From an uncultured Lachnospiraceae bacterium (lineage in GTDB: Bacteria; Bacillota; Clostridia; Lachnospirales; Lachnospiraceae), in contig CANRBX010000003.1 in NCBI GenBank assembly GCA_947628955.1, positions 58,679 to 122,678 of the forward strand: a DNA stretch of 64,000 nucleotides. The letters run 5' to 3'. The notes below the pieces were generated by a model that was not told the DNA's origin, did not search any database, and was given only the letters and a program-made list of their open reading frames with translations. Within the stretch, counting starts at the first letter, position 1. Every line of letters begins with the position of its first letter. Shown piece after piece: positions 1-64,000 of the stretch. The translations under genes were made by a program, and so were the position numbers.

Positions 1-719
1 CGCAGGGCTGTTGCGGTTTTATCCTGGGGCTCATGCAGGCATTTCTGCTGTTGGAACACATGGAGGGGAAAAAGGCCGTCCTGATTAATGGAGATGTACT
101 GAGCCATAAGATTTCAAAGCGTGACAGGAATGATTATCCGCTGATCGGTGATGCGGCGGCGATAACGGTCGTGGAGAATCGGAAAAATACGCCGGAGGTC
201 TACTTTGAGTTCCATAATGACGGTTCCCGGGGGAATGCGCTTAAAATACCCGCGGGAGCGTTCCGGATGCCATCATCCCCTGAAACAGCGGAAATGACAG
301 ATCAGGGGGATGGAAATTTCAGGGCGCTCGACCATATGCATATGGACGGGGGCGGGGTATTTAATTTTGTCCAGACCGAGGTACCGCCGATGTTGGAACA
401 TGCTTTTAAGGAGGCAGGCCTTTCTGTCAATGAAATAGACTGTTTCCTGTTCCACCAGCCAAACCGCTTTATGTTGCAGAAGCTTGCGGAGAAGGCGCAG
501 CTGCCATTTGAAAAACTTCCCATGAACCTGGTTGAGAACTATGGCAATCCCAGCGGAGCATCCATACCGCTTACGGCCATCCTGAATTACAGGGATGAGC
601 TGTTGAATGAAAAGAAAAGGTGCTGCCTGTCTGCGTTTGGTTCCGGGCTGGCCTGGGGAGCCATGTTTATGGAAATAGGCGGGCTTGAGCATTGCGAAAT
701 GATAGAAACAGATCTGTAA
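1..719 (+). CDS. 3-oxoacyl-ACP synthase III (FabH)-like protein, 5' end cut by window edge
   Basis: The reading frame is open to the left edge, so only the C-terminal ~239 residues are here. A CCGF stretch at bases 9-20 matches the CAGF active-site block of FabH-type ketoacyl synthases, and its first Cys is the likely nucleophile. Further on, FHQPNR supplies the catalytic His and ENYGNPSG the catalytic Asn, so the Cys-His-Asn triad of the thiolase fold is complete. Family knowledge: FabH condenses acyl-CoA with malonyl-ACP. In polysaccharide loci, FabH-like proteins next to LuxC/LuxE-like genes are thought to make or transfer acyl groups. A LuxC-like tail at 2452-2688 supports that setting. 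The housekeeping FabH role is less likely because the downstream gene is a sugar-modification formyltransferase and not a fatty acid gene. Confidence 0.85.
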   Translation, partial: QGCCGFILGLMQAFLLLEHMEGKKAVLINGDVLSHKISKRDRNDYPLIGDAAAITVVENRKNTPEVYFEFHNDGSRGNALKIPAGAFRMPSSPETAEMTDQGDGNFRALDHMHMDGGGVFNFVQTEVPPMLEHAFKEAGLSVNEIDCFLFHQPNRFMLQKLAEKAQLPFEKLPMNLVENYGNPSGASIPLTAILNYRDELLNEKKRCCLSAFGSGLAWGAMFMEIGGLEHCEMIETDL

Positions 720-761
720 TTGATAAATTGGAAAGCAAATTCGTTTCGGCTGAGGTGCATA

Positions 762-1676
762 ATGAGGTTTAAGAAAATACTGGTCATAGGTTCCGGGAAA
801 ATAGCGTCAGACTGTGTCAGGATCCTGTGCAGGGACATGGAAATAACATATATTGAGGCCATAGAATCGGCAAACAACCAGTTTTCCATGTTGAAAAAAG
901 CATGTGTAAAATATGCCCTGCGCTACAGGACATTATTAAAAAAGGAGCTTATTTCGGAAGCGATTATGGAAGCTTCGCAGGCAGGGCCCCTGCTGATTAT
1001 CAGCGCCAATAACAGGTACCTTTTTCCTGCCGGTATATGTGAACTGCCGGAGGTGGAAATCATTAATTTCCATTACGGGTACCTTCCCAGATACAGGGGG
1101 ATGAACATTCCGACATGGGTCATTTATAACAACGAGCCATTTACAGGCGTCACGTGGCATTATGTCACAAGCGAGGTAGACCGCGGTGAGATCATCATCC
1201 AGCAGAAGATTCTGCTCTCCGAAGACACCACGGCTTACGAAGTGGTACGCGATGGCATGAGAGCCGGGACGGAGCTGTTCCGGTTCTTTATCCCGGAACT
1301 TCTGAAAAAAAAGATAAGCGGGAAGGAGATACTTACCAATGAGCATGTATACCTGAACAAGCGTCTTCCCGAGGATGGAAAACTGGACCCGGACAAGGAT
1401 GTTTTGGAAATATACAGGCTGCTGCGAAGCTTCGATTACGGAAGGACAGGGACCCTGAAGCCGTTAAAGGTGTGTATGGACGGTACGGATTATCTTGTGG
1501 AAGGCTATTCCCTGGAAGATTCCGGTGTCGAGGAGAAAACGGTGCTGCTTCAGCAGGACAGGCTGGTGATTACCGGAGGGAGAAAGACGTTGATGATCGA
1601 TCTGAGGAAAGAGGATGAAGAGGATAGATATCGGCAGCGGTATGAGCATCTATCAGTTTACAGGCAGAACTCTTGA
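762..1676 (+). CDS. Formyltransferase family protein (MTF-like fold), probable sugar N-formyltransferase
   Basis: The protein has 304 residues. ATG 762 is chosen because GAGGTG lies just upstream; a TTG at 720 in the same frame has no such site. The formyl-transferase catalytic residues are visible in order: Asn in SANNRYLFP, His in NFHYGYLPRYRG and Asp in EVDRGEI. The LPRYRG block is typical of methionyl-tRNA and sugar formyltransferases, which use 10-formyl-THF. Length and capsule context argue for formylation of an amino sugar or similar small substrate rather than tRNA. The C-terminal ~100 residues do not show an obvious tRNA-binding domain. The 3' end overlaps the next gene by 62 bases, which suggests translational coupling. 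The substrate is unknown. Confidence 0.8.
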   Translation: MRFKKILVIGSGKIASDCVRILCRDMEITYIEAIESANNQFSMLKKACVKYALRYRTLLKKELISEAIMEASQAGPLLIISANNRYLFPAGICELPEVEIINFHYGYLPRYRGMNIPTWVIYNNEPFTGVTWHYVTSEVDRGEIIIQQKILLSEDTTAYEVVRDGMRAGTELFRFFIPELLKKKISGKEILTNEHVYLNKRLPEDGKLDPDKDVLEIYRLLRSFDYGRTGTLKPLKVCMDGTDYLVEGYSLEDSGVEEKTVLLQQDRLVITGGRKTLMIDLRKEDEEDRYRQRYEHLSVYRQNS

Positions 1677-2409
1677 TGCCAATTCATTTGTCATAATGGA
1701 GGGAAATGAGGCGCTTATCATTGACGCGGTTGACAGCAGTGATATGGTCTCTTTTTTATTGGATCGGTATGAGGGAAAGGATGCCAATGGCGTGTCTTCT
1801 GAATTATGGACGCTTGACAGAGGGATTGCCGGCGGCGGAACCCCGAAACTGACCATCCTGTTGACGCATGAGCATTTTGACCATATCAGTGGCTTGGCGG
1901 TTTTAAGGGATAGATTCAGGTGCCATGTGGTTTCTTCCGGGGACTGCAGTGCGCGGATACAGTCGTCGCAGACAAACCTGTCTTCGATAGGGGATGCTCT
2001 ATTGCTAATGCACAGCGGGATGCAACAGGAGCCACACGATACCATTCCGCGATACGGTGCGGATGCGTCGGATGAAGAATTTATTCAGGACAGCGTTATT
2101 GTATGGCATGGACATAACATTTTTTGCCATCTTATGCGCGGGCACTCATTGGGGTCTGTGGGCTATATCCTTGACGGGAGTATTCTGTTCTCTGGAGACG
2201 AAATACTTGCGATTCCGACATTGACCAGACTGCCCGGGGGAAATACGAAGGCGTTCTGGTACGAGGATATGCCATGGCTGAAATCAATCAGTGATCAGAT
2301 TTTCTTGGTGTGTCCGGGCCATGGGACACCGGGAAAGTTGGAAGATATGATAAGCGGCAATACAATGCCGAAAAGATTCAGGAATATGGGAGAGAAAGCA
2401 AATGCATAG
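1615..2409 (+). CDS. MBL-fold metallo-hydrolase, copy 1
   Basis: A 264-residue metallo-beta-lactamase fold protein. The zinc motif THEHFDH (His85, His87, Asp89, His90) is intact, MRGHSLGSVGY carries the next His, and VCPGHGTPG near the C terminus carries another conserved His. Start ATG 1615 follows GAGGATGAAGAGG and aligns with the start of copy 2. Copy 2 (2728-3516) is very similar along its whole length, so the two arose by tandem duplication. Its last 8 bases overlap the start of a truncated sugar transferase copy, exactly as copy 2 overlaps the intact one. Probable role: hydrolysis of a thioester, ester or lactone in capsule precursor processing. The substrate cannot be read from sequence. 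Confidence 0.85.
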   Translation: MKRIDIGSGMSIYQFTGRTLDANSFVIMEGNEALIIDAVDSSDMVSFLLDRYEGKDANGVSSELWTLDRGIAGGGTPKLTILLTHEHFDHISGLAVLRDRFRCHVVSSGDCSARIQSSQTNLSSIGDALLLMHSGMQQEPHDTIPRYGADASDEEFIQDSVIVWHGHNIFCHLMRGHSLGSVGYILDGSILFSGDEILAIPTLTRLPGGNTKAFWYEDMPWLKSISDQIFLVCPGHGTPGKLEDMISGNTMPKRFRNMGEKANA

Positions 2410-2476
2410 GCAGGGCATCTATGAAAGATATATAAAACGACCGCAGGATTTGTTCATCCGGTTAAAGACATCATGA
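2402..2476 (+). pseudogene. Truncated 5' end of the priming sugar transferase gene (duplicate)
   Basis: The first 17 codons read [17 protein letters not shown], nearly identical to the start of the intact sugar transferase at 3509 ([17 protein letters not shown]). Nucleotide identity stops abruptly after CCGCAGGATTT at about 2451. The frame then runs into unrelated sequence and stops at 2474-2476. It is a duplication scar: the copy of the downstream gene head that came with MBL copy 1. Confidence 0.8.
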
Positions 2477-2688
2477 GTGCGGTGGAATATGTTAATGAAG
2501 ACATACAGACAATTGGCCTGGCGGCCGAAGGCGAGAAAGCACTGAGGTTTGCAAATGCCGCATCTGCCAGGGGAGCAGTAAGGTTTCCTGCCTGTGGGAG
2601 GATGCTTAATTTTGATTCACCCTGGGATGGAATATACCTGGCAGACAGAATGGTCAGATGGGTTACAATAGGCGGACCGATGGTATGA
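2452..2688 (+). pseudogene. C-terminal fragment of a LuxC-like acyl-CoA reductase
   Basis: From the recombination junction at about 2451 an open frame runs to the TGA at 2686. It contains IQTIGLAAEGEKALRF, then ARGAVRFPACGRM, then SPWDGIYLADRMVRW. This order (LQTVG-type block, R-x-x-P-x-G-R, then a W-D-G/D-L-x-R-W ending) is what I recall for the C terminus of LuxC-family acyl-CoA reductases. The N-terminal catalytic part is absent, so the fragment is not functional. It probably derives from a full-length gene elsewhere in the locus, perhaps left of this window next to the FabH-like gene. The family assignment is from memory of motifs and not a search. Confidence 0.55.
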
Positions 2689-2727
2689 AAAAACATATCT
2701 ATATAAGGTTTATTGTGGTGGAAAGTG

Positions 2728-3516
2728 ATGGACAAAGTAGACATCGGTGGCGGCATTTACATTTACCGGTTTGAAGGTGATTATTTCGATGCCAATTCAT
2801 ATATCATAATAGAAGGAAATGAGGCGCTTATCATTGACGCAGTTGACAGCAGTGATATGGTCTCTTTTTTATTGGGCGAATATGAGGGAGGGGATACTAA
2901 TGCCATGTTCTCTGAATTATGGATGCCTGACAGAGAGACTGCCGGTGGTGGGAATCCGGGATTGACTATCCTGCTGACGCATGAACATTTTGACCATATC
3001 GGCGGGCTGGAGACGCTGCGCAGCCGGTTCAGATGTCATGTAATCGCGTCGAAAGAATGCAGCAGACGGATCCAGTCATCCCAGGCCAACCTGTCTTCGA
3101 TCGGGGATACTCTGCTGGCCATGCATAACGGAACAGGGCCGAAGAAATTGATCCCGAGATATGAAGCAGCGGCGGCAGATGCGGAATTTCCAGATGAATG
3201 TTCCATCATGTGGAACGGGCACAGGATATTGTGCCATCCTATGCGCGGGCATTCGCCCGGCTCCGCCGGATACATTCTGGATGGGAAAATCCTGTTTTCC
3301 GGAGATGAGATCCTTCCGATCCCGACAGTGACCAGGCTGCCCGGAGGGGATACGAGGGCGTTCTGGTATGAGGATATGCCATGGCTGGAATCGCTCGGGA
3401 CCCAGCTCTCTTTAGTGTGTCCGGGCCATGGGACGCCGGGGAAGCTGGAAGATATGATAAGCGTCAATGCGATGCCGAAAAGGTTCAGGAATATGGGAGA
3501 GAAAGCAAATGCATAG
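2728..3516 (+). CDS. MBL-fold metallo-hydrolase, copy 2
   Basis: A 262-residue paralogue of the 1615-2409 protein with the same zinc motif (THEHFDH), [11 protein letters not shown] and VCPGHGTPG. Start ATG 2728 (MDKVDIGGG) aligns with MKRIDIGSG of copy 1; a TTG at 2713 in frame is a weaker choice. The two diverge mostly in the first 25 residues and in the middle around residue 145-165. The final ATGCATAG overlaps the start codon of the sugar transferase, so the two genes are translationally coupled. This copy keeps the intact downstream partner and is therefore the one likely co-expressed with the priming transferase. Confidence 0.85.
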
Positions 3517-4132
3517 GCAGGGTATCTATGAGAGGTACATAAAACGGCCGCAGGATTTCCTGTGTGCGCTTCTGGCATCGATCGTACTTTCTCCGGTGAT
3601 GCTGGTGACGGCGCTGCTTGTGCGGAAAAAGCTGGGCCGCCCGGTCCTGTTCACCCAGGACAGGCCGGGAAAAGACGGGAAGGTTTTTAAACTTTATAAG
3701 TTCCGGTCCATGACAAGCCAGAGGGATAAGGATGGGAAACTGCTTCCGGATGAGGCAAGGCTTACCGGCTTTGGAAAGAAGCTGCGGTCGACATCCCTCG
3801 ATGAGCTTCCGGAGCTGTTCAATGTTTTAAAAGGGGACATGAGCGTAGTGGGGCCGAGGCCGCTGCTGGTCGAATATCTGCCACGGTACAATAAGCACCA
3901 GGCCAGAAGGCATGAAGTGCGGCCGGGGATCACTGGCCTGGCGCAGGTGCACGGCCGGAATGCGATCAGCTGGGAGGAAAAGTTCGGCTGGGACGTGAAA
4001 TATGTGGAGCATGTCACGTTTTTAGGGGATTGGAAGATTATCTTTCTGACGGTAATGGCCGTGCTGAAAAGGGAAGGGATCAGCGCGGTGGGGGAGGCAA
4101 CGATGGGGGAGTTTACGGAAAAAGAGAGCTGA
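3509..4132 (+). CDS. Bacterial sugar transferase (initiating phosphoglycosyl transferase, PglC/WbaP family)
   Basis: 207 residues, starting at ATG 3509 behind GGGAGAGAAAG. One membrane segment ([18 protein letters not shown]) near the N terminus is followed by the family core: [46 protein letters not shown] and [10 protein letters not shown]. The Asp-Glu dyad of LDELP is the catalytic pair of monotopic phosphoglycosyl transferases. It moves a sugar phosphate from a UDP-sugar onto undecaprenyl phosphate and so starts the repeat unit on the inner membrane face. The short form without the extra N-terminal membrane domain fits the PglC type. It marks the locus as Wzx/Wzy-dependent polysaccharide assembly. 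Confidence 0.92.
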
Positions 4133-4245
4133 ACATAAGTAATATCAGGAAAAGTTTTAATAAGATGCGTCTGTATTCCTGCTTAGAGATTTTATATAGA
4201 CGAAAGTATGATGTCCAATTTTGTATGCCATTTGGAGGGATTAAA

Positions 4246-5181
4246 ATGCCTAATAAAGTAAATCCTTTTTTTGAAACCTATGAAATAGACGAAGAAACCA
4301 GTAAAAAGATGAAACAAAAGCTATTGGAAATGCTTGTATATTTTCGTGATTTTTGTAATGAGCATGGACTGATGTTTTATCTTATAGGAGGTGCTGCTAT
4401 AGGTGCTGTGCGTGAGCACGGTTTTATCCCATGGGATGATGATATTGATTGCGTAATGCCACAACCAGATTATGATCGTTTTCCCGAGTTATGGGAGAAA
4501 TATGGGGATAAAGAACGATATGTATTTTGTCGCACTGATGAAAACGTTAATTACCATCATGCAGCATCTTCTTTAAGAGATCCGAATACGACATTTATCT
4601 GTTCTTACAATAAGAATCAGGATATCTGCCATGGTATTGCACTTGAGTTTGGTTCCATAGTTGCAGCTCCTGATTCGAGATTTTTGCAGGCAGTTCAGAC
4701 ATTTGATGGAATGTTATTTTCACTTTTTAACTTTCAACGTCTTCCCAATAACAGAGGAAGGTTTCTTCGCATATGTACCCGGATAGCATATGCGCTCGTC
4801 CCGTCGAAGAAAATGAAAGATAGAATTTGGCAATACGCAGGACGAAGAGTGGCAAGGTATTCTTGGGAAAGATGCAAATATGTTCGCCAGATATGGGATA
4901 AGACTACATTTATTCTTTTCCCAAAAGAATGGTTTACCTCGCAGGTCTGGTTTGATTTCGAAGGCGAGAGGGTTCCGCTGATGGCAGGATATAAAGGGTA
5001 TTTAAAGTTTTGCTTTGGCGATTATATGCAAAGGCCTCCCGTTGAAGAGCAGGTGGCAAAACACGAGTTGATTTATGTAGACATGGATCATCCATATACC
5101 GATTACGCTGGAATTTATTACTTCCCTGATAAAGATCCGCGAAACACAAAAAAGAAAAAAGGTATCAAAAGAAAAAAATGA
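4246..5181 (+). CDS. LicD family phosphotransferase
   Basis: 311 residues. ATG 4246 has GGAGGG six bases upstream; the frame is open further 5' into the sugar transferase but that part overlaps the neighbour. The LicD signature is clear: FYLIGGAAIGAVREHGFIPW followed by DDDIDCVMP, which holds the metal-binding Asp residues of this nucleotidyltransferase-fold family. LicD proteins transfer phosphocholine, ribitol phosphate or similar phospho-groups from CDP-carriers onto glycans. The gene ends in an ATGA overlap with a CDP-precursor-forming enzyme, so the pair probably makes and transfers one phospho-substituent. Base composition turns AT-rich from here, a sign of separate origin from the 1-4132 block. 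Confidence 0.88.
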   Translation: MPNKVNPFFETYEIDEETSKKMKQKLLEMLVYFRDFCNEHGLMFYLIGGAAIGAVREHGFIPWDDDIDCVMPQPDYDRFPELWEKYGDKERYVFCRTDENVNYHHAASSLRDPNTTFICSYNKNQDICHGIALEFGSIVAAPDSRFLQAVQTFDGMLFSLFNFQRLPNNRGRFLRICTRIAYALVPSKKMKDRIWQYAGRRVARYSWERCKYVRQIWDKTTFILFPKEWFTSQVWFDFEGERVPLMAGYKGYLKFCFGDYMQRPPVEEQVAKHELIYVDMDHPYTDYAGIYYFPDKDPRNTKKKKGIKRKK

Positions 5182-5918
5182 ATATTGCATTGATCTTTGC
5201 AGGTGGGACTGGAAAAAGAATGAATACAACATCCCGTCCAAAACAATTTTTAGAGTTACATGGCAAGCCAATCCTGGTTTACACTCTGGAGCAATTTGAA
5301 AACCATCCTGAAATTGACGGGATCATATTAGTTGTACTTGCTGAATGGATGGAATATGGTCATAGACTTATTGATAAATTCAGGCTCAATAAAGTAAAAG
5401 CAGTCGTTCACGGAGGGGCGAGTGCATTAGAGTCCCAGAGAAACGGGCTTCTGAAGGCTTGTGAGTTATATCCGGAAGATTCGATTGTTCTTATCCATGA
5501 CGGCGTCAGGCCGCTTGTTACACAATCCACGATCAGCAGCAATATTGAGTCCGTGAAACGGTATGGCACAGCGATAACGGTAAGTCCTGCAATTGAAACT
5601 ATTACCCTCAAAGAAAATGACGGTAAAGTTGGCCAGATCATAGAAAGATCCAAAGTTGATCTGGCCAGGGCTCCGCAGAGTTTTTATCTTAAAGATATTG
5701 TGAAAGCTCATGAAAGGGCCGCTGAGGATGGTATTGACTTCATAGACTCAGCCAGTTTGATGAAATATTATGGCTACACCTTATATACAGTGCAGGGTGG
5801 GGCAGAGAATATTAAAATTACGACTCCTAATGATTTTTATATATTCCGTGCTCTGGTGGATGTAAGAGAAAACTCTCAAATACTTGGAATTGATGAGAAC
5901 GGCGTGAATACAGTATAA
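5178..5918 (+). CDS. IspD/TarI-type cytidylyltransferase
   Basis: 246 residues with the nucleotide-binding start IALIFAGGTGKRM, the substrate loop SRPKQFLEL, and IHDGVRPLV, all typical of 2-C-methylerythritol-4-phosphate and ribitol-5-phosphate cytidylyltransferases. The ATGA overlap with licD implies coupled translation and a linked product. That favours a TarI-like role making a CDP-alditol donor for LicD over a housekeeping isoprenoid role. The TarJ reductase that normally makes ribitol-5-phosphate is not adjacent, so the alditol source is unclear. Confidence 0.85.
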   Translation: MNIALIFAGGTGKRMNTTSRPKQFLELHGKPILVYTLEQFENHPEIDGIILVVLAEWMEYGHRLIDKFRLNKVKAVVHGGASALESQRNGLLKACELYPEDSIVLIHDGVRPLVTQSTISSNIESVKRYGTAITVSPAIETITLKENDGKVGQIIERSKVDLARAPQSFYLKDIVKAHERAAEDGIDFIDSASLMKYYGYTLYTVQGGAENIKITTPNDFYIFRALVDVRENSQILGIDENGVNTV

Positions 5919-6265
5919 GACGTTACTGGGAGGTAATTCGATAGAAGGAATTGTTTAGATTCCTGCCACGAAAAACAGTATTAGCACTGGCGCAAAAGAT
6001 TTTTAGGCTGTATGTCGATAAAGACATTTTATGCTGCAAATGAACGCTATGGACTTGCCTTAACATATTGGAAAAAGGTGGCAGAGAACTAAGCTGGGAT
6101 AACTATTACTTAAATGTACTCGATTCCGCTCCGGAAGATAAACGACTTTGCAAATTCCGGTATACATCGAATGTTTCCGAGTATGGCGTAAATGTGGTCA
6201 TTGTTTGCCTCAAATACAAATGGATTTGTGTAAAGTATATGCTTATTTGCGAAGGAAGGGGAGAA
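5919..6265. other. Gene-poor interval with possible coding remnants
   Basis: No intact gene. A 26-codon frame from ATG 6013 (MSIKTFYAANERYGLAL...) and the in-frame extension upstream of the acyltransferase both look like decayed coding sequence, but I cannot assign them. A purine-rich GAAGGAAGGGGAG at the right end is the ribosome binding site of the next gene. Confidence 0.4.
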
Positions 6266-7326
6266 ATGATGAGCCGTCTAAAATTCAGCAATATACATGT
6301 GCCTCCCAGCTGTGAAATGCTAACACTTTACCGGATGGAGCTGATGGGTTTAGCGGCTATTTGGGTAATATGCTTCCATTATTTTGCATCTATATTCAGT
6401 CAATGGCATATGTCGTTCGCAGCTACAGTGATGGGGAGAGGTAACTGCGGCGTCGACTTATTTCTATTTTTGTCCGGAATCGGATTATATAATTCCCTGA
6501 GCAGAAATGATGCGGTTGTACCATTTTATCGGAGGAGAATCAGACGTGTTGTTATTCCGTATCTAATATTGTCGCTCCCGTATTGGATCCTCCAATTGTT
6601 GATTCTAAACAGGGAAGGTTTCAATGCATTTTTGATCCACTGGAGTGGTTTGTCCTTTTGGATAGAAGGGGATTGGAGTATTTGGTATGTTGATCTGATT
6701 TTGATGCTTTACATTGTGTATCCTTTGATTTTTCAGCTTCAGAAACGTTATGGTGCGAAAGTGCTGGGATTCCTCTGGGGGGGGTTCTACTTCTTAATAT
6801 TGTGATGATGTTTGTTTGCCCAGGGTATTATCAAAAGGTTGAAATTGCTCTTTCAAGGATTCTGATTTTTATCCTTGGCACTTATGCGGGAGAGACTGTT
6901 TATCGGAAGAAAAAATTTTTTCGAAGTGTGATCGGGATTGTGTATATTGTTGCAATGCTTACTGTTTATGAGATACGGCTCTACACACCTAACTGGATTC
7001 CTGGTCCGGCGGGCATGGGTACACTGGCATTGCGTATTGGTGGAGGAGCCATCGCATTGCTTGTCATCCTTGGAAGCTGCCTGATATTTTCAGTGATGAA
7101 CTTAATGTGGCTGAGAAAAGTACTATCATTTGTTGGCAAATTGTCTTTGGAAATCTACCTGATTCAAATTTTTCTGCAAGCTTTGATAAACAGAAATGGG
7201 CTTCTGACCAGCTTTTCACTGGCAGGTCAGTTTTGGATTCTCATGGGACTTACTGTGATGGCTGTAGTGGTGGCTTATATGTTTTCAACAACATATAAGC
7301 AAATCCTTACCCATTCAGACAGATAG
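6266..7326 (+). CDS. Acyltransferase 3 family membrane protein, split by a frameshift at a G8 run (phase OFF)
   Basis: Two frames together make one acyltransferase-3 (OafA-type) protein. The first, from ATG 6266, has the N-terminal helices with the conserved H in ICFHYFA, GVDLFLFLSG and the RRIRRVVIPYL loop, and stops at 6803-6805. The second frame (6802-7326) continues with four or more membrane helices and ends in SLEIYLIQIF and MFSTTYK-like segments. The frames part at a run of eight G (6777-6784). Adding one G gives WGGVLLLNIVMMF and a continuous 353-residue protein of normal family length. Such enzymes move acetyl or other acyl groups across the membrane onto surface glycans. I infer a phase-variable O-acyltransferase that is off in this sequence. 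Confidence 0.8.
6777..6784 (+). repeat. G8 homopolymer inside the acyltransferase gene
   Basis: Eight consecutive G. At G8 the upstream frame stops after nine more codons. G9 would fuse both halves; G7 and G10 also stop quickly. A run of this length inside a surface-modification gene is a classic slipped-strand phase switch. Confidence 0.75.
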
Positions 7327-7532
7327 CTCAGTATTTTGCTGAAATGTTGTAAACTAAAGCCAGAGAATGGTATCGATTTGTAATGTTCTGATCAAAAGAA
7401 TCAAGATATACTCCTTTATAGCGGGGAATATGTCAGTAAATATCACAGGATTTGGGGAGAATATTTAAAGGGAAGCGGCCTTTGTTTGTTGGAAATTAGG
7501 GCAATAATATTTAAGGACATATACGGGATTGA

Positions 7533-9422
7533 ATGATGAGGTATAACAAATTAAGTCAACTTTGCCAAAAGTACGAGATTGTTTGTTTTGATATATTTGA
7601 TACATTGTTAAAACGGGATGTGCTTCATCCAACAGATGTTTTTGAATTGATGGAATATATACTTGTTGCTCAGGGGAAAAAACAGTTTGCCGGTTTTGCA
7701 CAGAAAAGGAAAGCAGCAGAGAGAGAGGCCCGGGAGCGGAGTAGTTATGATGAGATAACTATTGACGAAATATATAGTGAATTAGAGTATGCTGCGGAAG
7801 ACAAGATATTTTTGAAAGCAAAAGAATTAGAAACGGAGAGTAAGGTCTTAAAAGCTAATCCAAGGATTAAGAAACTCTATAATGCTTGCAGGGAAAAAGG
7901 GAAAACAATCTATATTATATCAGACATGTATCTTCCAAAAGTATTTTTGGAAGATGTTCTTCATAGGGAAGGATATAATGGATATAAAGAATTATATCTT
8001 TCTTGTGATTACAGGCAAACTAAAAAGAGCGGAAAACTGTTCCAGACCGTTTGCTCTAAGGAGCATCTGCAGCCTAAGAAAATGCTCCATATTGGAGACA
8101 GCAGATATGCGGATTGCATAGGCCCTATGAAATCAGGAATAAGATTTGCGCATATTGCCAGGAATGAAAAGAATACACTTTATTTTGAAAGACCGGAGGA
8201 GTCCGATGGCTTAGAAAAAAAATACCTATATTCATTTATCAACAATCGTGAAAACACACTAAAAAAGAGAGCGGAACGGTTAGGCTATGAAGTACTGGGC
8301 CCGATTATTTATGGATACTGTCAATGGCTGCATGAGCAGATTCAAGACAGCAATGCAAAAATTTGGTTTATAGCTAGGGACATGTATTTGTTTGACCAGA
8401 CATACAGACAGATGTATGGCGAGGAAAGCAATATTGAGTATATTTACTTGTCAAGAAAGAGCCTAAGACCAGCATATACGGATGCCGTTGGTGATCCAAT
8501 GAGATCAGGTGATATGTTTGCAAGAGGAAGACACTCAATCAAGCAGATCATTACATATATGGGCTATTCACTTGAAGATGTAACGATTAACAGGGAAATA
8601 GACGTTGAAGCTGCTATCTATGATGCCAGAAAACTTAATGAGTATCCGGAGCTTCGAAATATCCTCAATTCCCCTAGGATTGCACGAAGGGAACAACAAC
8701 TCAGCAAAGAAGGGTATTCATATCTGGCAGAACATGGTCTGTTTTCAAATGACATCATATTGGCGGATGTGGGATGGCATGGAACGACACAGTATATTCT
8801 GAGCGAAATCCAGAAATCAAAAACTGGGAGATACCATGTTGAAGGTTATTATCTGGGATGTCTGGACGGTACGGATGATAAGATAGACAGGGAACGTTAT
8901 AAGACGTTCTTTTTTGATGAGCATCACGAATGTATGTTCATGAAAGGGGTTATCTTGTTTGAAAGGATGATACTGGCACCGCATGGGAGTACGCTTAGAT
9001 ATGAGGAATCTGAAGGAATAAGCGTACCGATCCTGGAGAAAGAAGAACCAATACCTCAATATATTATTGATATTCAGACAGGTGCTAAAACGTTTATTGA
9101 AGATATGAGTAAAAATAATGTGGGGAAATTTTTTCGATTTCAGCCGGAAACTATAAAAGCAGCATTTGAAAAATTAGTTGGAGAGCCATTAAAAGAGGAA
9201 TTGGATAATATTGGAGAACTAGAATATGAAGATTTCTATTGTTCACAACGATTAGCGTCTCCGAAAAGTATTCTGTTTTATGCAATGCATTTTAATGCTC
9301 TACTTCGTGATTTAAAATATTCGTCTTGGCGGATTGGTTTTTTATATAGGCTGTTCAAGGTTCGCATGCCTTATGCAAAGATATATGCAGCTGTTAGAAG
9401 GAAGAATAGGAAGTTAACATAA
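7533..9422 (+). CDS. Large HAD-superfamily hydrolase of capsule loci
   Basis: 629 residues. The N-terminal ~210 residues are a HAD domain: VCFDIFDTLLKR (nucleophile Asp and general-acid Asp), YIISDMYLP (motif II), KKSGKLF (Lys) and LHIGDSRYADC (motif III/IV). The remaining ~400 residues form a second region with IWFIARDMYLFDQ, YLSRKSLRPAY and LADVGWHGTTQ, a pattern seen in glycosyltransferase-associated HAD proteins in Clostridia capsule loci. No membrane segment is seen, so it is probably cytoplasmic. The substrate is unknown; removal of a phosphate from a capsule intermediate is the simplest inference. The start has a weak ribosome site. Confidence 0.75.
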   Translation: MMRYNKLSQLCQKYEIVCFDIFDTLLKRDVLHPTDVFELMEYILVAQGKKQFAGFAQKRKAAEREARERSSYDEITIDEIYSELEYAAEDKIFLKAKELETESKVLKANPRIKKLYNACREKGKTIYIISDMYLPKVFLEDVLHREGYNGYKELYLSCDYRQTKKSGKLFQTVCSKEHLQPKKMLHIGDSRYADCIGPMKSGIRFAHIARNEKNTLYFERPEESDGLEKKYLYSFINNRENTLKKRAERLGYEVLGPIIYGYCQWLHEQIQDSNAKIWFIARDMYLFDQTYRQMYGEESNIEYIYLSRKSLRPAYTDAVGDPMRSGDMFARGRHSIKQIITYMGYSLEDVTINREIDVEAAIYDARKLNEYPELRNILNSPRIARREQQLSKEGYSYLAEHGLFSNDIILADVGWHGTTQYILSEIQKSKTGRYHVEGYYLGCLDGTDDKIDRERYKTFFFDEHHECMFMKGVILFERMILAPHGSTLRYEESEGISVPILEKEEPIPQYIIDIQTGAKTFIEDMSKNNVGKFFRFQPETIKAAFEKLVGEPLKEELDNIGELEYEDFYCSQRLASPKSILFYAMHFNALLRDLKYSSWRIGFLYRLFKVRMPYAKIYAAVRRKNRKLT

Positions 9423-9442
9423 TGGAGGCAATGATAAATTAG

Positions 9443-10681
9443 ATGAGGATACTATTCGTTACAAAAGAATATTTACCAAAACCAACACCGCCAGGTTTAT
9501 GTATTATGAATGTTCAGGAAGCCCTTTTAAATAGAGGAGTTCAGAGTGACGTTTTAATGGTGGGGGATGAGGAAGGGCTGTACAGCACGAATAAAAATGG
9601 TGAGGTTTATAGTATTAAATCAGACGTTAGTTTCGAAAAACAAAAAGTTTTTTTCCCAAGATATTTGATACGTCATTTGTTGATGCTTTTTACATGGCCG
9701 GTTCCGTCTACGAAAAGAGTTAAGGATTATAGACGTATGATAACAAAATTGAATAAGGAGAAAGAGTATGATGCGATTATAGGAACTCTGTTTCCAGCGG
9801 ACGTGTGTTTGTCGTGCTCCGTGTTTGATCATTTCTTTATATATGAATTTGATTCATTAGTTAACAATCCGGTATATAAAGTAGGAATTAAAAAACATTT
9901 GAAATTCAGACTAAAAGCCGTTGAGAAAAGGTTATATGACCGCGCGGAACTGATTATACACCTAAACAATAATAAAGAGTTCTATAATAAGGATAAGTAT
10001 AAAAAATATGTCAGGAAGTCGGTATATACGGACATTCCATATATCACAAATAAATCTGTATGTGCGAATAGCGAAAATATAGAAGTTGTTTTGGGGGAAA
10101 TATCAAATAGTAGTGTGGTGATAGTCTATGCAGGACTTTTGTCAAGAGACTACAGATCTCCAAGTAAGCTGATTGAATTAGTAAAAGACCTTTCCAAATA
10201 TATTGATGTAAAGTGTTTGTTTTTTTCTAGAGGAGACTGCGAGGAAGAATTAAGAAAAGCAGAAACCGATACAAATGGAGTTATAAAAAGAATGGGCTAT
10301 GTACCACAAGCGATACTTAGAAAGTATATGGATAGGGCAGATTTCTTTTTGGATATTGGGAATCACTTATCTGGGGAAGATTATTCATTGCCATCGAAAG
10401 TTATAGAGTATATAGCAACAGGGAAACCAATCATCCATATGAACGGTGTGAACGACAGTGCTATAAATTATTTGGAGAAATACGGAAACGCTATAAATGT
10501 AAGCGAGGATATTTCTGCTGATGATGCTCGGAAAGAAGTCCTTAAGTTTATAAAAGAAGCAAAAGGCCGGAGAATTCCTTTTGAAAATGTGGTAGAAAAA
10601 TTCCCCCAGAATACGCCGGAATACACGGCCGATTTGATTATAAAGCAGATAGAGAGACGAAGATCGAATACTGGACAATAA
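9443..10681 (+). CDS. Glycosyltransferase, GT-B fold (GT4-like)
   Basis: 412 residues starting MRILFVTKEYLPKPTPPG, the usual N-terminal strand and loop of GT-B transferases. The C-terminal domain has VIVYAGLLSRDYRSPSKL, MGYVPQAILRKYM, and FFLDIGNHLSGEDYSLPSKV followed by EYIATGKPII, where the acidic pair positions the nucleotide sugar. It lies in a run of capsule glycosyltransferases and will add one sugar of the repeat unit at the cytoplasmic face. Donor and linkage cannot be predicted. The gene is distinctly AT-rich. Confidence 0.8.
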   Translation: MRILFVTKEYLPKPTPPGLCIMNVQEALLNRGVQSDVLMVGDEEGLYSTNKNGEVYSIKSDVSFEKQKVFFPRYLIRHLLMLFTWPVPSTKRVKDYRRMITKLNKEKEYDAIIGTLFPADVCLSCSVFDHFFIYEFDSLVNNPVYKVGIKKHLKFRLKAVEKRLYDRAELIIHLNNNKEFYNKDKYKKYVRKSVYTDIPYITNKSVCANSENIEVVLGEISNSSVVIVYAGLLSRDYRSPSKLIELVKDLSKYIDVKCLFFSRGDCEEELRKAETDTNGVIKRMGYVPQAILRKYMDRADFFLDIGNHLSGEDYSLPSKVIEYIATGKPIIHMNGVNDSAINYLEKYGNAINVSEDISADDARKEVLKFIKEAKGRRIPFENVVEKFPQNTPEYTADLIIKQIERRRSNTGQ

Positions 10682-10706
10682 GTAGTAAAAGACAGGAGTT
10701 GGATAA

Positions 10707-11900
10707 ATGAAAACAATTGTAATTATCCATCATACAGGAGCTTGGGGTGGAGGTACAAAATCACTGATTGATTTGTGTGAGATGCTACGGGACGATTACA
10801 ATGTTATTGTCTGTATTCCAAAAGGGTATTCCGAGTTTAGTGAGAAGATTACTCGCTACGGATGTAAGTCCCATGAAATAAGTATACCGATTCCTTATAT
10901 AAACATATATTCCGGTCGGCCTCCGCTCATATCGGGCGCGACATTAAACTCTCTAAAAAGTTTAAGGATGATAAGACGATTCAGTAATGAGATACTAACA
11001 CTCAAACCAGATGTCGTGATTTCCAATACGCTTGTAGCGGCAGTGTCGTGCGTATATCTTTCAAAGTTTACAAAGGTAATCTGTATAGACCGGGAAACTT
11101 TGACAAGTTCTATCTCGAAAGCTTTTTATAGAAGATTGCTAGATAAGAACTTGAAGGCAATTACATTTTTATCTGAATATGAGATGAAAAAATTTAATTT
11201 CCGCACCTGTGATTCTTTAGTGTTTCCAGACTGTGTGCATATGGACAGGCTGATTGATGCGGACAAGTATGCTGTCAGAGTGAAAAAACGAATACCTGAA
11301 GATAAATTTGTTATTCTTTTTATGGGAGGGTTGGCAAAGATTAAGGGCACGGATATAATTCTCAAAGCGATGAATATTCTGGATGAAAGATTCCTTTTGA
11401 TATTTGCCGGCGATATGAATGAGTCGAAATTGTCAAAAGGACAGTTGATGCATGACGTAAAGCATCCCAGCCACTATTTCTTTAAGAAAAGAGTAAAAAA
11501 GTATTATTATAAATTGAAGGGGACATCAAAATTACTTGAAGTCGGATTGTGTGATTCGGTTGATGAGTTGATTGTAGCGTCTGATATCGTAGTATTTCCA
11601 TCGACATCAGTACATCAGCCCCGGCCTTGCATTGAAGCGGGCGCTTATGCCAAACCTGTTCTTATTTCAGCCTATAAAGAAACGAGAGAGTATTTTATGA
11701 ATGGATATAATGCGATAACATTTAAAACAGGTGTTGCGAAAGATATGGCTAATAAATTGTTATATGCATTTAATAACCAGATTATAATAGAAAACTTAGG
11801 CAGAAATAACAAGATTATGACAGAAAAAAAACATAATTTCAACGATTGTAAAGAAATCATTTGTTCATTAATAGAGAAAGTGTGTAATTATGAGATTTAG
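10707..11900 (+). CDS. Glycosyltransferase family 4 protein
   Basis: 397 residues. IIHHTGAWGGGTKSL is the N-terminal donor/acceptor loop. VILFMGGLAKIKGTDIILKA marks the second Rossmann domain, and PRPCIEAGAYAKPVL with the following E is the GT4 EX7E-type nucleotide-sugar site. An AGGAG site precedes ATG 10707. The stop overlaps the next gene by 11 bases. It probably adds a hexose or derivative to the lipid-linked repeat unit. Confidence 0.85.
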   Translation: MKTIVIIHHTGAWGGGTKSLIDLCEMLRDDYNVIVCIPKGYSEFSEKITRYGCKSHEISIPIPYINIYSGRPPLISGATLNSLKSLRMIRRFSNEILTLKPDVVISNTLVAAVSCVYLSKFTKVICIDRETLTSSISKAFYRRLLDKNLKAITFLSEYEMKKFNFRTCDSLVFPDCVHMDRLIDADKYAVRVKKRIPEDKFVILFMGGLAKIKGTDIILKAMNILDERFLLIFAGDMNESKLSKGQLMHDVKHPSHYFFKKRVKKYYYKLKGTSKLLEVGLCDSVDELIVASDIVVFPSTSVHQPRPCIEAGAYAKPVLISAYKETREYFMNGYNAITFKTGVAKDMANKLLYAFNNQIIIENLGRNNKIMTEKKHNFNDCKEIICSLIEKVCNYEI

Positions 11901-13194
11901 ATTAACAGGAGAAATGCTCATAGCAATATCCATTTATTTGTTGGGATTTTACCTATGTCTTCCAATTTCAATGATATTCTTAAATTCAATTATGATTTAC
12001 ATGCTTGTTTTTTTGGCTGCAGCATTATTTGTCGGAGGGTTAGTCTTATTGAAAAGATTGAAGAGCCTAATATGTTTTCTGATACTGTTTGCTTTTACTT
12101 TTTTATACTGGCAGATTACATGGAGAACGAACCTAGGCGAAATATCTTTTGTATATTATTGTTTTGCTTCATTAAGCTTTGTATTTGGCGGCATGGCTTT
12201 ATATTCAAGTAAAAACGAAAGGTTGATAAGACGCCTTTTTTTTTATTTGACTTTTATTTATTTTGTGACCGCGATTACGTCGATAGTTGGGCTAAATGCA
12301 TATCCATTAGCGACACGTGAATTTGGAAGAGGGTCTACCTATGATACGAGCCTAGATTTTGAAGTATATAAAGATATTTATCGAAAGATGAACATAGCCA
12401 GTTGGAGTCAGATGTATGGGATGCTGTTCGCAGTTCCGGTTTCCCTGATGGCTTGGAGACAAAGAAAGAATCCGTTTTATATTGTTTTATGCATCTTGCT
12501 AATCTGGGCAGTAATAGCATCTCAGCTTACTTTTGCGGTATTGTTAACACTGGTCTTTATTGTGGCAATGAACATTCCGAGAGGTAAAAATGATAAAACG
12601 ATTATTTTTATGTTAGTACTCCTTTTGGTGACCGGCGTGATTCTTATTGATTTTGACTTTTTACTTTCGCTTGCTGTTGACATATCAAAAGATGCAGGAT
12701 TTAGTTTTTTGACTGTAAAATTGAATGACCTGAAGATTCTGTTGCTGGAAGGAAAGGCAGTGGGAGATGCTGGCGCAAGAAGAGATTTGTATCAAACTAG
12801 TCTTAATACCTTTTTTCAAAACCCACTTTTTGGTCTAATAGCTGATGGTAGGGCAACCCCCGGGGAAATTGGGTTCCATTCAGAATTTTTTGATATAATA
12901 GGCTCTGTTGGAATCGCAGGCCTAATCATAATAGTAACTATGTTTATAGGATATGGAAAGTTTTTGTTAAAAATCAAGGGAGATATGCAGAGGGATTTAT
13001 TGATCATTTTGATTGGTTTTATTGTGTTATTTATTGTTAATCCAGTTTTCAATTCGCCGCAAATCTTTATGGGCGCTTTTTTTTACCCTCTCATTTCCAG
13101 CAGATATTGCAGTTTTGAAAAAAAAGGAAAAAGAGCTCAAATTGACGGAATACATATTAGTGCGAAAGGAAAACAAAGAAATGTCTGCATTTAA
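11890..13194 (+). CDS. Wzy-like O-antigen/capsule polymerase (multi-pass membrane protein)
   Basis: 434 residues with about ten hydrophobic segments spread over the whole length and one larger extracytoplasmic loop at about residues 265-325 (AVGDAGARRDLYQ, FGLIADGRATPGEIGFHSEFFD). This topology and the position between glycosyltransferases and sugar-nucleotide genes fit a Wzy polymerase, which joins repeat units on the outer membrane face. Wzy sequences diverge, so the call rests on topology and context. T-runs (T9 at 12236-12244, T8 at 13077-13084) lie inside the gene, but such runs are common in AT-rich DNA. The 3' end overlaps the next start by 13 bases. Confidence 0.7.
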   Translation: MRFRLTGEMLIAISIYLLGFYLCLPISMIFLNSIMIYMLVFLAAALFVGGLVLLKRLKSLICFLILFAFTFLYWQITWRTNLGEISFVYYCFASLSFVFGGMALYSSKNERLIRRLFFYLTFIYFVTAITSIVGLNAYPLATREFGRGSTYDTSLDFEVYKDIYRKMNIASWSQMYGMLFAVPVSLMAWRQRKNPFYIVLCILLIWAVIASQLTFAVLLTLVFIVAMNIPRGKNDKTIIFMLVLLLVTGVILIDFDFLLSLAVDISKDAGFSFLTVKLNDLKILLLEGKAVGDAGARRDLYQTSLNTFFQNPLFGLIADGRATPGEIGFHSEFFDIIGSVGIAGLIIIVTMFIGYGKFLLKIKGDMQRDLLIILIGFIVLFIVNPVFNSPQIFMGAFFYPLISSRYCSFEKKGKRAQIDGIHISAKGKQRNVCI

Positions 13195-14215
13195 AGGAAA
13201 AACATTAATGATAACAGGGGGTACCGGTTCTTTTGGAAATACTGTTTTGAAACATTTTCTTACTTCAGATATAGGAGAGATTCGGATTTTTTCCCGTGAT
13301 GAAAAGAAACAGGATGATATGAGACATGAACTGCAGGCAAAATGTCCGAAGCATGCAGATAAAGTGAAATTCTACATAGGTGATGTTAGAGATCCGGGAT
13401 CGATTAGGGATGCAATGCCTGGAGTGGATTATGTTTTTCATGCAGCGGCATTAAAGCAGGTACCGTCATGTGAATTCTTTCCAATGCAGGCAGTAAAAAC
13501 AAATATTGAAGGAACAGACAACATGCTCCATGCGGCTATTGAGGCAGGTGTGAAAAAAGTTGTGTGTTTGTCTACGGACAAGGCGGCATATCCGATCAAT
13601 GCCATGGGTATCAGTAAGGCCATGATGGAGCATGTTATCACTGCCAATGCACGAGTGGCTGCGGAACGTGGTGATACAGTTATCTGCTGTACAAGGTATG
13701 GTAATGTTATGTGCTCAAGAGGATCGGTTATTCCGCTTTTTGTCGATCAGATTTGTGCTGGTAATCCGATCACGATTACAAATCCAGAAATGACAAGATT
13801 TCTTATGAATCTGGATGAGGCTGTAGATCTGGTTCAATTTGCGTTTGAGCATGCGAATCCGGGAGATCTGTTTGTACAGAAGGCGGATGCCAGTACGATT
13901 GGAGACCTGGCAAAGGCTGTTCAACAGTTGTTTGGAGACACCGGAATGCGTATCATCGGAACACGCCATGGGGAGAAACTGTATGAAACTCTGCTGACTC
14001 AGGAAGAACGGCTTAGAAGCGAAGATATGGGGAACTATTTTCGGGTCTCTGCTGACAGCCGGGATCTGAATTACGATAAGTATTTTGTTAAGGGTGAAGT
14101 CCATACTATGGCAGATGAAGCTTATACAAGCCATAACACAAACCGGCTTAATGTTGATGGTATTGTCCAGAAGCTTATGGATACAGATTATATTAAAGAA
14201 CAACTGAGACTATGA
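13182..14215 (+). CDS. UDP-GlcNAc 4,6-dehydratase/epimerase (CapE/FnlA/WbjB type)
   Basis: 344 residues. ATG 13182 is used; the open frame extends 5' into wzy but that part is antisense to no known domain. MITGGTGSFGNTVLKHF is the NAD(P)-binding glycine motif of the short cytoplasmic CapD/FlaA1 family, FHAAALKQVP and STDKAAYPINAMGISKAMME hold the catalytic region (with the Lys of the modified MxxxK pair), and RHGEKLYETLLTQEE is typical of the CapE/FnlA branch. It starts conversion of UDP-GlcNAc to UDP-2-acetamido-2,6-dideoxy-L-sugars. The next three genes complete such a pathway. Confidence 0.88.
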
Positions 14216-14237
14216 AAACTGAGGTGATACTTAGAAA

Positions 14238-15365
14238 ATGAAAGATATTTTGGTGATGGGTTCTGCTGGAATGGCAGGCCACCAGATTGCACTATATCTT
14301 ATGGAACAGGGATATAATGTAACAGGTTTTTCATTAAAAAAGAACCCGTTTGTTGAGGGCTATATTGGGGATGCGACAAATACACAGTTTGTAAAGAAGA
14401 TTATTACGGACGGACATTATGATTATGTGATCAATTGCATAGGCATTTTGAATCAATTTGCCGAAGAAAATCACGCTGCGGCCGTCCAGCTGAATTCATA
14501 TCTTCCTCATTATCTTGCATGGTTGACCCGCAATATGCATACCCGCATAATACATATGAGTACGGACTGTGTCTTTTCCGGAAAGAGAGGCAGTTACAAA
14601 AAAGATGATTTCTGTGATGGGGAAACATTTTATGACCGTTCAAAGGCGCTCGGGGAACTTAGGGATGAGAAGAATATCACATTAAGGAACTCTATCGTTG
14701 GTCCGGACATGAATGAAAATGGTATCGGTTTATTGAACTGGTTTATGAAACAGCAGGGGCAAGCTAATGGATATACTGCCTCAATATGGACAGGGCAGAC
14801 GACATTGCAGCTGGCCAAAACGATGGAATATGTCATGGAGAACGATGTCATTGGGTTGTACAATGCTGTTCCGAAAGAGAGTATTACTAAGTTTGAATTA
14901 CTCAAGCTATTTAATCATTATCTTAGGAGTGATTCATTGTATATTATCCCGATAGAAGGAGTCCATTTGGATAAATCTCTTATTGCAACGCCCATAAATG
15001 GCGGAAAATATGTGATTCCATCGTATGAGATTATGGTCAGGGAAATGTCAGAATGGATTTCCAACCATATAGAATTATATAAACATTATAGGTTCTATAC
15101 GGCAACGGAGTCTCTGACTGGGGGGGGGTATTCTACACCGCTGTCAGTTAAATGGATAAAAAAGAGAAGGTCAATAATTGTTAAGAAACCGTCGATGCCC
15201 AGGGATGTTATGGGCCTGAAAGGAGTGTCATGCAAGGACAATATAGTAAAAGAAAATGAAGTCTGTCGTTTTGGTTCCACTGATGCGAAACCTTTGAAGG
15301 CGAAACTTTTGCAGATGGAACACATCCGCGACAAAGTTACCGGATGGGAGGAATTGTGCGGATGA
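14238..15365 (+). CDS. RmlD-like SDR sugar-nucleotide reductase with extra C-terminal tail, containing a G9 run
   Basis: 375 residues. DILVMGSAGMAGHQI is the NAD(P) motif, HMSTDCVFSGKRGSYKKDD and YDRSKALGE give the SDR Ser/Tyr/Lys region seen in RmlD-type reductases, and the core ends near ELYKHYRF at about residue 285. The remaining ~85 residues are an unusual charged tail that begins just before nine G (15120-15128). The frame ends in an ATGA overlap with capF. In the pathway it would reduce the 4-keto intermediate made by the CapE-like enzyme, as WbvR does for L-QuiNAc-type sugars. G8 or G10 would end the protein 8-13 codons after the run, leaving the core but removing tail and coupling. 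Confidence 0.82.
   Translation: MKDILVMGSAGMAGHQIALYLMEQGYNVTGFSLKKNPFVEGYIGDATNTQFVKKIITDGHYDYVINCIGILNQFAEENHAAAVQLNSYLPHYLAWLTRNMHTRIIHMSTDCVFSGKRGSYKKDDFCDGETFYDRSKALGELRDEKNITLRNSIVGPDMNENGIGLLNWFMKQQGQANGYTASIWTGQTTLQLAKTMEYVMENDVIGLYNAVPKESITKFELLKLFNHYLRSDSLYIIPIEGVHLDKSLIATPINGGKYVIPSYEIMVREMSEWISNHIELYKHYRFYTATESLTGGGYSTPLSVKWIKKRRSIIVKKPSMPRDVMGLKGVSCKDNIVKENEVCRFGSTDAKPLKAKLLQMEHIRDKVTGWEELCG
15120..15128 (+). repeat. G9 homopolymer inside the SDR reductase gene
   Basis: Nine consecutive G encoding GGG between TATESLT and YSTPLS. Loss of one G leads to a stop after ILHRCQLNG; gain of one leads to a stop after VFYTAVS. The present state is in frame. Confidence 0.7.
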
Positions 15366-16486
15366 AAATATTAGTGACAGGTGCAAGAGGTTTTATCGGC
15401 CGGAACTTAACGGCAAGGTTAAGAAATATTGGTGTTGGAAAAATCTATGAATATGACAAGGATAGTTCTGCGGGAAGCTTGGAGGCTTTCTGTCGGGATT
15501 GCGATTTTGTATTCCACTTAGCAGGGGTTAACCGTCCACAACGAGTAGAAGAATTTCAAGAGGGAAATTTCGGTTTCACCTTGAAACTTTTAAAACTATT
15601 GGAAAACAACTGTAATTGCTGTCCGATAATGCTGTCATCTTCGATACAGGCGGAATTGGATAATCCTTACGGGAGAAGCAAACTTGCAGGCGAGGGGCTA
15701 TTGCAGGAATACGGCAGGAGAACCAGGGCGAAAGTTCTGGTCTATCGCTTCCCAAATGTATTTGGAAAATGGTGCCGACCAAATTACAATAGCGTCGTGG
15801 CGACGTTTTGTTACAACACGGCCCATGGTCGGCCGTTACAGGTGAATGGGCGTGATACAAAGCTTAAGTTGGTCTATATTGATGATGTAGTAGATGAATT
15901 GTTGCGTGCTCTGGATGGCAGGGAGAATCGTATGGAATACGGGCAGTGCCAGGTGGAGCCAGTTTACGAAACGACATTGGGAGAGATCGAAGATTTGCTG
16001 AGGACCTTCCGGGATTCTCGAAAGACGCTGCAGGTGCCAAACATGACGGAAGGAAGCTTTAGCAAGAAGCTGTATAGTACTTACTTAAGTTATTTGCCGG
16101 AAGATTCGTTTTCATATCCACTGGACATGCATACGGATCAGAGAGGATCCTTCACTGAGATTTTGAGAACGGCAGATCGAGGACAGTTCTCAGTGAATAT
16201 CTCGAGACCCGGGGTTGAGAAAGGAAACCACTGGCATAACACGAAGAATGAGAAATTTTTGGTAGTGGCCGGGAAAGCATTGATTCAGTTTAGAAAACCG
16301 GACTCCAAGGAGATATTCAGCTATCATGTGTCCGGGGAGAGGTTGGAAGTGATAGACATCCCCTGCGGGTATGCTCACAGTATCATCAATGAGGGGAATA
16401 CGGATCTGGTGACATTCATGTGGTGTAATGAGTGTTTTGATCCGGAGAGACCGGATACCTATTCGCTAAAGGTGAAACAAGAATAG
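15362..16486 (+). CDS. capF: CapF-type bifunctional SDR/cupin sugar-nucleotide reductase
   Basis: 374 residues. Start ATG 15362 behind GGGAGG and overlapping the preceding stop as ATGA. The N-terminal SDR domain has ILVTGARGFIGRNL and NPYGRSKLAGE (Tyr-x3-Lys). The C-terminal ~110 residues are a cupin domain: DQRGSFTEILRT, GNHWHNTKNEKFLVV with the metal-binding His residues, and PCGYAHSI. This SDR plus cupin architecture is that of CapF in Staphylococcus aureus, which makes UDP-2-acetamido-2,6-dideoxy-L-talose on the way to UDP-L-FucNAc. Together with its neighbours it predicts an L-FucNAc or related L-amino sugar in the polysaccharide. Confidence 0.88.
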   Translation: MKILVTGARGFIGRNLTARLRNIGVGKIYEYDKDSSAGSLEAFCRDCDFVFHLAGVNRPQRVEEFQEGNFGFTLKLLKLLENNCNCCPIMLSSSIQAELDNPYGRSKLAGEGLLQEYGRRTRAKVLVYRFPNVFGKWCRPNYNSVVATFCYNTAHGRPLQVNGRDTKLKLVYIDDVVDELLRALDGRENRMEYGQCQVEPVYETTLGEIEDLLRTFRDSRKTLQVPNMTEGSFSKKLYSTYLSYLPEDSFSYPLDMHTDQRGSFTEILRTADRGQFSVNISRPGVEKGNHWHNTKNEKFLVVAGKALIQFRKPDSKEIFSYHVSGERLEVIDIPCGYAHSIINEGNTDLVTFMWCNECFDPERPDTYSLKVKQE

Positions 16487-16507
16487 TAAGAAAGAGAGAA
16501 AGACTTT

Positions 16508-17653
16508 ATGGAAAAACTGAAACTGATGACGCTTCTGGGGACACGTCCGGAGATTATACGGCTGTCAGAAGTCATCAAAAAGTGCGATGTATACTTCAAT
16601 CACCGGTTGATCCATACTGGCCAAAATTATGATTATACGTTGAACCAGATTTTCTTTGAGGATCTGGGACTAAGAAGACCTGATGTTTACCTAGATGCAG
16701 TTGGGAAAAACTTGGGAGAGACCATCGGCAATATTATTGCCAGGAGTTATCAGGAAATGCAGTCGTGGAAGCCAGACGCAGTGCTAATCCTGGGGGACAC
16801 GAACTCGGCGCTGTCTGCTATACCAGCTAAGCGATTGAAAATTCCGATTTTTCATATGGAGGCTGGAAACCGGTGCTTCGATGAGAACTTGCCGGAGGAG
16901 ACGAATCGGAGAATTGTAGATCATATCGCGGATGTAAACTTGTGTTACAGCGAGCATGCCAGGAGATATCTGAATGCAGAGGGCAGGCCGAAGGAGAGAA
17001 CCTATGTAACCGGATCTCCAATGGCTGAGGTCTTAAGTAGTCATTTAGAGCGGATCCTATGTAGTGACGTGTTGGATCGGCTGGGACTTGAAAAAGATGG
17101 GTACATTTTACTGTCGGCCCACCGGGAAGAGAACATTGATAATGAGCAAAACTTTATGAATTTGATGGATGCGGTGAACGTTATGGCGGAAATCTATCAG
17201 AAGCCGGTGATTTATAGCACCCATCCGCGAAGTATGAAGTTCATTGAGGCGAGGAACTTTCGATTCCATCCGTTAGTGAGAACTTTGCAACCGTTCAGTT
17301 TCACAGATTATAACCACCTGCAGATAAATGCATTTTGTGTGGTATCTGATAGTGGAACGCTGCCAGAAGAGGCGGCATATTTCAATGCCAAAGGGCTGCC
17401 GTTTGCAGCGGTATGCGTGAGAACATCGACGGAGCGTCCGGAGGCCTTGGATAAGGGGAACTTTATTGTAGGAAGTATTACCACGAAACAGGTGCTACAG
17501 GCTGTGGATATGGCAGTGCAGATGAAAGATAATTGCGACTTGGCGGCCAGTGTGCCGGATTACAAGGATGAGAATGTTAGCATGAAAGTAGTGAGACTGA
17601 TTCAGAGTTATACGGGGATTGTGGATCAGATGGTTTGGAGAAAACATTTATAA
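16508..17653 (+). CDS. Non-hydrolysing UDP-N-acetyl sugar 2-epimerase (WecB/CapG type)
   Basis: 381 residues. LLGTRPEIIRLSEVIKKC is the N-terminal phosphate loop of the family; LIHTGQNYDYTLN, HMEAGNRCFDENLPEETNR, SAHREENID and SDSGTLPEEAAY are all conserved 2-epimerase blocks. In S. aureus capsule synthesis CapG epimerises C2 to finish UDP-L-FucNAc. Here it follows CapE-, SDR- and CapF-like genes directly, so the four genes form one sugar-nucleotide module. GC rises relative to the glycosyltransferase genes upstream, in line with module-wise exchange. Confidence 0.9.
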   Translation: MEKLKLMTLLGTRPEIIRLSEVIKKCDVYFNHRLIHTGQNYDYTLNQIFFEDLGLRRPDVYLDAVGKNLGETIGNIIARSYQEMQSWKPDAVLILGDTNSALSAIPAKRLKIPIFHMEAGNRCFDENLPEETNRRIVDHIADVNLCYSEHARRYLNAEGRPKERTYVTGSPMAEVLSSHLERILCSDVLDRLGLEKDGYILLSAHREENIDNEQNFMNLMDAVNVMAEIYQKPVIYSTHPRSMKFIEARNFRFHPLVRTLQPFSFTDYNHLQINAFCVVSDSGTLPEEAAYFNAKGLPFAAVCVRTSTERPEALDKGNFIVGSITTKQVLQAVDMAVQMKDNCDLAASVPDYKDENVSMKVVRLIQSYTGIVDQMVWRKHL

Positions 17654-17656
17654 TAA

Positions 17657-18078
17657 ATGATAAAGTGGTTATTGAAGGAAGCATATATGGTAAGAAGAAA
17701 GTTACTATCTGCTATAAAAAGAAATCCAAGGTTTTATATTATCTTGTTTTGCCTGAGAAATGCTAAGTCTTTGGATTTGTATAATTTAATGCAAGGATAC
17801 TATGAAAAAATTCAGATTATTCAACATTGTTAATTAAGCATAATGGTGAAAGCAATATTGGAAAAACTATATATCATATATCAGCTGGAGCTGAAGGAAA
17901 TGACTATCGGGGATTTTTTGCCCTTATGAGAGGCGTATTGGAAGGTATATCCTATGCAAAAAGCATGGGCCTTATACCTGTGGTAGAATGGGGGTGCGGG
18001 ACATTTTATTATGATACGGATATGGAGGTATTGAGCAAGAATGCCTTTGACTATTATTTTGCACCAGTTTGGTATTAG
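17657..18078 (+). pseudogene. Broken glycosyltransferase-like gene (fucosyltransferase/NodZ-like N terminus)
   Basis: A short frame from ATG 17657 (57 codons) and a second frame 17827-18078 join if one base is added or lost in the A-run near 17804-17810: YYEK then continues as NSDYSTLLIKHNGE. The combined sequence has a basic N terminus, GKTIYHISAGAEGNDYRGFF and GISYAKSMGLIPVVEWG, resembling the start of transferases with a fucosyltransferase-like fold, and then stops at TAG 18076. The rest of the gene is missing. The family guess is weak; that it is a broken gene is well supported. Confidence 0.55.
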
Positions 18079-18227
18079 GTTTATGTAGGAATGTTGTTAA
18101 TAGAGGCTTATGGAGACGTGCCAAGAGGATCAAAGACAGGTAAATAATTCTATTATTGCTCAGATAGATTTGCAATGTGGATTAATCTATCATTTTTGTT
18201 GCTATTTTTTATACGACGGTGGGTTAT

Positions 18228-19349
18228 ATGAAAGACAAGATAGTACTTGTAACATTATATGATAATGTGAATTTTGGCAATAAACTTCAGAACTATGCCG
18301 CACAGAAATACTTTGAATTGATGGGCTTCGATGTGGAAACTTTACCATGTTCGCAGCAACTTTTACCGAAACGTAACATTGTGATGTTTTTCAAACGTAT
18401 TGTTCATCGTGTTTTACAGGTAAACGGCTTTGAAAAAGAAAAGAAGAAATATGTTGAAGCATCAAGTCATCGGAGAGAGTATATAAAGACTTTTTCTGAC
18501 GAATATCTTAGGCTTGGGGAAGACTGCGGTTATATCAACCTCAAAGGAAAACTTGACGCAAAGTATTTTGTCACAGGTAGCGATCAGGTTTGGCACTATA
18601 TGAAACGAGATATAAGGGCGCTCGAATACTTCCTCCTGACATTTGCTGTTCCATCTCAACGCCTGACCATTGCTCCAAGCTTCGGATTTGACGAATTCCC
18701 GAAAAAATATCTTAAAACTTACAAAAAAGGTCTTGAAGGTTTTGAATATCTATCCGTCCGCGAAGAACGCGGCGCCGAGCTCATCAAAGAAGTGACCGGC
18801 AAAGAGGCGACAGTGCTTCTCGACCCGACAATGCTTATTGATACCTCAGAGTGGCTGAAAATTCTCAAAAAGCCCTCGCAGTACATTGATAACAACTACA
18901 TTTTTGTCTATACTTTGGGCGGCTTTAAGGGAGAAATAAAGAAAAAGACCTGCAAGCTTGCTGATGAGCTCGGTCTGAAAGTCATTGACATCATGGGCAT
19001 CGACAGCGGCTACTATATTCACACCCGCCCGGACGAGTTTTTGTACTGGATACATAATGCGCAGCTCATCGTGACGGACAGCTTCCATGCATCGGTTTTT
19101 TCAATCTTGTTTAAGAGGCCGTTTGTTGTGACCGAGCGTTCGGATCTGAAGGGCATGGGTAGCAGGCTTGATACACTTTTTAATAAGTTTGGGATCTCGG
19201 GCAGGCATTTTGACGAGCTTAAGGACGGATTTGAAGAGTCGGGGGAGATTCGGGACAAACTGTTTGCGGTGGATTATTCAGATGTGCCGGAGATCCTAGA
19301 AGTCGAAAGAAAAAAGGCTGAGGAATTTTATAAAAAAGTGTTTTCATGA
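18228..19349 (+). CDS. Polysaccharide pyruvyl transferase family protein
   Basis: 373 residues from ATG 18228 behind GACGGTGGG. DNVNFGNKLQNYAAQKYF at the N terminus, FVTGSDQVWHY, SVREERGAELI, LLDPTML and VTDSFHASVFSILFKRPFVV are the signature blocks of the PS_pyruv_trans family. Members add a pyruvate ketal to a sugar, or act as other transferases with a GT-B-like fold. The 3' half is visibly richer in GC than the 5' half, so the gene may be a mosaic. A second, truncated head of the same family follows at 19505. Confidence 0.85.
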   Translation: MKDKIVLVTLYDNVNFGNKLQNYAAQKYFELMGFDVETLPCSQQLLPKRNIVMFFKRIVHRVLQVNGFEKEKKKYVEASSHRREYIKTFSDEYLRLGEDCGYINLKGKLDAKYFVTGSDQVWHYMKRDIRALEYFLLTFAVPSQRLTIAPSFGFDEFPKKYLKTYKKGLEGFEYLSVREERGAELIKEVTGKEATVLLDPTMLIDTSEWLKILKKPSQYIDNNYIFVYTLGGFKGEIKKKTCKLADELGLKVIDIMGIDSGYYIHTRPDEFLYWIHNAQLIVTDSFHASVFSILFKRPFVVTERSDLKGMGSRLDTLFNKFGISGRHFDELKDGFEESGEIRDKLFAVDYSDVPEILEVERKKAEEFYKKVFS

Positions 19350-19504
19350 AGGACGATGAGGTTTATAGGGGATGTATAGATGGGTTTTAATTGAAACACA
19401 AAAGAATACTCATCAAGCAAGAAATGAAGTTTAGTTACATCTCAATCTCATTCAGTTGTAATTGGTATATATAATATAACATGTTATTTTTAGAGAATAA
19501 AATA

Positions 19505-19660
19505 TTGAAAATAGGAATTATAACAAAGCTTTCATTAAACACGCTATATTATGAAAATCGTTTGTAATCGTATGCTTTAAACAGATACCTTATAAAGGAA
19601 TGTCCGGCAGAAGTGGAGACTGTACTTTTGGATAGTAGGGAAAAGGGAAAGTATACGTAA
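19505..19660 (+). pseudogene. Truncated 5' end of a second polysaccharide pyruvyl transferase gene
   Basis: In frame from 19505 the sequence reads KIGIITKLSLNTLYYENRL, a stop, then SYALNRYLIKECPAEVET and VLLDSREK before a stop at 19658. It matches the usual N terminus of this family (K-I-G-I-I-T, N-R-L-Q-x-Y-A-L, V-E-T), with the expected Gln codon CAA changed to TAA. Nothing of the rest of the gene remains. Confidence 0.6.
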
Positions 19661-19662
19661 TT

Positions 19663-19947
19663 ATGTGTATATTTGTGCAGACTATTTATTACCAGAAAAA
19701 GGTAAGGCTGGATATGAAGGCATATTATAAGGAGATGCTCAGGCTTCTTCCCGGATGGATACTACCTTTTGCGGCAGGGGCAGCAACCATGTATTTTGGT
19801 ATTGTCCATGCAAGCTATGTATCTGTTTTTCTGTATGCTGTTTTATATACTGTTATATTCGGAACATCTGTGTGGTGTATTTCACTTTCGGAAAGAGAAA
19901 AAGGGTATGTTAAGAGCATTGTCAATAGGATAATAGTTAGAAAGTGA
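19663..19947 (+). pseudogene. C-terminal fragment of a Wzx-like polysaccharide flippase
   Basis: 94 codons. YYKEMLRLLPGWILPFAAG, a membrane segment with MYFGIVHASYVSVFLYAVLYTVIF, and a short basic cytoplasmic tail look like the last two helices and tail of an oligosaccharide flippase. An intact flippase with different sequence is at 30522. This piece is too short to function as a transporter and directly follows another gene fragment, so I read it as a recombination remnant. Confidence 0.5.
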
Positions 19948-19970
19948 TATAAGGAGATAAGGGAAAAGGC

Positions 19971-20615
19971 ATGCTATCAAGAGCGAAAAGTGTATTTAAA
20001 TTAGATATGATTAAGTTTGTTTACTATAATTATCTATGCAGAGCTGTCGCCAGAAATAATGGCAGCAGGATATTTCCATACAAAGGGGCAAAAATTGAAT
20101 TAAGACCGGGAGCAAGAATTGTATTGAATGGGGATTTCCATATCGGTACAGGAAAAGTTAAAGGGTCAAAGGCAGAGACATATTGCCAGTTGTATGAAAA
20201 TTCTCTGCTGGAAATTAATGGGAAGGTGACCCTTGCCTATGGGTCTATGGTGCAGGCACATCATGATGCGGAAGTGCAGATTGGGGAAGCCCATATCAAT
20301 ACACGGGCAACCATAATCGCTGATAAGAAAATATCCATTGGGAATGACGTATTGATATCGAGAGACGTGACGATATTTGACAGTGATTTCCATCCGGTTT
20401 TTGACGCGGATGGAAACAGGACGAATGAACCACAGGAAGTGTGGTTGGATGACCATGTCTGGCTGGGGGTGAAGGCAACCGTTCTTCGGGGTGTCCACAT
20501 TGGGTCAGGCGCTGTTGTCGGAGCAAGTGCATTAATTACGAAAGATGTTCCGTCGAAGGCCATGATAAGTGCAACGCCGGGAAGGGCTTTCGGATACATT
20601 GAATGGAAGGCATAG
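19971..20615 (+). CDS. Left-handed beta-helix (hexapeptide repeat) acyltransferase
   Basis: 214 residues. Repeats of the [LIV]-G-x4 type run from about residue 45 to the end, including IGEAHINTRATIIADKKISI, GNDVLISRDVTIFDSDFHPV (His of the active site) and VWLGVKATVLRGVHIGSGAV. This is the maltose/galactoside O-acetyltransferase branch that uses acetyl-CoA. A capsule sugar O- or N-acetyltransferase is likely. From here to about 25780 the genes are richer in GC than their neighbours, which suggests a separate module. Confidence 0.85.
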   Translation: MLSRAKSVFKLDMIKFVYYNYLCRAVARNNGSRIFPYKGAKIELRPGARIVLNGDFHIGTGKVKGSKAETYCQLYENSLLEINGKVTLAYGSMVQAHHDAEVQIGEAHINTRATIIADKKISIGNDVLISRDVTIFDSDFHPVFDADGNRTNEPQEVWLDDHVWLGVKATVLRGVHIGSGAVVGASALITKDVPSKAMISATPGRAFGYIEWKA

Positions 20616-20619
20616 GGAT

Positions 20620-22464
20620 ATGGAGCGAGATCGTTTAAAAAGCATACCGGACGGGCTTGATGTGGTGAATATCGGTTCCGGCCCGAGTCTCTATGACTTT
20701 GATTGGAGTGCGGTTCCGGAAATCAAAGGGTATAACCTTGCGGTTTCGCCGGAAGATTTCAGGTATGATGCCCGGATGATCCGGAACTATGGTTACCATT
20801 TGAAGACAAACGGGATTGCCATCATTGTGATATGCCCGCTCTCGTTTGCGGAAAATGAGTATCTGTATAGAGATAGTTTTTCCGAAAAGTATGTCGGTCT
20901 GCTCCCTCAAGAAGATGTGGATCTGCCCGTGTGGAAATACATGCTGTATCGGACTGTTCCCAGTATTGTCCCGGCAAAGAATACAGTTATCCGTTATATT
21001 CAGGCGGTGAGGAGGAGAATTAAAAGCGCAGAAGCACCGAGTGGAAGAAGCAGGCCTGAGACAAAGCCAGTTTCAGGAGTATCAGCTCTGGTAAACGGCT
21101 GGATTAAAGATAACCAATATCTTAAGGATTTGAAAGATCCCTCCCAGGCAGATTACTATAAAGATACTTTTAGGCGGAAGCGCCGTGATCTGATGGATGT
21201 GGCAGACGGATGCTTCTCTCAGGGGCTTTTTCCGGTTCTTCTGCTGCCCCCGATGAGCAGCCAGTTGTGGGAGTATATGTCGCAGGAGTTTGTACGGAGA
21301 TTTGTTTATGACAATCTCTCGGGAATACAGGCAAGGGGAATTCCCCTTCTTGATTACATGGATGACGGACGCTTCCAGGAATCGGGCTGCTATGACAATA
21401 ACGGGCTCTTCTTGAACAAAGCGACACGGAAGCAGTTTACCAGGATCGTATGGAACGATATCCGGAAAATTGATCAAAGCACTAGAATCTATAGAAAGGG
21501 AAACAGAACTGTGGAAATGGAAAAGAATTCCGACACATATGTCCTGCGCAACAGCGTAAAACTCCCATATATCTGTTTTGGAACAGGGGTAATATGGAAA
21601 TATACCAGGAGCCCGATCCTGTTTCTGAAATATAATATCCGGGAAGTATTATCCTCTATAAAACACAGGAAATGGAACCGGGAACTCTACGGCAATACCC
21701 ATATCAATGGAATCCTGGAAGCGGCGTACGCATCAGGATTCCGTTTTTATGATACAGGACGGATTTATGGACGTTCTGAAAAGGCAATAGGGAAAGAGGT
21801 CGCATCAAATGGCGGTGTCCTGATCGCAACGAAATGCTCAGCTATGGATGTGGAGCGCAGATATTCCCCGATGACTGTCAGTGGGAATCTGGATCAGTCC
21901 CTTAAAAACCTGAAGAGGGAAAAAGCTGACTTGCTGCTTCTTCACTGGCCGGAGGGAAAACACTGGGTAGAGTATTATGCTCGGATTGTAGAGGAATACC
22001 ATAAGGGCCGCTGCAGGGCTTTCGGTGCCTGCAACATGGAACTGGAACACCTGAAGAAGCTGGAGGAAGCGGGCATGGAGCTTCCTATGGTGCTGCAGAC
22101 GGAGATACACCCTTTGAATACAAACAAAGAGATACTGGAGTACTGCAGAAAGCATCAGATCCAACTGATGGCGCATACCCCTACGGGACGCCTGAATAAA
22201 GACATCAGTGAAAATAGGACATTGCAGGAGATATCCGGGAAGTATGGAAAGTCAGCTGTTCAGGTTATCCTGAGGTGGCATTATCAGAACCGGGTCATTC
22301 CTGTTGTGAGCTGCTTTTCCAAAGAACACATGGAAGAGAATACAGATATCCTGGATTTTTCACTGACAGATGATGAAATGCGTCTGATTGATGGAATGAA
22401 CAGGAATCAGAGGCTGCTGGATGCAAGAGGAATTGATGATCCTAATTATATTTATAATGATTAA
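20620..22464 (+). CDS. Fusion protein: SGNH-like N-terminal domain plus aldo/keto reductase
   Basis: 614 residues from ATG 20620. The first ~280 residues (VNIGSGPSLYDFDW, LPVLLLPPMSSQLW and similar) look like an SGNH/GDSL-type fold such as is found in alginate- or FkbH-linked proteins, but I see no clear catalytic triad. From residue ~300 a full aldo/keto reductase follows: CFGTGVIW, FYDTGRIYGRSEKAIG (Asp and Tyr), LIATKCS (Lys), LLLLHWPEG (His), and SAVQVILRWHYQ. The tetrad Asp-Tyr-Lys-His is complete, so NADPH-linked reduction of a carbonyl is expected. The fusion, next to an ACP and FkbH, suggests work on an ACP-bound or glycan-bound keto group. Confidence 0.75.
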   Translation: MERDRLKSIPDGLDVVNIGSGPSLYDFDWSAVPEIKGYNLAVSPEDFRYDARMIRNYGYHLKTNGIAIIVICPLSFAENEYLYRDSFSEKYVGLLPQEDVDLPVWKYMLYRTVPSIVPAKNTVIRYIQAVRRRIKSAEAPSGRSRPETKPVSGVSALVNGWIKDNQYLKDLKDPSQADYYKDTFRRKRRDLMDVADGCFSQGLFPVLLLPPMSSQLWEYMSQEFVRRFVYDNLSGIQARGIPLLDYMDDGRFQESGCYDNNGLFLNKATRKQFTRIVWNDIRKIDQSTRIYRKGNRTVEMEKNSDTYVLRNSVKLPYICFGTGVIWKYTRSPILFLKYNIREVLSSIKHRKWNRELYGNTHINGILEAAYASGFRFYDTGRIYGRSEKAIGKEVASNGGVLIATKCSAMDVERRYSPMTVSGNLDQSLKNLKREKADLLLLHWPEGKHWVEYYARIVEEYHKGRCRAFGACNMELEHLKKLEEAGMELPMVLQTEIHPLNTNKEILEYCRKHQIQLMAHTPTGRLNKDISENRTLQEISGKYGKSAVQVILRWHYQNRVIPVVSCFSKEHMEENTDILDFSLTDDEMRLIDGMNRNQRLLDARGIDDPNYIYND

Positions 22465-22510
22465 GCAGTTTCTATGATATCAATAAAAATATGAAATAGA
22501 AGGCGTGGTT

Positions 22511-23767
22511 ATGCGGGACAATATTGAATGTATAAGCTCATCTGTCTGTACGGGGTGCGGGCTGTGCGCGAACATCTGCCCAAGAGACGCGGTTGCGATG
22601 GAAGAAGGATCTGAGGGGCTGAAGATGCCGCGGATTGCTCCTGAAAAATGTATCCACTGTGGCATCTGCCTGAATAAATGTGTAGCCAACCCGAAACGTC
22701 GGAGTCATCCTGAACCGCATTTCATGGGGAAAGGATATGCAGCCTGGGTGAAAAACCCTGATGTCAGGATCAACAGCACCTCCGGCGGATTATATTATGC
22801 CCTAGCGAAGCATTTGCTGGATACAGGGGATTACATATGCGGCTGCGCGTTTACGGATGATTATAAACGGGCAGGGCATATCCTCGGCAATACCAGGGAA
22901 ACCCTGCTGCGGACAATGCGCTCCAAATACATCCAGAGCGATATCGGGCTTGCTTACCGGAGGATTCGGGAAGTCCTGGAGTCCGGGAAAAAGGTGCTGT
23001 TTGTCGGTACGCCGTGCCAGGTCGATGCGCTGCGCTCCTTTGTCAGCGACAAATGTGAAAACCTGGTGACCTGTGATTTTGTATGTCGTGGCGTCAATTC
23101 GCCTAAAGCATATCAGAATTTCCTCAGAACTCTCGAGAAAAAGTATGGTTCGAAAGTGAAGGCGGTTCATTTTAAAAATAAGCGGTTTGGCTGGACCAGC
23201 CTGTCCACCCATGTCATTTTTGAAAATGGGAAGTCGTATTATAGGGACAGGTTTACCGATCCATGGATCAACGGTTACGTAACAGGCCATTTCTTCATGA
23301 GGGAGTGCTGCTATAACTGCAAATATGCAGATACAGAGCGGTATGGGGACATAACGATCGGGGATTTCTGGGGCAGTGGCGCTGGCGTATCCGAGGAATT
23401 GTTTGCCGGTGTTTCCTGTGTTTCTGTCAATACGGATAAAGGAAGGCAACTGTTCGAACAGGCGGCAGATATGCTGGAAGTCTGCCCTGTCAGTATTTCT
23501 GAAATCGTAGAAGGGAACGGCTGCCTGAATCATTCAATTTTGAAAGTGCCTGCAGAACGGAGCGCGTTTTTTGCCCGGTGCGAAGAGGAAGATTTTGATA
23601 AACTTGTTTATGAACTGCTGGGATGGGACTATCTTCGGAAATGTAAAAACAGTGCCAAAAGTTTTGTTACAACAGTGCGGAACCGCCGGCTCAACCGGGA
23701 ATCGGGGGAATATATAGACAGGATATTGGATGACATGGGGGAACTGAATGATGGAGAGACTGTATGA
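22511..23767 (+). CDS. Coenzyme F420 hydrogenase/dehydrogenase beta-subunit-like Fe-S protein
   Basis: 418 residues from ATG 22511. The N terminus has two 4Fe-4S motifs, CTGCGLCANICP and CIHCGICLNKC. Then follow NSTSGGLYYALAKHLLD, VGTPCQVDALR, CDFVCRGV and ERYGDITIGDFWG, typical of the FrhB/FdhB family. In capsule loci this family often sits by pyruvyl transferases and is thought to carry out a flavin- or Fe-S-linked redox step on a sugar or lipid carrier. The exact reaction is not known. Its end overlaps the acp start by 20 bases, giving a tight unit with acp and fkbH. Confidence 0.85.
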   Translation: MRDNIECISSSVCTGCGLCANICPRDAVAMEEGSEGLKMPRIAPEKCIHCGICLNKCVANPKRRSHPEPHFMGKGYAAWVKNPDVRINSTSGGLYYALAKHLLDTGDYICGCAFTDDYKRAGHILGNTRETLLRTMRSKYIQSDIGLAYRRIREVLESGKKVLFVGTPCQVDALRSFVSDKCENLVTCDFVCRGVNSPKAYQNFLRTLEKKYGSKVKAVHFKNKRFGWTSLSTHVIFENGKSYYRDRFTDPWINGYVTGHFFMRECCYNCKYADTERYGDITIGDFWGSGAGVSEELFAGVSCVSVNTDKGRQLFEQAADMLEVCPVSISEIVEGNGCLNHSILKVPAERSAFFARCEEEDFDKLVYELLGWDYLRKCKNSAKSFVTTVRNRRLNRESGEYIDRILDDMGELNDGETV

Positions 23768-23990
23768 GATCCAGGATATAGTACAGGATGTTCTGGGAGA
23801 TGCATCAATAACAATTGATCAACAAAGTACAGCAGCCGATGTAAAGGGATGGGATTCGCTGGCAAATGTCCAGATCATCCTGGCGATCGAGGATACATTC
23901 GGAGTGGAATTCTCCCTGGATGAGATGACAAGTTTCCACTGTATCGGGGATATCATAAGAACGATTGAACAAAAAACGGGAGAAAGATAA
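23748..23990 (+). CDS. Acyl carrier protein
   Basis: 80 residues, acidic, with the phosphopantetheine site GWDSL (Ser37) followed by ANVQIILAIEDTFGVEF, the helix II/III pattern of ACPs. It overlaps the preceding gene and ends two bases before fkbH. FkbH proteins load a glyceryl unit from 1,3-bisphosphoglycerate onto a dedicated ACP, so this ACP is probably the glyceryl carrier and not the fatty acid ACP. ATG 23748 and 23751 are both possible starts. Confidence 0.9.
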   Translation: MMERLYEIQDIVQDVLGDASITIDQQSTAADVKGWDSLANVQIILAIEDTFGVEFSLDEMTSFHCIGDIIRTIEQKTGER

Positions 23991-23992
23991 TT

Positions 23993-25780
23993 ATGCACAG
24001 CATGTTAAGTTATCCATTGGATACACCCCGGATCATGAGAAAACGCAGGATGATACGTCAGGAACTGTTGGAGAGAAATACGCAGATGACAGACAAGCGC
24101 ATCGCGATCCTCGGCGGCTCCACGACGCATGATATCAGGGAGATTTTGGAACTGTTCCTCCTTGACCAGAATATCAGGCCGTTATTTTACGAATCGGAAT
24201 ACGGCCAGTACTGGCAGGACGCAATGTTCGGGACAGACACACTGAGGGAATTTAAGCCGGATATCATATTCATACATACATCTAACCGGAATATCACGGA
24301 ATATCCATATGCCGCCAGTACTGCTGAGGATGTGGATGAGCTTTTGCAGGCGCAGTTTCATCATTTTGTGACGATGTGGAATAAACTGCAGCAGGAATAC
24401 CATTGCCCGATCATACAGAATAATTTTGAATACCCGTATTACAGACTAAGGGGAAACAGGGATGCGGTAGATGTGCAGGGCAGGGTATGCTTTATTGCCC
24501 GCCTCAATATGCTATTCGCCGGATATGCCAGGGAGCATCAAAATTTTTTTATAAATGACATTAATTATCAGTCTGCGGATTATGGCCTGGAAAAATGGTC
24601 GGACCCGATTGCTTGGTATATGTATAAATATGCGTTGGGCCTGAATGCCATTCCGGTACTGGCATTTAATGTTTCTAATATCATTAAGTCTATATATGGA
24701 AAGAACAAGAAGGCACTGGCACTGGATCTTGACAATACCCTGTGGGGAGGGATTGTCGGAGATGACGGGGTGGAAAATCTGGTCCTGGGACAGGAGACAT
24801 CCATGGGACAGGCGTATACGGAGTTTCAGGAATATCTGAAATGCTTGCAGCGGCAGGGAGTTGTTCTTTGTATCCTGTCAAAAAATGAACCTGAGAATGC
24901 GGTTGCCGGCCTGAACCATCCCCAGATGGTATTAAAGCCGGAAGATTTTGTGGATATAGAGGCAAACTGGGATCCTAAAAGCAAAAACCTGACCCGGGCA
25001 TCACAAAAACTCTCCCTTCTGCCGGAGAGTTTTGTTTTTGTGGACGACAACCCGGCGGAACAGGAGCAAATCCGACAGAGCCTGCCGGAGACAGCGGTCA
25101 TAGAAGCCAGGAAGGTCGAGGAGTTTATCCGACATATTGATAAAGGTGGATATTTTGAAACCACCTGTGTATCCGACGATGACCTTAGACGAAGTGAGAT
25201 GTACAGGGAGAATCTGAGGAGGATGCAGTTGCAGGAATCCTACGCGGATTATGGCGATTATCTGCGTTCCCTGAATATGAGGGCGGAAATACGGCCATTT
25301 GCGGATATTTATATGGCTAGGATTGCCCAGCTGACGAACAAAACAAACCAGTTCAATCTTACAACCAAGAGATTTTCCCAGGAGGAAATAGAAAAAATGG
25401 CAGGTGATGACCATTATATCACCCTTTATGGGAAACTGGAGGACTGTTTTGGTGACAATGGTGTTGTTTCAGTTGTTATTGGTAAGAGCAACGGAGAAGA
25501 GATAGATATTATCTTGTGGCTGATGAGCTGCCGGGTGCTGAAGCGGGATATGGAATACGCAATGATGGATGAATTTGTGTCAAGATGTAGGGAAATTGGG
25601 TTAAAACAGATAAATGGTTATTACTATCCTACACCTAAAAACACAATGGTGAAGGAGTTCTATGGAGCGATGGGATTTGCTGAAGTATCAAAGGATGAAT
25701 CTGGGAATATGAAATGGGAATTAAATATAGAAAAATACAATATGCGTAATAATGTGATTTGTGTTAACGGAGGAATGTGA
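23993..25780 (+). CDS. FkbH-like HAD-IIIC family protein (glyceryl-ACP formation)
   Basis: 595 residues. The N-terminal ~200 residues have RIAILGGSTTHDI, an SGNH-like domain usual in FkbH. At about residue 243 lies the HAD motif ALDLDNTLWGGIVGDDG, then ILSKNEPENA (Lys region) and FVFVDDNPAEQEQI. The C-terminal part, with AQLTNKTNQFNLTTKR and a GNAT-like segment, matches the FkbH family at full length. Known members such as FkbH and OzmB dephosphorylate 1,3-bisphosphoglycerate and attach the glyceryl group to an ACP. With the ACP and the reductases here, transfer of a glyceryl-derived group to the polysaccharide is a reasonable inference. Confidence 0.87.
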   Translation: MHSMLSYPLDTPRIMRKRRMIRQELLERNTQMTDKRIAILGGSTTHDIREILELFLLDQNIRPLFYESEYGQYWQDAMFGTDTLREFKPDIIFIHTSNRNITEYPYAASTAEDVDELLQAQFHHFVTMWNKLQQEYHCPIIQNNFEYPYYRLRGNRDAVDVQGRVCFIARLNMLFAGYAREHQNFFINDINYQSADYGLEKWSDPIAWYMYKYALGLNAIPVLAFNVSNIIKSIYGKNKKALALDLDNTLWGGIVGDDGVENLVLGQETSMGQAYTEFQEYLKCLQRQGVVLCILSKNEPENAVAGLNHPQMVLKPEDFVDIEANWDPKSKNLTRASQKLSLLPESFVFVDDNPAEQEQIRQSLPETAVIEARKVEEFIRHIDKGGYFETTCVSDDDLRRSEMYRENLRRMQLQESYADYGDYLRSLNMRAEIRPFADIYMARIAQLTNKTNQFNLTTKRFSQEEIEKMAGDDHYITLYGKLEDCFGDNGVVSVVIGKSNGEEIDIILWLMSCRVLKRDMEYAMMDEFVSRCREIGLKQINGYYYPTPKNTMVKEFYGAMGFAEVSKDESGNMKWELNIEKYNMRNNVICVNGGM

Positions 25781-25821
25781 TTATATAAATTATTTGTGAT
25801 GAAACATTTGGAGGGACTTTT

Positions 25822-26757
25822 ATGAGCGCTGCATTTATTTGTCCGTTATACGATGTGGGAAAGCATTTTGATTTTGCAGTTGGTTTATATAGAAGTAAAA
25901 TTAAATACAGAATAGAGGCGGATCTGATTTTTATATTTTCTAATACAGAGCAGAAGGATAAATTTGCGCAAAGACTAAAAAACGAAATAGGTGTTGAAAA
26001 TATGATGTACAGTATAATTCCTGAAGCTCTTTGTGTATATAAAGCTCAGGCGGTAACTAAGAAGCTTTATGGATTAAAGGAGTACATGCAAAGTTATGAT
26101 TACATAATTGTAACCGATTGCGAGGCTATATTTCTGCGAAATTTTGACGCGGACAAATTGTCAGAAGAGATATGGAATTCCCGTAGTATGCTTATTTCCA
26201 ATCTATCATCTGGCGGTTTTTATATTATGAGGAAGTGCTATAAGACGATGGGACTCTATTATAATAAAAAATTGCGGAAATCGCTTGGAAGATATAAATA
26301 TAATTTCTGGTTCAATGAACTGCAGGTATATAAATGCTCATATTTAGTGGATTTTTTTGAATGGCTTAAAGGTTTTGATATTGAAAAAATATATAGCACT
26401 TGGGCTTGCTTTGAGTACTATGTATTTTATGCGTATTTATGTTTGGTGCATGGTGTGGGGATCAAGAAGTTGCGATACCTGAGTATTGGTGGCCTTAATG
26501 AGTTCATGTTCGCTTTCAGCCCTAAAAAACAAGAACGGATTATGAAAAAAATGAAGGTACATTGGACTTCTTCAGAAAGAGTCAATTCGGATGACATGGT
26601 GATGAGATTTCATCTGGATCGTACCACGCAGACTGGCGATCATGGATATGTTCATGGAAAAATTCCCAGAATGTATTTGTATGCGAAGCAGATTATCAGA
26701 AGATATTTAATACTTATTAAAGAAATTCCGGAAATGTTAAAGGAACAAAGAGAATAA
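25822..26757 (+). CDS. Putative glycosyltransferase of capsule loci (GT-A-like)
   Basis: 311 residues, AT-rich. DYIIVTDCEAIFLRNFD is a possible D-x-D-like metal site after a strand, and SNLSSGGFYIMRK with NFWFNELQVYK look like a GT-A acceptor region. No membrane segment is evident. I do not recognise a named family. A decayed second copy lies at 29937-30490 with long stretches of near-identity, including the LGRYKYNFWFNELQVYK block and HLDRTTQTGDHGYVH. GGAGGG precedes ATG 25822. Confidence 0.65.
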   Translation: MSAAFICPLYDVGKHFDFAVGLYRSKIKYRIEADLIFIFSNTEQKDKFAQRLKNEIGVENMMYSIIPEALCVYKAQAVTKKLYGLKEYMQSYDYIIVTDCEAIFLRNFDADKLSEEIWNSRSMLISNLSSGGFYIMRKCYKTMGLYYNKKLRKSLGRYKYNFWFNELQVYKCSYLVDFFEWLKGFDIEKIYSTWACFEYYVFYAYLCLVHGVGIKKLRYLSIGGLNEFMFAFSPKKQERIMKKMKVHWTSSERVNSDDMVMRFHLDRTTQTGDHGYVHGKIPRMYLYAKQIIRRYLILIKEIPEMLKEQRE

Positions 26758-26927
26758 AGTATATTATGCCGATTTCTGGAATACCCGAAATGATTCTTTC
26801 AAGTATATATAACTAATTCAAACGATAGATTCTGTCATTGAGAAAAATCCTTAGAATAAAACAGGAAAATTACTATTCCATTGTAAGTAATCAATTGGGA
26901 ACTGAGTAATAAAAGGTGGACAGTAAA

Positions 26928-28586
26928 ATGACAAAGAGCCGGATAATCATTCCAAGCGCCAAACTTGTACCGGAAGAACTGTGGAGTATCGGAAAACTCC
27001 CTGGAATCATATATCCCATAAATCAGAAAATTGTTTTTGACTATTTATATGAGCAGTACAAAAATTTTTCCAATATAGATATTATTTGTTATGAAAAAGA
27101 GGAAAAAGTACGGCGCAGGCTTGATAAATACAGAAAAAGCAACATAAGGATAAAAACCCTTGATTCTTTAAGTGATCTGGGGCATACTGTATATTTCGCT
27201 CTCAATGATGTGATGGAATCTGTAATAATAAATTTCGCAGATACGATAGTTATGGACGACATAGCTATGATTGCTGGCACAGATGCATTTTTTTGTCATG
27301 AAGGCTATATGTCAGAAACCTGGACCTATTTCGACGAGAAAAGCGGCAGCATAACTGATATTTATGACAAAAAATCAATTGATTCAGATACGAAGAAAAG
27401 GCTCTTTGTCGGCGTATTTAGCATATTGGACAGCAGATATTTCAGAAGCTGTCTTGAAGAGTCTTTTACAAAAAAAGAAATTGGTATGAGCACATTCTAT
27501 TTTGCTTTGCAGTTATATAGTGCAAAATACCCGATGAGAGCAATCTCAACAGAAAACTGGTTTGATGTTGGACATCAGGACAATTATTATAATTCAAGGC
27601 TTGAGGTAAAGGCAAGAGAATTCAACCATATATCCATTGACAAAAATAGGGGAATCCTAAGGAAGTCCAGCGATGATAAAGACAAGTTTGTCGGTGAAAT
27701 AAAGTGGTATCTGAAGCTTCCAGGTGACATTGAATATGTTAGACCAAGGATTTTTGACTATTCTACGTCATATGATAGTCCTTATGTGGCAATGGAGTAT
27801 TATTCATACCATACCCTGCATGAACTGTTTTTATACGGCGATTTGGAAAGACAACAATGGATAGACATATTTAACCGTGTCAGATTTGTTTGCGACGATT
27901 TTAAGAGATATACCGTAGAAGATGAAAAAATACTTTCATCTTTGGAAGAAATGTATCTTACAAAAACACTTCAAAGATTTGATAAACTCAAAAACGATAG
28001 CCGATTCCGTTGCTTTTTCGAAAGAAGCATTACAGTTAACGGAAAAGAATATATTAATCTCAATGCAATAAACAAGCTGTTAAAGAAAATTATTCCGGAG
28101 CATCTCTACGATGTTGAAAGGTTTACGATCATTCACGGTGATCTTTGCTTTGCCAATATTATGGTCGACAGTAATTTGTCTTTTATCAAGGTGATAGATC
28201 CTCGCGGGAAATTCGGTGCGTTTGACATCTACGGCGATCCGCGATATGAACTCGCAAAGCTGTTCCATAGCGTTGATGGCAAGTATGATTACATCATTAA
28301 AGACTTGTTTGAAACGAGCTATAATATCGAAAGTGCGGAAATTGTTTACAGTATAAATGAAAGAAAGAATAGTTTTGATTTATATAAGGTTTTCCTAGAG
28401 ACATTCAGAGAAGAAATAGGCAGTAATTTAAAAAAAATAGAACTTATAGAGTCACTGCTGTTTTTGAGCATGATTCCGCTTCATAATGAAAGTCTGGAGC
28501 ATCAGATGGTTATGCTCGGAACTGGTCTTGATATTCTTAACCGGGTAGTTGACATTACGGCAAGTGGAGGTAATAAAGGTGTTTGA
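26928..28586 (+). CDS. Two-domain protein: nucleotidyltransferase-like N terminus, choline/aminoglycoside-kinase-like C terminus
   Basis: 552 residues from ATG 26928 (AAGGTGG upstream). The N terminus RIIIPSAKLVPEELWSIGKL then lists features of the sugar nucleotidyltransferase fold (ENWFDVGHQDNYYNSR at about residue 215). The C-terminal half has the APH/ChoK signature: FTIIHGDLCFANIMVD (Brenner-type motif) and KVIDPRGKFGAFDIYGDP (the Asp that binds Mg). It thus resembles a fused NTP-transferase and small-molecule kinase, as in the LicA/LicC idea for choline activation. With the HAD and second NTP-transferase next to it, it probably makes a nucleotide-activated substituent. The substrate is not clear. 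Confidence 0.7.
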   Translation: MTKSRIIIPSAKLVPEELWSIGKLPGIIYPINQKIVFDYLYEQYKNFSNIDIICYEKEEKVRRRLDKYRKSNIRIKTLDSLSDLGHTVYFALNDVMESVIINFADTIVMDDIAMIAGTDAFFCHEGYMSETWTYFDEKSGSITDIYDKKSIDSDTKKRLFVGVFSILDSRYFRSCLEESFTKKEIGMSTFYFALQLYSAKYPMRAISTENWFDVGHQDNYYNSRLEVKAREFNHISIDKNRGILRKSSDDKDKFVGEIKWYLKLPGDIEYVRPRIFDYSTSYDSPYVAMEYYSYHTLHELFLYGDLERQQWIDIFNRVRFVCDDFKRYTVEDEKILSSLEEMYLTKTLQRFDKLKNDSRFRCFFERSITVNGKEYINLNAINKLLKKIIPEHLYDVERFTIIHGDLCFANIMVDSNLSFIKVIDPRGKFGAFDIYGDPRYELAKLFHSVDGKYDYIIKDLFETSYNIESAEIVYSINERKNSFDLYKVFLETFREEIGSNLKKIELIESLLFLSMIPLHNESLEHQMVMLGTGLDILNRVVDITASGGNKGV

Positions 28587-28977
28587 TGAGTATTCGTTTG
28601 TATTTGATATTGACGGAACGCTGTGCCCGATAAAGAAAAAAGACGAAAGATACGAAGACCTTGTCCCATATAAAAACATGGTAAACAAGCTCCGATATTA
28701 TAAGGAAAACGGCGCAAAAATCGTTCTGTTCACTTCAAGAAACATGAATTCTTATAATGGAAATATAGGAGTAATTAATAAGAAAACGGCGAAGATCCTT
28801 TTGGAATGGCTTGACAAATGGGATATTCCCTATGATGAGATAATATACGGCAAGCCCTGGCCTGGTCATAAAGGGTTCTATATAGATGACAGAACGGTAA
28901 GACCCGATGAATTTTTGACATGCAGCGTAGACGAGCTTGACGAAATCTGCAATAAATCAAAGGAAATGATTGAGTAG
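28579..28977 (+). CDS. HAD-superfamily phosphatase of capsule biosynthesis
   Basis: 132 residues. GTG 28579 is chosen: GGAGG lies at the correct distance and the gene then overlaps the preceding stop by 8 bases. FVFDIDGTLCPIKKK is HAD motif I, KIVLFTSRNM motif II, and YGKPWPGHKGFYIDDRTVRP covers the Lys and motif III/IV region. It has no cap domain, so a small phosphorylated sugar or headgroup is the likely substrate. It is wedged between two nucleotidyltransferase-like genes. Confidence 0.82.
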   Translation: MFDEYSFVFDIDGTLCPIKKKDERYEDLVPYKNMVNKLRYYKENGAKIVLFTSRNMNSYNGNIGVINKKTAKILLEWLDKWDIPYDEIIYGKPWPGHKGFYIDDRTVRPDEFLTCSVDELDEICNKSKEMIE

Positions 28978-28988
28978 AGGTATTGGAT

Positions 28989-29708
28989 ATGACAGTGATT
29001 ATTACGATGGCAGGGCTTGGCACGAGATTTAGAAAAGCCGGGTATAACTGCCCGAAATACAGGATAGAAGCAAAAGGAAAGACACTTTTTGACTGGTCGA
29101 TAGACAGTCTTGTCGGATATAACAAAAACGTTTCAAAGTATATTTTTGTTGTTCGCAAAGAAGATGACAGTGAAAAGTTTATCCGTGAACATATGGCAAA
29201 CTATGGCATTCAAAATATTGAAATCCTTGGTATAGATTACAGAACCGACGGACAGGCGACTACTTGTCTGCTCGCCATTCCTTACTGCAATCCCGATGAG
29301 GAGATAATGGTTTACAACATCGATACCTATGTGGAACCAAATGAAATGAAATATGAGGATATTTCAGGCGATGGACACATCCCCTGCTTTCATGCTGATG
29401 GGAATCATTGGAGCTTTGCAAAGCTGGATGACGAAGGAAACGTGATTGAAGTCAGGGAGAAAGAGCGCATTTCGGACAACTGTACACTTGGAGCATATTA
29501 TTTCAAATCGGCAAGGCTGTATCAGAAGCTGTATGAAGAATATTACGCCGACGATAGCAGGATGGAAAAAAGTGAAAAATATATTGCGCCGCTTTATAAT
29601 TACATGATTGAGCAAGGCATGAAAGTTACCATCAGTATTGTAGAGGCAAAGAAAGTTCATGTACTTGGGACACCGGAGGAATTGAAGGTATTTTTGAGTA
29701 CAAAGTAA
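28989..29708 (+). CDS. Sugar/headgroup nucleotidyltransferase (NTP_transferase family)
   Basis: 239 residues from ATG 28989. VIITMAGLGTRFRKAGYNCP is the glycine-rich nucleotide loop, followed by KYRIEAKGKTLFDWSI, YNIDTYVEP (metal-binding Asp) and NCTLGAYYFKS. It resembles the small nucleotidyltransferases of capsule loci such as the Cj1416 type in Campylobacter, which activate phosphorylated headgroups with CTP. The resemblance is from motif memory. Gene order suggests that it works with the kinase-like protein and the HAD phosphatase. Confidence 0.78.
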   Translation: MTVIITMAGLGTRFRKAGYNCPKYRIEAKGKTLFDWSIDSLVGYNKNVSKYIFVVRKEDDSEKFIREHMANYGIQNIEILGIDYRTDGQATTCLLAIPYCNPDEEIMVYNIDTYVEPNEMKYEDISGDGHIPCFHADGNHWSFAKLDDEGNVIEVREKERISDNCTLGAYYFKSARLYQKLYEEYYADDSRMEKSEKYIAPLYNYMIEQGMKVTISIVEAKKVHVLGTPEELKVFLSTK

Positions 29709-29936
29709 CATAGATTTTTTGTAAAAAGAGAATTTACATGTCAAATAAAATATGTAATGCCATGAGTCTATTAAATAATAGATTGCGCTTATCAATGGAG
29801 AAAAAAGCAGCTCATATGGGGAAGAACACAGTTGCGAGAGAATAGAAAGGATATTTGTTAAGAAAGAGAAGTGTATTTAGTGGAAAGTGAAAAGCAGATT
29901 TACTATTGACAATAGCGATTCCAATATACAACAGAA

Positions 29937-30490
29937 AGAACTTGTTTCTAATCTGTCATCTGGCGGATTTTATATTATGAGAAAATACTATAAGACGATG
30001 GAAATCTATTATAATAAAAAATTGAGGAAATCACTTGGAAGATATAAATATAATTTCTGGTTCAATGAGCTGCAGGTATATAAATGCTTATATTTAGTGG
30101 ATTTTTTTAAATGGCTAAAAGGTTTTGATAATGAAAAAATATATAACACTTGAGATTGCTTTGAGTACTATGTTTTTTATGCGTATTTATGTTTGGCGAA
30201 CAAATAGTTGTGATTTTTAAGTATTGGTGGTCTTAATGAGTTCATGTTCGCTTTCAGTCCTAAAAAAAAGAACAGATTATGAAAAAATAAAGGTGTATTG
30301 TACATCTTCGGAAAGAGCCAATTCGGAAGATATTGTAATGAGATTTCATCTGGACCGTACCACGCAGACTGGAGACCATGGATATGTACACGAAAAAATT
30401 CCCAGTATGCGCTTGTATGCGAAGCAGATTATCAAAAGATATTTAATACTTATAAAAGAGATTTCGGAAATGTTGCAGGAACAAAGATAA
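29937..30490 (+). pseudogene. Decayed copy of the 25822-26757 glycosyltransferase gene
   Basis: From LVSNLSSGGFYIMRK onward the sequence tracks the intact gene closely, then hits TGA at 30151 (the intact gene has TGGGCT there), loses frame near 30200, and resumes in another frame as VLMSSCSL and, after 30290, CTSSERANSEDIVMRFHLD through to EISEMLQEQR. The first ~130 codons are missing. Stops and small deletions show that it is not functional. It sits in front of wzx. Confidence 0.85.
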
Positions 30491-30521
30491 TAAAAAATAT
30501 AAAAAATAATCTATCGTTTGC

Positions 30522-31985
30522 ATGGGGAATACAGTGGTACGAAAAAGTATAAAGAGAAATTTCACATTTAATGTAATATACCAAATTTTGAATATTATTA
30601 CTCCCTTGATAACAGCTCCTTATTTATCAAGAACGCTTAGCGCAGATGGCGTCGGAACAGTTAGTTTTGCGGAATCGGTTGTATCTTATTTTACGTTATT
30701 TGCTGCTCTTGGTATAACTTCCTATGGACAGAGAGAGATATCATATGTTCAGGATGACATCTGTAAAAGAAGCGTGGTTTTCTGGAATGCCAAGATATTT
30801 GAGTTTTGTACGTCAGGCATAGCCCTACTTATATATATTTTTTTTGGATTTATAAAACAAGAGGTAAACAGTATTTATATTATATTATCTTTGAATATTG
30901 TTGCGGTGTTTTTTGATATTACATGGTTTTTTCAAGGGCTAGAGGAGTTTGGTAAAATTGTTGTCAGAAATATAGCTATCAGGATCGTTAATATTGTTTT
31001 CGTTTTTGGCTTTATTAAGGGAAGAGAGGATATCTGGCTTTACGCGTTTGGTCTGGGGATATTCGCGGTACTGGGAAATCTTTCCTTATGGACATATCTT
31101 CCAAAGTATATTGAACATGTTTGTTTTACTGATTTGAACCCTTTTCGAGATGCAAAGATTGTTTTGTCATTATTTGTCCCTACGATTGCTGTTCAGATAT
31201 ATACTGTTTTGGATAAAACGATGATAGGAATTATAACAAGAAGTTCTTACGAGAATGGTTATTATGAACAGGCTATGAAATTGTCCAGAATATTGCAGAC
31301 ACTCGTAACTGCAATGGGGCCTGTTGTAGCTCCCAGGATTGGTTTTTATTTTGAAAAAAAAGATATATGCAGTATTCGTAGATGCATATACAGGAGTTAT
31401 CGGTTTGCGTGGTTCTTAGGGATACCAACCTGTTTGGGGCTTATGCTTGTCGCCGGGAATTTTGTTCCGTGGTTTTTTGGTGCAGGTTATGATAAGGTAA
31501 TACCGCTTTTGCGGATCCTTGCTATTTTAGTGGTAGTAATAGGAATAAATAATGTGATCAGTGTGCAGTACCTTATTCCAACTAAGCGTCAGAATTTACT
31601 GACAGCCACTTTGATGGCAGGTGCCGCAACTAATTTTATTATGAATACCGTGTTGATTCATTATTTCCAGTCAATAGGAGCTGCCGTCGCGTCTGTGATC
31701 GCAGAATCTGTGATTGCAATAGTCCAATTAATACTTTTAAAGAGGGAGATATCGCCAATTCAGGTTTTTAAAGAAGGGACACATTATTATATTGCGGGAG
31801 CAATTATGCTAGTTACGTTGATGCCATTTGCGAAAGTGCTAGAACCATCCCCGATCCATACTTTTGTGCTTGTTGCTATAGGGGTGATGACATATTTTGC
31901 TGTTTTATTTATGGAACATGATGCGTTTCTGATTTTAAATGTCAGAAATGTGATTGCAAAATGCGCTGAAATGTTTAGAAAATAA
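30522..31985 (+). CDS. Wzx-type oligosaccharide flippase
   Basis: 487 residues with about 14 hydrophobic segments. KSIKRNFTFNVIYQILNIIT then PLITAPYLSRTLSADGVGTV is the very typical N terminus of the RfbX/Wzx polysaccharide export family (MOP superfamily). A GITSYGQREIS segment and a FFQGLEEF loop are also characteristic. It flips the lipid-linked repeat unit to the outer face for Wzy polymerisation. The start ATG 30522 has no good ribosome site; a GTG at 30534 is an alternative. Confidence 0.93.
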   Translation: MGNTVVRKSIKRNFTFNVIYQILNIITPLITAPYLSRTLSADGVGTVSFAESVVSYFTLFAALGITSYGQREISYVQDDICKRSVVFWNAKIFEFCTSGIALLIYIFFGFIKQEVNSIYIILSLNIVAVFFDITWFFQGLEEFGKIVVRNIAIRIVNIVFVFGFIKGREDIWLYAFGLGIFAVLGNLSLWTYLPKYIEHVCFTDLNPFRDAKIVLSLFVPTIAVQIYTVLDKTMIGIITRSSYENGYYEQAMKLSRILQTLVTAMGPVVAPRIGFYFEKKDICSIRRCIYRSYRFAWFLGIPTCLGLMLVAGNFVPWFFGAGYDKVIPLLRILAILVVVIGINNVISVQYLIPTKRQNLLTATLMAGAATNFIMNTVLIHYFQSIGAAVASVIAESVIAIVQLILLKREISPIQVFKEGTHYYIAGAIMLVTLMPFAKVLEPSPIHTFVLVAIGVMTYFAVLFMEHDAFLILNVRNVIAKCAEMFRK

Positions 31986-32041
31986 GAACCGTTATTGGAT
32001 GCGTCTGTTACATCTAACGATAGTAAAAGTCAGGAAGATAT

Positions 32042-32195
32042 ATGGTTGTATTAATTCCATCAGCTAAACTTATACCGGAAGAACTTCAGAATATAGGCAA
32101 ATTACCGCCAGTTTTCTATCCGCTAAATAAAGGGCCATATTTGACTATCTTTTTAACAATATAACGCCCAAATGGATAAAATTAAGTAGAAGCCG
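32042..32195 (+). pseudogene. Truncated 5' end of the nucleotidyltransferase/kinase gene (duplicate)
   Basis: ATG 32042 reads VLIPSAKLIPEELQNIGKL then PPVFYPLNK, matching IIPSAKLVPEELWSIGKL and PGIIYPINQK of the 26928 gene. After AATAAAG the match continues in a shifted frame as AIFDYLFNN (compare VFDYLYEQ) and then fades. A frameshift and loss of ~95 percent of the gene show that it is a remnant of a duplication that also produced the 29937 pseudogene. Confidence 0.75.
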
Positions 32196-32311
32196 CGGAT
32201 TGAATGTTATAATTCCGCATAAATCCAGAGATTGTAGGATGCAGAATAAATTCCATATTCAAGTATTTCTAATTTTTATTAGATTATCTATTAAGAGTTA
32301 ACAGGAGAACC

Positions 32312-33388
32312 ATGAGAGATATCGTAATAATGATTCCAGCCTATAATCCAGACGAAAAATTTATAACATTGGTAAAAAATCTGAATGAGAACGGATATAC
32401 GAATATTATTGTTATAAATGATGGAAGCCGAAATGATACACTTCACTTTTTTACAGAGGCAGAAAAACGATATTACTGTGACATTGTTTCACATAGTATT
32501 AATCTGGGACAGGGAAGAGCATATAAGACTGGTTTCAATCATTTTTTGCTGAAATATAAAGGGGGGGGGTATACTGACGTAATCGGAATTATTCAATGTG
32601 ATTGCGACGGCCAGCATTGTGTCGAGGATATAAACAGATGCGCGGAACTCCTGCACAAGAATCAGGAGAGTTTCATTCTAGGTGTCAGGGATTTCTCAGA
32701 TAAGAAAATTCCCTTTCGCAGCAGGTTTGGAAACCATTGTACGAATGTTATATTTAAAATATTCTGTGGTATTGATGTTAAAGACACCCAAACAGGATTA
32801 AAAGGAATTCCAGTATCATTTATCCCCATCCTTATGCAAACTCCGGGAGAGAGATTTGAATATGCAAGTAGTGTGCTGCTGGAAATAAAGAAGCAGGGAA
32901 TCAAGATCCTACAGTTCCCGATACATACCATTTATATTAACGGTAATGAAACCTCCCACTTCAATCCATTGTTGGATTCGGTACGCATTTATTCACTGAT
33001 ATTGAAGTTTTTAATGTCATCGCTATCCGCATTCATCGTTGATATTGTAGCATTCAGTATCTTTCTTACAGTTACGAAGGGGATTCTGCCGACAGGTCAT
33101 ATCATCATATCAACGTACTTGGCCAAGATAGTATCATGTGCATATTCTTTTATTGTTAATAAAAATTATGTTTTTGAACGAGGGTCAGCGAAAAGAAACA
33201 CTGTAATAAAATATATAATTCTTTGCGTGATTCAGGCATCGTTTTCTGGTTTTATTACGAATACACTGGTGAGTGTTCTGCGGTGGAATGAGGTTTTATG
33301 TAAGATTATTACGGATACGTTGTTGTTTTTTATCAGCTTCCAGGTACAGAACAGATGGGTGTTTAAAAATGATTGCGAGGAAGAATAA
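32312..33388 (+). CDS. GT2 glycosyltransferase fused to a GtrA-like membrane domain, containing a G9 run
   Basis: 358 residues. The N-terminal ~220 residues are a GT-A family 2 domain: IVIMIPAYNPDEKF, IIVINDGSRND, IIQCDCDGQH (D-x-D metal site) and KDTQTGLKG. The C-terminal ~130 residues have four hydrophobic helices with VNKNYVFERG and QNRWVFKND, the GtrA-like pattern. Such fusions make polyprenyl-phosphate sugars and help move them across the membrane for late side-branch addition. Nine G at 32561-32569 encode GGG; one G more or less gives a stop within 2-4 codons after the run, before the D-x-D site. The gene is ON here. Confidence 0.88.
   Translation: MRDIVIMIPAYNPDEKFITLVKNLNENGYTNIIVINDGSRNDTLHFFTEAEKRYYCDIVSHSINLGQGRAYKTGFNHFLLKYKGGGYTDVIGIIQCDCDGQHCVEDINRCAELLHKNQESFILGVRDFSDKKIPFRSRFGNHCTNVIFKIFCGIDVKDTQTGLKGIPVSFIPILMQTPGERFEYASSVLLEIKKQGIKILQFPIHTIYINGNETSHFNPLLDSVRIYSLILKFLMSSLSAFIVDIVAFSIFLTVTKGILPTGHIIISTYLAKIVSCAYSFIVNKNYVFERGSAKRNTVIKYIILCVIQASFSGFITNTLVSVLRWNEVLCKIITDTLLFFISFQVQNRWVFKNDCEEE
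32561..32569 (+). repeat. G9 homopolymer inside the GT2-GtrA gene
   Basis: Nine consecutive G between AAATATAAA and TATACTGACG. With G8 the frame reads GGGILT and stops; with G10 it reads GGGVY and stops. Either change would remove most of the enzyme. Confidence 0.75.
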
Positions 33389-33389
33389 A

Positions 33390-35330
33390 GTGAAGGATTA
33401 TATGCTGGAAAACAGGAAAGCATTGCTTAAAAGTCTTTTTTTTCTATTGATGATTTGCGCATATACAGTCAATGTATCATTGCATACACAGGCTTTATTT
33501 TACATAATGCTATTTGTAGCGTTGTTTTTAGTGCTGCTTTATTGCCGTAAATTAGATTTGCCTGCCGTCAGGGCATCTGTATTTATATCTTTCTACATAT
33601 GGGTTGGATATGATGAGAACTGTTACATTTTTGAGGATATATCTGTTTACAGCAGATATTTTTATTTTCTCATTACTATCCTGTTAGGCATATATCTATA
33701 TTGCAGCTGGAATAATAATAAAAATGAAAATAGAAAACACTTCTTATCTACACTTCTTGTTGAGTTCGTATTCTGGGGGTATGCCATACTTTATAAAATC
33801 GAAACAGGAACGGCTCCGATTTTTGAAACGATAGTTTTATCTGGCATTTTTTATATATGGTCAAAAGTATTGCTTGACGCCTCACTATGCCTGGTAGAAA
33901 TTATTGTAACTCAGATAAAAATTACAAACATAAATAAGCAAAATTACCGTCGAATCTGGCTTACTATATTTGCAATTCTAATCACAGGCGGAGGTTTATT
34001 TTCTGTCTTGTTCTATCCTGGAGTGATTTCGCCAGATACTATGGATATATATCAGGCAGCCATGAACTTGGGGGATATAGCTTCTCGTACAGATATCCAT
34101 TCTTTTGCATATACTTTTTTGGAATGGATTATTTTTTCTGTTTGTGATAGCTTTTATTTTCTGACATGGATGATGCTGATTGCGTTCTCTGCTGCCTGGG
34201 CTTCTTTTATGACCAATATATGCAGGCTTGGCCTAAACCGCAGGATTGCCTACGCTGTAACATTCACCTGGCTTTTAGTGCCAAGCAGTTTGTATATGCT
34301 GATTTCGACATGGAAAGATGTGCCATTTACAGTTTGCCTGATGGTTGCATCCAACATGTTCATGAAGATGAGTGCTCTGGATGGCGAGTTTATGGTGAAG
34401 GGTCGTGATTACGTTATATTAGCTGTGAGTCTGATCGGGGCTGCACTTTTCCGGTCAAATGGACAGTTTGTTTTAGCCGTACTTGTTATTATATTTCTAT
34501 TATATGCACTGAAATTTCAAAAGCGGGCGATATATCGGATGTTTTTAGCTGTGGCCGCAGCAGGTATTACTGTTTTGTTGATCAAGGTTCCGATATATCA
34601 TGCTTTACAGGTAAAAGGGACACCGGCAAGTTTCGCGTCAATACCATTTGTTGATGGTATATGGGAAAATGTGATGTATGGAGAGCAGTCAGACCTGCCT
34701 GCTAATGTGGTGGCCTTTATAGAAGATGAAATTTCACCAGTTAATGAATTCAGAGAATCTTATTTAGAAGGCCGATTTTACAATGAATACTTTCCGAATG
34801 GATTTGATAAGTTTACGCAGGCTAAGGACGCATGGATTACATGCCTGAAGAATAACCCTTTTATTACGCTTATGGCGAGATTGAAAAAGAATTATAATTC
34901 ATGGTCGGTATTTCCGAGAGAAAAAGTTTATCTTAATACCGGCTATATTCAGGAACTGGGTGATTATACAGATTTAAACTATCTTTCAGTTCCACTTTTT
35001 AAGACAGCAAGACATGTTTTTGGAATCTTTTATTCTGACAGATGGCTGTATGGAGATTTTTGCTATATTATTGCCCGTGGAGGATGGAATATTTTTCTGT
35101 GGGTTTTATTTGGATTTTTCCTGAATAAGAAAAAAATGAGAAACCGCAAAATTATTATTATTCCGGCAGCGGCTAATTCTGTAGCGATGCTGATTGCATG
35201 CTGTTATCCGGATTATAGGTACACATATCCGATGTATGTTCTTACAGTGTTGTATGTACTGTATATTCTTCAGGCATGTGCAATGCAGGAAGATAGAAAT
35301 GGGCATAGCACGGAATTCTCTGTTGAATGA
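33390..35330 (+). CDS. Large multi-pass membrane protein, glycosyltransferase-39-like (DUF6020-type)
   Basis: About 646 residues. GTG 33390 after GAGGAAG is preferred; ATG 33369 and ATG 33402 are in the same frame. Twelve or more hydrophobic segments are visible. The loop FYPGVISPDTMDIYQAAMN with DIHSFAYTFLEW and TWKDVPF is the family mark I associate with DUF6020 proteins, which are thought to use polyprenyl-phosphate sugars outside the membrane. It follows directly on a GT2-GtrA gene of the kind that would supply such a donor, so the two could add a side-branch sugar. Confidence 0.7.
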   Translation: MKDYMLENRKALLKSLFFLLMICAYTVNVSLHTQALFYIMLFVALFLVLLYCRKLDLPAVRASVFISFYIWVGYDENCYIFEDISVYSRYFYFLITILLGIYLYCSWNNNKNENRKHFLSTLLVEFVFWGYAILYKIETGTAPIFETIVLSGIFYIWSKVLLDASLCLVEIIVTQIKITNINKQNYRRIWLTIFAILITGGGLFSVLFYPGVISPDTMDIYQAAMNLGDIASRTDIHSFAYTFLEWIIFSVCDSFYFLTWMMLIAFSAAWASFMTNICRLGLNRRIAYAVTFTWLLVPSSLYMLISTWKDVPFTVCLMVASNMFMKMSALDGEFMVKGRDYVILAVSLIGAALFRSNGQFVLAVLVIIFLLYALKFQKRAIYRMFLAVAAAGITVLLIKVPIYHALQVKGTPASFASIPFVDGIWENVMYGEQSDLPANVVAFIEDEISPVNEFRESYLEGRFYNEYFPNGFDKFTQAKDAWITCLKNNPFITLMARLKKNYNSWSVFPREKVYLNTGYIQELGDYTDLNYLSVPLFKTARHVFGIFYSDRWLYGDFCYIIARGGWNIFLWVLFGFFLNKKKMRNRKIIIIPAAANSVAMLIACCYPDYRYTYPMYVLTVLYVLYILQACAMQEDRNGHSTEFSVE

Positions 35331-35345
35331 CAGGAGGAAAGCAAT

Positions 35346-36269
35346 ATGCCAGTTAGGATTAGAAGTTTTGGGGGTCCATTGATCTGGTGGATGAGAAAGC
35401 ATCATTCAGGGCTGACTTCGAGGATAGTCCTGTCAACTGTGGGAGCAACCAGAAGAACGAAAATACAAAATTATATAAACAGTTTTCTATCGGCAGAAGC
35501 AACACCATCATTTCGATTTTTAATGTTAGAAACAATCAACCGTTGTAACGGGGTTTGTTCATTTTGTCCAGCAGCTGCAGGAACGGACAAGCGGCCCTAT
35601 AAAAGAATGGAGGAATCACTGTTGGGCAAGATAATAACAGAACTCGCTGAAAGAAACTGGGTTGGTACTATTTTTTTACAGGTAAATAATGAACCATTGT
35701 TGGATAATCGCTTGTTTACCTTCGCAAAGGAAATCAGAAACAGACTTTCCCACTGCAGAATCTGTATCATTACGAACGGAACATTGCTTGATATTGCTAA
35801 GCTAAAAAAAATGATTCTTTTGGTTGATGAAATAGTTGTGAATGACTATAGCGAAACATATAATCTGAGTCCGAACATTAAGAAAATATATTCGTATGTC
35901 CTCCATCATAAAGCAGAATTTATGACTATGAATATCATCATTGCCAGAAGATACAATAAGGAGATTCTGGCAACAAGGGCGGGAACGGCACCTAATAAAC
36001 CATATAAAAATAATAACGTAAATTCACCTTGTATTTATCCATTTACCGATATGATTATATTTCCGGATGGCAAGGTTGGAATGTGTTGTAACGATTGCTT
36101 CGAGATGACCAATTTTGGAGATGTGAATAGAGAAAATATATTTGATATATGGGGAAATGAGAAATTTACAGAATTACGTAACAGAATGGCAAAAGGACGT
36201 AGCGCTTATCCTTTTTGCGTGGAATGTGATGTGGTAGATGCCGGGAGCCGGGAAAAGATTATACAATAA
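35346..36269 (+). CDS. Radical SAM/SPASM domain protein
   Basis: 307 residues. ETINRCNGVCSFCPAAAG carries the radical SAM C-x3-C-x2-C cluster motif. The C-terminal SPASM-like part has SPCIYPFTDMIIFPDGKVGM, then CCNDC and PFCVEC, giving extra cysteines for auxiliary Fe-S clusters. N-terminal ~45 residues are basic. Radical SAM proteins in polysaccharide loci modify sugars or their carriers, but the substrate here is unknown. AGGAGG precedes ATG 35346. It is the last capsule-type gene on this strand. Confidence 0.85.
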   Translation: MPVRIRSFGGPLIWWMRKHHSGLTSRIVLSTVGATRRTKIQNYINSFLSAEATPSFRFLMLETINRCNGVCSFCPAAAGTDKRPYKRMEESLLGKIITELAERNWVGTIFLQVNNEPLLDNRLFTFAKEIRNRLSHCRICIITNGTLLDIAKLKKMILLVDEIVVNDYSETYNLSPNIKKIYSYVLHHKAEFMTMNIIIARRYNKEILATRAGTAPNKPYKNNNVNSPCIYPFTDMIIFPDGKVGMCCNDCFEMTNFGDVNRENIFDIWGNEKFTELRNRMAKGRSAYPFCVECDVVDAGSREKIIQ

Positions 36270-36716
36270 TTGTGGTATTCGAGGGAGAAAGTAAGCTGAG
36301 GAAAGCCGTATATTGAGCGCCGCTCGAACACGTTGCAGGAAGGCGGGCGGGGCTGGGAGGATCAAGGCGGTATCGCCAAGCTGCAAGTGCTTCTTATCAA
36401 TTTTCAGAAATCGATCTTTTTCAAAAGGAAGCGGATACAATGATGTCTGCTTTGCAAGCAAATCCACAAGATTGACTAGTCTGCCGGCCTTTACGGCATC
36501 CCAGTCTCCTTTGCTAACGTATTCAGGCGGTATTTGCGCTGATAATTCCTGAATCGTTTCCGTATTGGCAACAGACTTGAGGACAAGATTTCCGGCCTGG
36601 AGTGTCCTTATTTCATTCTGTTGCCCGACAAACAGGGGAATAAAGATGCTGTGGGACAAAGTGTAGCCGCTGTTATTTTCAATTATGTGTCGTTTCAGAT
36701 TTTCTGAAATTCTCAT
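36174..36716 (-). CDS. Unrecognised protein, possibly truncated
   Basis: A 180-codon frame on the minus strand beginning MRISENLKRHIIENNSGYTL and containing IPPEYVSKGDWDAVKAGRLV. Its last ~30 codons are antisense to the end of the radical SAM gene, so the natural C terminus may have been lost at a junction near 36270-36300. Mid-part codon use looks like coding sequence, and no membrane segment is seen. I do not recognise a family. It could be a chance frame over junction DNA. Confidence 0.35.
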   Translation of the reverse strand: MRISENLKRHIIENNSGYTLSHSIFIPLFVGQQNEIRTLQAGNLVLKSVANTETIQELSAQIPPEYVSKGDWDAVKAGRLVNLVDLLAKQTSLYPLPFEKDRFLKIDKKHLQLGDTALILPAPPAFLQRVRAALNIRLSSAYFLPRIPQLLYNLFPAPGIYHITFHAKRISATSFCHSVT

Positions 36717-36752
36717 CGGAAGTCTATTCCTGCTTTCTTGAACTGTAAGGTG

Positions 36753-37130
36753 CTATTTCGTTTCGCTGTTGTTGAAGCTAAGGCTGGGAACACAGATTAA
36801 GACTATCTGCAATCGTGGCAAGGGGTGAGGATTATTCTTGATTGATCTCAATATTTCCTTGTCAGTTTTAGTGAGATTAATTCCTTCATTTATCTCCCCA
36901 TTTATCTCCCCATTTATCTCCCCGTTTATTTCCCCATTTATTTCCCCATCAGAGACAGTAAGAGAAGATGGCCCCACAGTTGCGGTAGCCACTTCCGACA
37001 GTGGGATAATAATGCGGAATATATCTCCCTCTATAAATTCCGGCTCAGCTCCGGAATACATTTTTGTGTATTTGTAGGTGTTGCGCATCCCGGAGCCGAG
37101 TTCATCTGCAATTACCCTGCTCACCTCTTT
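36753..37130 (-). pseudogene. C-terminal fragment of an AlbA_2/ATP-binding regulator-type protein with GEIN repeats
   Basis: On the minus strand ADELGSGMRNTYKYTKMYSG, EPEFIEGDIFRIIIPL, then five tandem GEIN units, then TKTDKEILRSIKNNP. This order is what I associate with the C terminus of AlbA_2-domain ATP-binding proteins (a conserved E-L-G-S-G-x-R-N-x-x-K-Y-T-K helix, a F-R-x-x-I-P-L strand, a linker and a small winged helix). The N-terminal DNA-binding and ATPase parts are missing; the frame runs out of the AAA-ATPase 3' flank instead, so it is a broken piece. Confidence 0.6.
36889..36952 (-). repeat. 12-bp tandem repeat encoding GEIN
   Basis: About five tandem units of ATTTATCTCCCC (plus strand; ATTTATTTCCCC variants) which read GGGGAGATAAAT on the coding strand, giving (GEIN)n between the ATPase-like and winged-helix parts of the fragment. 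Related EIN-type units occur again near 40680-40712. Confidence 0.8.
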
Positions 37131-37143
37131 CAGCCAGCAGGCA

Positions 37144-38835
37144 TTATCCATCCCCAAGCGCCACCCGGCACCGCTTCTTGTAGCATGCAATCCCGTATTT
37201 CAGTACTTTCTCGATGCCATCGTCCATGAATATCTCATCATAGCGTTTCGTTTCGATCTGCGCGAGTGCATCCTGCATCGCAGACTCCAGGCTGCCGTTC
37301 TCGGCGTATTTCACCTCGATAACGATTCCCAGGCTGTCGTCCTCCGCTTCCACAAGGATATCGCCGTAGCCGTCCCCGGTCTCTCGGTTACTGGTCACGA
37401 TCCAATCCGCTTTGTATGCCAGAAGTCCCATAAGAATTCCATGGTAGAAGTTCTCCTTGCGGGCTTTCTGTACCGATGTATCCCGGATGCTGATCGCACG
37501 GCGCAGATAGCCGCCGAAAGCTTTCTCCACTCCGGCCGCATCTCCGGCCGCAAACGCGTCGCACAGCTTTTTCAGCGATTCCCCGTCATTCCTTGTCTCT
37601 TCCCGGAACAGCTCCATGATCTGGTCCGCGAAGATCGCGCGGATCTCACGGTTCGGGATGGTTAAAGGTATCCCGTCTCCATCCGGTTTTCCGGCACTTG
37701 TCAGATATCCGGTCATGTAGAGCAGGCTCCACAGGTTCTCCACCGTGGTATACATCTCCCGATAGGTCAGTTCCTGGCGGATCCATTTCTTCACTGTTCC
37801 GCCGTCTGCCAGCACCTGCAGCTCCCGACGGGCTGAACCGGCGTCCATCCGCCGCACGAACTCCCGCACCGCGTCGTTGCTGCTGGAATTGGCCCAGAAA
37901 TTCTGCGGCGGGGCCTGCGGATCTGTCTGAAGCAGATCCATATAATTGATGACGTCCCATGGGCAGTAGATCTCCTGATCCCCGAACCGGTATCCGTCAT
38001 ACCACTCGCGGACCACGTCCCATGCATCCGGCAGGCCATAGTATTCCAGAAACTGCCTGACCTCGCAGCCGGTAAATCCGAAATAACTGCTAAACCGCGG
38101 ATCCGCGATTGTCAGCACACGCAGGTTGTTCATTCCCGTGAAAATGCTCTCCTTCGAAATCCGCAGGCACCCGGTCAGCACCGCCCATTCCAGGCTGTCG
38201 TTGGTTTTCAGCGCCTGCGCGAACATATTGCGGATCAGCCCTGCCATCTCGTCGTAATATCCGGCATAGAATGCTTTCTGCAGAGGCACATCGTACTCAT
38301 CGATCAGCAGGATCGTTTTTCGGCCATAGTGCTTCTCCAAAAGACGGCAGAGCATCCACAGACTGTCCGTCATCGTCTGCTCCGACATACTGTAATTCTG
38401 CAGTGCCCGAAAATTCTCTTTATCCCGTTCTTCAAGATTCTCACTTTTCTCCAAAAAGCTCAGTCGGTCAGCTACTTCCGCGATCACGCTTCCCATCTGT
38501 TCCTTCGCCCTGGTGAAGTTTGCCGCATCCACGCTTTTCAGCGACACAAACAGCACCGGGTACTTCCCCATGTGCCTCCTGCACAGCTCCTTCTCCCGGG
38601 AGATCGCCAGTCCCTCAAAGAGCGACGGATCCGTTCCGATCTCGAAGAAGCATTTTAACGTCGTCATCGCCAGCGTTTTTCCGAACCGCCGCGGACGCGT
38701 GAACAGCGTTACTTTAGCCTGACTGCGCAGAAGTTCCGCAATCAGCCCGGTCTTATCCACATAGTAATACTCTTTTTCCCTCAGTTCATCAAAATATTCC
38801 GTCCCGATAGGCAGCGGTCTCTTTTCCCACAACAT
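37144..38835 (-). CDS. AAA-ATPase-like protein with C-terminal PD-(D/E)XK nuclease domain, full-length copy
   Basis: 563 residues on the minus strand. ATG at 38835 follows GGAGGGCGG. The N terminus PLPIGTEYFDELREKEYYYV and DKTGLIAELL is typical of the AAA-ATPase_like family; FTRPRRFGKTLAMTT is Walker A and TILLIDEYDVPL Walker B. The C-terminal part has GDILVEAEDDSLGIVIEVKY, the D-x(n)-E-x-K nuclease pattern. These proteins are very common in gut Clostridia and Bacteroidetes, occur in many copies, and have no settled function; defence or mobile-element roles have been suggested. A promoter at 38901-38929 is shared with the copy at 39420. Confidence 0.88.
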   Translation of the reverse strand: MLWEKRPLPIGTEYFDELREKEYYYVDKTGLIAELLRSQAKVTLFTRPRRFGKTLAMTTLKCFFEIGTDPSLFEGLAISREKELCRRHMGKYPVLFVSLKSVDAANFTRAKEQMGSVIAEVADRLSFLEKSENLEERDKENFRALQNYSMSEQTMTDSLWMLCRLLEKHYGRKTILLIDEYDVPLQKAFYAGYYDEMAGLIRNMFAQALKTNDSLEWAVLTGCLRISKESIFTGMNNLRVLTIADPRFSSYFGFTGCEVRQFLEYYGLPDAWDVVREWYDGYRFGDQEIYCPWDVINYMDLLQTDPQAPPQNFWANSSSNDAVREFVRRMDAGSARRELQVLADGGTVKKWIRQELTYREMYTTVENLWSLLYMTGYLTSAGKPDGDGIPLTIPNREIRAIFADQIMELFREETRNDGESLKKLCDAFAAGDAAGVEKAFGGYLRRAISIRDTSVQKARKENFYHGILMGLLAYKADWIVTSNRETGDGYGDILVEAEDDSLGIVIEVKYAENGSLESAMQDALAQIETKRYDEIFMDDGIEKVLKYGIACYKKRCRVALGDG

Positions 38836-38900
38836 GCTTTCCGCCCTCCTTCCCGTTCTGACAGATCTGAACGTCTTATGCGCGCACAAATTCTATATTC

Positions 38901-38929
38901 AGTATATCGGAAATGCCTGCAAACCGCAA
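38901..38929 (-). promoter_or_regulatory. Promoter of the full-length AAA-ATPase gene
   Basis: On the minus strand TTGCGG (38929-38924), a 17-base spacer, then TATACT (38906-38901), about 65 bases before the ATG. The same arrangement and much of the spacer sequence recur upstream of the second copy. Confidence 0.7.
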
Positions 38930-39224
38930 GGGAATAAATTTTCAGCCCGTTCTGCACTGATTATTCCGGCCGCCACCGGACAGGCGGCTCTGCCGCCCCG
39001 CAATATTCAAACACCGACACTGCATGCGTGGAAGCTGCCCTCACCTTCTTCCGCTTCCGGCTGAGAACCTGTTACAGGAGTTGTATGCTTGGAGAATCAT
39101 GATCCAGGGCACTCACCATTTGTACTGTGCTGCGCGCTGCTGATTGTCCCATGTGGCGCCATGATGCCCGGGGCGCCGCGGAGCTTCCATGCTGAGTATT
39201 CTGCAGGATTTTCTTTTTTGTCCC
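38930..39224. other. Intergenic DNA between the two divergent AAA-ATPase genes
   Basis: About 300 bases between the two outward-facing promoters. No convincing gene, RNA or terminator seen. The frames that cross it are short and read into gene leaders. Confidence 0.5.
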
Positions 39225-39253
39225 TTGTGGTTTTCTGGCACTTCCGATATACT
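39225..39253 (+). promoter_or_regulatory. Promoter of the internally deleted AAA-ATPase gene
   Basis: TTGTGG (39225-39230), 17 bases, TATACT (39248-39253). The CTTCCGATATACTGAATA stretch is conserved with the promoter of the inverted copy. The leader here is longer (about 165 bases) because of an insertion relative to the other copy. Confidence 0.65.
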
Positions 39254-39419
39254 GAATAAAGAGTTTGTGTATGCGGATACCGGATGGCGGTTGTGTGCTG
39301 CCTGAGTCTGCAGGCTGCGTATGGAAGGTGAGTAATCCGGAGCTATCCGGGCCTGTAATACCCGGAAGTATGCACATAAGATGTCTGAGTATGTCAGAAC
39401 GGGAAGGGGACGGAAAACT

Positions 39420-40520
39420 ATGCTGCGGGAGAAGAAACTGCTCCCCATAGGAGCGGAATTTTTTGATAAGCTGCGGAAAAATGATTGTTACTATGTAGAT
39501 AAGACCAGACTGATCGCGGAGCTTTTGAATTCCCATGCAGATGTGACACTGTTCACGCGTCCGCGGCGGTTCGGAAAGACGCTGGCGATGACGACGTTAA
39601 AATGCTTCTTTGAGATCGGAACGGATCCGTCGCTCTTTGAAGGACTGGCGATCTCTCAGGAAAGGGAACTGTGCGAGCGGCACCTGGGGAAGTATCCGGT
39701 GATATTTGTGACGCTGAAGGATATAGAAGGAAATGATTTTACCAGGGCCAGGGAGCAGATGGGAAGCGTGATCGCGAGGGCAGCCGAGCGGGTGGACTTC
39801 CTGACGCACAGCGAGAAACTTACCGATGAGGACAAGGACAGCTTCCGGACGCTGCGGCATTATAGCATGACGGAACAGGCGATGACAGACAGCCTGAGGA
39901 CGCTCTGCCGGCTTTTGGAGAAGCACTATGGCCAAAAGACGATCCTGCTGATCGATGAGTACGATGTGCCCCTCCAGAAAGCATTCTATGCCGGGTATTA
40001 CGATGAGATGGCAGAGCTGATCCGCAATATGTTCGGGCAGGCGCTGAAAACCAACGACAGCCTGGAGCGGGCGGTGCTGACCGGGTGCCTGCGGATCTCG
40101 AAGGAGAGCATCTTCACGGGGATGAACAATCTGCAGGTTTTCACAGTGACGGATTCGGCATTTTCCGACTGCTTCGGGTTTACGGACGCGGAAGTCCGGG
40201 ACATTATGGACTACTATGATCTGACAGGCTTTTATGAAAGCGCGAGGGAGTGGTATGATGGCTACCGGTTCGGTGAAGAGCCGATATACTGTCCGTGGGA
40301 CATGGTGAATTATATCTACGATCTCCGCTTCAATCCGGGAAACACTCCGGGAAATTTCTGGATTAATTCCAGCAGCAACGATGCGGTGCGGGAGACGCTT
40401 GCACAGATTGAAACGAAGCGCTATGACGAGACGTTTACAGACGATGGCATCGAGAAGGTACTGAAATACGGGATTGCCTGCTGCAAGAAGCGGTGCCGGG
40501 TGGCGCTGGGGGATGGATAA
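39420..40520 (+). CDS. AAA-ATPase-like protein, copy with in-frame loss of the nuclease domain
   Basis: 366 residues from ATG 39420 (GGGGACGG upstream). It matches the inverted copy throughout: LLPIGAEFFDKLRK, FTRPRRFGKTLAMTT (Walker A), TILLIDEYDVPL (Walker B). After NFWINSSSNDAVRE it jumps straight to TLAQIETKRYDETF, the last 38 residues of the family. About 197 codons are missing, including the whole D-x(n)-E-x-K nuclease motif. The frame is kept, so a stable ATPase-only product is possible, though a decaying gene is as likely. Its end is shared with copy 1 for ~20 bases past the stop. Confidence 0.85.
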   Translation: MLREKKLLPIGAEFFDKLRKNDCYYVDKTRLIAELLNSHADVTLFTRPRRFGKTLAMTTLKCFFEIGTDPSLFEGLAISQERELCERHLGKYPVIFVTLKDIEGNDFTRAREQMGSVIARAAERVDFLTHSEKLTDEDKDSFRTLRHYSMTEQAMTDSLRTLCRLLEKHYGQKTILLIDEYDVPLQKAFYAGYYDEMAELIRNMFGQALKTNDSLERAVLTGCLRISKESIFTGMNNLQVFTVTDSAFSDCFGFTDAEVRDIMDYYDLTGFYESAREWYDGYRFGEEPIYCPWDMVNYIYDLRFNPGNTPGNFWINSSSNDAVRETLAQIETKRYDETFTDDGIEKVLKYGIACCKKRCRVALGDG

Positions 40521-40949
40521 CGGCCTGCTGGCTGCCTTACCTATATGGAAAGTGGGGCAGCCGCATTACTTTGAGGGAGCAGTACACTTACAGGGGAGCG
40601 GGTACGCTCCTTATTTTTTTCTTTTTCTGCGATCTGATGGGAACTTTCCTTTCAGAGAAAGCAGCCAGTCCTGGTATGATTTATTTCTTCATTTATTTCC
40701 GCATTTATTTCTCGGTCAGAACGCAGTATTCCGGTGCGTCCCGGAATGTTTCTTCGATTTCATAATGTCCGGATTCTGTAATACTCAGACCCCGGAATGC
40801 TTTTTCGATTTCGAAATGCCTGTATTCCGGAATGCTCAGATTTCAGCTGTGACTGCAATAACTGGGATTGCAAACAGTGGCGAAAATCTGCTATACTTTT
40901 TACTGTGCCTTGTGCATGCAGACAGAAAGCGATGGAACGGGGGATGAAG
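40521..40949. other. Gene-poor interval with repeat remnants before the recombinase operon
   Basis: No intact gene. On the minus strand it holds three 12-bp units encoding EIN-type repeats (about 40680-40712), like those of the 36753 fragment, and two 51-bp imperfect repeats (40740-40840). A tight purine-rich site near 40938 precedes the first recombinase. Confidence 0.5.
40740..40840. repeat. Two tandem ~51-bp imperfect repeats
   Basis: Copy A 40740-40789 and copy B 40791-40840 both start CCCGGAATG, share TTCGATTTC and end CTCAGA. On the minus strand both stay open and encode a 17-residue unit (LSIPEYRHFEIEKAFRG and LSITESGHYEIEETFRD), so they may be coding remnants. Their place just before recombinase genes also makes a recombination site possible. 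Confidence 0.6.
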
Positions 40950-41969
40950 ATGCAGAAAATTACGGAACCAGGGAATAAGGGGTCAGCGGATGGAAGGAAG
41001 AGGACGGCGGTGTACTGCAGGGTCAGTACGCGCAGCGATATGCAGGACGGATCCTTTGAGGTACAGAAGGAGTATCTGCTGCGGTATGTCGGCGAGCGCC
41101 GGGACATGGAGCTTGCCGGTGTGTACGGGGACCGCGGGAAGAGCGGGAGGACGGCGAAGAACCGCCCGGAGTTCTGCCGGATGCTGAAGGACTGCGAGGC
41201 GGGGAGGATTGACCTGGTCGTGACAAAGTCGGTCTCCCGCTTTGCGAGGAATATGGCGGAGTGCATCGCGGTGATAAGAAAGCTGCAGGCGCTTGGAGTG
41301 TCCGTGCTGTTTGAAAGGGAAGGGCTGGACACGGGCGGCCCGGGAGGGGAGCTCATTCTGGGGATGTTTGCTGCGGTCGCCCAGGAGGAGAGCAACAGCA
41401 TCCGGCAGAACCTGCGGTGGAGCAGGAGGAAGTGCTATGAGGCAGGAAGACCGTGGGAAAGGCCGAGCTACGGATACCGCTCCTGCGGGGAGGATCACCG
41501 ATGGCAGATTGAACCGGGGGAGAGCAGAAGAGTGCGGATGGCATTTTATATGGCCGGGATCTGCCATAACTACACGGAGATCCGAAGCGCGCTGAACAGG
41601 ATGGAAGATGAGGAAGGGACGGGGAAGGTCTGGAACCACAATCCGATGGTCTACATGCTCTCCAACCTGACCTATACTGGGGATTACCTGACAAACAAGG
41701 AATGCACGTTTGCAGAGCAGGGGGAGATGAAGCGCGGAAAAAACAGAGGGCAGATGGGGCAGTTCTATATCAGGGGGCACCACGAGCCAATCGTGACAGG
41801 CGTCCTTTTTGCCGATGTGCAGGAGCTTCTGAAACGGCACCTGCTGTTCACGGGGCGTTCCAATTTTACGGCGGAAGAGGAAAAGCTGATGGCGAGGATC
41901 CGGGCGGAGACTGAGTCGGGGACGGACGAGGAAACGAGAAAGCTGGCGGTGAATTATTCGGGGAATTGA
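40950..41969 (+). CDS. Serine recombinase 1 of a three-gene operon
   Basis: About 339 residues. ATG 40950 has GGGGGA five bases upstream; ATG 40944 and 40932 are in frame. The catalytic domain has AVYCRVSTRSD (nucleophile Ser26), KSVSRFARN and AAVAQEESNSI. The recombinase domain follows with NRMEDEEG and LSNLTYTGDYL, and HHEPIVTGVLFADVQ. It lacks the cysteine zinc ribbon and long coiled coil of full-length large serine recombinases, so it is a short member. It shares the operon with two related genes; they may act as a hetero-complex as in multi-recombinase elements. Confidence 0.88.
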   Translation: MQKITEPGNKGSADGRKRTAVYCRVSTRSDMQDGSFEVQKEYLLRYVGERRDMELAGVYGDRGKSGRTAKNRPEFCRMLKDCEAGRIDLVVTKSVSRFARNMAECIAVIRKLQALGVSVLFEREGLDTGGPGGELILGMFAAVAQEESNSIRQNLRWSRRKCYEAGRPWERPSYGYRSCGEDHRWQIEPGESRRVRMAFYMAGICHNYTEIRSALNRMEDEEGTGKVWNHNPMVYMLSNLTYTGDYLTNKECTFAEQGEMKRGKNRGQMGQFYIRGHHEPIVTGVLFADVQELLKRHLLFTGRSNFTAEEEKLMARIRAETESGTDEETRKLAVNYSGN

Positions 41970-41996
41970 AGTACGGAAGGAAGGGTATAGGGGAGC

Positions 41997-43463
41997 ATGG
42001 AAATGGAACAACTGCTGAAGCGGGAGACAGGGCAGGGGAGAACAGCTTCAGAAAAGGCATGCCGCGTAGCGGCATACTGCAGGGTATCGACGGATAAGGA
42101 GGGACAGAAGAGCAGCTTTGCGATCCAGGTGGCTGCTTATACGGAGAAAATAAAGGGAACCCCGGGCTGGACATTTGCCGGGATCTATACAGACGAAGGG
42201 GTCACGGGCACGAGCGCGAAAAACCGTACGGGGTTTCGTCATATGATAGAGGACTGTGAGGCCGGAAAGATTGATTACATTATTACAAAGTCGATTTCAA
42301 GGTTTGCCAGGAACACACTGGAATGCCTGGCCTGCATCCGGCATCTGCAGGGGCTTGGCGTACAGCTTCTGTTTGAGAAGGAGAACATTGACACAGGGTC
42401 GGTGTTTTCGGAGATGCTGCTGACCATACTGGCGGCATTTGCCCAGGAGGAAAGCCGCTCGATTTCCGAAAATGTAAAATGGGGGATCCGGAAACGCTAT
42501 CAGGAGGGGATTGACCGGTGGACGGCCATTTATGGCTATGAACAGACGGAGGCGGGAAATTATCAGATCGTGCCCGAAGAAGCTGAGGTTGTGCGCAGGA
42601 TCTTCCGGCTTTATGAGCATGGATCCAGCATTGCGGAGATCGCAGGGATCCTGGAGCGGGAGCAGACAGAGAGCCCCGGCGGGAAAACGCGGTGGGAAGC
42701 CTCCACCATCCACGCGATCCTGTGCAATGAGAAATATGCCGGGGATATCATGCTGCAGAAAAGATACACGGTGGATCACATCAGTCACAGGGATACGCGG
42801 AATGACTGCACGGCCATCCCGGCTTATTACATCCGGGATCACCATACACCGCTGGTGAGCCGGAAAACATATGCGCGGGTGCAGAAGATCAGGAAGCTGA
42901 ACTGTCAGGGAGGAAGAACGGAGGACTGCCGGGACCGCAACGTCCAGTACCCGTTTGCCGATCTGCTCCGCTGTCCCTGGTGCGGCGCAGGCCTGCACCA
43001 GCGCCATATGCCGGTGCAGAGGAACGCGGGGCGCGGGTGGCTCTGCGAGGGAAAAGAGGGCTGCGGGCAGTTTTTCATACGCTCCGCACTGCTGGAGGAT
43101 GCTGTGCTGCGCGCATATTCGGCTCTGCAGATGGAAGAGATCGAGCGGCGGTTCGAAGAAAAAGGGCCGGGCATCAGGCGGGCTGCGCGCAGGCTTGCCA
43201 GGATGAAGCGGGCGCACCCGGAGCTCGGGCGGGTGGATTATTACTGGCTCGACGACCTGGTGGAATATATCACTTTCGGGAAGCACTGTAAGGAATGGGC
43301 GCCGGGGGAGGCTGCATATCCGGATGACCGCACAGTGACGGTGCACTGGAAGTGCGGACTGCGCACGACGGTATTTTCGGGCGTCGGGGAGGAAAAGGAC
43401 ATGCCCGGCAGGGTACTGGGCCTGTACAGGGCCTACCTGAGGCGGAAGGGACGGGTGGGATAA
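41997..43463 (+). CDS. Serine recombinase 2 (large serine recombinase with zinc ribbon)
   Basis: 488 residues. AAYCRVSTDKEGQ holds Ser31; TKSISRFARNTLE, AAFAQEESRSISENVKWGI and LCNEKYAGDIMLQKRY follow. A zinc ribbon is present: LLRCPWCGAGLHQRH and LCEGKEGCGQFF. This is the only one of the three with the full catalytic, recombinase and zinc-ribbon layout, so it is likely the main strand-exchange enzyme. The predicted product is cytoplasmic and acts on att-like sites. It lies 27 bases after recombinase 1 and 1 base before recombinase 3. Confidence 0.92.
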   Translation: MEMEQLLKRETGQGRTASEKACRVAAYCRVSTDKEGQKSSFAIQVAAYTEKIKGTPGWTFAGIYTDEGVTGTSAKNRTGFRHMIEDCEAGKIDYIITKSISRFARNTLECLACIRHLQGLGVQLLFEKENIDTGSVFSEMLLTILAAFAQEESRSISENVKWGIRKRYQEGIDRWTAIYGYEQTEAGNYQIVPEEAEVVRRIFRLYEHGSSIAEIAGILEREQTESPGGKTRWEASTIHAILCNEKYAGDIMLQKRYTVDHISHRDTRNDCTAIPAYYIRDHHTPLVSRKTYARVQKIRKLNCQGGRTEDCRDRNVQYPFADLLRCPWCGAGLHQRHMPVQRNAGRGWLCEGKEGCGQFFIRSALLEDAVLRAYSALQMEEIERRFEEKGPGIRRAARRLARMKRAHPELGRVDYYWLDDLVEYITFGKHCKEWAPGEAAYPDDRTVTVHWKCGLRTTVFSGVGEEKDMPGRVLGLYRAYLRRKGRVG

Positions 43464-43464
43464 T

Positions 43465-44382
43465 ATGGAGATCATTTACATGCCGGGCAGGTATGGGCGG
43501 GAGAGAAAGCGTGTGGCGGCATACTGCCGGGTGTCAACCCTGTCGGACTGCCAGGAGGAGAGCCTGGATGCACAGATCCATTATTATGAGTCCTATATCG
43601 TGAGCAGGCCGGGATGGGAGTATGCGGGGATCTATTCGGATGAGAAGAGCGCCGCGAGCGCTGCAAACCGCCCGGGCTTCCAGCAGATGCTCGGGGATGC
43701 CGCGCGGAGGGAGCTGGACATCATCCTGGTCAAATCGATCTCCCGCTTTTCTCGCAACATCGTGGACTGCCAGAAATATACGGATCTCCTGTCAGGCTAC
43801 GGGGTGGAGGTGCGTTTCGAGAAGGAGCGCATCAGCACGCCGGGAGATTCCGGGAATATGCTGTTTTCCGTGCTGGCCATGGTCGCACAGGACGAGAGCC
43901 GGAGCATATCCGACTGTGTGAGGTGGGGCTACAGAGAGCGCTACCGGAAGGGGGAGTATAATCTCGGGAACCACCGGATCCTGGGCTATGACACGGTGGA
44001 CGGGCGCCTGGTGCCGAACGGCGACGCCTGGATCGTGAGGATGATCTACCGGCTGTTCCTGGATGGAAAAACATACCGCCAGATTGCTGCGCATATCCAG
44101 GCCGCCGGTGGAAAACGCCTGCGCAGCAGCCGGCCGATGGGCAATTCGACGATCCTGCGCATCCTGCAGAATGAGACTTATGTAGGGGACAAGCTCCTGC
44201 AGAAGCAGGCCCCGACACATTTTCTGGCAGGAGTGCCGGAAAGACATGCGGGATATGAGAGCAACTATCTGGTGAATGACCACGAGGCGATTATCGACCG
44301 CGAGACATGGGAAAAGACGCAGGAGATACTGAGGCGGCGAAAGGAGAGAAGAGAAAGAGAGCGGAAGCTGCAGCAGGAGTAA
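43465..44382 (+). CDS. Serine recombinase 3 of the operon
   Basis: 305 residues. AAYCRVSTLSDCQEESL holds Ser24, then VKSISRFSRNIVD, AMVAQDESRSISDCVRWGY and LQNETYVGDKLLQKQ. The gene ends after a short basic stretch (RRRKERRERERKLQQE) with no zinc ribbon. It shares about the same layout as recombinase 1. The start sits 1 base after the preceding stop, so translation is coupled. Confidence 0.9.
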   Translation: MEIIYMPGRYGRERKRVAAYCRVSTLSDCQEESLDAQIHYYESYIVSRPGWEYAGIYSDEKSAASAANRPGFQQMLGDAARRELDIILVKSISRFSRNIVDCQKYTDLLSGYGVEVRFEKERISTPGDSGNMLFSVLAMVAQDESRSISDCVRWGYRERYRKGEYNLGNHRILGYDTVDGRLVPNGDAWIVRMIYRLFLDGKTYRQIAAHIQAAGGKRLRSSRPMGNSTILRILQNETYVGDKLLQKQAPTHFLAGVPERHAGYESNYLVNDHEAIIDRETWEKTQEILRRRKERRERERKLQQE

Positions 44383-44435
44383 ATTTTTCAGGACGTGAAT
44401 TATGAAAAATCATATTTACTAAAATATATTTAAAT

Positions 44436-44482
44436 AATACTTTAATAAAAGTATTGACACAAATAAAGAGGTGTGATATGAT
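44436..44482 (+). promoter_or_regulatory. Promoter with overlapping inverted-repeat operator for the catabolic cluster
   Basis: TTGACA (44454-44459), 17 bases, TATGAT (44477-44482). An exact inverted repeat AATACTTT-AATA-AAAGTATT (44436-44455) overlaps the first bases of the -35 box. The same 20-base motif with 17/20 identity lies at the same place in the 52258 promoter. I infer a repressor or activator site, most simply for the ROK regulator. Confidence 0.75.
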
Positions 44483-44536
44483 CAGGACATAGTAAATACG
44501 AACATGAATGATATTATTCAAAGGAGGCAATGAATT

Positions 44537-45526
44537 ATGGCAAGACTGGTAACACTGACGACCTGCCAGTGGGCGGATCTGGAGTTTGAAGAGATGTGCA
44601 GGCTCGCGAAGGAGATGGGCTATGACGGACTGGAGATCGCGTGCTGGGGCAACCACCTGGACGCAAAGAAGGCGGCGACCGATATGGAGTACGTAAAGTA
44701 CATAAAGGACACCCTCGCGAAGTACGGTCTGGTGAGCAAGGCCCTGGCAGCGCATGTGATCGGGCAGTGCGTGGGCGACTATGACGATCCCCGTCTGGAC
44801 AATTTTGCTCCGGCCGAGCTCGCCGGCAAAAAGGATGAGATCCGCGCCTGGGCGATCGAGACGATGAAGTATGTCGCTGTGGCGGCGAAAAATCTTGACA
44901 TTCCGGTGGTTACCGGTTTTGTGGGCTCCCCGATCTGGAAATATCTGTATTCCTTCCCGCAGACGACGGAGGAGATGATCGAGGCAGGCTTCCAGCAGAT
45001 CTATGATCTGTGGTGCCCGATCCTTGACGTGTTCCGCGAGAACGGGATCAAGTTTGCGCTGGAGGTGCATCCGGGCGAGATCGCGTTTGACTACTACTCG
45101 ACCGAGCGCCTGCTGAAGAAGTTTGAGGACCGCCCGGAGTTCGGCCTGAATTTCGATCCCAGCCATCTGATCTGGCAGGGCATTACCCCGCACGTATTCC
45201 TGAAGGATTTCATTGACAAGGTATATCATGTGCACATGAAGGACGCGGCTGTCACGCTGGACGGCAGATCCGGCCTGCTCGGCTCCCACATTGATTTCGG
45301 CGATCTCAGAAGAGGCTGGAATTTCCGCTCTCTCGGCCACGGCGATGTGAAGTTCGAGGAGATCATCCGCGTGCTGAACGCTTACGATTATCAGGGACCG
45401 CTCTCGGTAGAGTGGGAGGATTCCGGCATGGAGCGCGTCTATGGCGCGACCGAGGCGGCTGCCTTCGTGCGCAGAGTGGATTTCGCGCCGTCGGATGTGA
45501 AGTTTGACGCGGCGATCGCAAACTGA
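44537..45526 (+). CDS. Xylose-isomerase-like TIM-barrel protein (sugar phosphate isomerase/epimerase family)
   Basis: 329 residues; AAGGAGG precedes ATG 44537. The metal-binding set of the family is complete: Glu in FALEVHPGE, Asp in LNFDPSHL, His in VYHVHMKDA, and Glu in SVEWEDSG. LEIACWGNHLD is also typical of the branch that partners Gfo/Idh/MocA oxidoreductases, where 3-keto or 2-keto sugar intermediates are isomerised, epimerised or eliminated. DgpC/DfgA-type C-glycoside lyases belong to the same broad fold, but their small beta subunit is not found here. First gene of the promoter at 44454, followed by the oxidoreductase. Confidence 0.85.
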   Translation: MARLVTLTTCQWADLEFEEMCRLAKEMGYDGLEIACWGNHLDAKKAATDMEYVKYIKDTLAKYGLVSKALAAHVIGQCVGDYDDPRLDNFAPAELAGKKDEIRAWAIETMKYVAVAAKNLDIPVVTGFVGSPIWKYLYSFPQTTEEMIEAGFQQIYDLWCPILDVFRENGIKFALEVHPGEIAFDYYSTERLLKKFEDRPEFGLNFDPSHLIWQGITPHVFLKDFIDKVYHVHMKDAAVTLDGRSGLLGSHIDFGDLRRGWNFRSLGHGDVKFEEIIRVLNAYDYQGPLSVEWEDSGMERVYGATEAAAFVRRVDFAPSDVKFDAAIAN

Positions 45527-45669
45527 CAGAAGATCCGTTCTGTTTGCTGACATGCTTTCGCGCGGCAGGTGCAGCAATGCAGGGCAAAACAACAGAACGA
45601 GACAGATCGTGGGTTTTGAGTGACCGGTCATTTGGGGGCCAGTCAATGATTAAATCGGGAGGAACCATC

Positions 45670-46818
45670 ATGAGAACGAAATTAAATTACGGCCTGGTCG
45701 GCGGCGGCCTGGACGCATTCATCGGGACGGTGCACAGGATCGGCGCGGACTTTGACCGCATCGCGAAGCTGACTGCAGGGTGCTTCAGTTCGCGCGAAGA
45801 GAAGAACCGGGCGTGCCGGGAGTTTTATGAGCTGGATGAGAGCCGCGTCTACAGCTCCTACGAGGAGATGGCCGAGAAGGAAAGCAGACGGGAGGACGGC
45901 ATCGATTTTGTTACGATCGCGGCACCGAACAAGATCCATTATAAGGTGGCAAAGACGTTCCTGGAGCACGGGATCCATGTGTACTGCGAGAAACCGCTGT
46001 GCTTCGAGGTCGCCGAGGCGGAGGAACTGAAGAAGATCGCGGAGGAGAAGGGACTGCTCTTCGGGGTGAACTATTCCTATTCCGGAAACAACATGGTGAA
46101 GGAGGCACGGGAGCTGATCCTGAGCGGGCACATCGGAGAGGTGATCGACGTCAACGCGGAATATCTGCAGGAGTGGCTGATCGACGACATCGGCGCGGGC
46201 GATCAGACCATGAATAAGCTGTCTGTGTGGCGCAAGGATCCGGGCGTGGCCGGCATTTCCAACTGCGTCGGGGATATCGGCACTCATATTGAAAATACTG
46301 TGGCCTATATGACCGGACTGAAGGTGAAACGGGTGGCCGCAAAGCTTGACTATTTCGGACAGCCTCTGGATCTGAACGCGAATATCCTGGTCGAGTTTGA
46401 CAACGGCGCGCACGGCGTGTTCTGTTCCTCGCAGGTATGCGTGGGCCATATGAACGGCCTGGTTGTGCGGATTTTTGGTACGAAGGGTGCAATCGAGTGG
46501 CAGCAGGAGAACCCGAACATCCTGTATGTGACGCTGAAGGGACAAGCGACGCAGATCTATAACCGCGGCATGGCTTACGTCTCCGCGCGTTCCGCAGAGC
46601 TGAACCGCATCCCGTCCGGCCATCCGGAGGGACTGTTTGCGGCGTTTGCGAACATGTACAAAGTCTGGACTGGCGCCGTGCTCAAGAAGGTTAACGGCGA
46701 GGAACTTTCCGGATACGATTATGATTTCCCGTCCATAGACGCCGGGATCGAGGGCGTGAAATTTGTCCACGCCTGCGTGGAGAGCAGCCAAAAGGACGCG
46801 ACCTGGGTGGAGCTGTAA
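45670..46818 (+). CDS. Gfo/Idh/MocA family NAD(P)-dependent oxidoreductase
   Basis: 382 residues from ATG 45670 (GGGAGGAACC upstream). YGLVGGGLDAFIG is the Rossmann nucleotide loop, IHVYCEKPLCF the conserved E-K-P with the catalytic Lys, and NCVGDIGTHIEN supplies the Asp and His of the active site. In known pathways such enzymes oxidise a sugar or glycoside hydroxyl (commonly C3) as the first step of a keto-sugar route. It follows the TIM-barrel gene by 143 bases and likely shares its transcript. Confidence 0.88.
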   Translation: MRTKLNYGLVGGGLDAFIGTVHRIGADFDRIAKLTAGCFSSREEKNRACREFYELDESRVYSSYEEMAEKESRREDGIDFVTIAAPNKIHYKVAKTFLEHGIHVYCEKPLCFEVAEAEELKKIAEEKGLLFGVNYSYSGNNMVKEARELILSGHIGEVIDVNAEYLQEWLIDDIGAGDQTMNKLSVWRKDPGVAGISNCVGDIGTHIENTVAYMTGLKVKRVAAKLDYFGQPLDLNANILVEFDNGAHGVFCSSQVCVGHMNGLVVRIFGTKGAIEWQQENPNILYVTLKGQATQIYNRGMAYVSARSAELNRIPSGHPEGLFAAFANMYKVWTGAVLKKVNGEELSGYDYDFPSIDAGIEGVKFVHACVESSQKDATWVEL

Positions 46819-46876
46819 GGCTGTCAGGGAATCCTGTTCCCGATAAAAATGAAGAGAAGAACCGGACAACGGATGT

Positions 46877-46903
46877 GGGGCTGGCGCAGACTGCGGCAGC
46901 CCC
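46877..46903. terminator. Strong GC hairpin after the oxidoreductase gene
   Basis: GGGGCTG, G, CGCAG, A, CTGCG, G, CAGCCCC: a 12-pair stem with one G-G mismatch. No T run follows directly, so it may slow transcription or protect the mRNA end rather than act as a standard terminator. Confidence 0.45.
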
Positions 46904-47026
46904 CGCTTTATAAACGGGCCCGGGGTTCTGCAGATCAGCTTTGGGTGCGGCCTTTTGGCGGTCTGGTGCAGTTTTGACGGCGGCTTCTGGCGGCCTCGGC
47001 AGGCCCTGGCAATGGCTGAAAACGTT

Positions 47027-47055
47027 TTGACAACTAGTTTATAAAATGCTATATT
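47027..47055 (+). promoter_or_regulatory. Promoter of the ROK regulator gene
   Basis: TTGACA (47027-47032), 17 bases, TATATT (47050-47055). The spacer holds TAGTTTATAAAATGCTA, which shares the TTTATAAAA core with the motifs at 52240 and 52306. The ATG is about 155 bases further on. Confidence 0.7.
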
Positions 47056-47210
47056 AAAACTGATGATCAAAGGAAAAGTGCTGCCGCAGGGGCGGACAGA
47101 GCGTTACAGTTTACACCCCATGTCCCGCGAGGTGATTTCCTTGCAGAATGCACGAAAATCCCGAGAACAGCAGGCTGATCAGGGCAGGAAGATTGAGGTG
47201 AGGTCTGAAA

Positions 47211-48332
47211 ATGGAAAATACAAAAAATGCGGACATCAGAGTGAATAATCGGAAAAGGGTGATCAATACCCTGTTCCGCAAGGGAGCAATGACCAAGCAG
47301 GATCTGGCCGGCCGGCTGGGGCTCAGCCTGCCGACGGTGACGCTGCTTTTAAAGGAGCTGAAGGAGAAAGGCCTGGTGGCGAACGGCGATGTGCTCAATT
47401 CCACCGGCGGGAGAAAGCCGGTGCTCCTTACGCCGGTTTACGATGTGAAGTATACGATGGGGTTTGAAATTTCCCTGCATGAGCTGCGGATGGTGATCCT
47501 CGACCTGGGCGGGAATGTCGCTGCGAAGGAACTGATCCCGCATGAGTTTGACGTCACGGAAAAATACTGGAAGATGATCAGCTCAGAAGTGGCGGATTTC
47601 ATTGCGCGCAATATCGCAGACAGATCGAAACTGATGATCGGAGGAATGGCCCTGCAGGTTCCGATGAAGCGCCGCAAAGATCTGTGGGAGGGAATCATCC
47701 GCGGGGAGAAAAAAAGCTTCACGTTTCAGACGCTGCAGTCCTGTTTTCCATGGCCGCTGACGGTTCATGAGAGTGTCAAGATGGCTGCGATCGCCCAGAT
47801 CTGGACCATGGATCAGCTGCCGGACAGCTTCCTCTATATGTCGATCGGCTCTCTTTTGAGCGGGGCAATCGTCCATGAGAAGCGGGTTCTGGGATATGAG
47901 GTGGCGAACGGCCGCTTTGACCGGGTTCTTCTCGGGGTGCATCGTCCGGGTGAGCGGATGGAGGATTACTGCACGATCGACGCCCTGTGCAGAAGATCAT
48001 CCTGCGCGACGGCGGAAGAGTTTTTTGCAAAGGCAGAAGCCGGGGATGAGACCTGCGGCCGGATATGGGAGGAAACGCTTGAGATCCTGACGGTCTTCCT
48101 CTACAACATGAACAATGTCTTCGGCTGGAAGGTGGTAGTGGGAGGCGCCCTGTCGCGCTATCTGGAACCGCTGGAGGACAGGATCAATGCGCGGCTGGAG
48201 GAGCTGGACAATGATCCGGGTGGATACGTCCCGTCCGTGATCGTCAGCGATTCGGGGGCGTATTCGGCGGCGATGGGAGCGGCGATGAGCGCGATCGACC
48301 GCTTCCTGGAATTCGGTTTCAGTGATATGTAG
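47211..48332 (+). CDS. ROK family transcriptional regulator without canonical zinc motif
   Basis: 373 residues; GAGGTGAGG precedes ATG 47211. The N-terminal winged helix is clear: MTKQDLAGRLGLSLPTVTLL followed by LKELKEKGLV. The rest is a sugar-kinase fold with FEISLHELRMVILDLGG and a degenerate SIGSLLSGAIV where active kinases have D-x-G-x-G-x-G. The usual C-x-C-G-x2-G-C zinc site is absent; the region reads YCTIDALCRRSSC. It is thus a regulator rather than a kinase, perhaps with altered ligand specificity. It lies inside the catabolic cluster and is the natural candidate to bind the shared promoter motif. Confidence 0.87.
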   Translation: MENTKNADIRVNNRKRVINTLFRKGAMTKQDLAGRLGLSLPTVTLLLKELKEKGLVANGDVLNSTGGRKPVLLTPVYDVKYTMGFEISLHELRMVILDLGGNVAAKELIPHEFDVTEKYWKMISSEVADFIARNIADRSKLMIGGMALQVPMKRRKDLWEGIIRGEKKSFTFQTLQSCFPWPLTVHESVKMAAIAQIWTMDQLPDSFLYMSIGSLLSGAIVHEKRVLGYEVANGRFDRVLLGVHRPGERMEDYCTIDALCRRSSCATAEEFFAKAEAGDETCGRIWEETLEILTVFLYNMNNVFGWKVVVGGALSRYLEPLEDRINARLEELDNDPGGYVPSVIVSDSGAYSAAMGAAMSAIDRFLEFGFSDM

Positions 48333-48420
48333 AAGATACCAGGACACTGAGCGCAGACAGCGAAGCACGGAACAAAGAAAAACAGTTATTCGGAATCCGG
48401 TTGGAGAAAGGAGAACAAAA

Positions 48421-48969
48421 ATGAACGAAGTAATAGACCTGATCAAAAACCGCTGTTCGATCCGCAGCTTTACGGATGAACCGCTGACGCAGGACGAGCT
48501 GCAGGCGCTGGTTGACGCCGGACTCGCGGCTCCGAGCGGGGCCAACCTGCAGAACTGGCACTTCAGCTTTGTGACGGACAAGGGGATCGTAAACGAGATT
48601 GAGACGTACCTTGTGGACCGTGTCATGGCGGGCGACAATGAGTTCATCAAGAATCTGATCGAGAGCCGCAACAGGAAGATCTTTTTCAACGCAGCTGTTG
48701 TTGTGTTCATCTCCACGAAGGGCGGAGAGAGCCTGGTGGACGCGGGGATCGCGATCGAGAACATCGTGCTGGCGGCGCAGTCCATGGGCCTGGGAAGCTG
48801 TGTGCTCGGCGGCTGCAGAGATGCGTTCAACCTGGAGCGCGGCGCGTATTTCAAGAAGCTCGTGCAGATGCCGGAGGGCTATGAATTTGCGGTTGCGGCC
48901 GCGATCGGACACCCGGCGATGGGCGGGACGCCGCACGAGCGCCTGCCGGAGAAGGTAACCATATTGTAA
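48421..48969 (+). CDS. Nitroreductase family FMN protein
   Basis: 182 residues from ATG 48421 (GGAGAAAGGAG upstream). IKNRCSIRSFTDEPLT and AAPSGANLQNWHF are the FMN-binding blocks at the N terminus; GIAIENIVLAAQSMGLGSCVLGGC and AAAIGHP are the matching C-terminal part. A small FMN-dependent NAD(P)H oxidoreductase acting on a quinone, nitro or enone-type compound. Its position between the regulator and the arabinofuranosidase suggests use on an unsaturated or aromatic part of the substrate, but this is inference. Confidence 0.88.
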   Translation: MNEVIDLIKNRCSIRSFTDEPLTQDELQALVDAGLAAPSGANLQNWHFSFVTDKGIVNEIETYLVDRVMAGDNEFIKNLIESRNRKIFFNAAVVVFISTKGGESLVDAGIAIENIVLAAQSMGLGSCVLGGCRDAFNLERGAYFKKLVQMPEGYEFAVAAAIGHPAMGGTPHERLPEKVTIL

Positions 48970-49105
48970 ATCAGGCGCGAAGAGTCAGGGGTTGCCGCGG
49001 AAGATATAGGGAGGGTTTGTGACGGCCCGACGGGTATTTTGCGGCAGCCCTGCCTATTTAATGGAATGCGGGTTTTCACAGCATGACTATGGAAGGAGGG
49101 GTTTC

Positions 49106-50614
49106 ATGCACACTGGCGTTTTTATTCACCCGGATCGGGTTCTGGGCAGGCGCAGCATGATGCTGTACGGCCATTTTATTGAGCATTTTCACAGACAGAT
49201 CTATGGCGGAGTCTTCGACCCGTCCAGCCCTTTTGCGGATGAGGACGGCCTGCGCACCGATGTGCTGGACGCGATGCGGAAAATCCGGGTCCCGGTGCTG
49301 CGCTGGCCGGGCGGATGCTTTGTTTCCTCCTACAACTGGAAGAAAGCGGTGGGGCGGGATCGCACTCCGGTATTTGACAAAGCGTGGCGCGTTGAGGATC
49401 CGAATACGTTCGGGACGGATGAGTTTGTGGCTATGTGCCGTAAGATCGGCTGCGAGCCGTATATCTGCACGAATGCGGGGACGGGCACGCCGGAGGAGAT
49501 GAGCGACTGGGTGGAGTACTGCAACCTGGAGAGCGAAGGAGAGTTTGCCAGATGGCGCATCGCCAACGGGCACCCGCAGGCGCATAAGGTGAGATTCTGG
49601 AGCATCGGAAATGAGAATTACGGAAGCTGGGAGCTGGGCGCAAAGACGGCGGGCGAATGGGGACGTCTGGTGCGGGAGTCCGCGAAGCTGATGAAGCATG
49701 TGGATCCTGACGTGGAGCTGTCCGCCGCTGCGCTGACCGATATTGAATGGAACGTGGACCTGCTTTCGAAGTGCGGGCAGTACCTGGACTGGATATCGAT
49801 CCACAAATACTGGAACCTGATGGCGGAAAACAATGACTTCGCTGATTATGAGCAGTCCATGGCATACACGAACGATCTGGATACGGATATCCGGAAGGTG
49901 CGAGGGCTTCTGACGGCGATGGGGCTTGAAAAACGCATCAGGATCGCGTACGACGAGTGGAACCTGCGCGGCTGGCATCATCCGAACGTGCACAGCATCC
50001 GCCAGGGCCGCACAAAGGAAGAATACCTCCTTCCGCGCGACAAGAATGATATCAACAGCGATTATACGATGGCGGACGCGGTGTTTACCGCATGCTTCCT
50101 CAATACGCTCAACCGCAACTGTGATATCATCGGCATGGCGAACTTTGCGCCTGTCGTCAATACGCGCGGCTGTATTTTCACCCACAGGGACGGGCTGGTC
50201 CTGCGCAGCACCTACCATATTTTTGACCTGTACGTGAATTACCTCGGGGATGAGATCCTGGACAGCTGGATGGAGAACGGCGCGGCCATGCATGTGGTCG
50301 GAAAGGCCGGAAACCATGAGGACGTGTCTGTGTTGGATGTGTTGGCGACGCGTCGCCGCGGAACCAATGACCTGGCGGTTGCTGCCGTAAACAAGCATCC
50401 GTCGGAAAAACAGGTGCTGGCGCTTACAGCAGAGGGAAATTACACGGCCGGTTCTTACCGCGTAGTCACCGTGAACGGGCCGGAGACCGGCTCGTACAAT
50501 GATATCGGGACGGAGCAGGTGAAGCTGACCGAGGGAGAGTGGCTTCCTGTCACGGGCAGGACGCTCGAGGTGACGCTGGAGCCGCACTCCGCCAACGTCA
50601 TACAGCTGTCCTGA
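49106..50614 (+). CDS. Alpha-L-arabinofuranosidase, glycoside hydrolase family 51
   Basis: 502 residues; GAAGGAGGGG precedes ATG 49106. FIEHFHRQIYGGVFDP near the N terminus, VLRWPGGCFVSSYNWK, WSIGNENYGSWE (acid/base Glu170) and IAYDEWNLRGW (nucleophile Glu284) are all GH51 marks. The C-terminal jelly-roll end is present (LTAEGNYTAGSYRV and LEPHSANVIQL). No signal peptide, so it is intracellular and works on short, already imported arabinosides or arabinosyl glycosides. It ties the cluster to plant-derived substrates. A terminator region follows. Confidence 0.92.
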   Translation: MHTGVFIHPDRVLGRRSMMLYGHFIEHFHRQIYGGVFDPSSPFADEDGLRTDVLDAMRKIRVPVLRWPGGCFVSSYNWKKAVGRDRTPVFDKAWRVEDPNTFGTDEFVAMCRKIGCEPYICTNAGTGTPEEMSDWVEYCNLESEGEFARWRIANGHPQAHKVRFWSIGNENYGSWELGAKTAGEWGRLVRESAKLMKHVDPDVELSAAALTDIEWNVDLLSKCGQYLDWISIHKYWNLMAENNDFADYEQSMAYTNDLDTDIRKVRGLLTAMGLEKRIRIAYDEWNLRGWHHPNVHSIRQGRTKEEYLLPRDKNDINSDYTMADAVFTACFLNTLNRNCDIIGMANFAPVVNTRGCIFTHRDGLVLRSTYHIFDLYVNYLGDEILDSWMENGAAMHVVGKAGNHEDVSVLDVLATRRRGTNDLAVAAVNKHPSEKQVLALTAEGNYTAGSYRVVTVNGPETGSYNDIGTEQVKLTEGEWLPVTGRTLEVTLEPHSANVIQLS

Positions 50615-50697
50615 ATACAGCTGTCCTGTCGGCCAAAGGGAGTGGGCCTGCACACACAGATCTGCAGAAACATATCGGGACTTGCAGAAACATATCG

Positions 50698-50736
50698 GGG
50701 CTTCCGCAAAACTTCTTGACGGTTTTGCGGAAGCCC
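50698..50736. terminator. Perfect 15-bp hairpin between convergent genes
   Basis: GGGCTTCCGCAAAAC, nine-base loop, GTTTTGCGGAAGCCC. It sits between the end of the GH51 gene and the convergent dehydrogenase gene, and can act in both directions. A direct repeat of GCAGAAACATATCGGG lies just in front (50664-50700). Confidence 0.75.
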
Positions 50737-50824
50737 TGAAAATTTTCAAATCCCAGTATAGCGATTCGCAAATATACACCAGATCGCTTGTCTGATTTCC
50801 CGATTGCACAGGCCAAAAATCCTC

Positions 50825-50852
50825 GGCGCAGCTCGCTGCGCCCGCGTTTTTT
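50825..50852 (+). terminator. Rho-independent terminator
   Basis: GGCGCAGC-TC-GCTGCGCC, four bases, then six T. Likely back-up terminator for the GH51 transcript. Confidence 0.65.
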
Positions 50853-50912
50853 GACCTGCACGCTCAGAAAATCATTCTGCGCGACTGATTCGGTTATTTG
50901 CCGAACGCTATA

Positions 50913-51959
50913 CTAGTCCCAGGGATGAAGCACGACCTTGATGGCCTCGCCGGTTCTTGTCAGCCGGATGCCCTCGTTGATCTGGTCGAGCGGCAGAACG
51001 TGAGTGATGAATTTCTCCGTCGGGAAGGACGGGGAGATCGCCAGCTGGAAGGCCCGCTTGGACTGGCTGTAGGATGCTCCGAAGTGGCCCTTGATCCAGA
51101 TATTGTTGTAGTGGATCAGGTTGCAGTCAAGCTCGGTCATGGAGCCCTTCGGGACGCCGCCGAAGAAGACGACCAGGCCGCCCTTTTTGACCATGTGGAT
51201 GCTCTGCGTCTGGGTGGCGTTCACCGGAGTCGCGGAGATGACCTTGTCCGCGCCTTTGCCGTTCGTGAGGCGCCTGACGGCCTCGATCGGATCCTCGGCA
51301 GAGCTGTCAATGGTGATGTCTACGCCGAACTGGGTCGCCATCTGCAGGCGCTTCGCATTAATATCGATCATGATGACCTTCTGTGCGCCGCGGATCTTCG
51401 CGAGCTGTGCCATAAAGCAGCCGATCGGGCCCGCACCGATGATCACGAGCGTGTCCGGATAGCCGACCTGCACATTTTCCAGGCAGGCGAACACGGAGGT
51501 CAGCGGTTCGCCGAGGCTGGCCGCGTCAAAGGTGACATCGTCCGGGATGTAGTAAATGCCGCCGCGGCGGATCTTCTCACCGCTCACTGCAACATACTGC
51601 GCGAAGCCGCCGGTGCCGGCGAGTTTTGCGACTGCGGTATTGGAGCAGTTTTCGCTGTGCCCGCTGATGCATTCGTCACACTCCATGCAGTAGGTGCCCG
51701 GGAAAAGGAAGAGCCGGTCGCCTACCTGATATTTTGTCTCATCTTCTCCGATCTCATCGACAAATCCGACGATCTCATGTCCGTAAATAAACGGATAATC
51801 GCCTTTTCTCGAATCGGTCGTAAGGTTGCGGATGTCAGAACCGCAGAGGCCGACCGACATGATCTTCAGGATCAGGCCGTCCTTCGGACACTCAGGTTTC
51901 TGCGTTTCCTCCACGCGGATATCATTTGGCCCGTACATTAATGCAGCTTTCATTTTCAT
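50913..51959 (-). CDS. Zinc-dependent medium-chain alcohol/polyol dehydrogenase
   Basis: 348 residues on the minus strand, GAAAGGAG upstream of ATG 51959. VGLCGSDIRN (catalytic zinc Cys), YGHEIVGFV (His-Glu), the four-Cys structural zinc lobe YCMECDECISGHSENC, GEPLTSVFACLE and VIIGAGPIGCFMAQLA (NAD loop) are all present. The sequence fits the sorbitol/threonine dehydrogenase branch. It is the only gene of the cluster on the minus strand and shares the 389-base regulatory region with the divergent TIM-barrel operon, so both can be controlled from there. Confidence 0.9.
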   Translation of the reverse strand: MKMKAALMYGPNDIRVEETQKPECPKDGLILKIMSVGLCGSDIRNLTTDSRKGDYPFIYGHEIVGFVDEIGEDETKYQVGDRLFLFPGTYCMECDECISGHSENCSNTAVAKLAGTGGFAQYVAVSGEKIRRGGIYYIPDDVTFDAASLGEPLTSVFACLENVQVGYPDTLVIIGAGPIGCFMAQLAKIRGAQKVIMIDINAKRLQMATQFGVDITIDSSAEDPIEAVRRLTNGKGADKVISATPVNATQTQSIHMVKKGGLVVFFGGVPKGSMTELDCNLIHYNNIWIKGHFGASYSQSKRAFQLAISPSFPTEKFITHVLPLDQINEGIRLTRTGEAIKVVLHPWD

Positions 51960-52239
51960 ATCGGAAATTCTCCTTTCATTATCTATGCAGTTTGTATGTT
52001 CTTTCTGTCTGCAGCGGGCTGCCGTTTAAGGCCGCCCGGTTACTATCCACAGTATAAAATCGAAGCATCCGGAGTACAAGAAGAAATTTGCCGCTAGCAT
52101 GTGGAAAAAATGTTTCAGGGCGGTTCCGGAAAAACAGCTGCTGAAAAAGAGCTGCTAAAAGCGGCTGCCGAAAAGAGTTTTTGAAAAGCTGTTCCTTGTA
52201 TAGGTTTTGTGAAAAACAATCTTCAACAATAATTTGCAA
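51960..52239. other. Divergent regulatory interval, dehydrogenase side
   Basis: No gene. It holds the dehydrogenase leader (GAAAGGAG just before the start) and several imperfect copies of a GAAAAAGAGCTGCT/AAAAGCGGCTGCC-type sequence at about 52130-52190, of unknown meaning. The right part contains the motif and promoter listed separately. Confidence 0.4.
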
Positions 52240-52286
52240 AATAGATTTATAAAAGTATTGACAAACAGAAAAGAAAATAGTATAGT
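52240..52286 (+). promoter_or_regulatory. Promoter with shared operator motif for the TIM-barrel operon
   Basis: TTGACA (52258-52263), 17 bases, TATAGT (52281-52286). The 20-base motif at 52240-52259 differs at 3 of 20 positions from the inverted repeat at 44436-44455 and overlaps the -35 box in the same way. A further TTTTATAAAA palindrome flanked by ATGC and GCAT lies just downstream (52302-52326). Confidence 0.75.
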
Positions 52287-52348
52287 GGGAGCATGAAAGA
52301 AATGCAATAGTATTTTATAAAAGCATATACGAAAGGAAGACGACAGAA

Positions 52349-53341
52349 ATGAAGGCTGTAGCAGGATTTGGTATTGTCAATGCCGACACGAGCGGTCCGG
52401 GAGCTTTTCTGCGGGCTGCAAAATGGTATTGGGATGAACTTACGGATATGTTTTCAGCGGCCGGTTTTACTTCCGTCATGATCCCGATGGTTCCGAACAC
52501 CGAGAATGTGTCAAGGAACGGGGCCCCGATCTGCACCGCTTCGATCCGGACACGCTTCGGCTCCCCGCGGGGCTATCTGGATTACCTGAATGACAAGGGG
52601 ATCGAGAATGTGGAGGCGATCGGGATCTCCGCGCAGGCTCAGTTCAACAGCCTGTTTGAGACCGGACTGCCGATGGAGCAGTTTTTTGACGAGTTTTACC
52701 GCCATGCCGAGGATACGGCGGATGCCCTGACGGAGCTTCACGGCAGCACGCTTCTGGTTTCCCCGACGCCGGGCATCGGCTTTCTGGACCAGGCATTTGC
52801 GGGCGACGAGGCAAAGAAACAGAAGTTTCTGGCGGACGCGGCGGAGTGCATGAACCGGATCGGCGAAAAGTGCCGCGCGAACGGGCTTAATCTCGCGATC
52901 CGCAACGAGTACTGGACGCTGATGAGGGGCACGGCGATCGATGCGTTTATGGAGATGGTGGACAGGAATCTGGTAACCTACGCACCGGATCCGGCGCACC
53001 TGTGTATCGCGGGCGCGGATTATGCGGCTTACTATGAGAAGTATGCCGCTCAGGCGAAGACAGTCTGCTTCACGGACACGAAATTTGTCGATGAGCTGGG
53101 CGCCTATAAGACGATCTCACCGGAATACCCGCAGGACGGGCAGCATCAGAGGGTTTACTGCGACCTCGGATTTGGAGAGATTGATTTCGACAGGCTTTAT
53201 GCGGTGCTGAAAAAGGCCGGATTTGACGGGCCGGTGCTTCTGGATTCCAAATATTCTCTGGATATCCCGAAGGGGATCCTGAGAATGCGGACCTTCTGGA
53301 ACAGACTGGAGAAGAACTTTGCGGCAAAGGAGGTTCAGTGA
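52349..53341 (+). CDS. TIM-barrel sugar isomerase/epimerase-like protein 2
   Basis: 330 residues. The barrel pattern of the AP-endonuclease-2/xylose-isomerase-like family is present: AIRNEYW with a Glu, YAPDPAHL with an Asp, but the usual His-x-K-D is FTDTKFVD and the last Glu is an Asp in LLDSKYS. The metal site is therefore altered or different from that of the 44537 protein. It may act on a different intermediate, or bind without catalysis. The stop overlaps the next ATG, so translation is coupled. Confidence 0.75.
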   Translation: MKAVAGFGIVNADTSGPGAFLRAAKWYWDELTDMFSAAGFTSVMIPMVPNTENVSRNGAPICTASIRTRFGSPRGYLDYLNDKGIENVEAIGISAQAQFNSLFETGLPMEQFFDEFYRHAEDTADALTELHGSTLLVSPTPGIGFLDQAFAGDEAKKQKFLADAAECMNRIGEKCRANGLNLAIRNEYWTLMRGTAIDAFMEMVDRNLVTYAPDPAHLCIAGADYAAYYEKYAAQAKTVCFTDTKFVDELGAYKTISPEYPQDGQHQRVYCDLGFGEIDFDRLYAVLKKAGFDGPVLLDSKYSLDIPKGILRMRTFWNRLEKNFAAKEVQ

Positions 53342-54276
53342 TGGAAGACAGAAATCTCAATTATTCGTACATGACGAATCTCTGGGGGAATATCAATTAC
53401 AAACAGATCAACAATTTCGACGAATGGTACATGGGCGATTTTGGATCTGCCTACTATTACCAGGACTGGGATAAGATCCTCCGCTACTTTGCGGGCGCAG
53501 GCTTTAAAGGGATCGAGCTCATGGTATTTTCCGTGCCGAGCATCAAAAACGCGTTCGGCTCGATGACGAATTTCAGGGAATTTGCCCGGGAGAGAGGGAT
53601 TGAGCGTATTACCGGCATGTTTTCCCACCATGTGGGCTCGCAGGACAAGAGGAACCATCCGGGCATCTACGCGTACGAGCAGCAGGCGATCGACGCGCTG
53701 GCTGAGTGCGGGGGCATCAATCTGATCGTGCAGCCCGCGGGGCAATATTACGGAACCGGCCCGCTCGACGAAGAAGGTCTGAAGAATGTAGCTGAGTGCA
53801 TGAATACCGTGGGCCGCATGTGCGCGGAGAAGGGACTGGCGGTCTCGATCCACAATGAGTTCTGGTGCGCGGTGAACAAGTACGACCACGAAAGATTCCT
53901 CGAGATGACCGACCCCCGCTACGTCTACTACTGCCTTGACACGGCTCAGGTGGCGATCATGGGCAAGGACATCCTGAACTTTTACGACACCTACCATGAC
54001 AGAGTCCAGTATTTCCACATCAAGGATACGACCTACATCAATGCGCCGGACGAAAAGCGCTTCAGCGCGGGCGCAGAATTCGACGAAAAGGGCGGACGCT
54101 GGTTCTGGGAGCCTGGCGGAGGACTGCTGGATTTCCCGGGCCTCTGGAAATTGATGAAAAAGCATGGTCATAAGGGCTGGATCGGCATCGAGTCCGACGG
54201 GACGCCGGAGCCTCTGGCGACGATTCTGCTCACGAAGAACTACATAGATACGGTCCTTGACCCGATATACAAATAA
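53341..54276 (+). CDS. TIM-barrel sugar isomerase/epimerase-like protein 3
   Basis: 311 residues from ATG 53341 (AAAGGAGG upstream, start overlapping the preceding stop). The metal ligands are visible: Glu in SIHNEFW, Asp in YCLDTAQ, His in QYFHIKDT and Glu in GIESDGT. It is distinct in sequence from the two other barrel proteins of the cluster. Such triplets suggest successive isomerisation or epimerisation of related keto sugars, or a hetero-oligomer of proteins 2 and 3. Confidence 0.82.
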   Translation: MEDRNLNYSYMTNLWGNINYKQINNFDEWYMGDFGSAYYYQDWDKILRYFAGAGFKGIELMVFSVPSIKNAFGSMTNFREFARERGIERITGMFSHHVGSQDKRNHPGIYAYEQQAIDALAECGGINLIVQPAGQYYGTGPLDEEGLKNVAECMNTVGRMCAEKGLAVSIHNEFWCAVNKYDHERFLEMTDPRYVYYCLDTAQVAIMGKDILNFYDTYHDRVQYFHIKDTTYINAPDEKRFSAGAEFDEKGGRWFWEPGGGLLDFPGLWKLMKKHGHKGWIGIESDGTPEPLATILLTKNYIDTVLDPIYK

Positions 54277-54295
54277 AGCCCGGTCTCCATGCGGA

Positions 54296-54524
54296 ACCAG
54301 GCGGCAAATTTATTTGACAGACTGGTTTCGCATGAGAGACGCTAAATGTATGAGCAAAAAAGCTGCGCGAACGGAAGTGAGCGAAGCGATTTGCGAATAC
54401 ATGTAAGATTGCGGGAGTGCGAAGCACGGAGCAATCTTGGGGCTTTATTTGTCGGGAGACCAGGCGGCAAATTTATTTGACGGACTGGTTCCGCATGAGA
54501 GGCGCTAAACATATAAGCAAAAAA
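54296..54524. repeat. 66-bp direct repeat (two copies) in the leader of the VOC gene
   Basis: Copy 1 54296-54361 and copy 2 54459-54524 share ACCAGGCGGCAAATTTATTT, an ACTGGTT block and GCATGAGAG, with few changes. Between them lies a hairpin (AAGATTGC to GCAATCTT, 54405-54437). AAATAAAGCCC at 54271 and GGGGCTTTATTT at 54439 are also inverted repeats of each other. Confidence 0.7.
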
Positions 54525-54558
54525 ATAAAAATTATATTCATATCAGGAGGATACCACC

Positions 54559-55047
54559 ATGGATACACAATTCGCAAAATTTTTACAGATCGGCATCATT
54601 GTTGAGAACGTCGAGGAAACCATTAAACATTACGAGGAATATGGCGTCGGACCGTGGAGGGTCAGCCCGCTTGACTCTGCGGAGTTCCCGGACTTCACGA
54701 TGAACGGCAAGAAGGAACGCCTGCAGACGATCATGGCGTTCTGTGACTGCTGGGGCTTTGAGCTCGAGCTGATCCAGCCGATCAGCGACAGCCCGTACAA
54801 GACCTGGCTTGACGAGCACGGCCCGGGCATGCATCACATTGCGCTGATCACGAGAGATGAGTTTGGCAAGGTGATCGAGCAGCACAAACAGCTCACTGGC
54901 AGAGATCCGTGGCTGTGGTGCAAGGATCCGGTGATCGGCATGGAGTTCGCGTATCTGGATCTGCACAAGGAGCTCGGATTGTATCTGGAGGTTTACAACG
55001 AGGATAAGAAGGGCGGCCTTGACGCCAATTTCAAACTGCCGGAATGA
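54559..55047 (+). CDS. VOC/glyoxalase family protein
   Basis: 162 residues; AGGAGG precedes ATG 54559. FLQIGIIVENVEETIKHYE opens the first beta-alpha-beta-beta-beta unit, FELELIQP gives a metal Glu, GMHHIALIT a His, and LYLEVYNE the final Glu. The first ligand position has Gln instead of His. It resembles methylmalonyl-CoA epimerase-like members, which act on keto- or CoA-linked carbon acids by proton transfer. Placement before an aldo/keto reductase and thiolase suggests work on a keto intermediate. Confidence 0.8.
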   Translation: MDTQFAKFLQIGIIVENVEETIKHYEEYGVGPWRVSPLDSAEFPDFTMNGKKERLQTIMAFCDCWGFELELIQPISDSPYKTWLDEHGPGMHHIALITRDEFGKVIEQHKQLTGRDPWLWCKDPVIGMEFAYLDLHKELGLYLEVYNEDKKGGLDANFKLPE

Positions 55048-55242
55048 ATATGCGGCGGGAGCAGGTCAGCAGATCACTGAGTGGAGGCTGAATGCCAGGA
55101 AGCTGACCGGAAAACCGAGACAGAGAAACGGGGCAGAAAAGCGGGCCGGAAAACTGAGACAGAAAAGCAAGCGCAGAAAAGCAGGCGTGTCTGTGTGTAC
55201 AGGCACGGAGAGATAAGAATCGGAAGACAGGAGGACATTATC

Positions 55243-56208
55243 ATGGAATACGTAAAATTTGAAGGCATTGACAAGAAGATCAGCAAGTTTTTTATGGGAA
55301 CCTTCGGGATGTTCCCGGACAACAAGGAAAAGCATTTTCAGACGCTGGATGCGGCGTACGATCTGGGGATCACAGCGATCGATACGGCGCGCGCCTATGA
55401 CTCGGAGCCGACGGTGGGAGAGTGGATTGAGTCGCGCGGCGTCCGTGAGAACATCGTGCTTCTCTCCAAGGGCGCACATCCGTCGGACTACCGCGAGAGA
55501 GTGACGCCGTATGACATAGACTCCGACCTGGCGGAGACACTCGCCGAGCTGCGCACGGATTACCTGGACATCTATCTTCTGCACAGGGACAACACAGCGC
55601 TTCCGGTCGGACCGATCGTGGAGAAACTGAACGAGCATCAGGCAGCAGGCAGGATTAAGATCTTCGGAGGTTCCAACTGGACGCATCAGCGCCTGGAGGA
55701 GGCCAACGAGTACGCATATGCGCACAACCTCTCGCCGATGACCGTCTCTTCGCCGAATTTCAGCCTGGCGGAGCAGGTGAAGAATCCGTTCGCTCCGGGC
55801 TGCGTCACGATCGCCGGCAACAAGAACGCGGAGGCACAGGAGTGGTATACGAAGAACCAGATGCCGGTGCTCGCCTACTCTTCGCTGGCGAGGGGCCTGT
55901 TCTCCGGGAGGATCACGAGGGAGCTGCTCGCGAATGATCCGGAGAAGATCGATATGTTCTGCCGCATCGGTTACTGCTATGAGGAAAACTTCGTCCGTCT
56001 CGACCGCTGCAAAGAGATCGCCCAGGAGAAGGGCTGCTCAATCCCGCAGGTGGCGATGGCCTATGTGCTTGACAGCCCGCTGAACGCGTTCCCGATCATC
56101 GGCGCGGCCAACCGCGCAGAGATCGAATCTTCTCTGGGTGCACTGAATGTGAAGCTCACGCCGCAGGAGGTACTCTATCTTGAGCTGAAAGCAGACACGA
56201 GGAAGTAA
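55243..56208 (+). CDS. Aldo/keto reductase
   Basis: 321 residues from ATG 55243 (GACAGGAGG upstream); the frame is open 160 bases further but that part is repetitive leader DNA. TAIDTARAYDSE holds Asp and Tyr, IVLLSKGAH the Lys, DIYLLHRDN the His: the complete AKR tetrad. IKIFGGSNWTHQRL and VAMAYVLDSPLNAFPIIGA are also family blocks. NAD(P)H-linked reduction or oxidation of a sugar-derived carbonyl is expected. Its last codons (ELKADTRK and stop) are the seed of the tandem repeat array that follows. Confidence 0.88.
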   Translation: MEYVKFEGIDKKISKFFMGTFGMFPDNKEKHFQTLDAAYDLGITAIDTARAYDSEPTVGEWIESRGVRENIVLLSKGAHPSDYRERVTPYDIDSDLAETLAELRTDYLDIYLLHRDNTALPVGPIVEKLNEHQAAGRIKIFGGSNWTHQRLEEANEYAYAHNLSPMTVSSPNFSLAEQVKNPFAPGCVTIAGNKNAEAQEWYTKNQMPVLAYSSLARGLFSGRITRELLANDPEKIDMFCRIGYCYEENFVRLDRCKEIAQEKGCSIPQVAMAYVLDSPLNAFPIIGAANRAEIESSLGALNVKLTPQEVLYLELKADTRK

Positions 56209-56449
56209 ATTGGGCCGAAAGCACACGCGAGGAAGTAAACTTGGCCGAAAGCAGATGCGAAAAAGTAAATTGGACCGAAAGCAGATGTGAGGAAATAAAT
56301 TGGGCCGAAAGCAGATGTGAGGAAGTAAACTTGGCCGAAAGCAGATGCGAAAAAGTAAATTGGACCGAGAGCAGATGTGAGGAAGTAATTAGGCCGAAAA
56401 CAGACACGAGGAAGTAAATTGAGCTGAAAGCAGATGTGAGAAAACAAAA
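56182..56449 (+). repeat. ~30-bp tandem repeat array starting in the aldo/keto reductase 3' end
   Basis: Nine units of about 30 bases, consensus CCGAAAGCAGATGTGAGGAA then GTAAATTGGG, with no spacers. The first unit is the last eight codons, the stop and the next bases of the aldo/keto reductase gene. Units 2-4 and 5-7 agree pairwise, showing a later duplication with a period of ~90 bases. It lies between that gene and the thiolase. Confidence 0.9.
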
Positions 56450-56568
56450 TATCGAAACTGCATGTGGACTGGCACGGGTGAGCGGCAGACTATGAAGCAG
56501 ACTGTGGGGCTGCAGACGGCTGCGTCAGGCCCGGCAGTCCGGGATTTAATAAAAAAGGAGAAACAGAT

Positions 56569-57852
56569 ATGGTACCGGGTAAAGTAGGGAAATACAGCCG
56601 AAGCGTATCGATCATCGGGATCGGCGCGACGCCGTTTGGCGATACCGGACAGGATCCGGAGCTGGAGGGGATCACAGAAGGGGAATTTTTCGGGGCGGCG
56701 GCCCTGATGGCCATGGAGGACGCAGGACTGGAGCCGAGAGACATTGACTTTTTCTATCACGGTTCGGCGAATCCGAAATTCTTTAACAATGCCGCGACGC
56801 CGAACATGCAGGTCGCGGAGTGGTTCGGCATGAGGGGAAAAGGATCGGTTCACCATTCCGAGGCGTGCTGCACCGGCTACGTCGCGCTGCAGCAGGCGGT
56901 GAACGACGTGGCGTCCGGAGCGCATGACATCGTTCTCACGGGCTGTGTGGAGATGTCCTGCGGGCTTCCGCTTCCCGGAAAGCCGGCGCATCTGAGACGG
57001 CCGCTCACGACCGAGGATATGATCCCGGATCTGGAGGCAATCATGGACCGTGCTTATACGCGTGCGCTCGGCAGCGGCCACATCGGACAGGACGACTGGA
57101 TCGATCTCTACCGGACGCAGTATGGGCTGACCGACGAGCAGGTGGACGAGGTGCTCAACACCATGTCGTACCACGGAAGAAGGGCCGCGGCGCTCAATCC
57201 GCTGGCGATGTTCCGCACCCTGTTTGAAGAGCTGGCGAAGGAACACGGTTTTGCCGGTCCGATGGAGTACCTGCGCTCCGCATATAATCCGAAGACGACC
57301 CAGTACCTGCGCGTCACGGGCAACGCGGCGAGCGCGGACGGAGCCGCCTGCGCGATCGTATGCCCGACCGGGATGGCGCACCAGTTTAAGCAGAAAGCGG
57401 TGGAGATCCTCGGCATTGGTTCCTCCTGCCTGGAGCTCATGAGGCCGCACAATGAGATGGAGATCACAAAGGAGGCCGGCCGCCAGGCGTACGAGGTGAC
57501 GGGGCTGAAGCCGGAGGATATCGATCTTCTGCTGGTCAACGACTTTGTGCTTCCCTCACAGCTGCTCGCGGCGGAAGAGCTCGGATATCTCCCGAGAGGC
57601 GAGGGCTGGAAATGGGTGTTGGAGGGCCGCACGGCGTTTGACGGCGACCGCCCGATCAACCCGCACGGCGGGCGCACCTCCTACGGGCACGCTTACGGCG
57701 CGTCCGGCATGGCGGATATCTATGAGGCGGTGCTCCAGCTGCGCGGGCAGGCAGGGGCGCACCAGGTGAAGAACAGCCCGAAGACCGCAATGCTGCGCGG
57801 ATTCGGCGGCGGACAGAACTGCTGTATTCCTGTCCTGAGAACTGTAGACTGA
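56569..57852 (+). CDS. Thiolase family protein (SCP2/acetyl-CoA acetyltransferase type) that pairs with DUF35
   Basis: 427 residues; AAAGGAG precedes ATG 56569. HHSEACCTGYVALQQAV holds the nucleophile Cys100 of the thiolase fold, INPHGGRTSYGHAYGASG the catalytic His, and FGGGQNCC the C-terminal Cys region. LRVTGNAASADGAAC is the usual middle block. This branch lacks the loop of biosynthetic thiolases and works with a DUF35 OB-fold partner, which follows here by 41 bases. Known pairs include archaeal acetoacetyl-CoA thiolase/HMG-CoA synthase complexes and the PhlABC C-acyltransferase. C-C bond cleavage or acyl transfer is expected. A thiolase in a sugar cluster is unusual. Confidence 0.85.
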   Translation: MVPGKVGKYSRSVSIIGIGATPFGDTGQDPELEGITEGEFFGAAALMAMEDAGLEPRDIDFFYHGSANPKFFNNAATPNMQVAEWFGMRGKGSVHHSEACCTGYVALQQAVNDVASGAHDIVLTGCVEMSCGLPLPGKPAHLRRPLTTEDMIPDLEAIMDRAYTRALGSGHIGQDDWIDLYRTQYGLTDEQVDEVLNTMSYHGRRAAALNPLAMFRTLFEELAKEHGFAGPMEYLRSAYNPKTTQYLRVTGNAASADGAACAIVCPTGMAHQFKQKAVEILGIGSSCLELMRPHNEMEITKEAGRQAYEVTGLKPEDIDLLLVNDFVLPSQLLAAEELGYLPRGEGWKWVLEGRTAFDGDRPINPHGGRTSYGHAYGASGMADIYEAVLQLRGQAGAHQVKNSPKTAMLRGFGGGQNCCIPVLRTVD

Positions 57853-57893
57853 GGGTCAACCAGTGAACTGTAATGACTGAGGAGGGCGCGAAG

Positions 57894-58328
57894 ATGAAGA
57901 TTGAACGAGTGGTAAAAAAGTTTTACGATGGCCTGGCGGAGCATAAGATTTATGCACGCAGATGCAAAGAGTGCGGCGCGATCGAGTATCCGCCGAGATA
58001 TGCCTGCAACACCTGCGGCTACCACGAGACGGAGTGGGTGGAGCTCTCCGGCAGGGGAAAACTGCACAGCATCATCCTGCCCGCGACGCTGAACGCGGAT
58101 CCGTGGAACGCAAAGATCGGCCCGTACTGCTACGGGATCGTGGAGGCGGAGGAAGGCGTAAAATTCAACGCGACGGTATTTGGCGTCAGCCGCAAAAAAG
58201 CGAAGGAGTGGAGAAACCAGCTCCCGCTTCCGGTACACGCGCTGTTCGCCGAAAAGGACGGGTTTACGACCCTGTTCTGGCAGGTGGACGAGGACGCGAT
58301 GCAGGAAGCTGCTCCGGACAGAAAGTAA
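57894..58328 (+). CDS. DUF35 zinc-ribbon/OB-fold protein (thiolase partner)
   Basis: 144 residues. ATG 57894 follows GAGGAGG; an ATG at 57873 precedes that site and is less likely. A rubredoxin-like zinc knuckle RRCKECGAIEYPPRYACNTC is followed by an OB-fold (SGRGKLHSIILPA, YGIVEAEEGVKFNATVFG). Family knowledge: DUF35 proteins bind the CoA pantetheine tail and form a channelled complex with SCP2-type thiolases. The tight spacing with the thiolase gene matches that role. Confidence 0.88.
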   Translation: MKIERVVKKFYDGLAEHKIYARRCKECGAIEYPPRYACNTCGYHETEWVELSGRGKLHSIILPATLNADPWNAKIGPYCYGIVEAEEGVKFNATVFGVSRKKAKEWRNQLPLPVHALFAEKDGFTTLFWQVDEDAMQEAAPDRK

Positions 58329-58375
58329 AACACTGAAGAGCAGCCATTTTTCGGGCAGCTCATAATATTAAGGTG

Positions 58376-58428
58376 AAACGCCTGTTTTCGGCGGCTGAGA
58401 GTGTCAGCTGTATCGGAGACGGGCGTTT
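58376..58428 (+). terminator. Possible terminator after the DUF35 gene
   Basis: AAACGCC (58376-58382) pairs with GGCGTTT (58422-58428), followed by a T-rich TTGTTTGATG. The loop is long and itself structured. Weak but in the correct place. Confidence 0.4.
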
Positions 58429-58714
58429 TGTTTGATGGACGTTTTGTCTTATATGGGGACCTTCTTACGGCTTCAGCCGCAAGTGCCCCGGTCTGGTCTG
58501 AACGGTAACCAGAATTTTGCCTCTTAGAAGCGGAAAAACCGGTTTTGAGGAAAACCGCGGAATCTGGTATGCTGAATACAGAGAGAATAGTGGAAGTTCC
58601 GCTGCCGGCTGCGGGGCGGACGGAAGCGCAGGTCCGGAACGTGCAAAGAGGAAAAGGCAAACCGCGAGCGGTGCATGGACGGAAATCAGAACAAAATCAG
58701 GAGGCAGAATAGTT
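58429..58714. other. Leader of the FGGY kinase gene
   Basis: About 285 bases without a convincing gene. The kinase frame is open through it, but the normal FGGY start is at 58715 behind CAGGAGG. No clear promoter hexamers were found. Confidence 0.4.
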
Positions 58715-60265
58715 ATGGTGGAAAATTACTTACTGGGGATGGACTGCGGCACGACGAATATCAAGGCGATCATTCTCGCGGAGGACGGGACGGTGGCCGC
58801 GGAGGCGACGCGCCCGAGCCGGTTCATCTCCCCGGGACCGAATATGCAGGAGCAGGATGCAAATGACTGGTGGAGGCAGACGGTGGAGATCTTTCAGTCT
58901 CTGTCGGAGCAGGTGGGGCCGGAGATCGTGAAACGGATCCGCGGGATCTCCATCAGCTCCCATACGGTAACCCTGCTTCCGGTGGACGCGGACGGCAGAC
59001 CGCTCAGAAATGCGATGACCTATCAGGACAGCCGCTCGGTGGGAGAGCTGCAGTATATCCTTGATACGATCGGCTATGACCGTTTTGTGAGGATCGTGGG
59101 AGGGCAGCCGTCGGTTGCATTCCTGCCGAACAAGATCCTGTGGTTTAAGAAAAACGAGCCCGAGCTGTTTGCAAAGACAAAATATTTTCTGCAGGCAAGC
59201 TCCTATATCAATTTCCGTCTGACCGGGGTGATGACCTCGGATCTCGACCAGGCGACGCGCACGCAGTGTCTGGACTGCGCAGAGCTGGTGTGGTCAGACG
59301 AGATCGGGAAAGTGATCGGCGTTGATCTGAATAAGATGCTTCCGCCGCTGCGCCTGGTGGAAGAGATCATCGGCACTGTCACGGAGGAGGCTGCGCGCGA
59401 GACCGGACTGATCTCCGGGATCCCGGTGATCGCAGGCTGCAGCGACGCGCTGGCGGCCATGTACGCGACTGGCATGAGTGCGCTCGGAGACGCGGGAGAA
59501 TCCTCCGGAACCACATCGCTGGTGTTTATCGGCAGTGACAAAAAAAGCGCGCCGGATGTCCCGGTGGTGACAAGGCCCTGCCCGCTTCCCGGCGTGCCGT
59601 GGCTCTTTGACGCGCCGATCCAGTCGAGCGGCGCGGCCCTCAAATGGTTTATCGAGACGATGGCGGGAGAAGAGCGCGCCTATGCCGAGGCCCACGGGAT
59701 GAATATCTACACGTATCTGAATGAACTGGCGCTCGAATCGAAGCCGGGCGCCGGCGGCCTGTTCTTCCTCCCGTACCTTCTGGGCGAGCGGGCTCCGCTG
59801 TGGAACGACTATGCGCGCGGCATGTTTATCGGCCTGAACATGAACATGAAGCGCAGCGACCTTGCGCGCTCCGTATTTGAGGGAACCGCCTATGCGCTGC
59901 GCCACGTGATGGAGACTGTGAAGGAGTCCGGCGCGCAGCCGAAGCTTCTGCGCCTCTGCGGCGGCGGGGCGAAAAGCCGTACCTGGTCGATGATCAAGGC
60001 GTCGGTGCTGAACATGCCGGTGCACGTCCTTGACGAGAAATCCGGCGACGTTCCGGTCGGCGACGCGCTGATTGTGGGCAATAAGGTGGGTGTGTTCCCC
60101 AACCTCAGGGCAGCGGCGGAGCGCATCGTGAAGGTGCGCGAGGTCATCGAGCCGAACCCGGAGTGGGCGGAGGCGTACGATAAGCTGTATCCGTACTATG
60201 TAGAGATGTATCGGCACCTCGACCAGGATCTGAAAAAGCTGCAGAAGACCGTCGCGGAGCTGTAA
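58715..60265 (+). CDS. FGGY family carbohydrate kinase (xylulokinase-like)
   Basis: 516 residues. LLGMDCGTTNIKAIILAEDG is the N-terminal phosphate loop of FGGY kinases; ISSHTVTLLPVD, MTYQDSRSVGEL, VIAGCSDALAAMYATG (with catalytic Asp), ESSGTTSLVFIG and RLCGGGAKSRTWSMI (ATP site) follow. It phosphorylates a pentulose, pentitol or similar product, the usual exit of such a pathway into central metabolism. With arabinofuranosidase upstream a pentose-derived substrate is plausible. It closes the catabolic cluster. Confidence 0.9.
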   Translation: MVENYLLGMDCGTTNIKAIILAEDGTVAAEATRPSRFISPGPNMQEQDANDWWRQTVEIFQSLSEQVGPEIVKRIRGISISSHTVTLLPVDADGRPLRNAMTYQDSRSVGELQYILDTIGYDRFVRIVGGQPSVAFLPNKILWFKKNEPELFAKTKYFLQASSYINFRLTGVMTSDLDQATRTQCLDCAELVWSDEIGKVIGVDLNKMLPPLRLVEEIIGTVTEEAARETGLISGIPVIAGCSDALAAMYATGMSALGDAGESSGTTSLVFIGSDKKSAPDVPVVTRPCPLPGVPWLFDAPIQSSGAALKWFIETMAGEERAYAEAHGMNIYTYLNELALESKPGAGGLFFLPYLLGERAPLWNDYARGMFIGLNMNMKRSDLARSVFEGTAYALRHVMETVKESGAQPKLLRLCGGGAKSRTWSMIKASVLNMPVHVLDEKSGDVPVGDALIVGNKVGVFPNLRAAAERIVKVREVIEPNPEWAEAYDKLYPYYVEMYRHLDQDLKKLQKTVAEL

Positions 60266-60371
60266 AGTGAACGTGGACGGGAAGACCCGGGAAATGAACC
60301 GATTTCCGTAACCAATCTGTCATTCTTTTAAATTCATGCGGATATTAAGGAATGAATTTGTGGATAAGGTT

Positions 60372-60482
60372 AAGGGGCTGTCGCAAAATGTATACCTTAT
60401 GAAACAGCGAAGCTGTTTCCCTGCCCCGCAGGGGCTTGTATTACGGGGTGCCCCGTGGGTATAGGTTTTGTGACAGCCTTTT
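60372..60482. repeat. Structured inverted-repeat element with three internal hairpins
   Basis: An outer stem (AAGGGGCTGTCGCAAAA, TGTATACC with GGTATAGG, TTTTGTGACAGCCTT) encloses three perfect hairpins: GAAACAGC/GCTGTTTC (60401-60419), GCCCC/GGGGC (60423-60435) and ACGGGG/CCCCGT (60443-60456). T residues follow the outer stem. It can end transcription of the kinase and of the convergent toxin gene. It also looks like a small palindromic repeat element. Confidence 0.7.
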
Positions 60483-60483
60483 G

Positions 60484-60816
60484 CTATGCAAGTGAAAACC
60501 CTGACTTCAGGACAGAAAGCCAGTCCCGTTTCGCATACAGGAACCTTATGACGGTTACCTGACTGGATTCCTCTGAAATGACATAGAAAGCAAGATAATT
60601 ATGAACCTGTATAAAACGCACTCCCCAGGAGGCAAGTATCTTATCCTCTGCGAGAGGGTGCCTCTGGGGAAATTGTGACAGGGAGCTGATCTGCTCTTCC
60701 GCTTTATCAAGCAGGCAATCAGCTGCCTGTGGGTTTTTTAAAGTGAATTCAATGTAGTCCGCCGCATGGTTCATATCTCTTTCCGCAGTCGGAGTAATAT
60801 GCAGGACATAATTCAT
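60484..60816 (-). CDS. RelE/ParE family toxin
   Basis: 110 residues on the minus strand. ITPTAERDMNHAADYI, LSQFPQRHPL and FYVISEESSQVTVIRFLYAKRDW are the family blocks, including the C-terminal strand with the basic residues typical of RelE/ParE folds. ATG 60816 overlaps the antitoxin stop by 4 bases. It either cleaves mRNA on the ribosome or inhibits gyrase; the sequence does not decide between RelE and ParE. It stands as a two-gene unit beside a repeat element. Confidence 0.88.
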   Translation of the reverse strand: MNYVLHITPTAERDMNHAADYIEFTLKNPQAADCLLDKAEEQISSLSQFPQRHPLAEDKILASWGVRFIQVHNYLAFYVISEESSQVTVIRFLYAKRDWLSVLKSGFSLA

Positions 60817-61076
60817 TTCCGGCGGCGCCTCCTTATGTCTGACATAGCTTCAGCAAATGGACGGGTATTGCCGGCGGCAATATCCTCCAGACCTTCCTGA
60901 ATTAAGCCATATAACTCGAAACGTCCCATTAGCTGCTCGTATGCTTCGATACTCATTACGGCCAGATCTCCTTTTCCATTTTTTGTAATGAAAACCGGTT
61001 CGGAATAATCATGGCAGAAACTGGAAATTTCGTTGTACCTGTTGCGCAGGTCTGCGCTGGAACGGATTGTTGGCAT
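60813..61076 (-). CDS. Phd/YefM family antitoxin
   Basis: 87 residues on the minus strand; AAGGAGGTG precedes ATG 61076. IRSSADLRNRYNEISSFC and EPVFITKNGKGDLAVMSIEAYE are the Phd/YefM DNA-binding and dimer part; the C-terminal half (residues ~55-87, ending RRRRRK) is the toxin-binding tail. It neutralises the toxin and represses the operon by binding the palindrome at 61092-61120. Confidence 0.9.
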   Translation of the reverse strand: MPTIRSSADLRNRYNEISSFCHDYSEPVFITKNGKGDLAVMSIEAYEQLMGRFELYGLIQEGLEDIAAGNTRPFAEAMSDIRRRRRK

Positions 61077-61091
61077 GGTAACACCTCCTTT

Positions 61092-61128
61092 ATAAAGAAA
61101 TTATATATAAATTTCTTTATGAAGTCAA
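61092..61128 (-). promoter_or_regulatory. Promoter and operator of the toxin-antitoxin operon
   Basis: On the minus strand TTGACT (61128-61123), 17 bases, TATAAT (61105-61100). A perfect 11-bp inverted repeat ATAAAGAAATT-ATATATA-AATTTCTTTAT (61092-61120) covers the spacer and -10 box, the normal place for an autoregulatory antitoxin site. Confidence 0.8.
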
Positions 61129-61485
61129 GGGCAACAGGATAGTGGCGCGATCAGCTGCCTTACTTGCGGAGGTGCGACGCGTGTTATCTCTATCTGCTTT
61201 CTCTGTGGCGGCCGGGCTGTTCTTTTTCAGGCGGTAATAAAGACTGTCTGCGTATGACTGGTATCGTTCACACAGATTTCAGATTTTTGTCACAGATTTT
61301 CCGCATTCACGGAGTATCCTGTCATCGCTGATGCAGTTTGGAATATGAGCTGGAGGTTTGTCTATGAAACGGGAGATACGGTTCACAGCAGTTGTTTTTG
61401 CACTGGCGTTTATGACGCTGTCCTAAGGCGGGAGGCCTGATGATAATACGGAAAAGAAATGTTTACATAAGGGGGAAGAAACATA
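61129..61485. other. Intergenic region before the VTC gene
   Basis: About 350 bases. A 20-codon frame 61364-61426 (MKREIRFTAVVFALAFMTLS) looks like a bare signal peptide or the start of a lost lipoprotein. CACAGATTTCAGATTTTTGTCACAGATTTTC around 61270-61301 holds a short direct repeat of CACAGATTT. No clear promoter hexamers. Confidence 0.4.
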
Positions 61486-62157
61486 ATGGACTTCCGGCAT
61501 GAATGGAAGATAGAGATCAATACAGCCGATCTTCTGGCACTGCGCAGCCGTCTGCGTGTTCTTATGGAACCGGACATACACGCCGTGGACGGACGATACC
61601 AGATACGCAGCCTGTACTTTGACAGCCTCACTGACCGGGCACTGCGGGAGAAGATCGACGGCGTGAACCGGCGGGAAAAATTCCGCATCCGCTATTACAA
61701 CGGCGATACCGGCTTTTTGAGTCTGGAGAAAAAGAGCAAACTGAACGGCCTATGCAATAAACAGGCTGCACAGATAACGGCCGTGCAGGCACAGATGATT
61801 GCCAATGGAAGCACTCCGCAGATTCAGCAGAACGACCCGCCGCTTTTGCAGGAGCTCTGTTACAAAATGAAAACGGAGGGCCTTCAGCCAAAGGTTGTCG
61901 TGGACTATATCCGGGAGCCGTTCGTATACCGGCCAGGCAACGTCCGAGTCACCTTTGATTACGGAATCCGTACCGGCCTGCGGTGTACTGATTTTCTAAA
62001 TGCAGATCTTGTGACAGTACCGGCAGGGGACGCCCCGGTCTTAATGGAAGTAAAGTGGGATGCCTTCCTCCCGGACGTGATCCGGGATGCCGTTCAGATG
62101 ACCGGCCGCAGGGCGTCCGCCTTCTCAAAATACGCTCAGTGCCGTATTTACGGCTGA
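61486..62157 (+). CDS. VTC-domain protein (polyphosphate polymerase-like)
   Basis: 223 residues. FRHEWKIEINTADLLALRSR, YQIRSLYFDSLTDRALREK, REKFRIRYYNG, LEKKSKLNGLCNKQ and VDYIREPFVY, with LMEVKWDAFLPD, give the alternating basic and acidic strands of the tunnel-fold VTC domain. In yeast Vtc4 this domain makes polyphosphate from ATP; bacterial members are often encoded with DUF4956 membrane proteins and CotH or beta-helix surface proteins, as here. ATG 61486 has a GGGGGAAG site upstream. Confidence 0.85.
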   Translation: MDFRHEWKIEINTADLLALRSRLRVLMEPDIHAVDGRYQIRSLYFDSLTDRALREKIDGVNRREKFRIRYYNGDTGFLSLEKKSKLNGLCNKQAAQITAVQAQMIANGSTPQIQQNDPPLLQELCYKMKTEGLQPKVVVDYIREPFVYRPGNVRVTFDYGIRTGLRCTDFLNADLVTVPAGDAPVLMEVKWDAFLPDVIRDAVQMTGRRASAFSKYAQCRIYG

Positions 62158-62181
62158 TCCACGCAGAAAGGAATCAAAACT

Positions 62182-62853
62182 ATGACATTCAGTGACATTT
62201 TCAAATCCAGCTATTTAGAGAACATTTCCAGTGTGACCATCCTTGACATGGCGCTGGCCCTGATACTGGCCTTTGGGCTCGGCATCTTCATTTTTCTGAT
62301 CTATAAAAAGACCTACAATGGCGTGATGTATTCGTCCTCCTTCGGCGTCACGCTGATCGCTCTGACCATGATCACCACAGTTGTGATCCTCGCCGTTACC
62401 TCGAACGTAGTGCTTTCCCTCGGTATGGTCGGCGCGCTGTCCATCGTCCGCTTCCGTACCGCTATCAAGGAGCCGCTGGATATCGCTTTCCTGTTCTGGT
62501 CGATTGCCGCGGGTATTGTCCTGGCGGCGGGCATGATTCCGCTGGCAGTCATCGGCAGCGTCATCATCGGCCTGGTTCTGCTGGTATTTGTCAACCGGAA
62601 GTCTCACAGCAATCCCTATATTGTGGTGCTGCAGTGCAGCAGCCATGAGAGCGAGCAGGCGGCGAAGGCGTATCTGGAGAAACGGACTGAACGCTGTGTT
62701 GTCAAGAGCAAAACCGCGCAGAAGGGGCATATTGAACTCAATCTGGAAGTGCGTCTGAAGGACGATAACACGGACTTTATCAACGAACTCTCCGAAATGG
62801 ACGGCGTGGCCAGCGTGGTACTGGTGAGCTTCAACGGGGAGTATATGGGGTAA
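62182..62853 (+). CDS. DUF4956 membrane protein
   Basis: 223 residues. Three or four hydrophobic helices lie in the first ~140 residues (ILDMALALILAFGLGIFIFL, VTLIALTMITTVVILAV, AAGIVLAAGMIPLAVIGSVI); VGALSIVRFRTAIKEPLDIAF is the DUF4956 hallmark between them. The C-terminal ~80 residues are cytoplasmic and ferredoxin-like. It follows the VTC gene by 24 bases and is likely its membrane partner. Confidence 0.88.
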   Translation: MTFSDIFKSSYLENISSVTILDMALALILAFGLGIFIFLIYKKTYNGVMYSSSFGVTLIALTMITTVVILAVTSNVVLSLGMVGALSIVRFRTAIKEPLDIAFLFWSIAAGIVLAAGMIPLAVIGSVIIGLVLLVFVNRKSHSNPYIVVLQCSSHESEQAAKAYLEKRTERCVVKSKTAQKGHIELNLEVRLKDDNTDFINELSEMDGVASVVLVSFNGEYMG

Positions 62854-62864
62854 GGAGGGGCCTT

Positions 62865-64000
62865 ATGGCGAAGCATAAACATATCGATGCGATCTGTATC
62901 GGAATCACTGTGTTTACCCTGCTCCTGACCTTCCTCTTTATGAACGGAAAGGCCCTCGACATTACAGCCGTTGTAAGTGAAGAGAACAGCGACGCCATAT
63001 TTACCGAAAATGATCTGGATGCTGCGTGGGACACGGCAGGCGCGACAAAGATTACCCTTTCGGACGAAGGCAGTATGGTGAGCGGCAACGGCGCTTACGC
63101 CTATAATGACGACATCCATATCGTCTATTCGGGCAGATACATAATTTCCGGCGAGCTTTCCGATGGGTCGATCATCATCGAGGCGGACGGTGACGATAAA
63201 ATATGGCTGATGCTGGATGGTGCAGACATCCGCTGCGGGGACGATGCGGCAATTCGTGTGGAACAGGCGGGCAAGGTATTTCTGACCTTGCATGACGGCA
63301 CCGAAAACACGGTGTCTTCCGGTTCCGCTTATAGCGAAGAAGCGGTTTCTGCCGGTGTGGATGGGACGATTTACTCCAGGGACGATCTGACCATCAACGG
63401 ATCCGGTTCGCTTCAGGTCTCGGCAGAATACAGGCACGGCATTGTCTGCAACGACGATTTTGTGATGACTGGAGGCACACTTCATATAACCGCCGCGCAG
63501 GATGCCATTCACGCGAATGACAGTGTGCGCATCAAAGATGCCGATCTTACGCTTTCCGCCGGCGACGACGGGATCACGGTTTCCAATGACGAGGAAACAT
63601 CGTTCCTCTATGTGGAATCAGGAAAAATCTCGATTCCGTCCTGCTGCGAGGGCCTGGAAGCGGTGCAGATCACGATTGCCGGGGGAACGCTGGATATTGC
63701 TGCTGTGGATGACGGGCTTAACGCAAACGGATACAGCGGAAACTCTGTGATCAACATTACCGGCGGAGAGATCGCCGTTACGGTGGAAAACGGCAGGGAC
63801 GCGGACGGAATCGACTCCAATAAGGATATTTATATCAGCGGCGGAAAACTGTTTGTCAGCGTCAGCGACAGCGGCGGGAGCTGTGCGATTGACCACGGAA
63901 GCGAATACGGCGGCAAATGTGTAATCAGCGGCGGAACGGTCCTCGCCTGCGGGAGCAGCGGCATGGCGGAAGGATTTGATTCGTCTTCCACGCAGGGCTT
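62865..64000 (+). CDS. Secreted carbohydrate-binding beta-helix protein (Cthe_2159/DUF4353-like), cut by the right edge
   Basis: At least 378 residues, open to the window end. ATG 62865 follows AAGGAGG. A basic N terminus and a membrane segment (ICIGITVFTLLLTFLFM) form a signal or anchor. Then come repeated strands typical of the carbohydrate-binding family: GRYIISGELSDGSIIIEA, YSRDDLTINGSGSLQV, HGIVCNDDFVMTGGTLHITA and ANDSVRIKDADLTLSAGDDG, many carrying D-D/D-G loops that can bind calcium. In related proteins this right-handed beta-helix binds cellulose or other acidic glycans outside the cell. It completes the VTC-DUF4956-surface protein set. Confidence 0.85.
   Translation, partial: MAKHKHIDAICIGITVFTLLLTFLFMNGKALDITAVVSEENSDAIFTENDLDAAWDTAGATKITLSDEGSMVSGNGAYAYNDDIHIVYSGRYIISGELSDGSIIIEADGDDKIWLMLDGADIRCGDDAAIRVEQAGKVFLTLHDGTENTVSSGSAYSEEAVSAGVDGTIYSRDDLTINGSGSLQVSAEYRHGIVCNDDFVMTGGTLHITAAQDAIHANDSVRIKDADLTLSAGDDGITVSNDEETSFLYVESGKISIPSCCEGLEAVQITIAGGTLDIAAVDDGLNANGYSGNSVINITGGEIAVTVENGRDADGIDSNKDIYISGGKLFVSVSDSGGSCAIDHGSEYGGKCVISGGTVLACGSSGMAEGFDSSSTQG

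What the first reader, a model, noticed from the sequence alone, without database searches (positions are those of the whole stretch)
44537..60265. Catabolic regulon that joins keto-sugar enzymes with a thiolase/DUF35 pair
Three TIM-barrel isomerase-like proteins, a Gfo/Idh/MocA oxidoreductase, a zinc dehydrogenase, an aldo/keto reductase, a VOC protein, a GH51 arabinofuranosidase and an FGGY kinase form a typical oxidised-sugar route. The thiolase and its DUF35 partner do not belong to any such route I know. Thiolase/DUF35 complexes make or break C-C bonds next to carbonyls (HMG-CoA synthesis, PhlABC-type C-acylation). I propose that the pathway removes sugar from, or cleaves a carbon-carbon bond in, a plant glycoside or C-acylated compound, with arabinose released by GH51. 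It is the best candidate here for an undescribed system.
Basis: inference. Interest (0 to 1): 0.75.

Follow-up and report, generated by a model that had tools for sequence, protein, structure and literature searches.

The report
Gut thiolase module with acyl carrier
In this Lachnospiraceae bacterium a thiolase and its DUF35 partner sit in a conserved cluster of predicted keto-sugar genes, and in related bacteria the same pair usually comes with its own acyl carrier protein gene and often with genes predicted to make ATP, so the pair is likely to split a carbon-carbon bond in a plant-derived compound and would save the energy as ATP.

Summary
The genes are there, with corrections. The conserved unit is TIM2-TIM3-VOC-AKR-thiolase-DUF35, usually with TIM1-Gfo; it recurs (60-95% identity) in 11 other loci, among them Catenibacillus scindens. 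GH51, zinc dehydrogenase (minus strand), FGGY kinase and this ROK gene are in none of the 11, the nitroreductase in one. So the thiolase/DUF35 pair is core; the arabinose story is not supported. The new result is the pair's wider family: outside the window clade, 48 of 54 thiolase rows have an acyl carrier protein (ACP) within 5 kb (27) or fused to DUF35 (21), 37 a phosphotransacylase, 26 a butyrate kinase, 14 a phosphopantetheinyl transferase. In 20 genomes ACP lies within 3 kb of 29 of 37 thiolases (0.44 expected). Cys100 and His374 are invariant. Best reading (inferred): Cys100 takes an acyl group off a beta-dicarbonyl by retro-Claisen cleavage and hands it to ACP or CoA; phosphotransacylase and kinase make ATP. 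The window's clade has mostly lost the adjacent ACP, but the three whole genomes with this cluster encode ACP and phosphotransacylase elsewhere. Substrate unknown. Ten searches of an open-licence library found no description.

The parts
44442..44459 (+). operator-like element overlapping the -35 box (TTGACA) of the TIM1 promoter; -10-like TATGAT 17 nt downstream; inverted repeat AATACTTT..AAAGTATT starts at 44436
   Evidence: sequence shows it, function inferred
44537..45526 (+). TIM1, likely 2-hydroxy-3-keto-glucal hydratase-type protein
   Evidence: PF01261; 8ro4 169 bits, 2zds 357 bits; behind DUF35 in 6 of 8 window-type loci with enough sequence
45670..46818 (+). Gfo/Idh/MocA oxidoreductase, partner of TIM1
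   Evidence: next to TIM1 in the same 6 loci
47211..48332 (+). ROK-type transcription regulator (local; relatives have a different ROK gene inside the operon)
48421..48969 (+). nitroreductase-family protein (accessory; 79% relative only in L012)
49106..50614 (+). GH51-type arabinofuranosidase (accessory, in none of the 11 window-type relatives)
50913..51959 (-). zinc alcohol dehydrogenase-like protein (accessory, opposite strand)
52246..52263 (+). second copy of the operator-like element, overlapping the -35 box of the TIM2 promoter; -10-like TATAGT 17 nt downstream
   Evidence: function inferred
52349..53341 (+). TIM2, core; paralogue of TIM3 (27% identity), its gene overlaps TIM3
   Evidence: model mean pLDDT 92.8, best PDB match 8ro4
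53338..54276 (+). TIM3, core; IolE-like TIM barrel
54559..55047 (+). VOC-fold protein, core
   Evidence: PF13669; 81-93% identity in 9 relatives
55243..56208 (+). aldo/keto reductase, core
   Evidence: 85-95% identity in 10 relatives
56569..57852 (+). SCP2-type thiolase, core; invariant Cys100 and His374, Asn324 at the HDxF position
57894..58328 (+). DUF35 (zinc ribbon + OB fold) partner of the thiolase, core; in most more distant relatives an acyl carrier protein lies nearby or is fused to it
58715..60265 (+). FGGY carbohydrate kinase (accessory; 61-62% relatives only in L072 and L077, which are not window-type)

Best explanation
The thiolase and DUF35 protein are a conserved part of a predicted keto-sugar catabolic operon and likely work as a retro-Claisen acyltransferase, in which Cys100 would attack one carbonyl of a beta-dicarbonyl intermediate, break the neighbouring C-C bond and pass the acyl group to a carrier thiol. 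Shown: the pair stays with TIM2-TIM3-VOC-AKR in the window-type loci (one locus, L012, lacks VOC and AKR); its family elsewhere mostly comes with a dedicated ACP, near DUF35 or fused to it, and often with phosphotransacylase, butyrate kinase and phosphopantetheinyl transferase; Cys100 and His374 are invariant and Asn324 nearly so. Inferred: the carrier is the ACP's phosphopantetheine (or CoA); the phosphotransacylase makes an acyl phosphate from it and the kinase makes ATP, so energy that hydrolytic diketone cleavage would waste is conserved. Inferred for this window: Gfo and the TIM barrels oxidise and dehydrate or hydrate a sugar of a plant glycoside to the dicarbonyl, AKR recycles NAD(P)H by reducing the aldehyde or ketone fragment, and ACP, phosphotransacylase and kinase are supplied from other loci of the genome or replaced by CoA. 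The exact substrate is not known.
For: Order and identity of the core in 11 other loci. ACP within 3 kb (start to start) of 29 of 37 thiolase loci, 0.44 expected; phosphotransacylase within 3 kb of 22 of 37, 0.29 expected. Outside the window clade, of 54 thiolase rows, within 5 kb: DUF35 52, ACP 48 (27 separate, 21 fused), phosphotransacylase 37, butyrate kinase 26, phosphopantetheinyl transferase 14. Pfam sees zinc ribbon and PP-binding in one ORF in the 3 fusions tested; the ACP Ser is invariant in 23 sequences; the one kinase tested passes the NCBI butyrate kinase cut-off. ACP matches of 75 bits or more (26) fall only in thiolase-bearing genomes: 18 of 20 with, 0 of 377 without, best there 68.6 bits. 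Own genome: C110 carries DUF35 (cut) - ACP, then a phosphotransacylase; C101 carries butyrate kinase - thiolase. Cys100 and His374 100%, Asn324 99% of 184 sequences, all three invariant in a 39-row alignment. Fold: 7yvy, benzoylsuccinyl-CoA thiolase, archaeal acetoacetyl-CoA thiolase, PhlC.
Against: The window's own clade mostly lacks the ACP beside the pair: of 12 rows it is intact only in L004, shortened without the Ser region in C. scindens (L005), and not found in the other 10, three of which are cut near DUF35 by a contig end. No second catalytic Cys, so a thiolysis step by CoA is not obvious. No enzyme was assayed, and the direction of phosphotransacylase and kinase is assumed. The one phosphotransacylase tested is nearer to Pta than to Ptb and below the NCBIfam cut-offs. 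The ACP model was built from ACPs that partly come from these same genomes, so its hits there are partly by construction. Six of 54 outside rows have no ACP nearby (L014, L015, L016, L080, L087, L104; L080 is cut by its contig end). No gene makes the needed dicarbonyl by proven chemistry.
Confidence: 0.5

Rival explanations
1. The pair runs in the synthetic direction: kinase and phosphotransacylase activate a short acid, the acyl group is loaded on ACP or CoA, and the thiolase/DUF35 complex C-acylates a small molecule, as PhlABC does.
For: PhlC and the MucABC and C-formylation complexes are among the fold matches; ACP and phosphopantetheinyl transferase are typical of synthesis (recalled); phosphotransacylase and kinase are reversible (recalled).
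Against: Neighbours of relatives look catabolic: MFS transporters, PucR-type regulators, flavoenzymes nearest to BaiCD and vinylphenol reductase (both below the NCBI cut-offs), CoM-methyltransferase-like proteins, [FeFe] hydrogenase; the window copy sits with TIM barrels, Gfo and AKR; no PhlA-like subunit in the window cluster.
Confidence: 0.17
2. It is a CoA-dependent beta-ketothiolase for a small keto acid made from the sugar, and the ACP link of the relatives has no bearing on the window's enzyme.
For: The window clade has mostly lost the adjacent ACP; nearest folds are CoA thiolases.
Against: No CoA ligase or CoA transferase among the 13 genes; the clade is nested among ACP-bearing sisters, and ACP plus phosphotransacylase are present elsewhere in the three whole genomes tested.
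Confidence: 0.18
3. It is a retro-aldolase of the Ltp2/Sal kind that uses no acyl-cysteine.
For: Ltp2-ChsH2(DUF35) and Sal-Shy(DUF35) are homologous complexes.
Against: The catalytic Tyr of the YD(H/C)(F/Y) motif reported for Ltp2 and Sal (PMC12329534, passages read) is replaced: the window reads V-N-D-F, while Cys100 and His374 are kept.
Confidence: 0.08
4. Ordinary mixed sugar-utilisation island in which the thiolase pair is a passenger.
For: Accessory genes differ from genome to genome; serine recombinases lie immediately upstream.
Against: Six-gene core conserved across genera; in the window clade DUF35 follows the thiolase in every row not cut by a contig end.
Confidence: 0.05

Closest known systems
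Thiolase/DUF35 complexes: benzoylsuccinyl-CoA thiolase BbsAB, archaeal acetoacetyl-CoA thiolase/HMG-CoA synthase, PhlABC, Ltp2-ChsH2 and Sal-Shy aldolases
   Same: SCP2-type thiolase fold with a DUF35 partner; nucleophilic Cys and the His of GHP/GHA kept
   Different: HD(A/C)F reads NDF; most relatives carry a dedicated ACP near or fused to DUF35, often with phosphotransacylase and butyrate kinase; no HMG-CoA synthase-like third subunit in the window cluster
Non-hydrolytic 3-keto-glycoside pathway (A. tumefaciens AtOGE/AtHYD; gut 3-keto-glucoside lyases)
   Same: TIM1 is homologous to AtHYD (8ro4); TIM2's model matches AtHYD first and also the Bacteroides and Alistipes 3-keto-glucoside lyases; a Gfo enzyme is present. 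Pathway read in passages of PMC10628242 and PMC13273386
   Different: That pathway returns the plain sugar in four steps; no thiolase, DUF35, VOC or AKR is named in the passages read
Gut C-glycoside deglycosylation (DgpABC, DfgABE)
   Same: C. scindens, a C-deglycosylating gut bacterium, has the window-type cluster; Gfo and TIM-barrel enzymes in both
   Different: No beta subunit (PF19906) in the window cluster; the Catenibacillus genome paper has no occurrence of 'thiolase' in its main text (PMC11170127, passages read)
Anaerobic phloroglucinol pathway (PGR, DPGC, TfD, TAL)
   Same: Retro-Claisen C-C cleavage in a polyphenol fermentation with ATP through phosphotransacylase and kinase; its cluster also has a thiolase homologue (PMC10470551, passages read)
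   Different: There ring cleavage is by a cyclohydrolase, TAL is a zinc beta-keto acid cleavage enzyme and the thiolase splits acetoacetyl-CoA; here a thiolase/DUF35 set with ACP in relatives
Citrate lyase and malonate decarboxylase (catabolic enzymes with a dedicated ACP; recalled)
   Same: A dedicated carrier protein in C-C cleaving catabolism
   Different: Their ACPs carry a CoA-derived prosthetic group and work without a thiolase (recalled); here PF00550 ACPs with PF01648 phosphopantetheinyl transferases nearby

Membership tests
Thiolase/DUF35 heteromer | adjacent SCP2-type thiolase and zinc-ribbon/OB-fold DUF35 genes | tested here: met
   DUF35 beside 52 of 54 outside thiolase rows and 10 of 12 window-clade rows, the other two cut by a contig end
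Thiolase/DUF35 heteromer | nucleophilic Cys and His of the GHP/GHA motif | tested here: met
   C100 and H374 in 100% of 184 sequences
Thiolase/DUF35 heteromer | HD(A/C)F motif and a second catalytic Cys | tested here: not met
   V-N-D-F at 323-326, aligned to HDAF/HDCF; among Cys columns only C100 (100%) and C101 (93%) reach 93% conservation
Ltp2/Sal steroid aldolase | catalytic Tyr in YD(H/C)(F/Y) | tested here: not met
   Val at that position (motif from PMC12329534)
PhlABC C-acyltransferase | third, PhlA-type subunit in the cluster | tested here: not met
   no such gene among the window cluster genes scanned
C-glycoside deglycosidase (Dgp/Dfg) | beta subunit PF19906 with an alpha TIM barrel | tested here: not met
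   none in the window region 39001-64000 with a model built here; four matches elsewhere in the genome, three over the Pfam cut-off
3-keto-glycoside non-hydrolytic pathway | 2-hydroxy-3-keto-glucal hydratase | tested here: met
   homology only: TIM1 169 bits to 8ro4
3-keto-glycoside non-hydrolytic pathway | glycoside 3-dehydrogenase or 3-keto-sugar reductase | tested here: inconclusive
   Gfo matches 3v5n and 3dty (named only 'oxidoreductase') best, DgpA at 34 bits only
ACP-coupled thiolase module (this report) | ACP near or fused to DUF35 | tested here: not met
   absent at 58329-58720 of the window in three frames; present in 48 of 54 outside rows
ACP-coupled thiolase module (this report) | ACP next to phosphotransacylase somewhere in the same genome | tested here: met
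   G000 C110, G036 C82, G067 C1: 3 of 3 whole genomes with the window-type cluster
Anaerobic phloroglucinol pathway | DPGC cyclohydrolase and TAL genes in the cluster | tested here: not met
   neither family among the cluster genes scanned

The most novel reading that the evidence does not exclude
Gut anaerobes run a polyketide-synthase-like machine backwards: a thiolase/DUF35/acyl-carrier-protein complex breaks beta-dicarbonyls from plant glycosides and polyphenols, holds the acyl piece on a dedicated ACP, and a phosphotransacylase and butyrate kinase cash it in as ATP. It would be a third kind of ACP-dependent catabolism besides citrate lyase and malonate decarboxylase, and the window carries a keto-sugar branch of it in which, for example, 3-keto-glucose would be split to glycolaldehyde and an erythronyl thioester.
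Probability: 0.35. Interest if true: 0.9.

Novelty: new variant of a known kind. Interest (0 to 1): 0.7.

Why it matters
Carrier proteins belong mainly to synthesis in textbooks; a gut system that uses one to cleave C-C bonds and make ATP would explain how strict anaerobes live on dicarbonyls from plant glycosides and phenolics, and would give a genomic marker for that trait in the groups where I saw it (20 of 397 Lachnospiraceae genomes sampled, and loci in Erysipelotrichaceae, Oscillospiraceae and Collinsella). It also tells an enzymologist which proteins to mix: thiolase, DUF35 and ACP, the last two already fused in nature.

Tried and rejected
Rejected: GH51/arabinose as part of the pathway. 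Rejected: the window ACP at 23748-23990 as the partner; it has an ordinary DSL motif and lies among what look like exopolysaccharide genes. Rejected: an ACP remnant in the window behind DUF35 (none found). Weakened: TIM2 as a dead partner of TIM3. It lacks the His of the H-x-K-D motif, but the homologue consensus keeps a Glu where the window has Asp and other ligand positions. Weak: a special link between the thiolase family and C-glycoside deglycosidase; PF19906-type genes lie within 12 kb of only 3 of 56 rows that lack the window-type VOC (the Hespellia case L074/L075, about 10 kb, is outside that count because its thiolase is cut by my locus boundary), and such genes are numerous in C. scindens (14 matches), so chance is not excluded. 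A phylum-wide sample gave the thiolase in no genome but the window's own (1 of 398), against 20 of 397 in the family sample. Operators shared by more of the gaps: none above shuffled controls (up to 2 gaps share a word, shuffles reach 3); the 20-base palindrome is not conserved upstream of TIM2 in relatives. Papers: ten searches, six of them aimed at thiolase, DUF35, ACP or kinase together, in an open-licence PMC library, gave no description of a thiolase-DUF35-ACP module in the titles and abstract starts listed; subscription papers are not held, so 'undescribed' is limited to that. The 2024 Angewandte paper on AtHYD was seen only as a reference entry.

Counts: 66 thiolase rows were used in the tree out of 69 ORFs in the thiolase cluster; two loci that repeat another locus (L105, L106) and ORFs of 370 aa or less were dropped. 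C. scindens counts as ACP 'separate' although its ACP lacks the Ser region. L033, a fragment with DUF35 and the end of a window-type thiolase from the same assembly as L011, is not counted among the 11. The gene caller is crude and in places chose an antisense frame; on C110 it did so over the phosphotransacylase, which rests. In one search only PTA/PTB matches of 100 bits or more (65 of 85) were used.
Full report
What is in the window. The finding's genes are real. In order: TIM1, Gfo, ROK regulator, nitroreductase, GH51, zinc dehydrogenase on the minus strand, TIM2, TIM3, VOC, AKR, thiolase, DUF35, FGGY kinase. Three serine recombinase genes end at 44382, just upstream, and a genome of the same genus in the sample lacks the thiolase (G152). 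The host is of the family Lachnospiraceae: handle G067, labelled 'same family', has the thiolase at the very contig coordinates of Catenibacillus scindens (L005).

What belongs together. A scan of genome contigs with the thiolase gave 32 loci. Eleven of them (L002-L012) are window-type. TIM2 is found in 10 of 11, TIM3 in 10, VOC in 9, AKR in 10 and DUF35 in 9; the gaps are contig ends (L008, L010, L011) except in L012, which lacks VOC and AKR. Identities run from 60% to 95%. TIM1-Gfo follow DUF35 in 6 of the 8 loci with enough sequence (absent in L002 and L004). At E <= 1e-25, GH51, zinc dehydrogenase, FGGY kinase and the window's ROK gene are in 0 of 11, the nitroreductase in 1 (L012). A different ROK-type gene stands between AKR and the thiolase in 5 of 11 (L002, L003, L005, L007, L012). 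So the conserved unit is TIM2-TIM3-VOC-AKR-thiolase-DUF35, usually with TIM1-Gfo, and the thiolase pair is part of it. In the window the unit is split, but both halves start behind a promoter-like sequence with the same 18-base element on the -35 box; in relatives that element is not clearly conserved.

The wider family. I fetched 35 further stretches around thiolase relatives in the 20 of 397 family genomes that have them at E <= 1e-60 and clustered the neighbouring genes. Outside the window's clade the thiolase sits with DUF35 and mostly with an acyl carrier protein, often with a phosphotransacylase, a butyrate kinase and a phosphopantetheinyl transferase. Of 54 thiolase rows outside the clade, within 5 kb: DUF35 52, ACP 48 (27 as a separate ORF, 21 on the DUF35 ORF), phosphotransacylase 37, butyrate kinase 26, phosphopantetheinyl transferase 14 (models built here). 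Pfam sees the DUF35 zinc ribbon and one or two PP-binding domains in one ORF in the three fusions tested (L101, L025, L021). The ACP Ser is invariant in 23 separate ACPs. The tree puts the fusions in two separate groups (8 and 13 rows) and the window's clade (12 rows, support 100/100) among sisters that have the ACP.

Chance. In the 20 genomes (61.2 Mb) there are 101 PP-binding matches and 65 PTA/PTB matches of 100 bits or more. ACP lies within 3 kb of 29 of 37 thiolases, where 0.44 are expected; phosphotransacylase of 22 of 37, where 0.29 are expected. With a model of the module's ACP over 397 family genomes, the 26 matches of 75 bits or more all fall in thiolase-bearing genomes (18 of 20), and none of the other 377 reaches 69 bits. 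The model was trained on ACPs that partly come from these genomes, so the absence elsewhere is the informative half.

The window's own case. No ACP stands behind its DUF35. L004 keeps one; in C. scindens the gene is shortened and lacks the Ser region; the other 10 rows of the clade, the window included, show none beside the pair, three of them (L008, L010, L011) being cut close to DUF35. All three whole genomes in hand with the window-type cluster nevertheless encode the module's ACP next to a phosphotransacylase elsewhere: G000 contig C110, G036 contig C82 (an ACP-phosphotransacylase-kinase set without a thiolase beside it, some 36 kb from the cluster) and G067 contig C1. The window's genome also has a second thiolase on C101, beside a butyrate kinase and a C-glycoside deglycosidase pair.

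Chemistry. Cys100 and His374 are invariant in 184 sequences and Asn324 is present in 99%. The alignment with solved thiolases puts them at the nucleophile, the GHP/GHA histidine and the HDxF position. No second conserved Cys is seen apart from C101 (93%). The model (mean pLDDT 82.8) matches the Pyrococcus thiolase 7yvy, benzoylsuccinyl-CoA thiolase, the archaeal acetoacetyl-CoA thiolase, PhlC and Ltp2. The Tyr that marks the Ltp2/Sal aldolases is absent. From this I infer acyl transfer through Cys100 rather than retro-aldol chemistry. The kinase and the phosphotransacylase argue that the acyl group ends as acyl phosphate and ATP. The kinase tested passes the NCBI butyrate kinase cut-off; the phosphotransacylase tested is nearer to Pta than Ptb and below the cut-offs. 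For the sugar side, TIM1 is homologous to the 2-hydroxy-3-keto-glucal hydratase 8ro4, and TIM2, a paralogue of TIM3 with 119 relatives in the protein search, models closest to the same protein. The neighbours of other family members (flavoenzymes nearest to BaiCD and vinylphenol reductase, CoM-methyltransferase-like proteins, deglycosidases) point to plant phenolics and glycosides. The substrate itself is a guess.

Literature. C. scindens cleaves C-glycosides; the paper on its genome does not use the word thiolase in its main text (PMC11170127, passages). The keto-glycoside route is described in PMC10628242 and PMC13273386 (passages), steroid aldolases with DUF35 in PMC12329534 (passages), and retro-Claisen phloroglucinol fermentation in PMC10470551 (passages). 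Ten searches in that open-licence library listed no paper on an ACP-coupled thiolase/DUF35 module.

Verdict. Its likely meaning is wider than a plant arabinoside route: it belongs to what looks like a fermentative, carrier-protein-coupled C-C cleaving system.

Noticed in passing
56180-56444: Tandem array of a 30-base unit (8.7 copies) fills most of the gap between AKR and the thiolase; no promoter-like site of the shared type there.
   Followed up: partly
54277-54558: The gap before VOC holds two near-copies of a stretch of about 60 bases flanking another sequence, like a small inserted element (read by eye).
   Followed up: no
40797-44382: Three serine recombinase genes in a row directly upstream of TIM1, preceded by a predicted AAA-ATPase gene; G+C is 41% at 1-37000 and 51-61% in the stretches measured after 39000.
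   Followed up: no
23748-23990: A small acyl carrier protein gene with an ordinary DSL motif between genes that look like exopolysaccharide or capsule biosynthesis; not of the thiolase-module type.
   Followed up: partly
61486-62853: VTC-domain gene followed by a DUF4956 membrane protein gene, as in polyphosphate or CotH-like clusters (recalled).
   Followed up: no
L108 (own contig C3:45000-58678), 4142-10664: Just upstream of the window: carboxyltransferase-like, malonyl-transferase-like, ACP, ketoacyl synthase III-like and two SDR-like genes in a row; looks like a small polyketide or fatty-acid-like cluster (read by eye).
   Followed up: no
L094, L095, L101, L102: Thiolase/DUF35-ACP loci with [FeFe] hydrogenase, a fumarate-reductase-like flavoprotein and a small ferredoxin in tandem; a possible redox branch of the same module.
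   Followed up: partly
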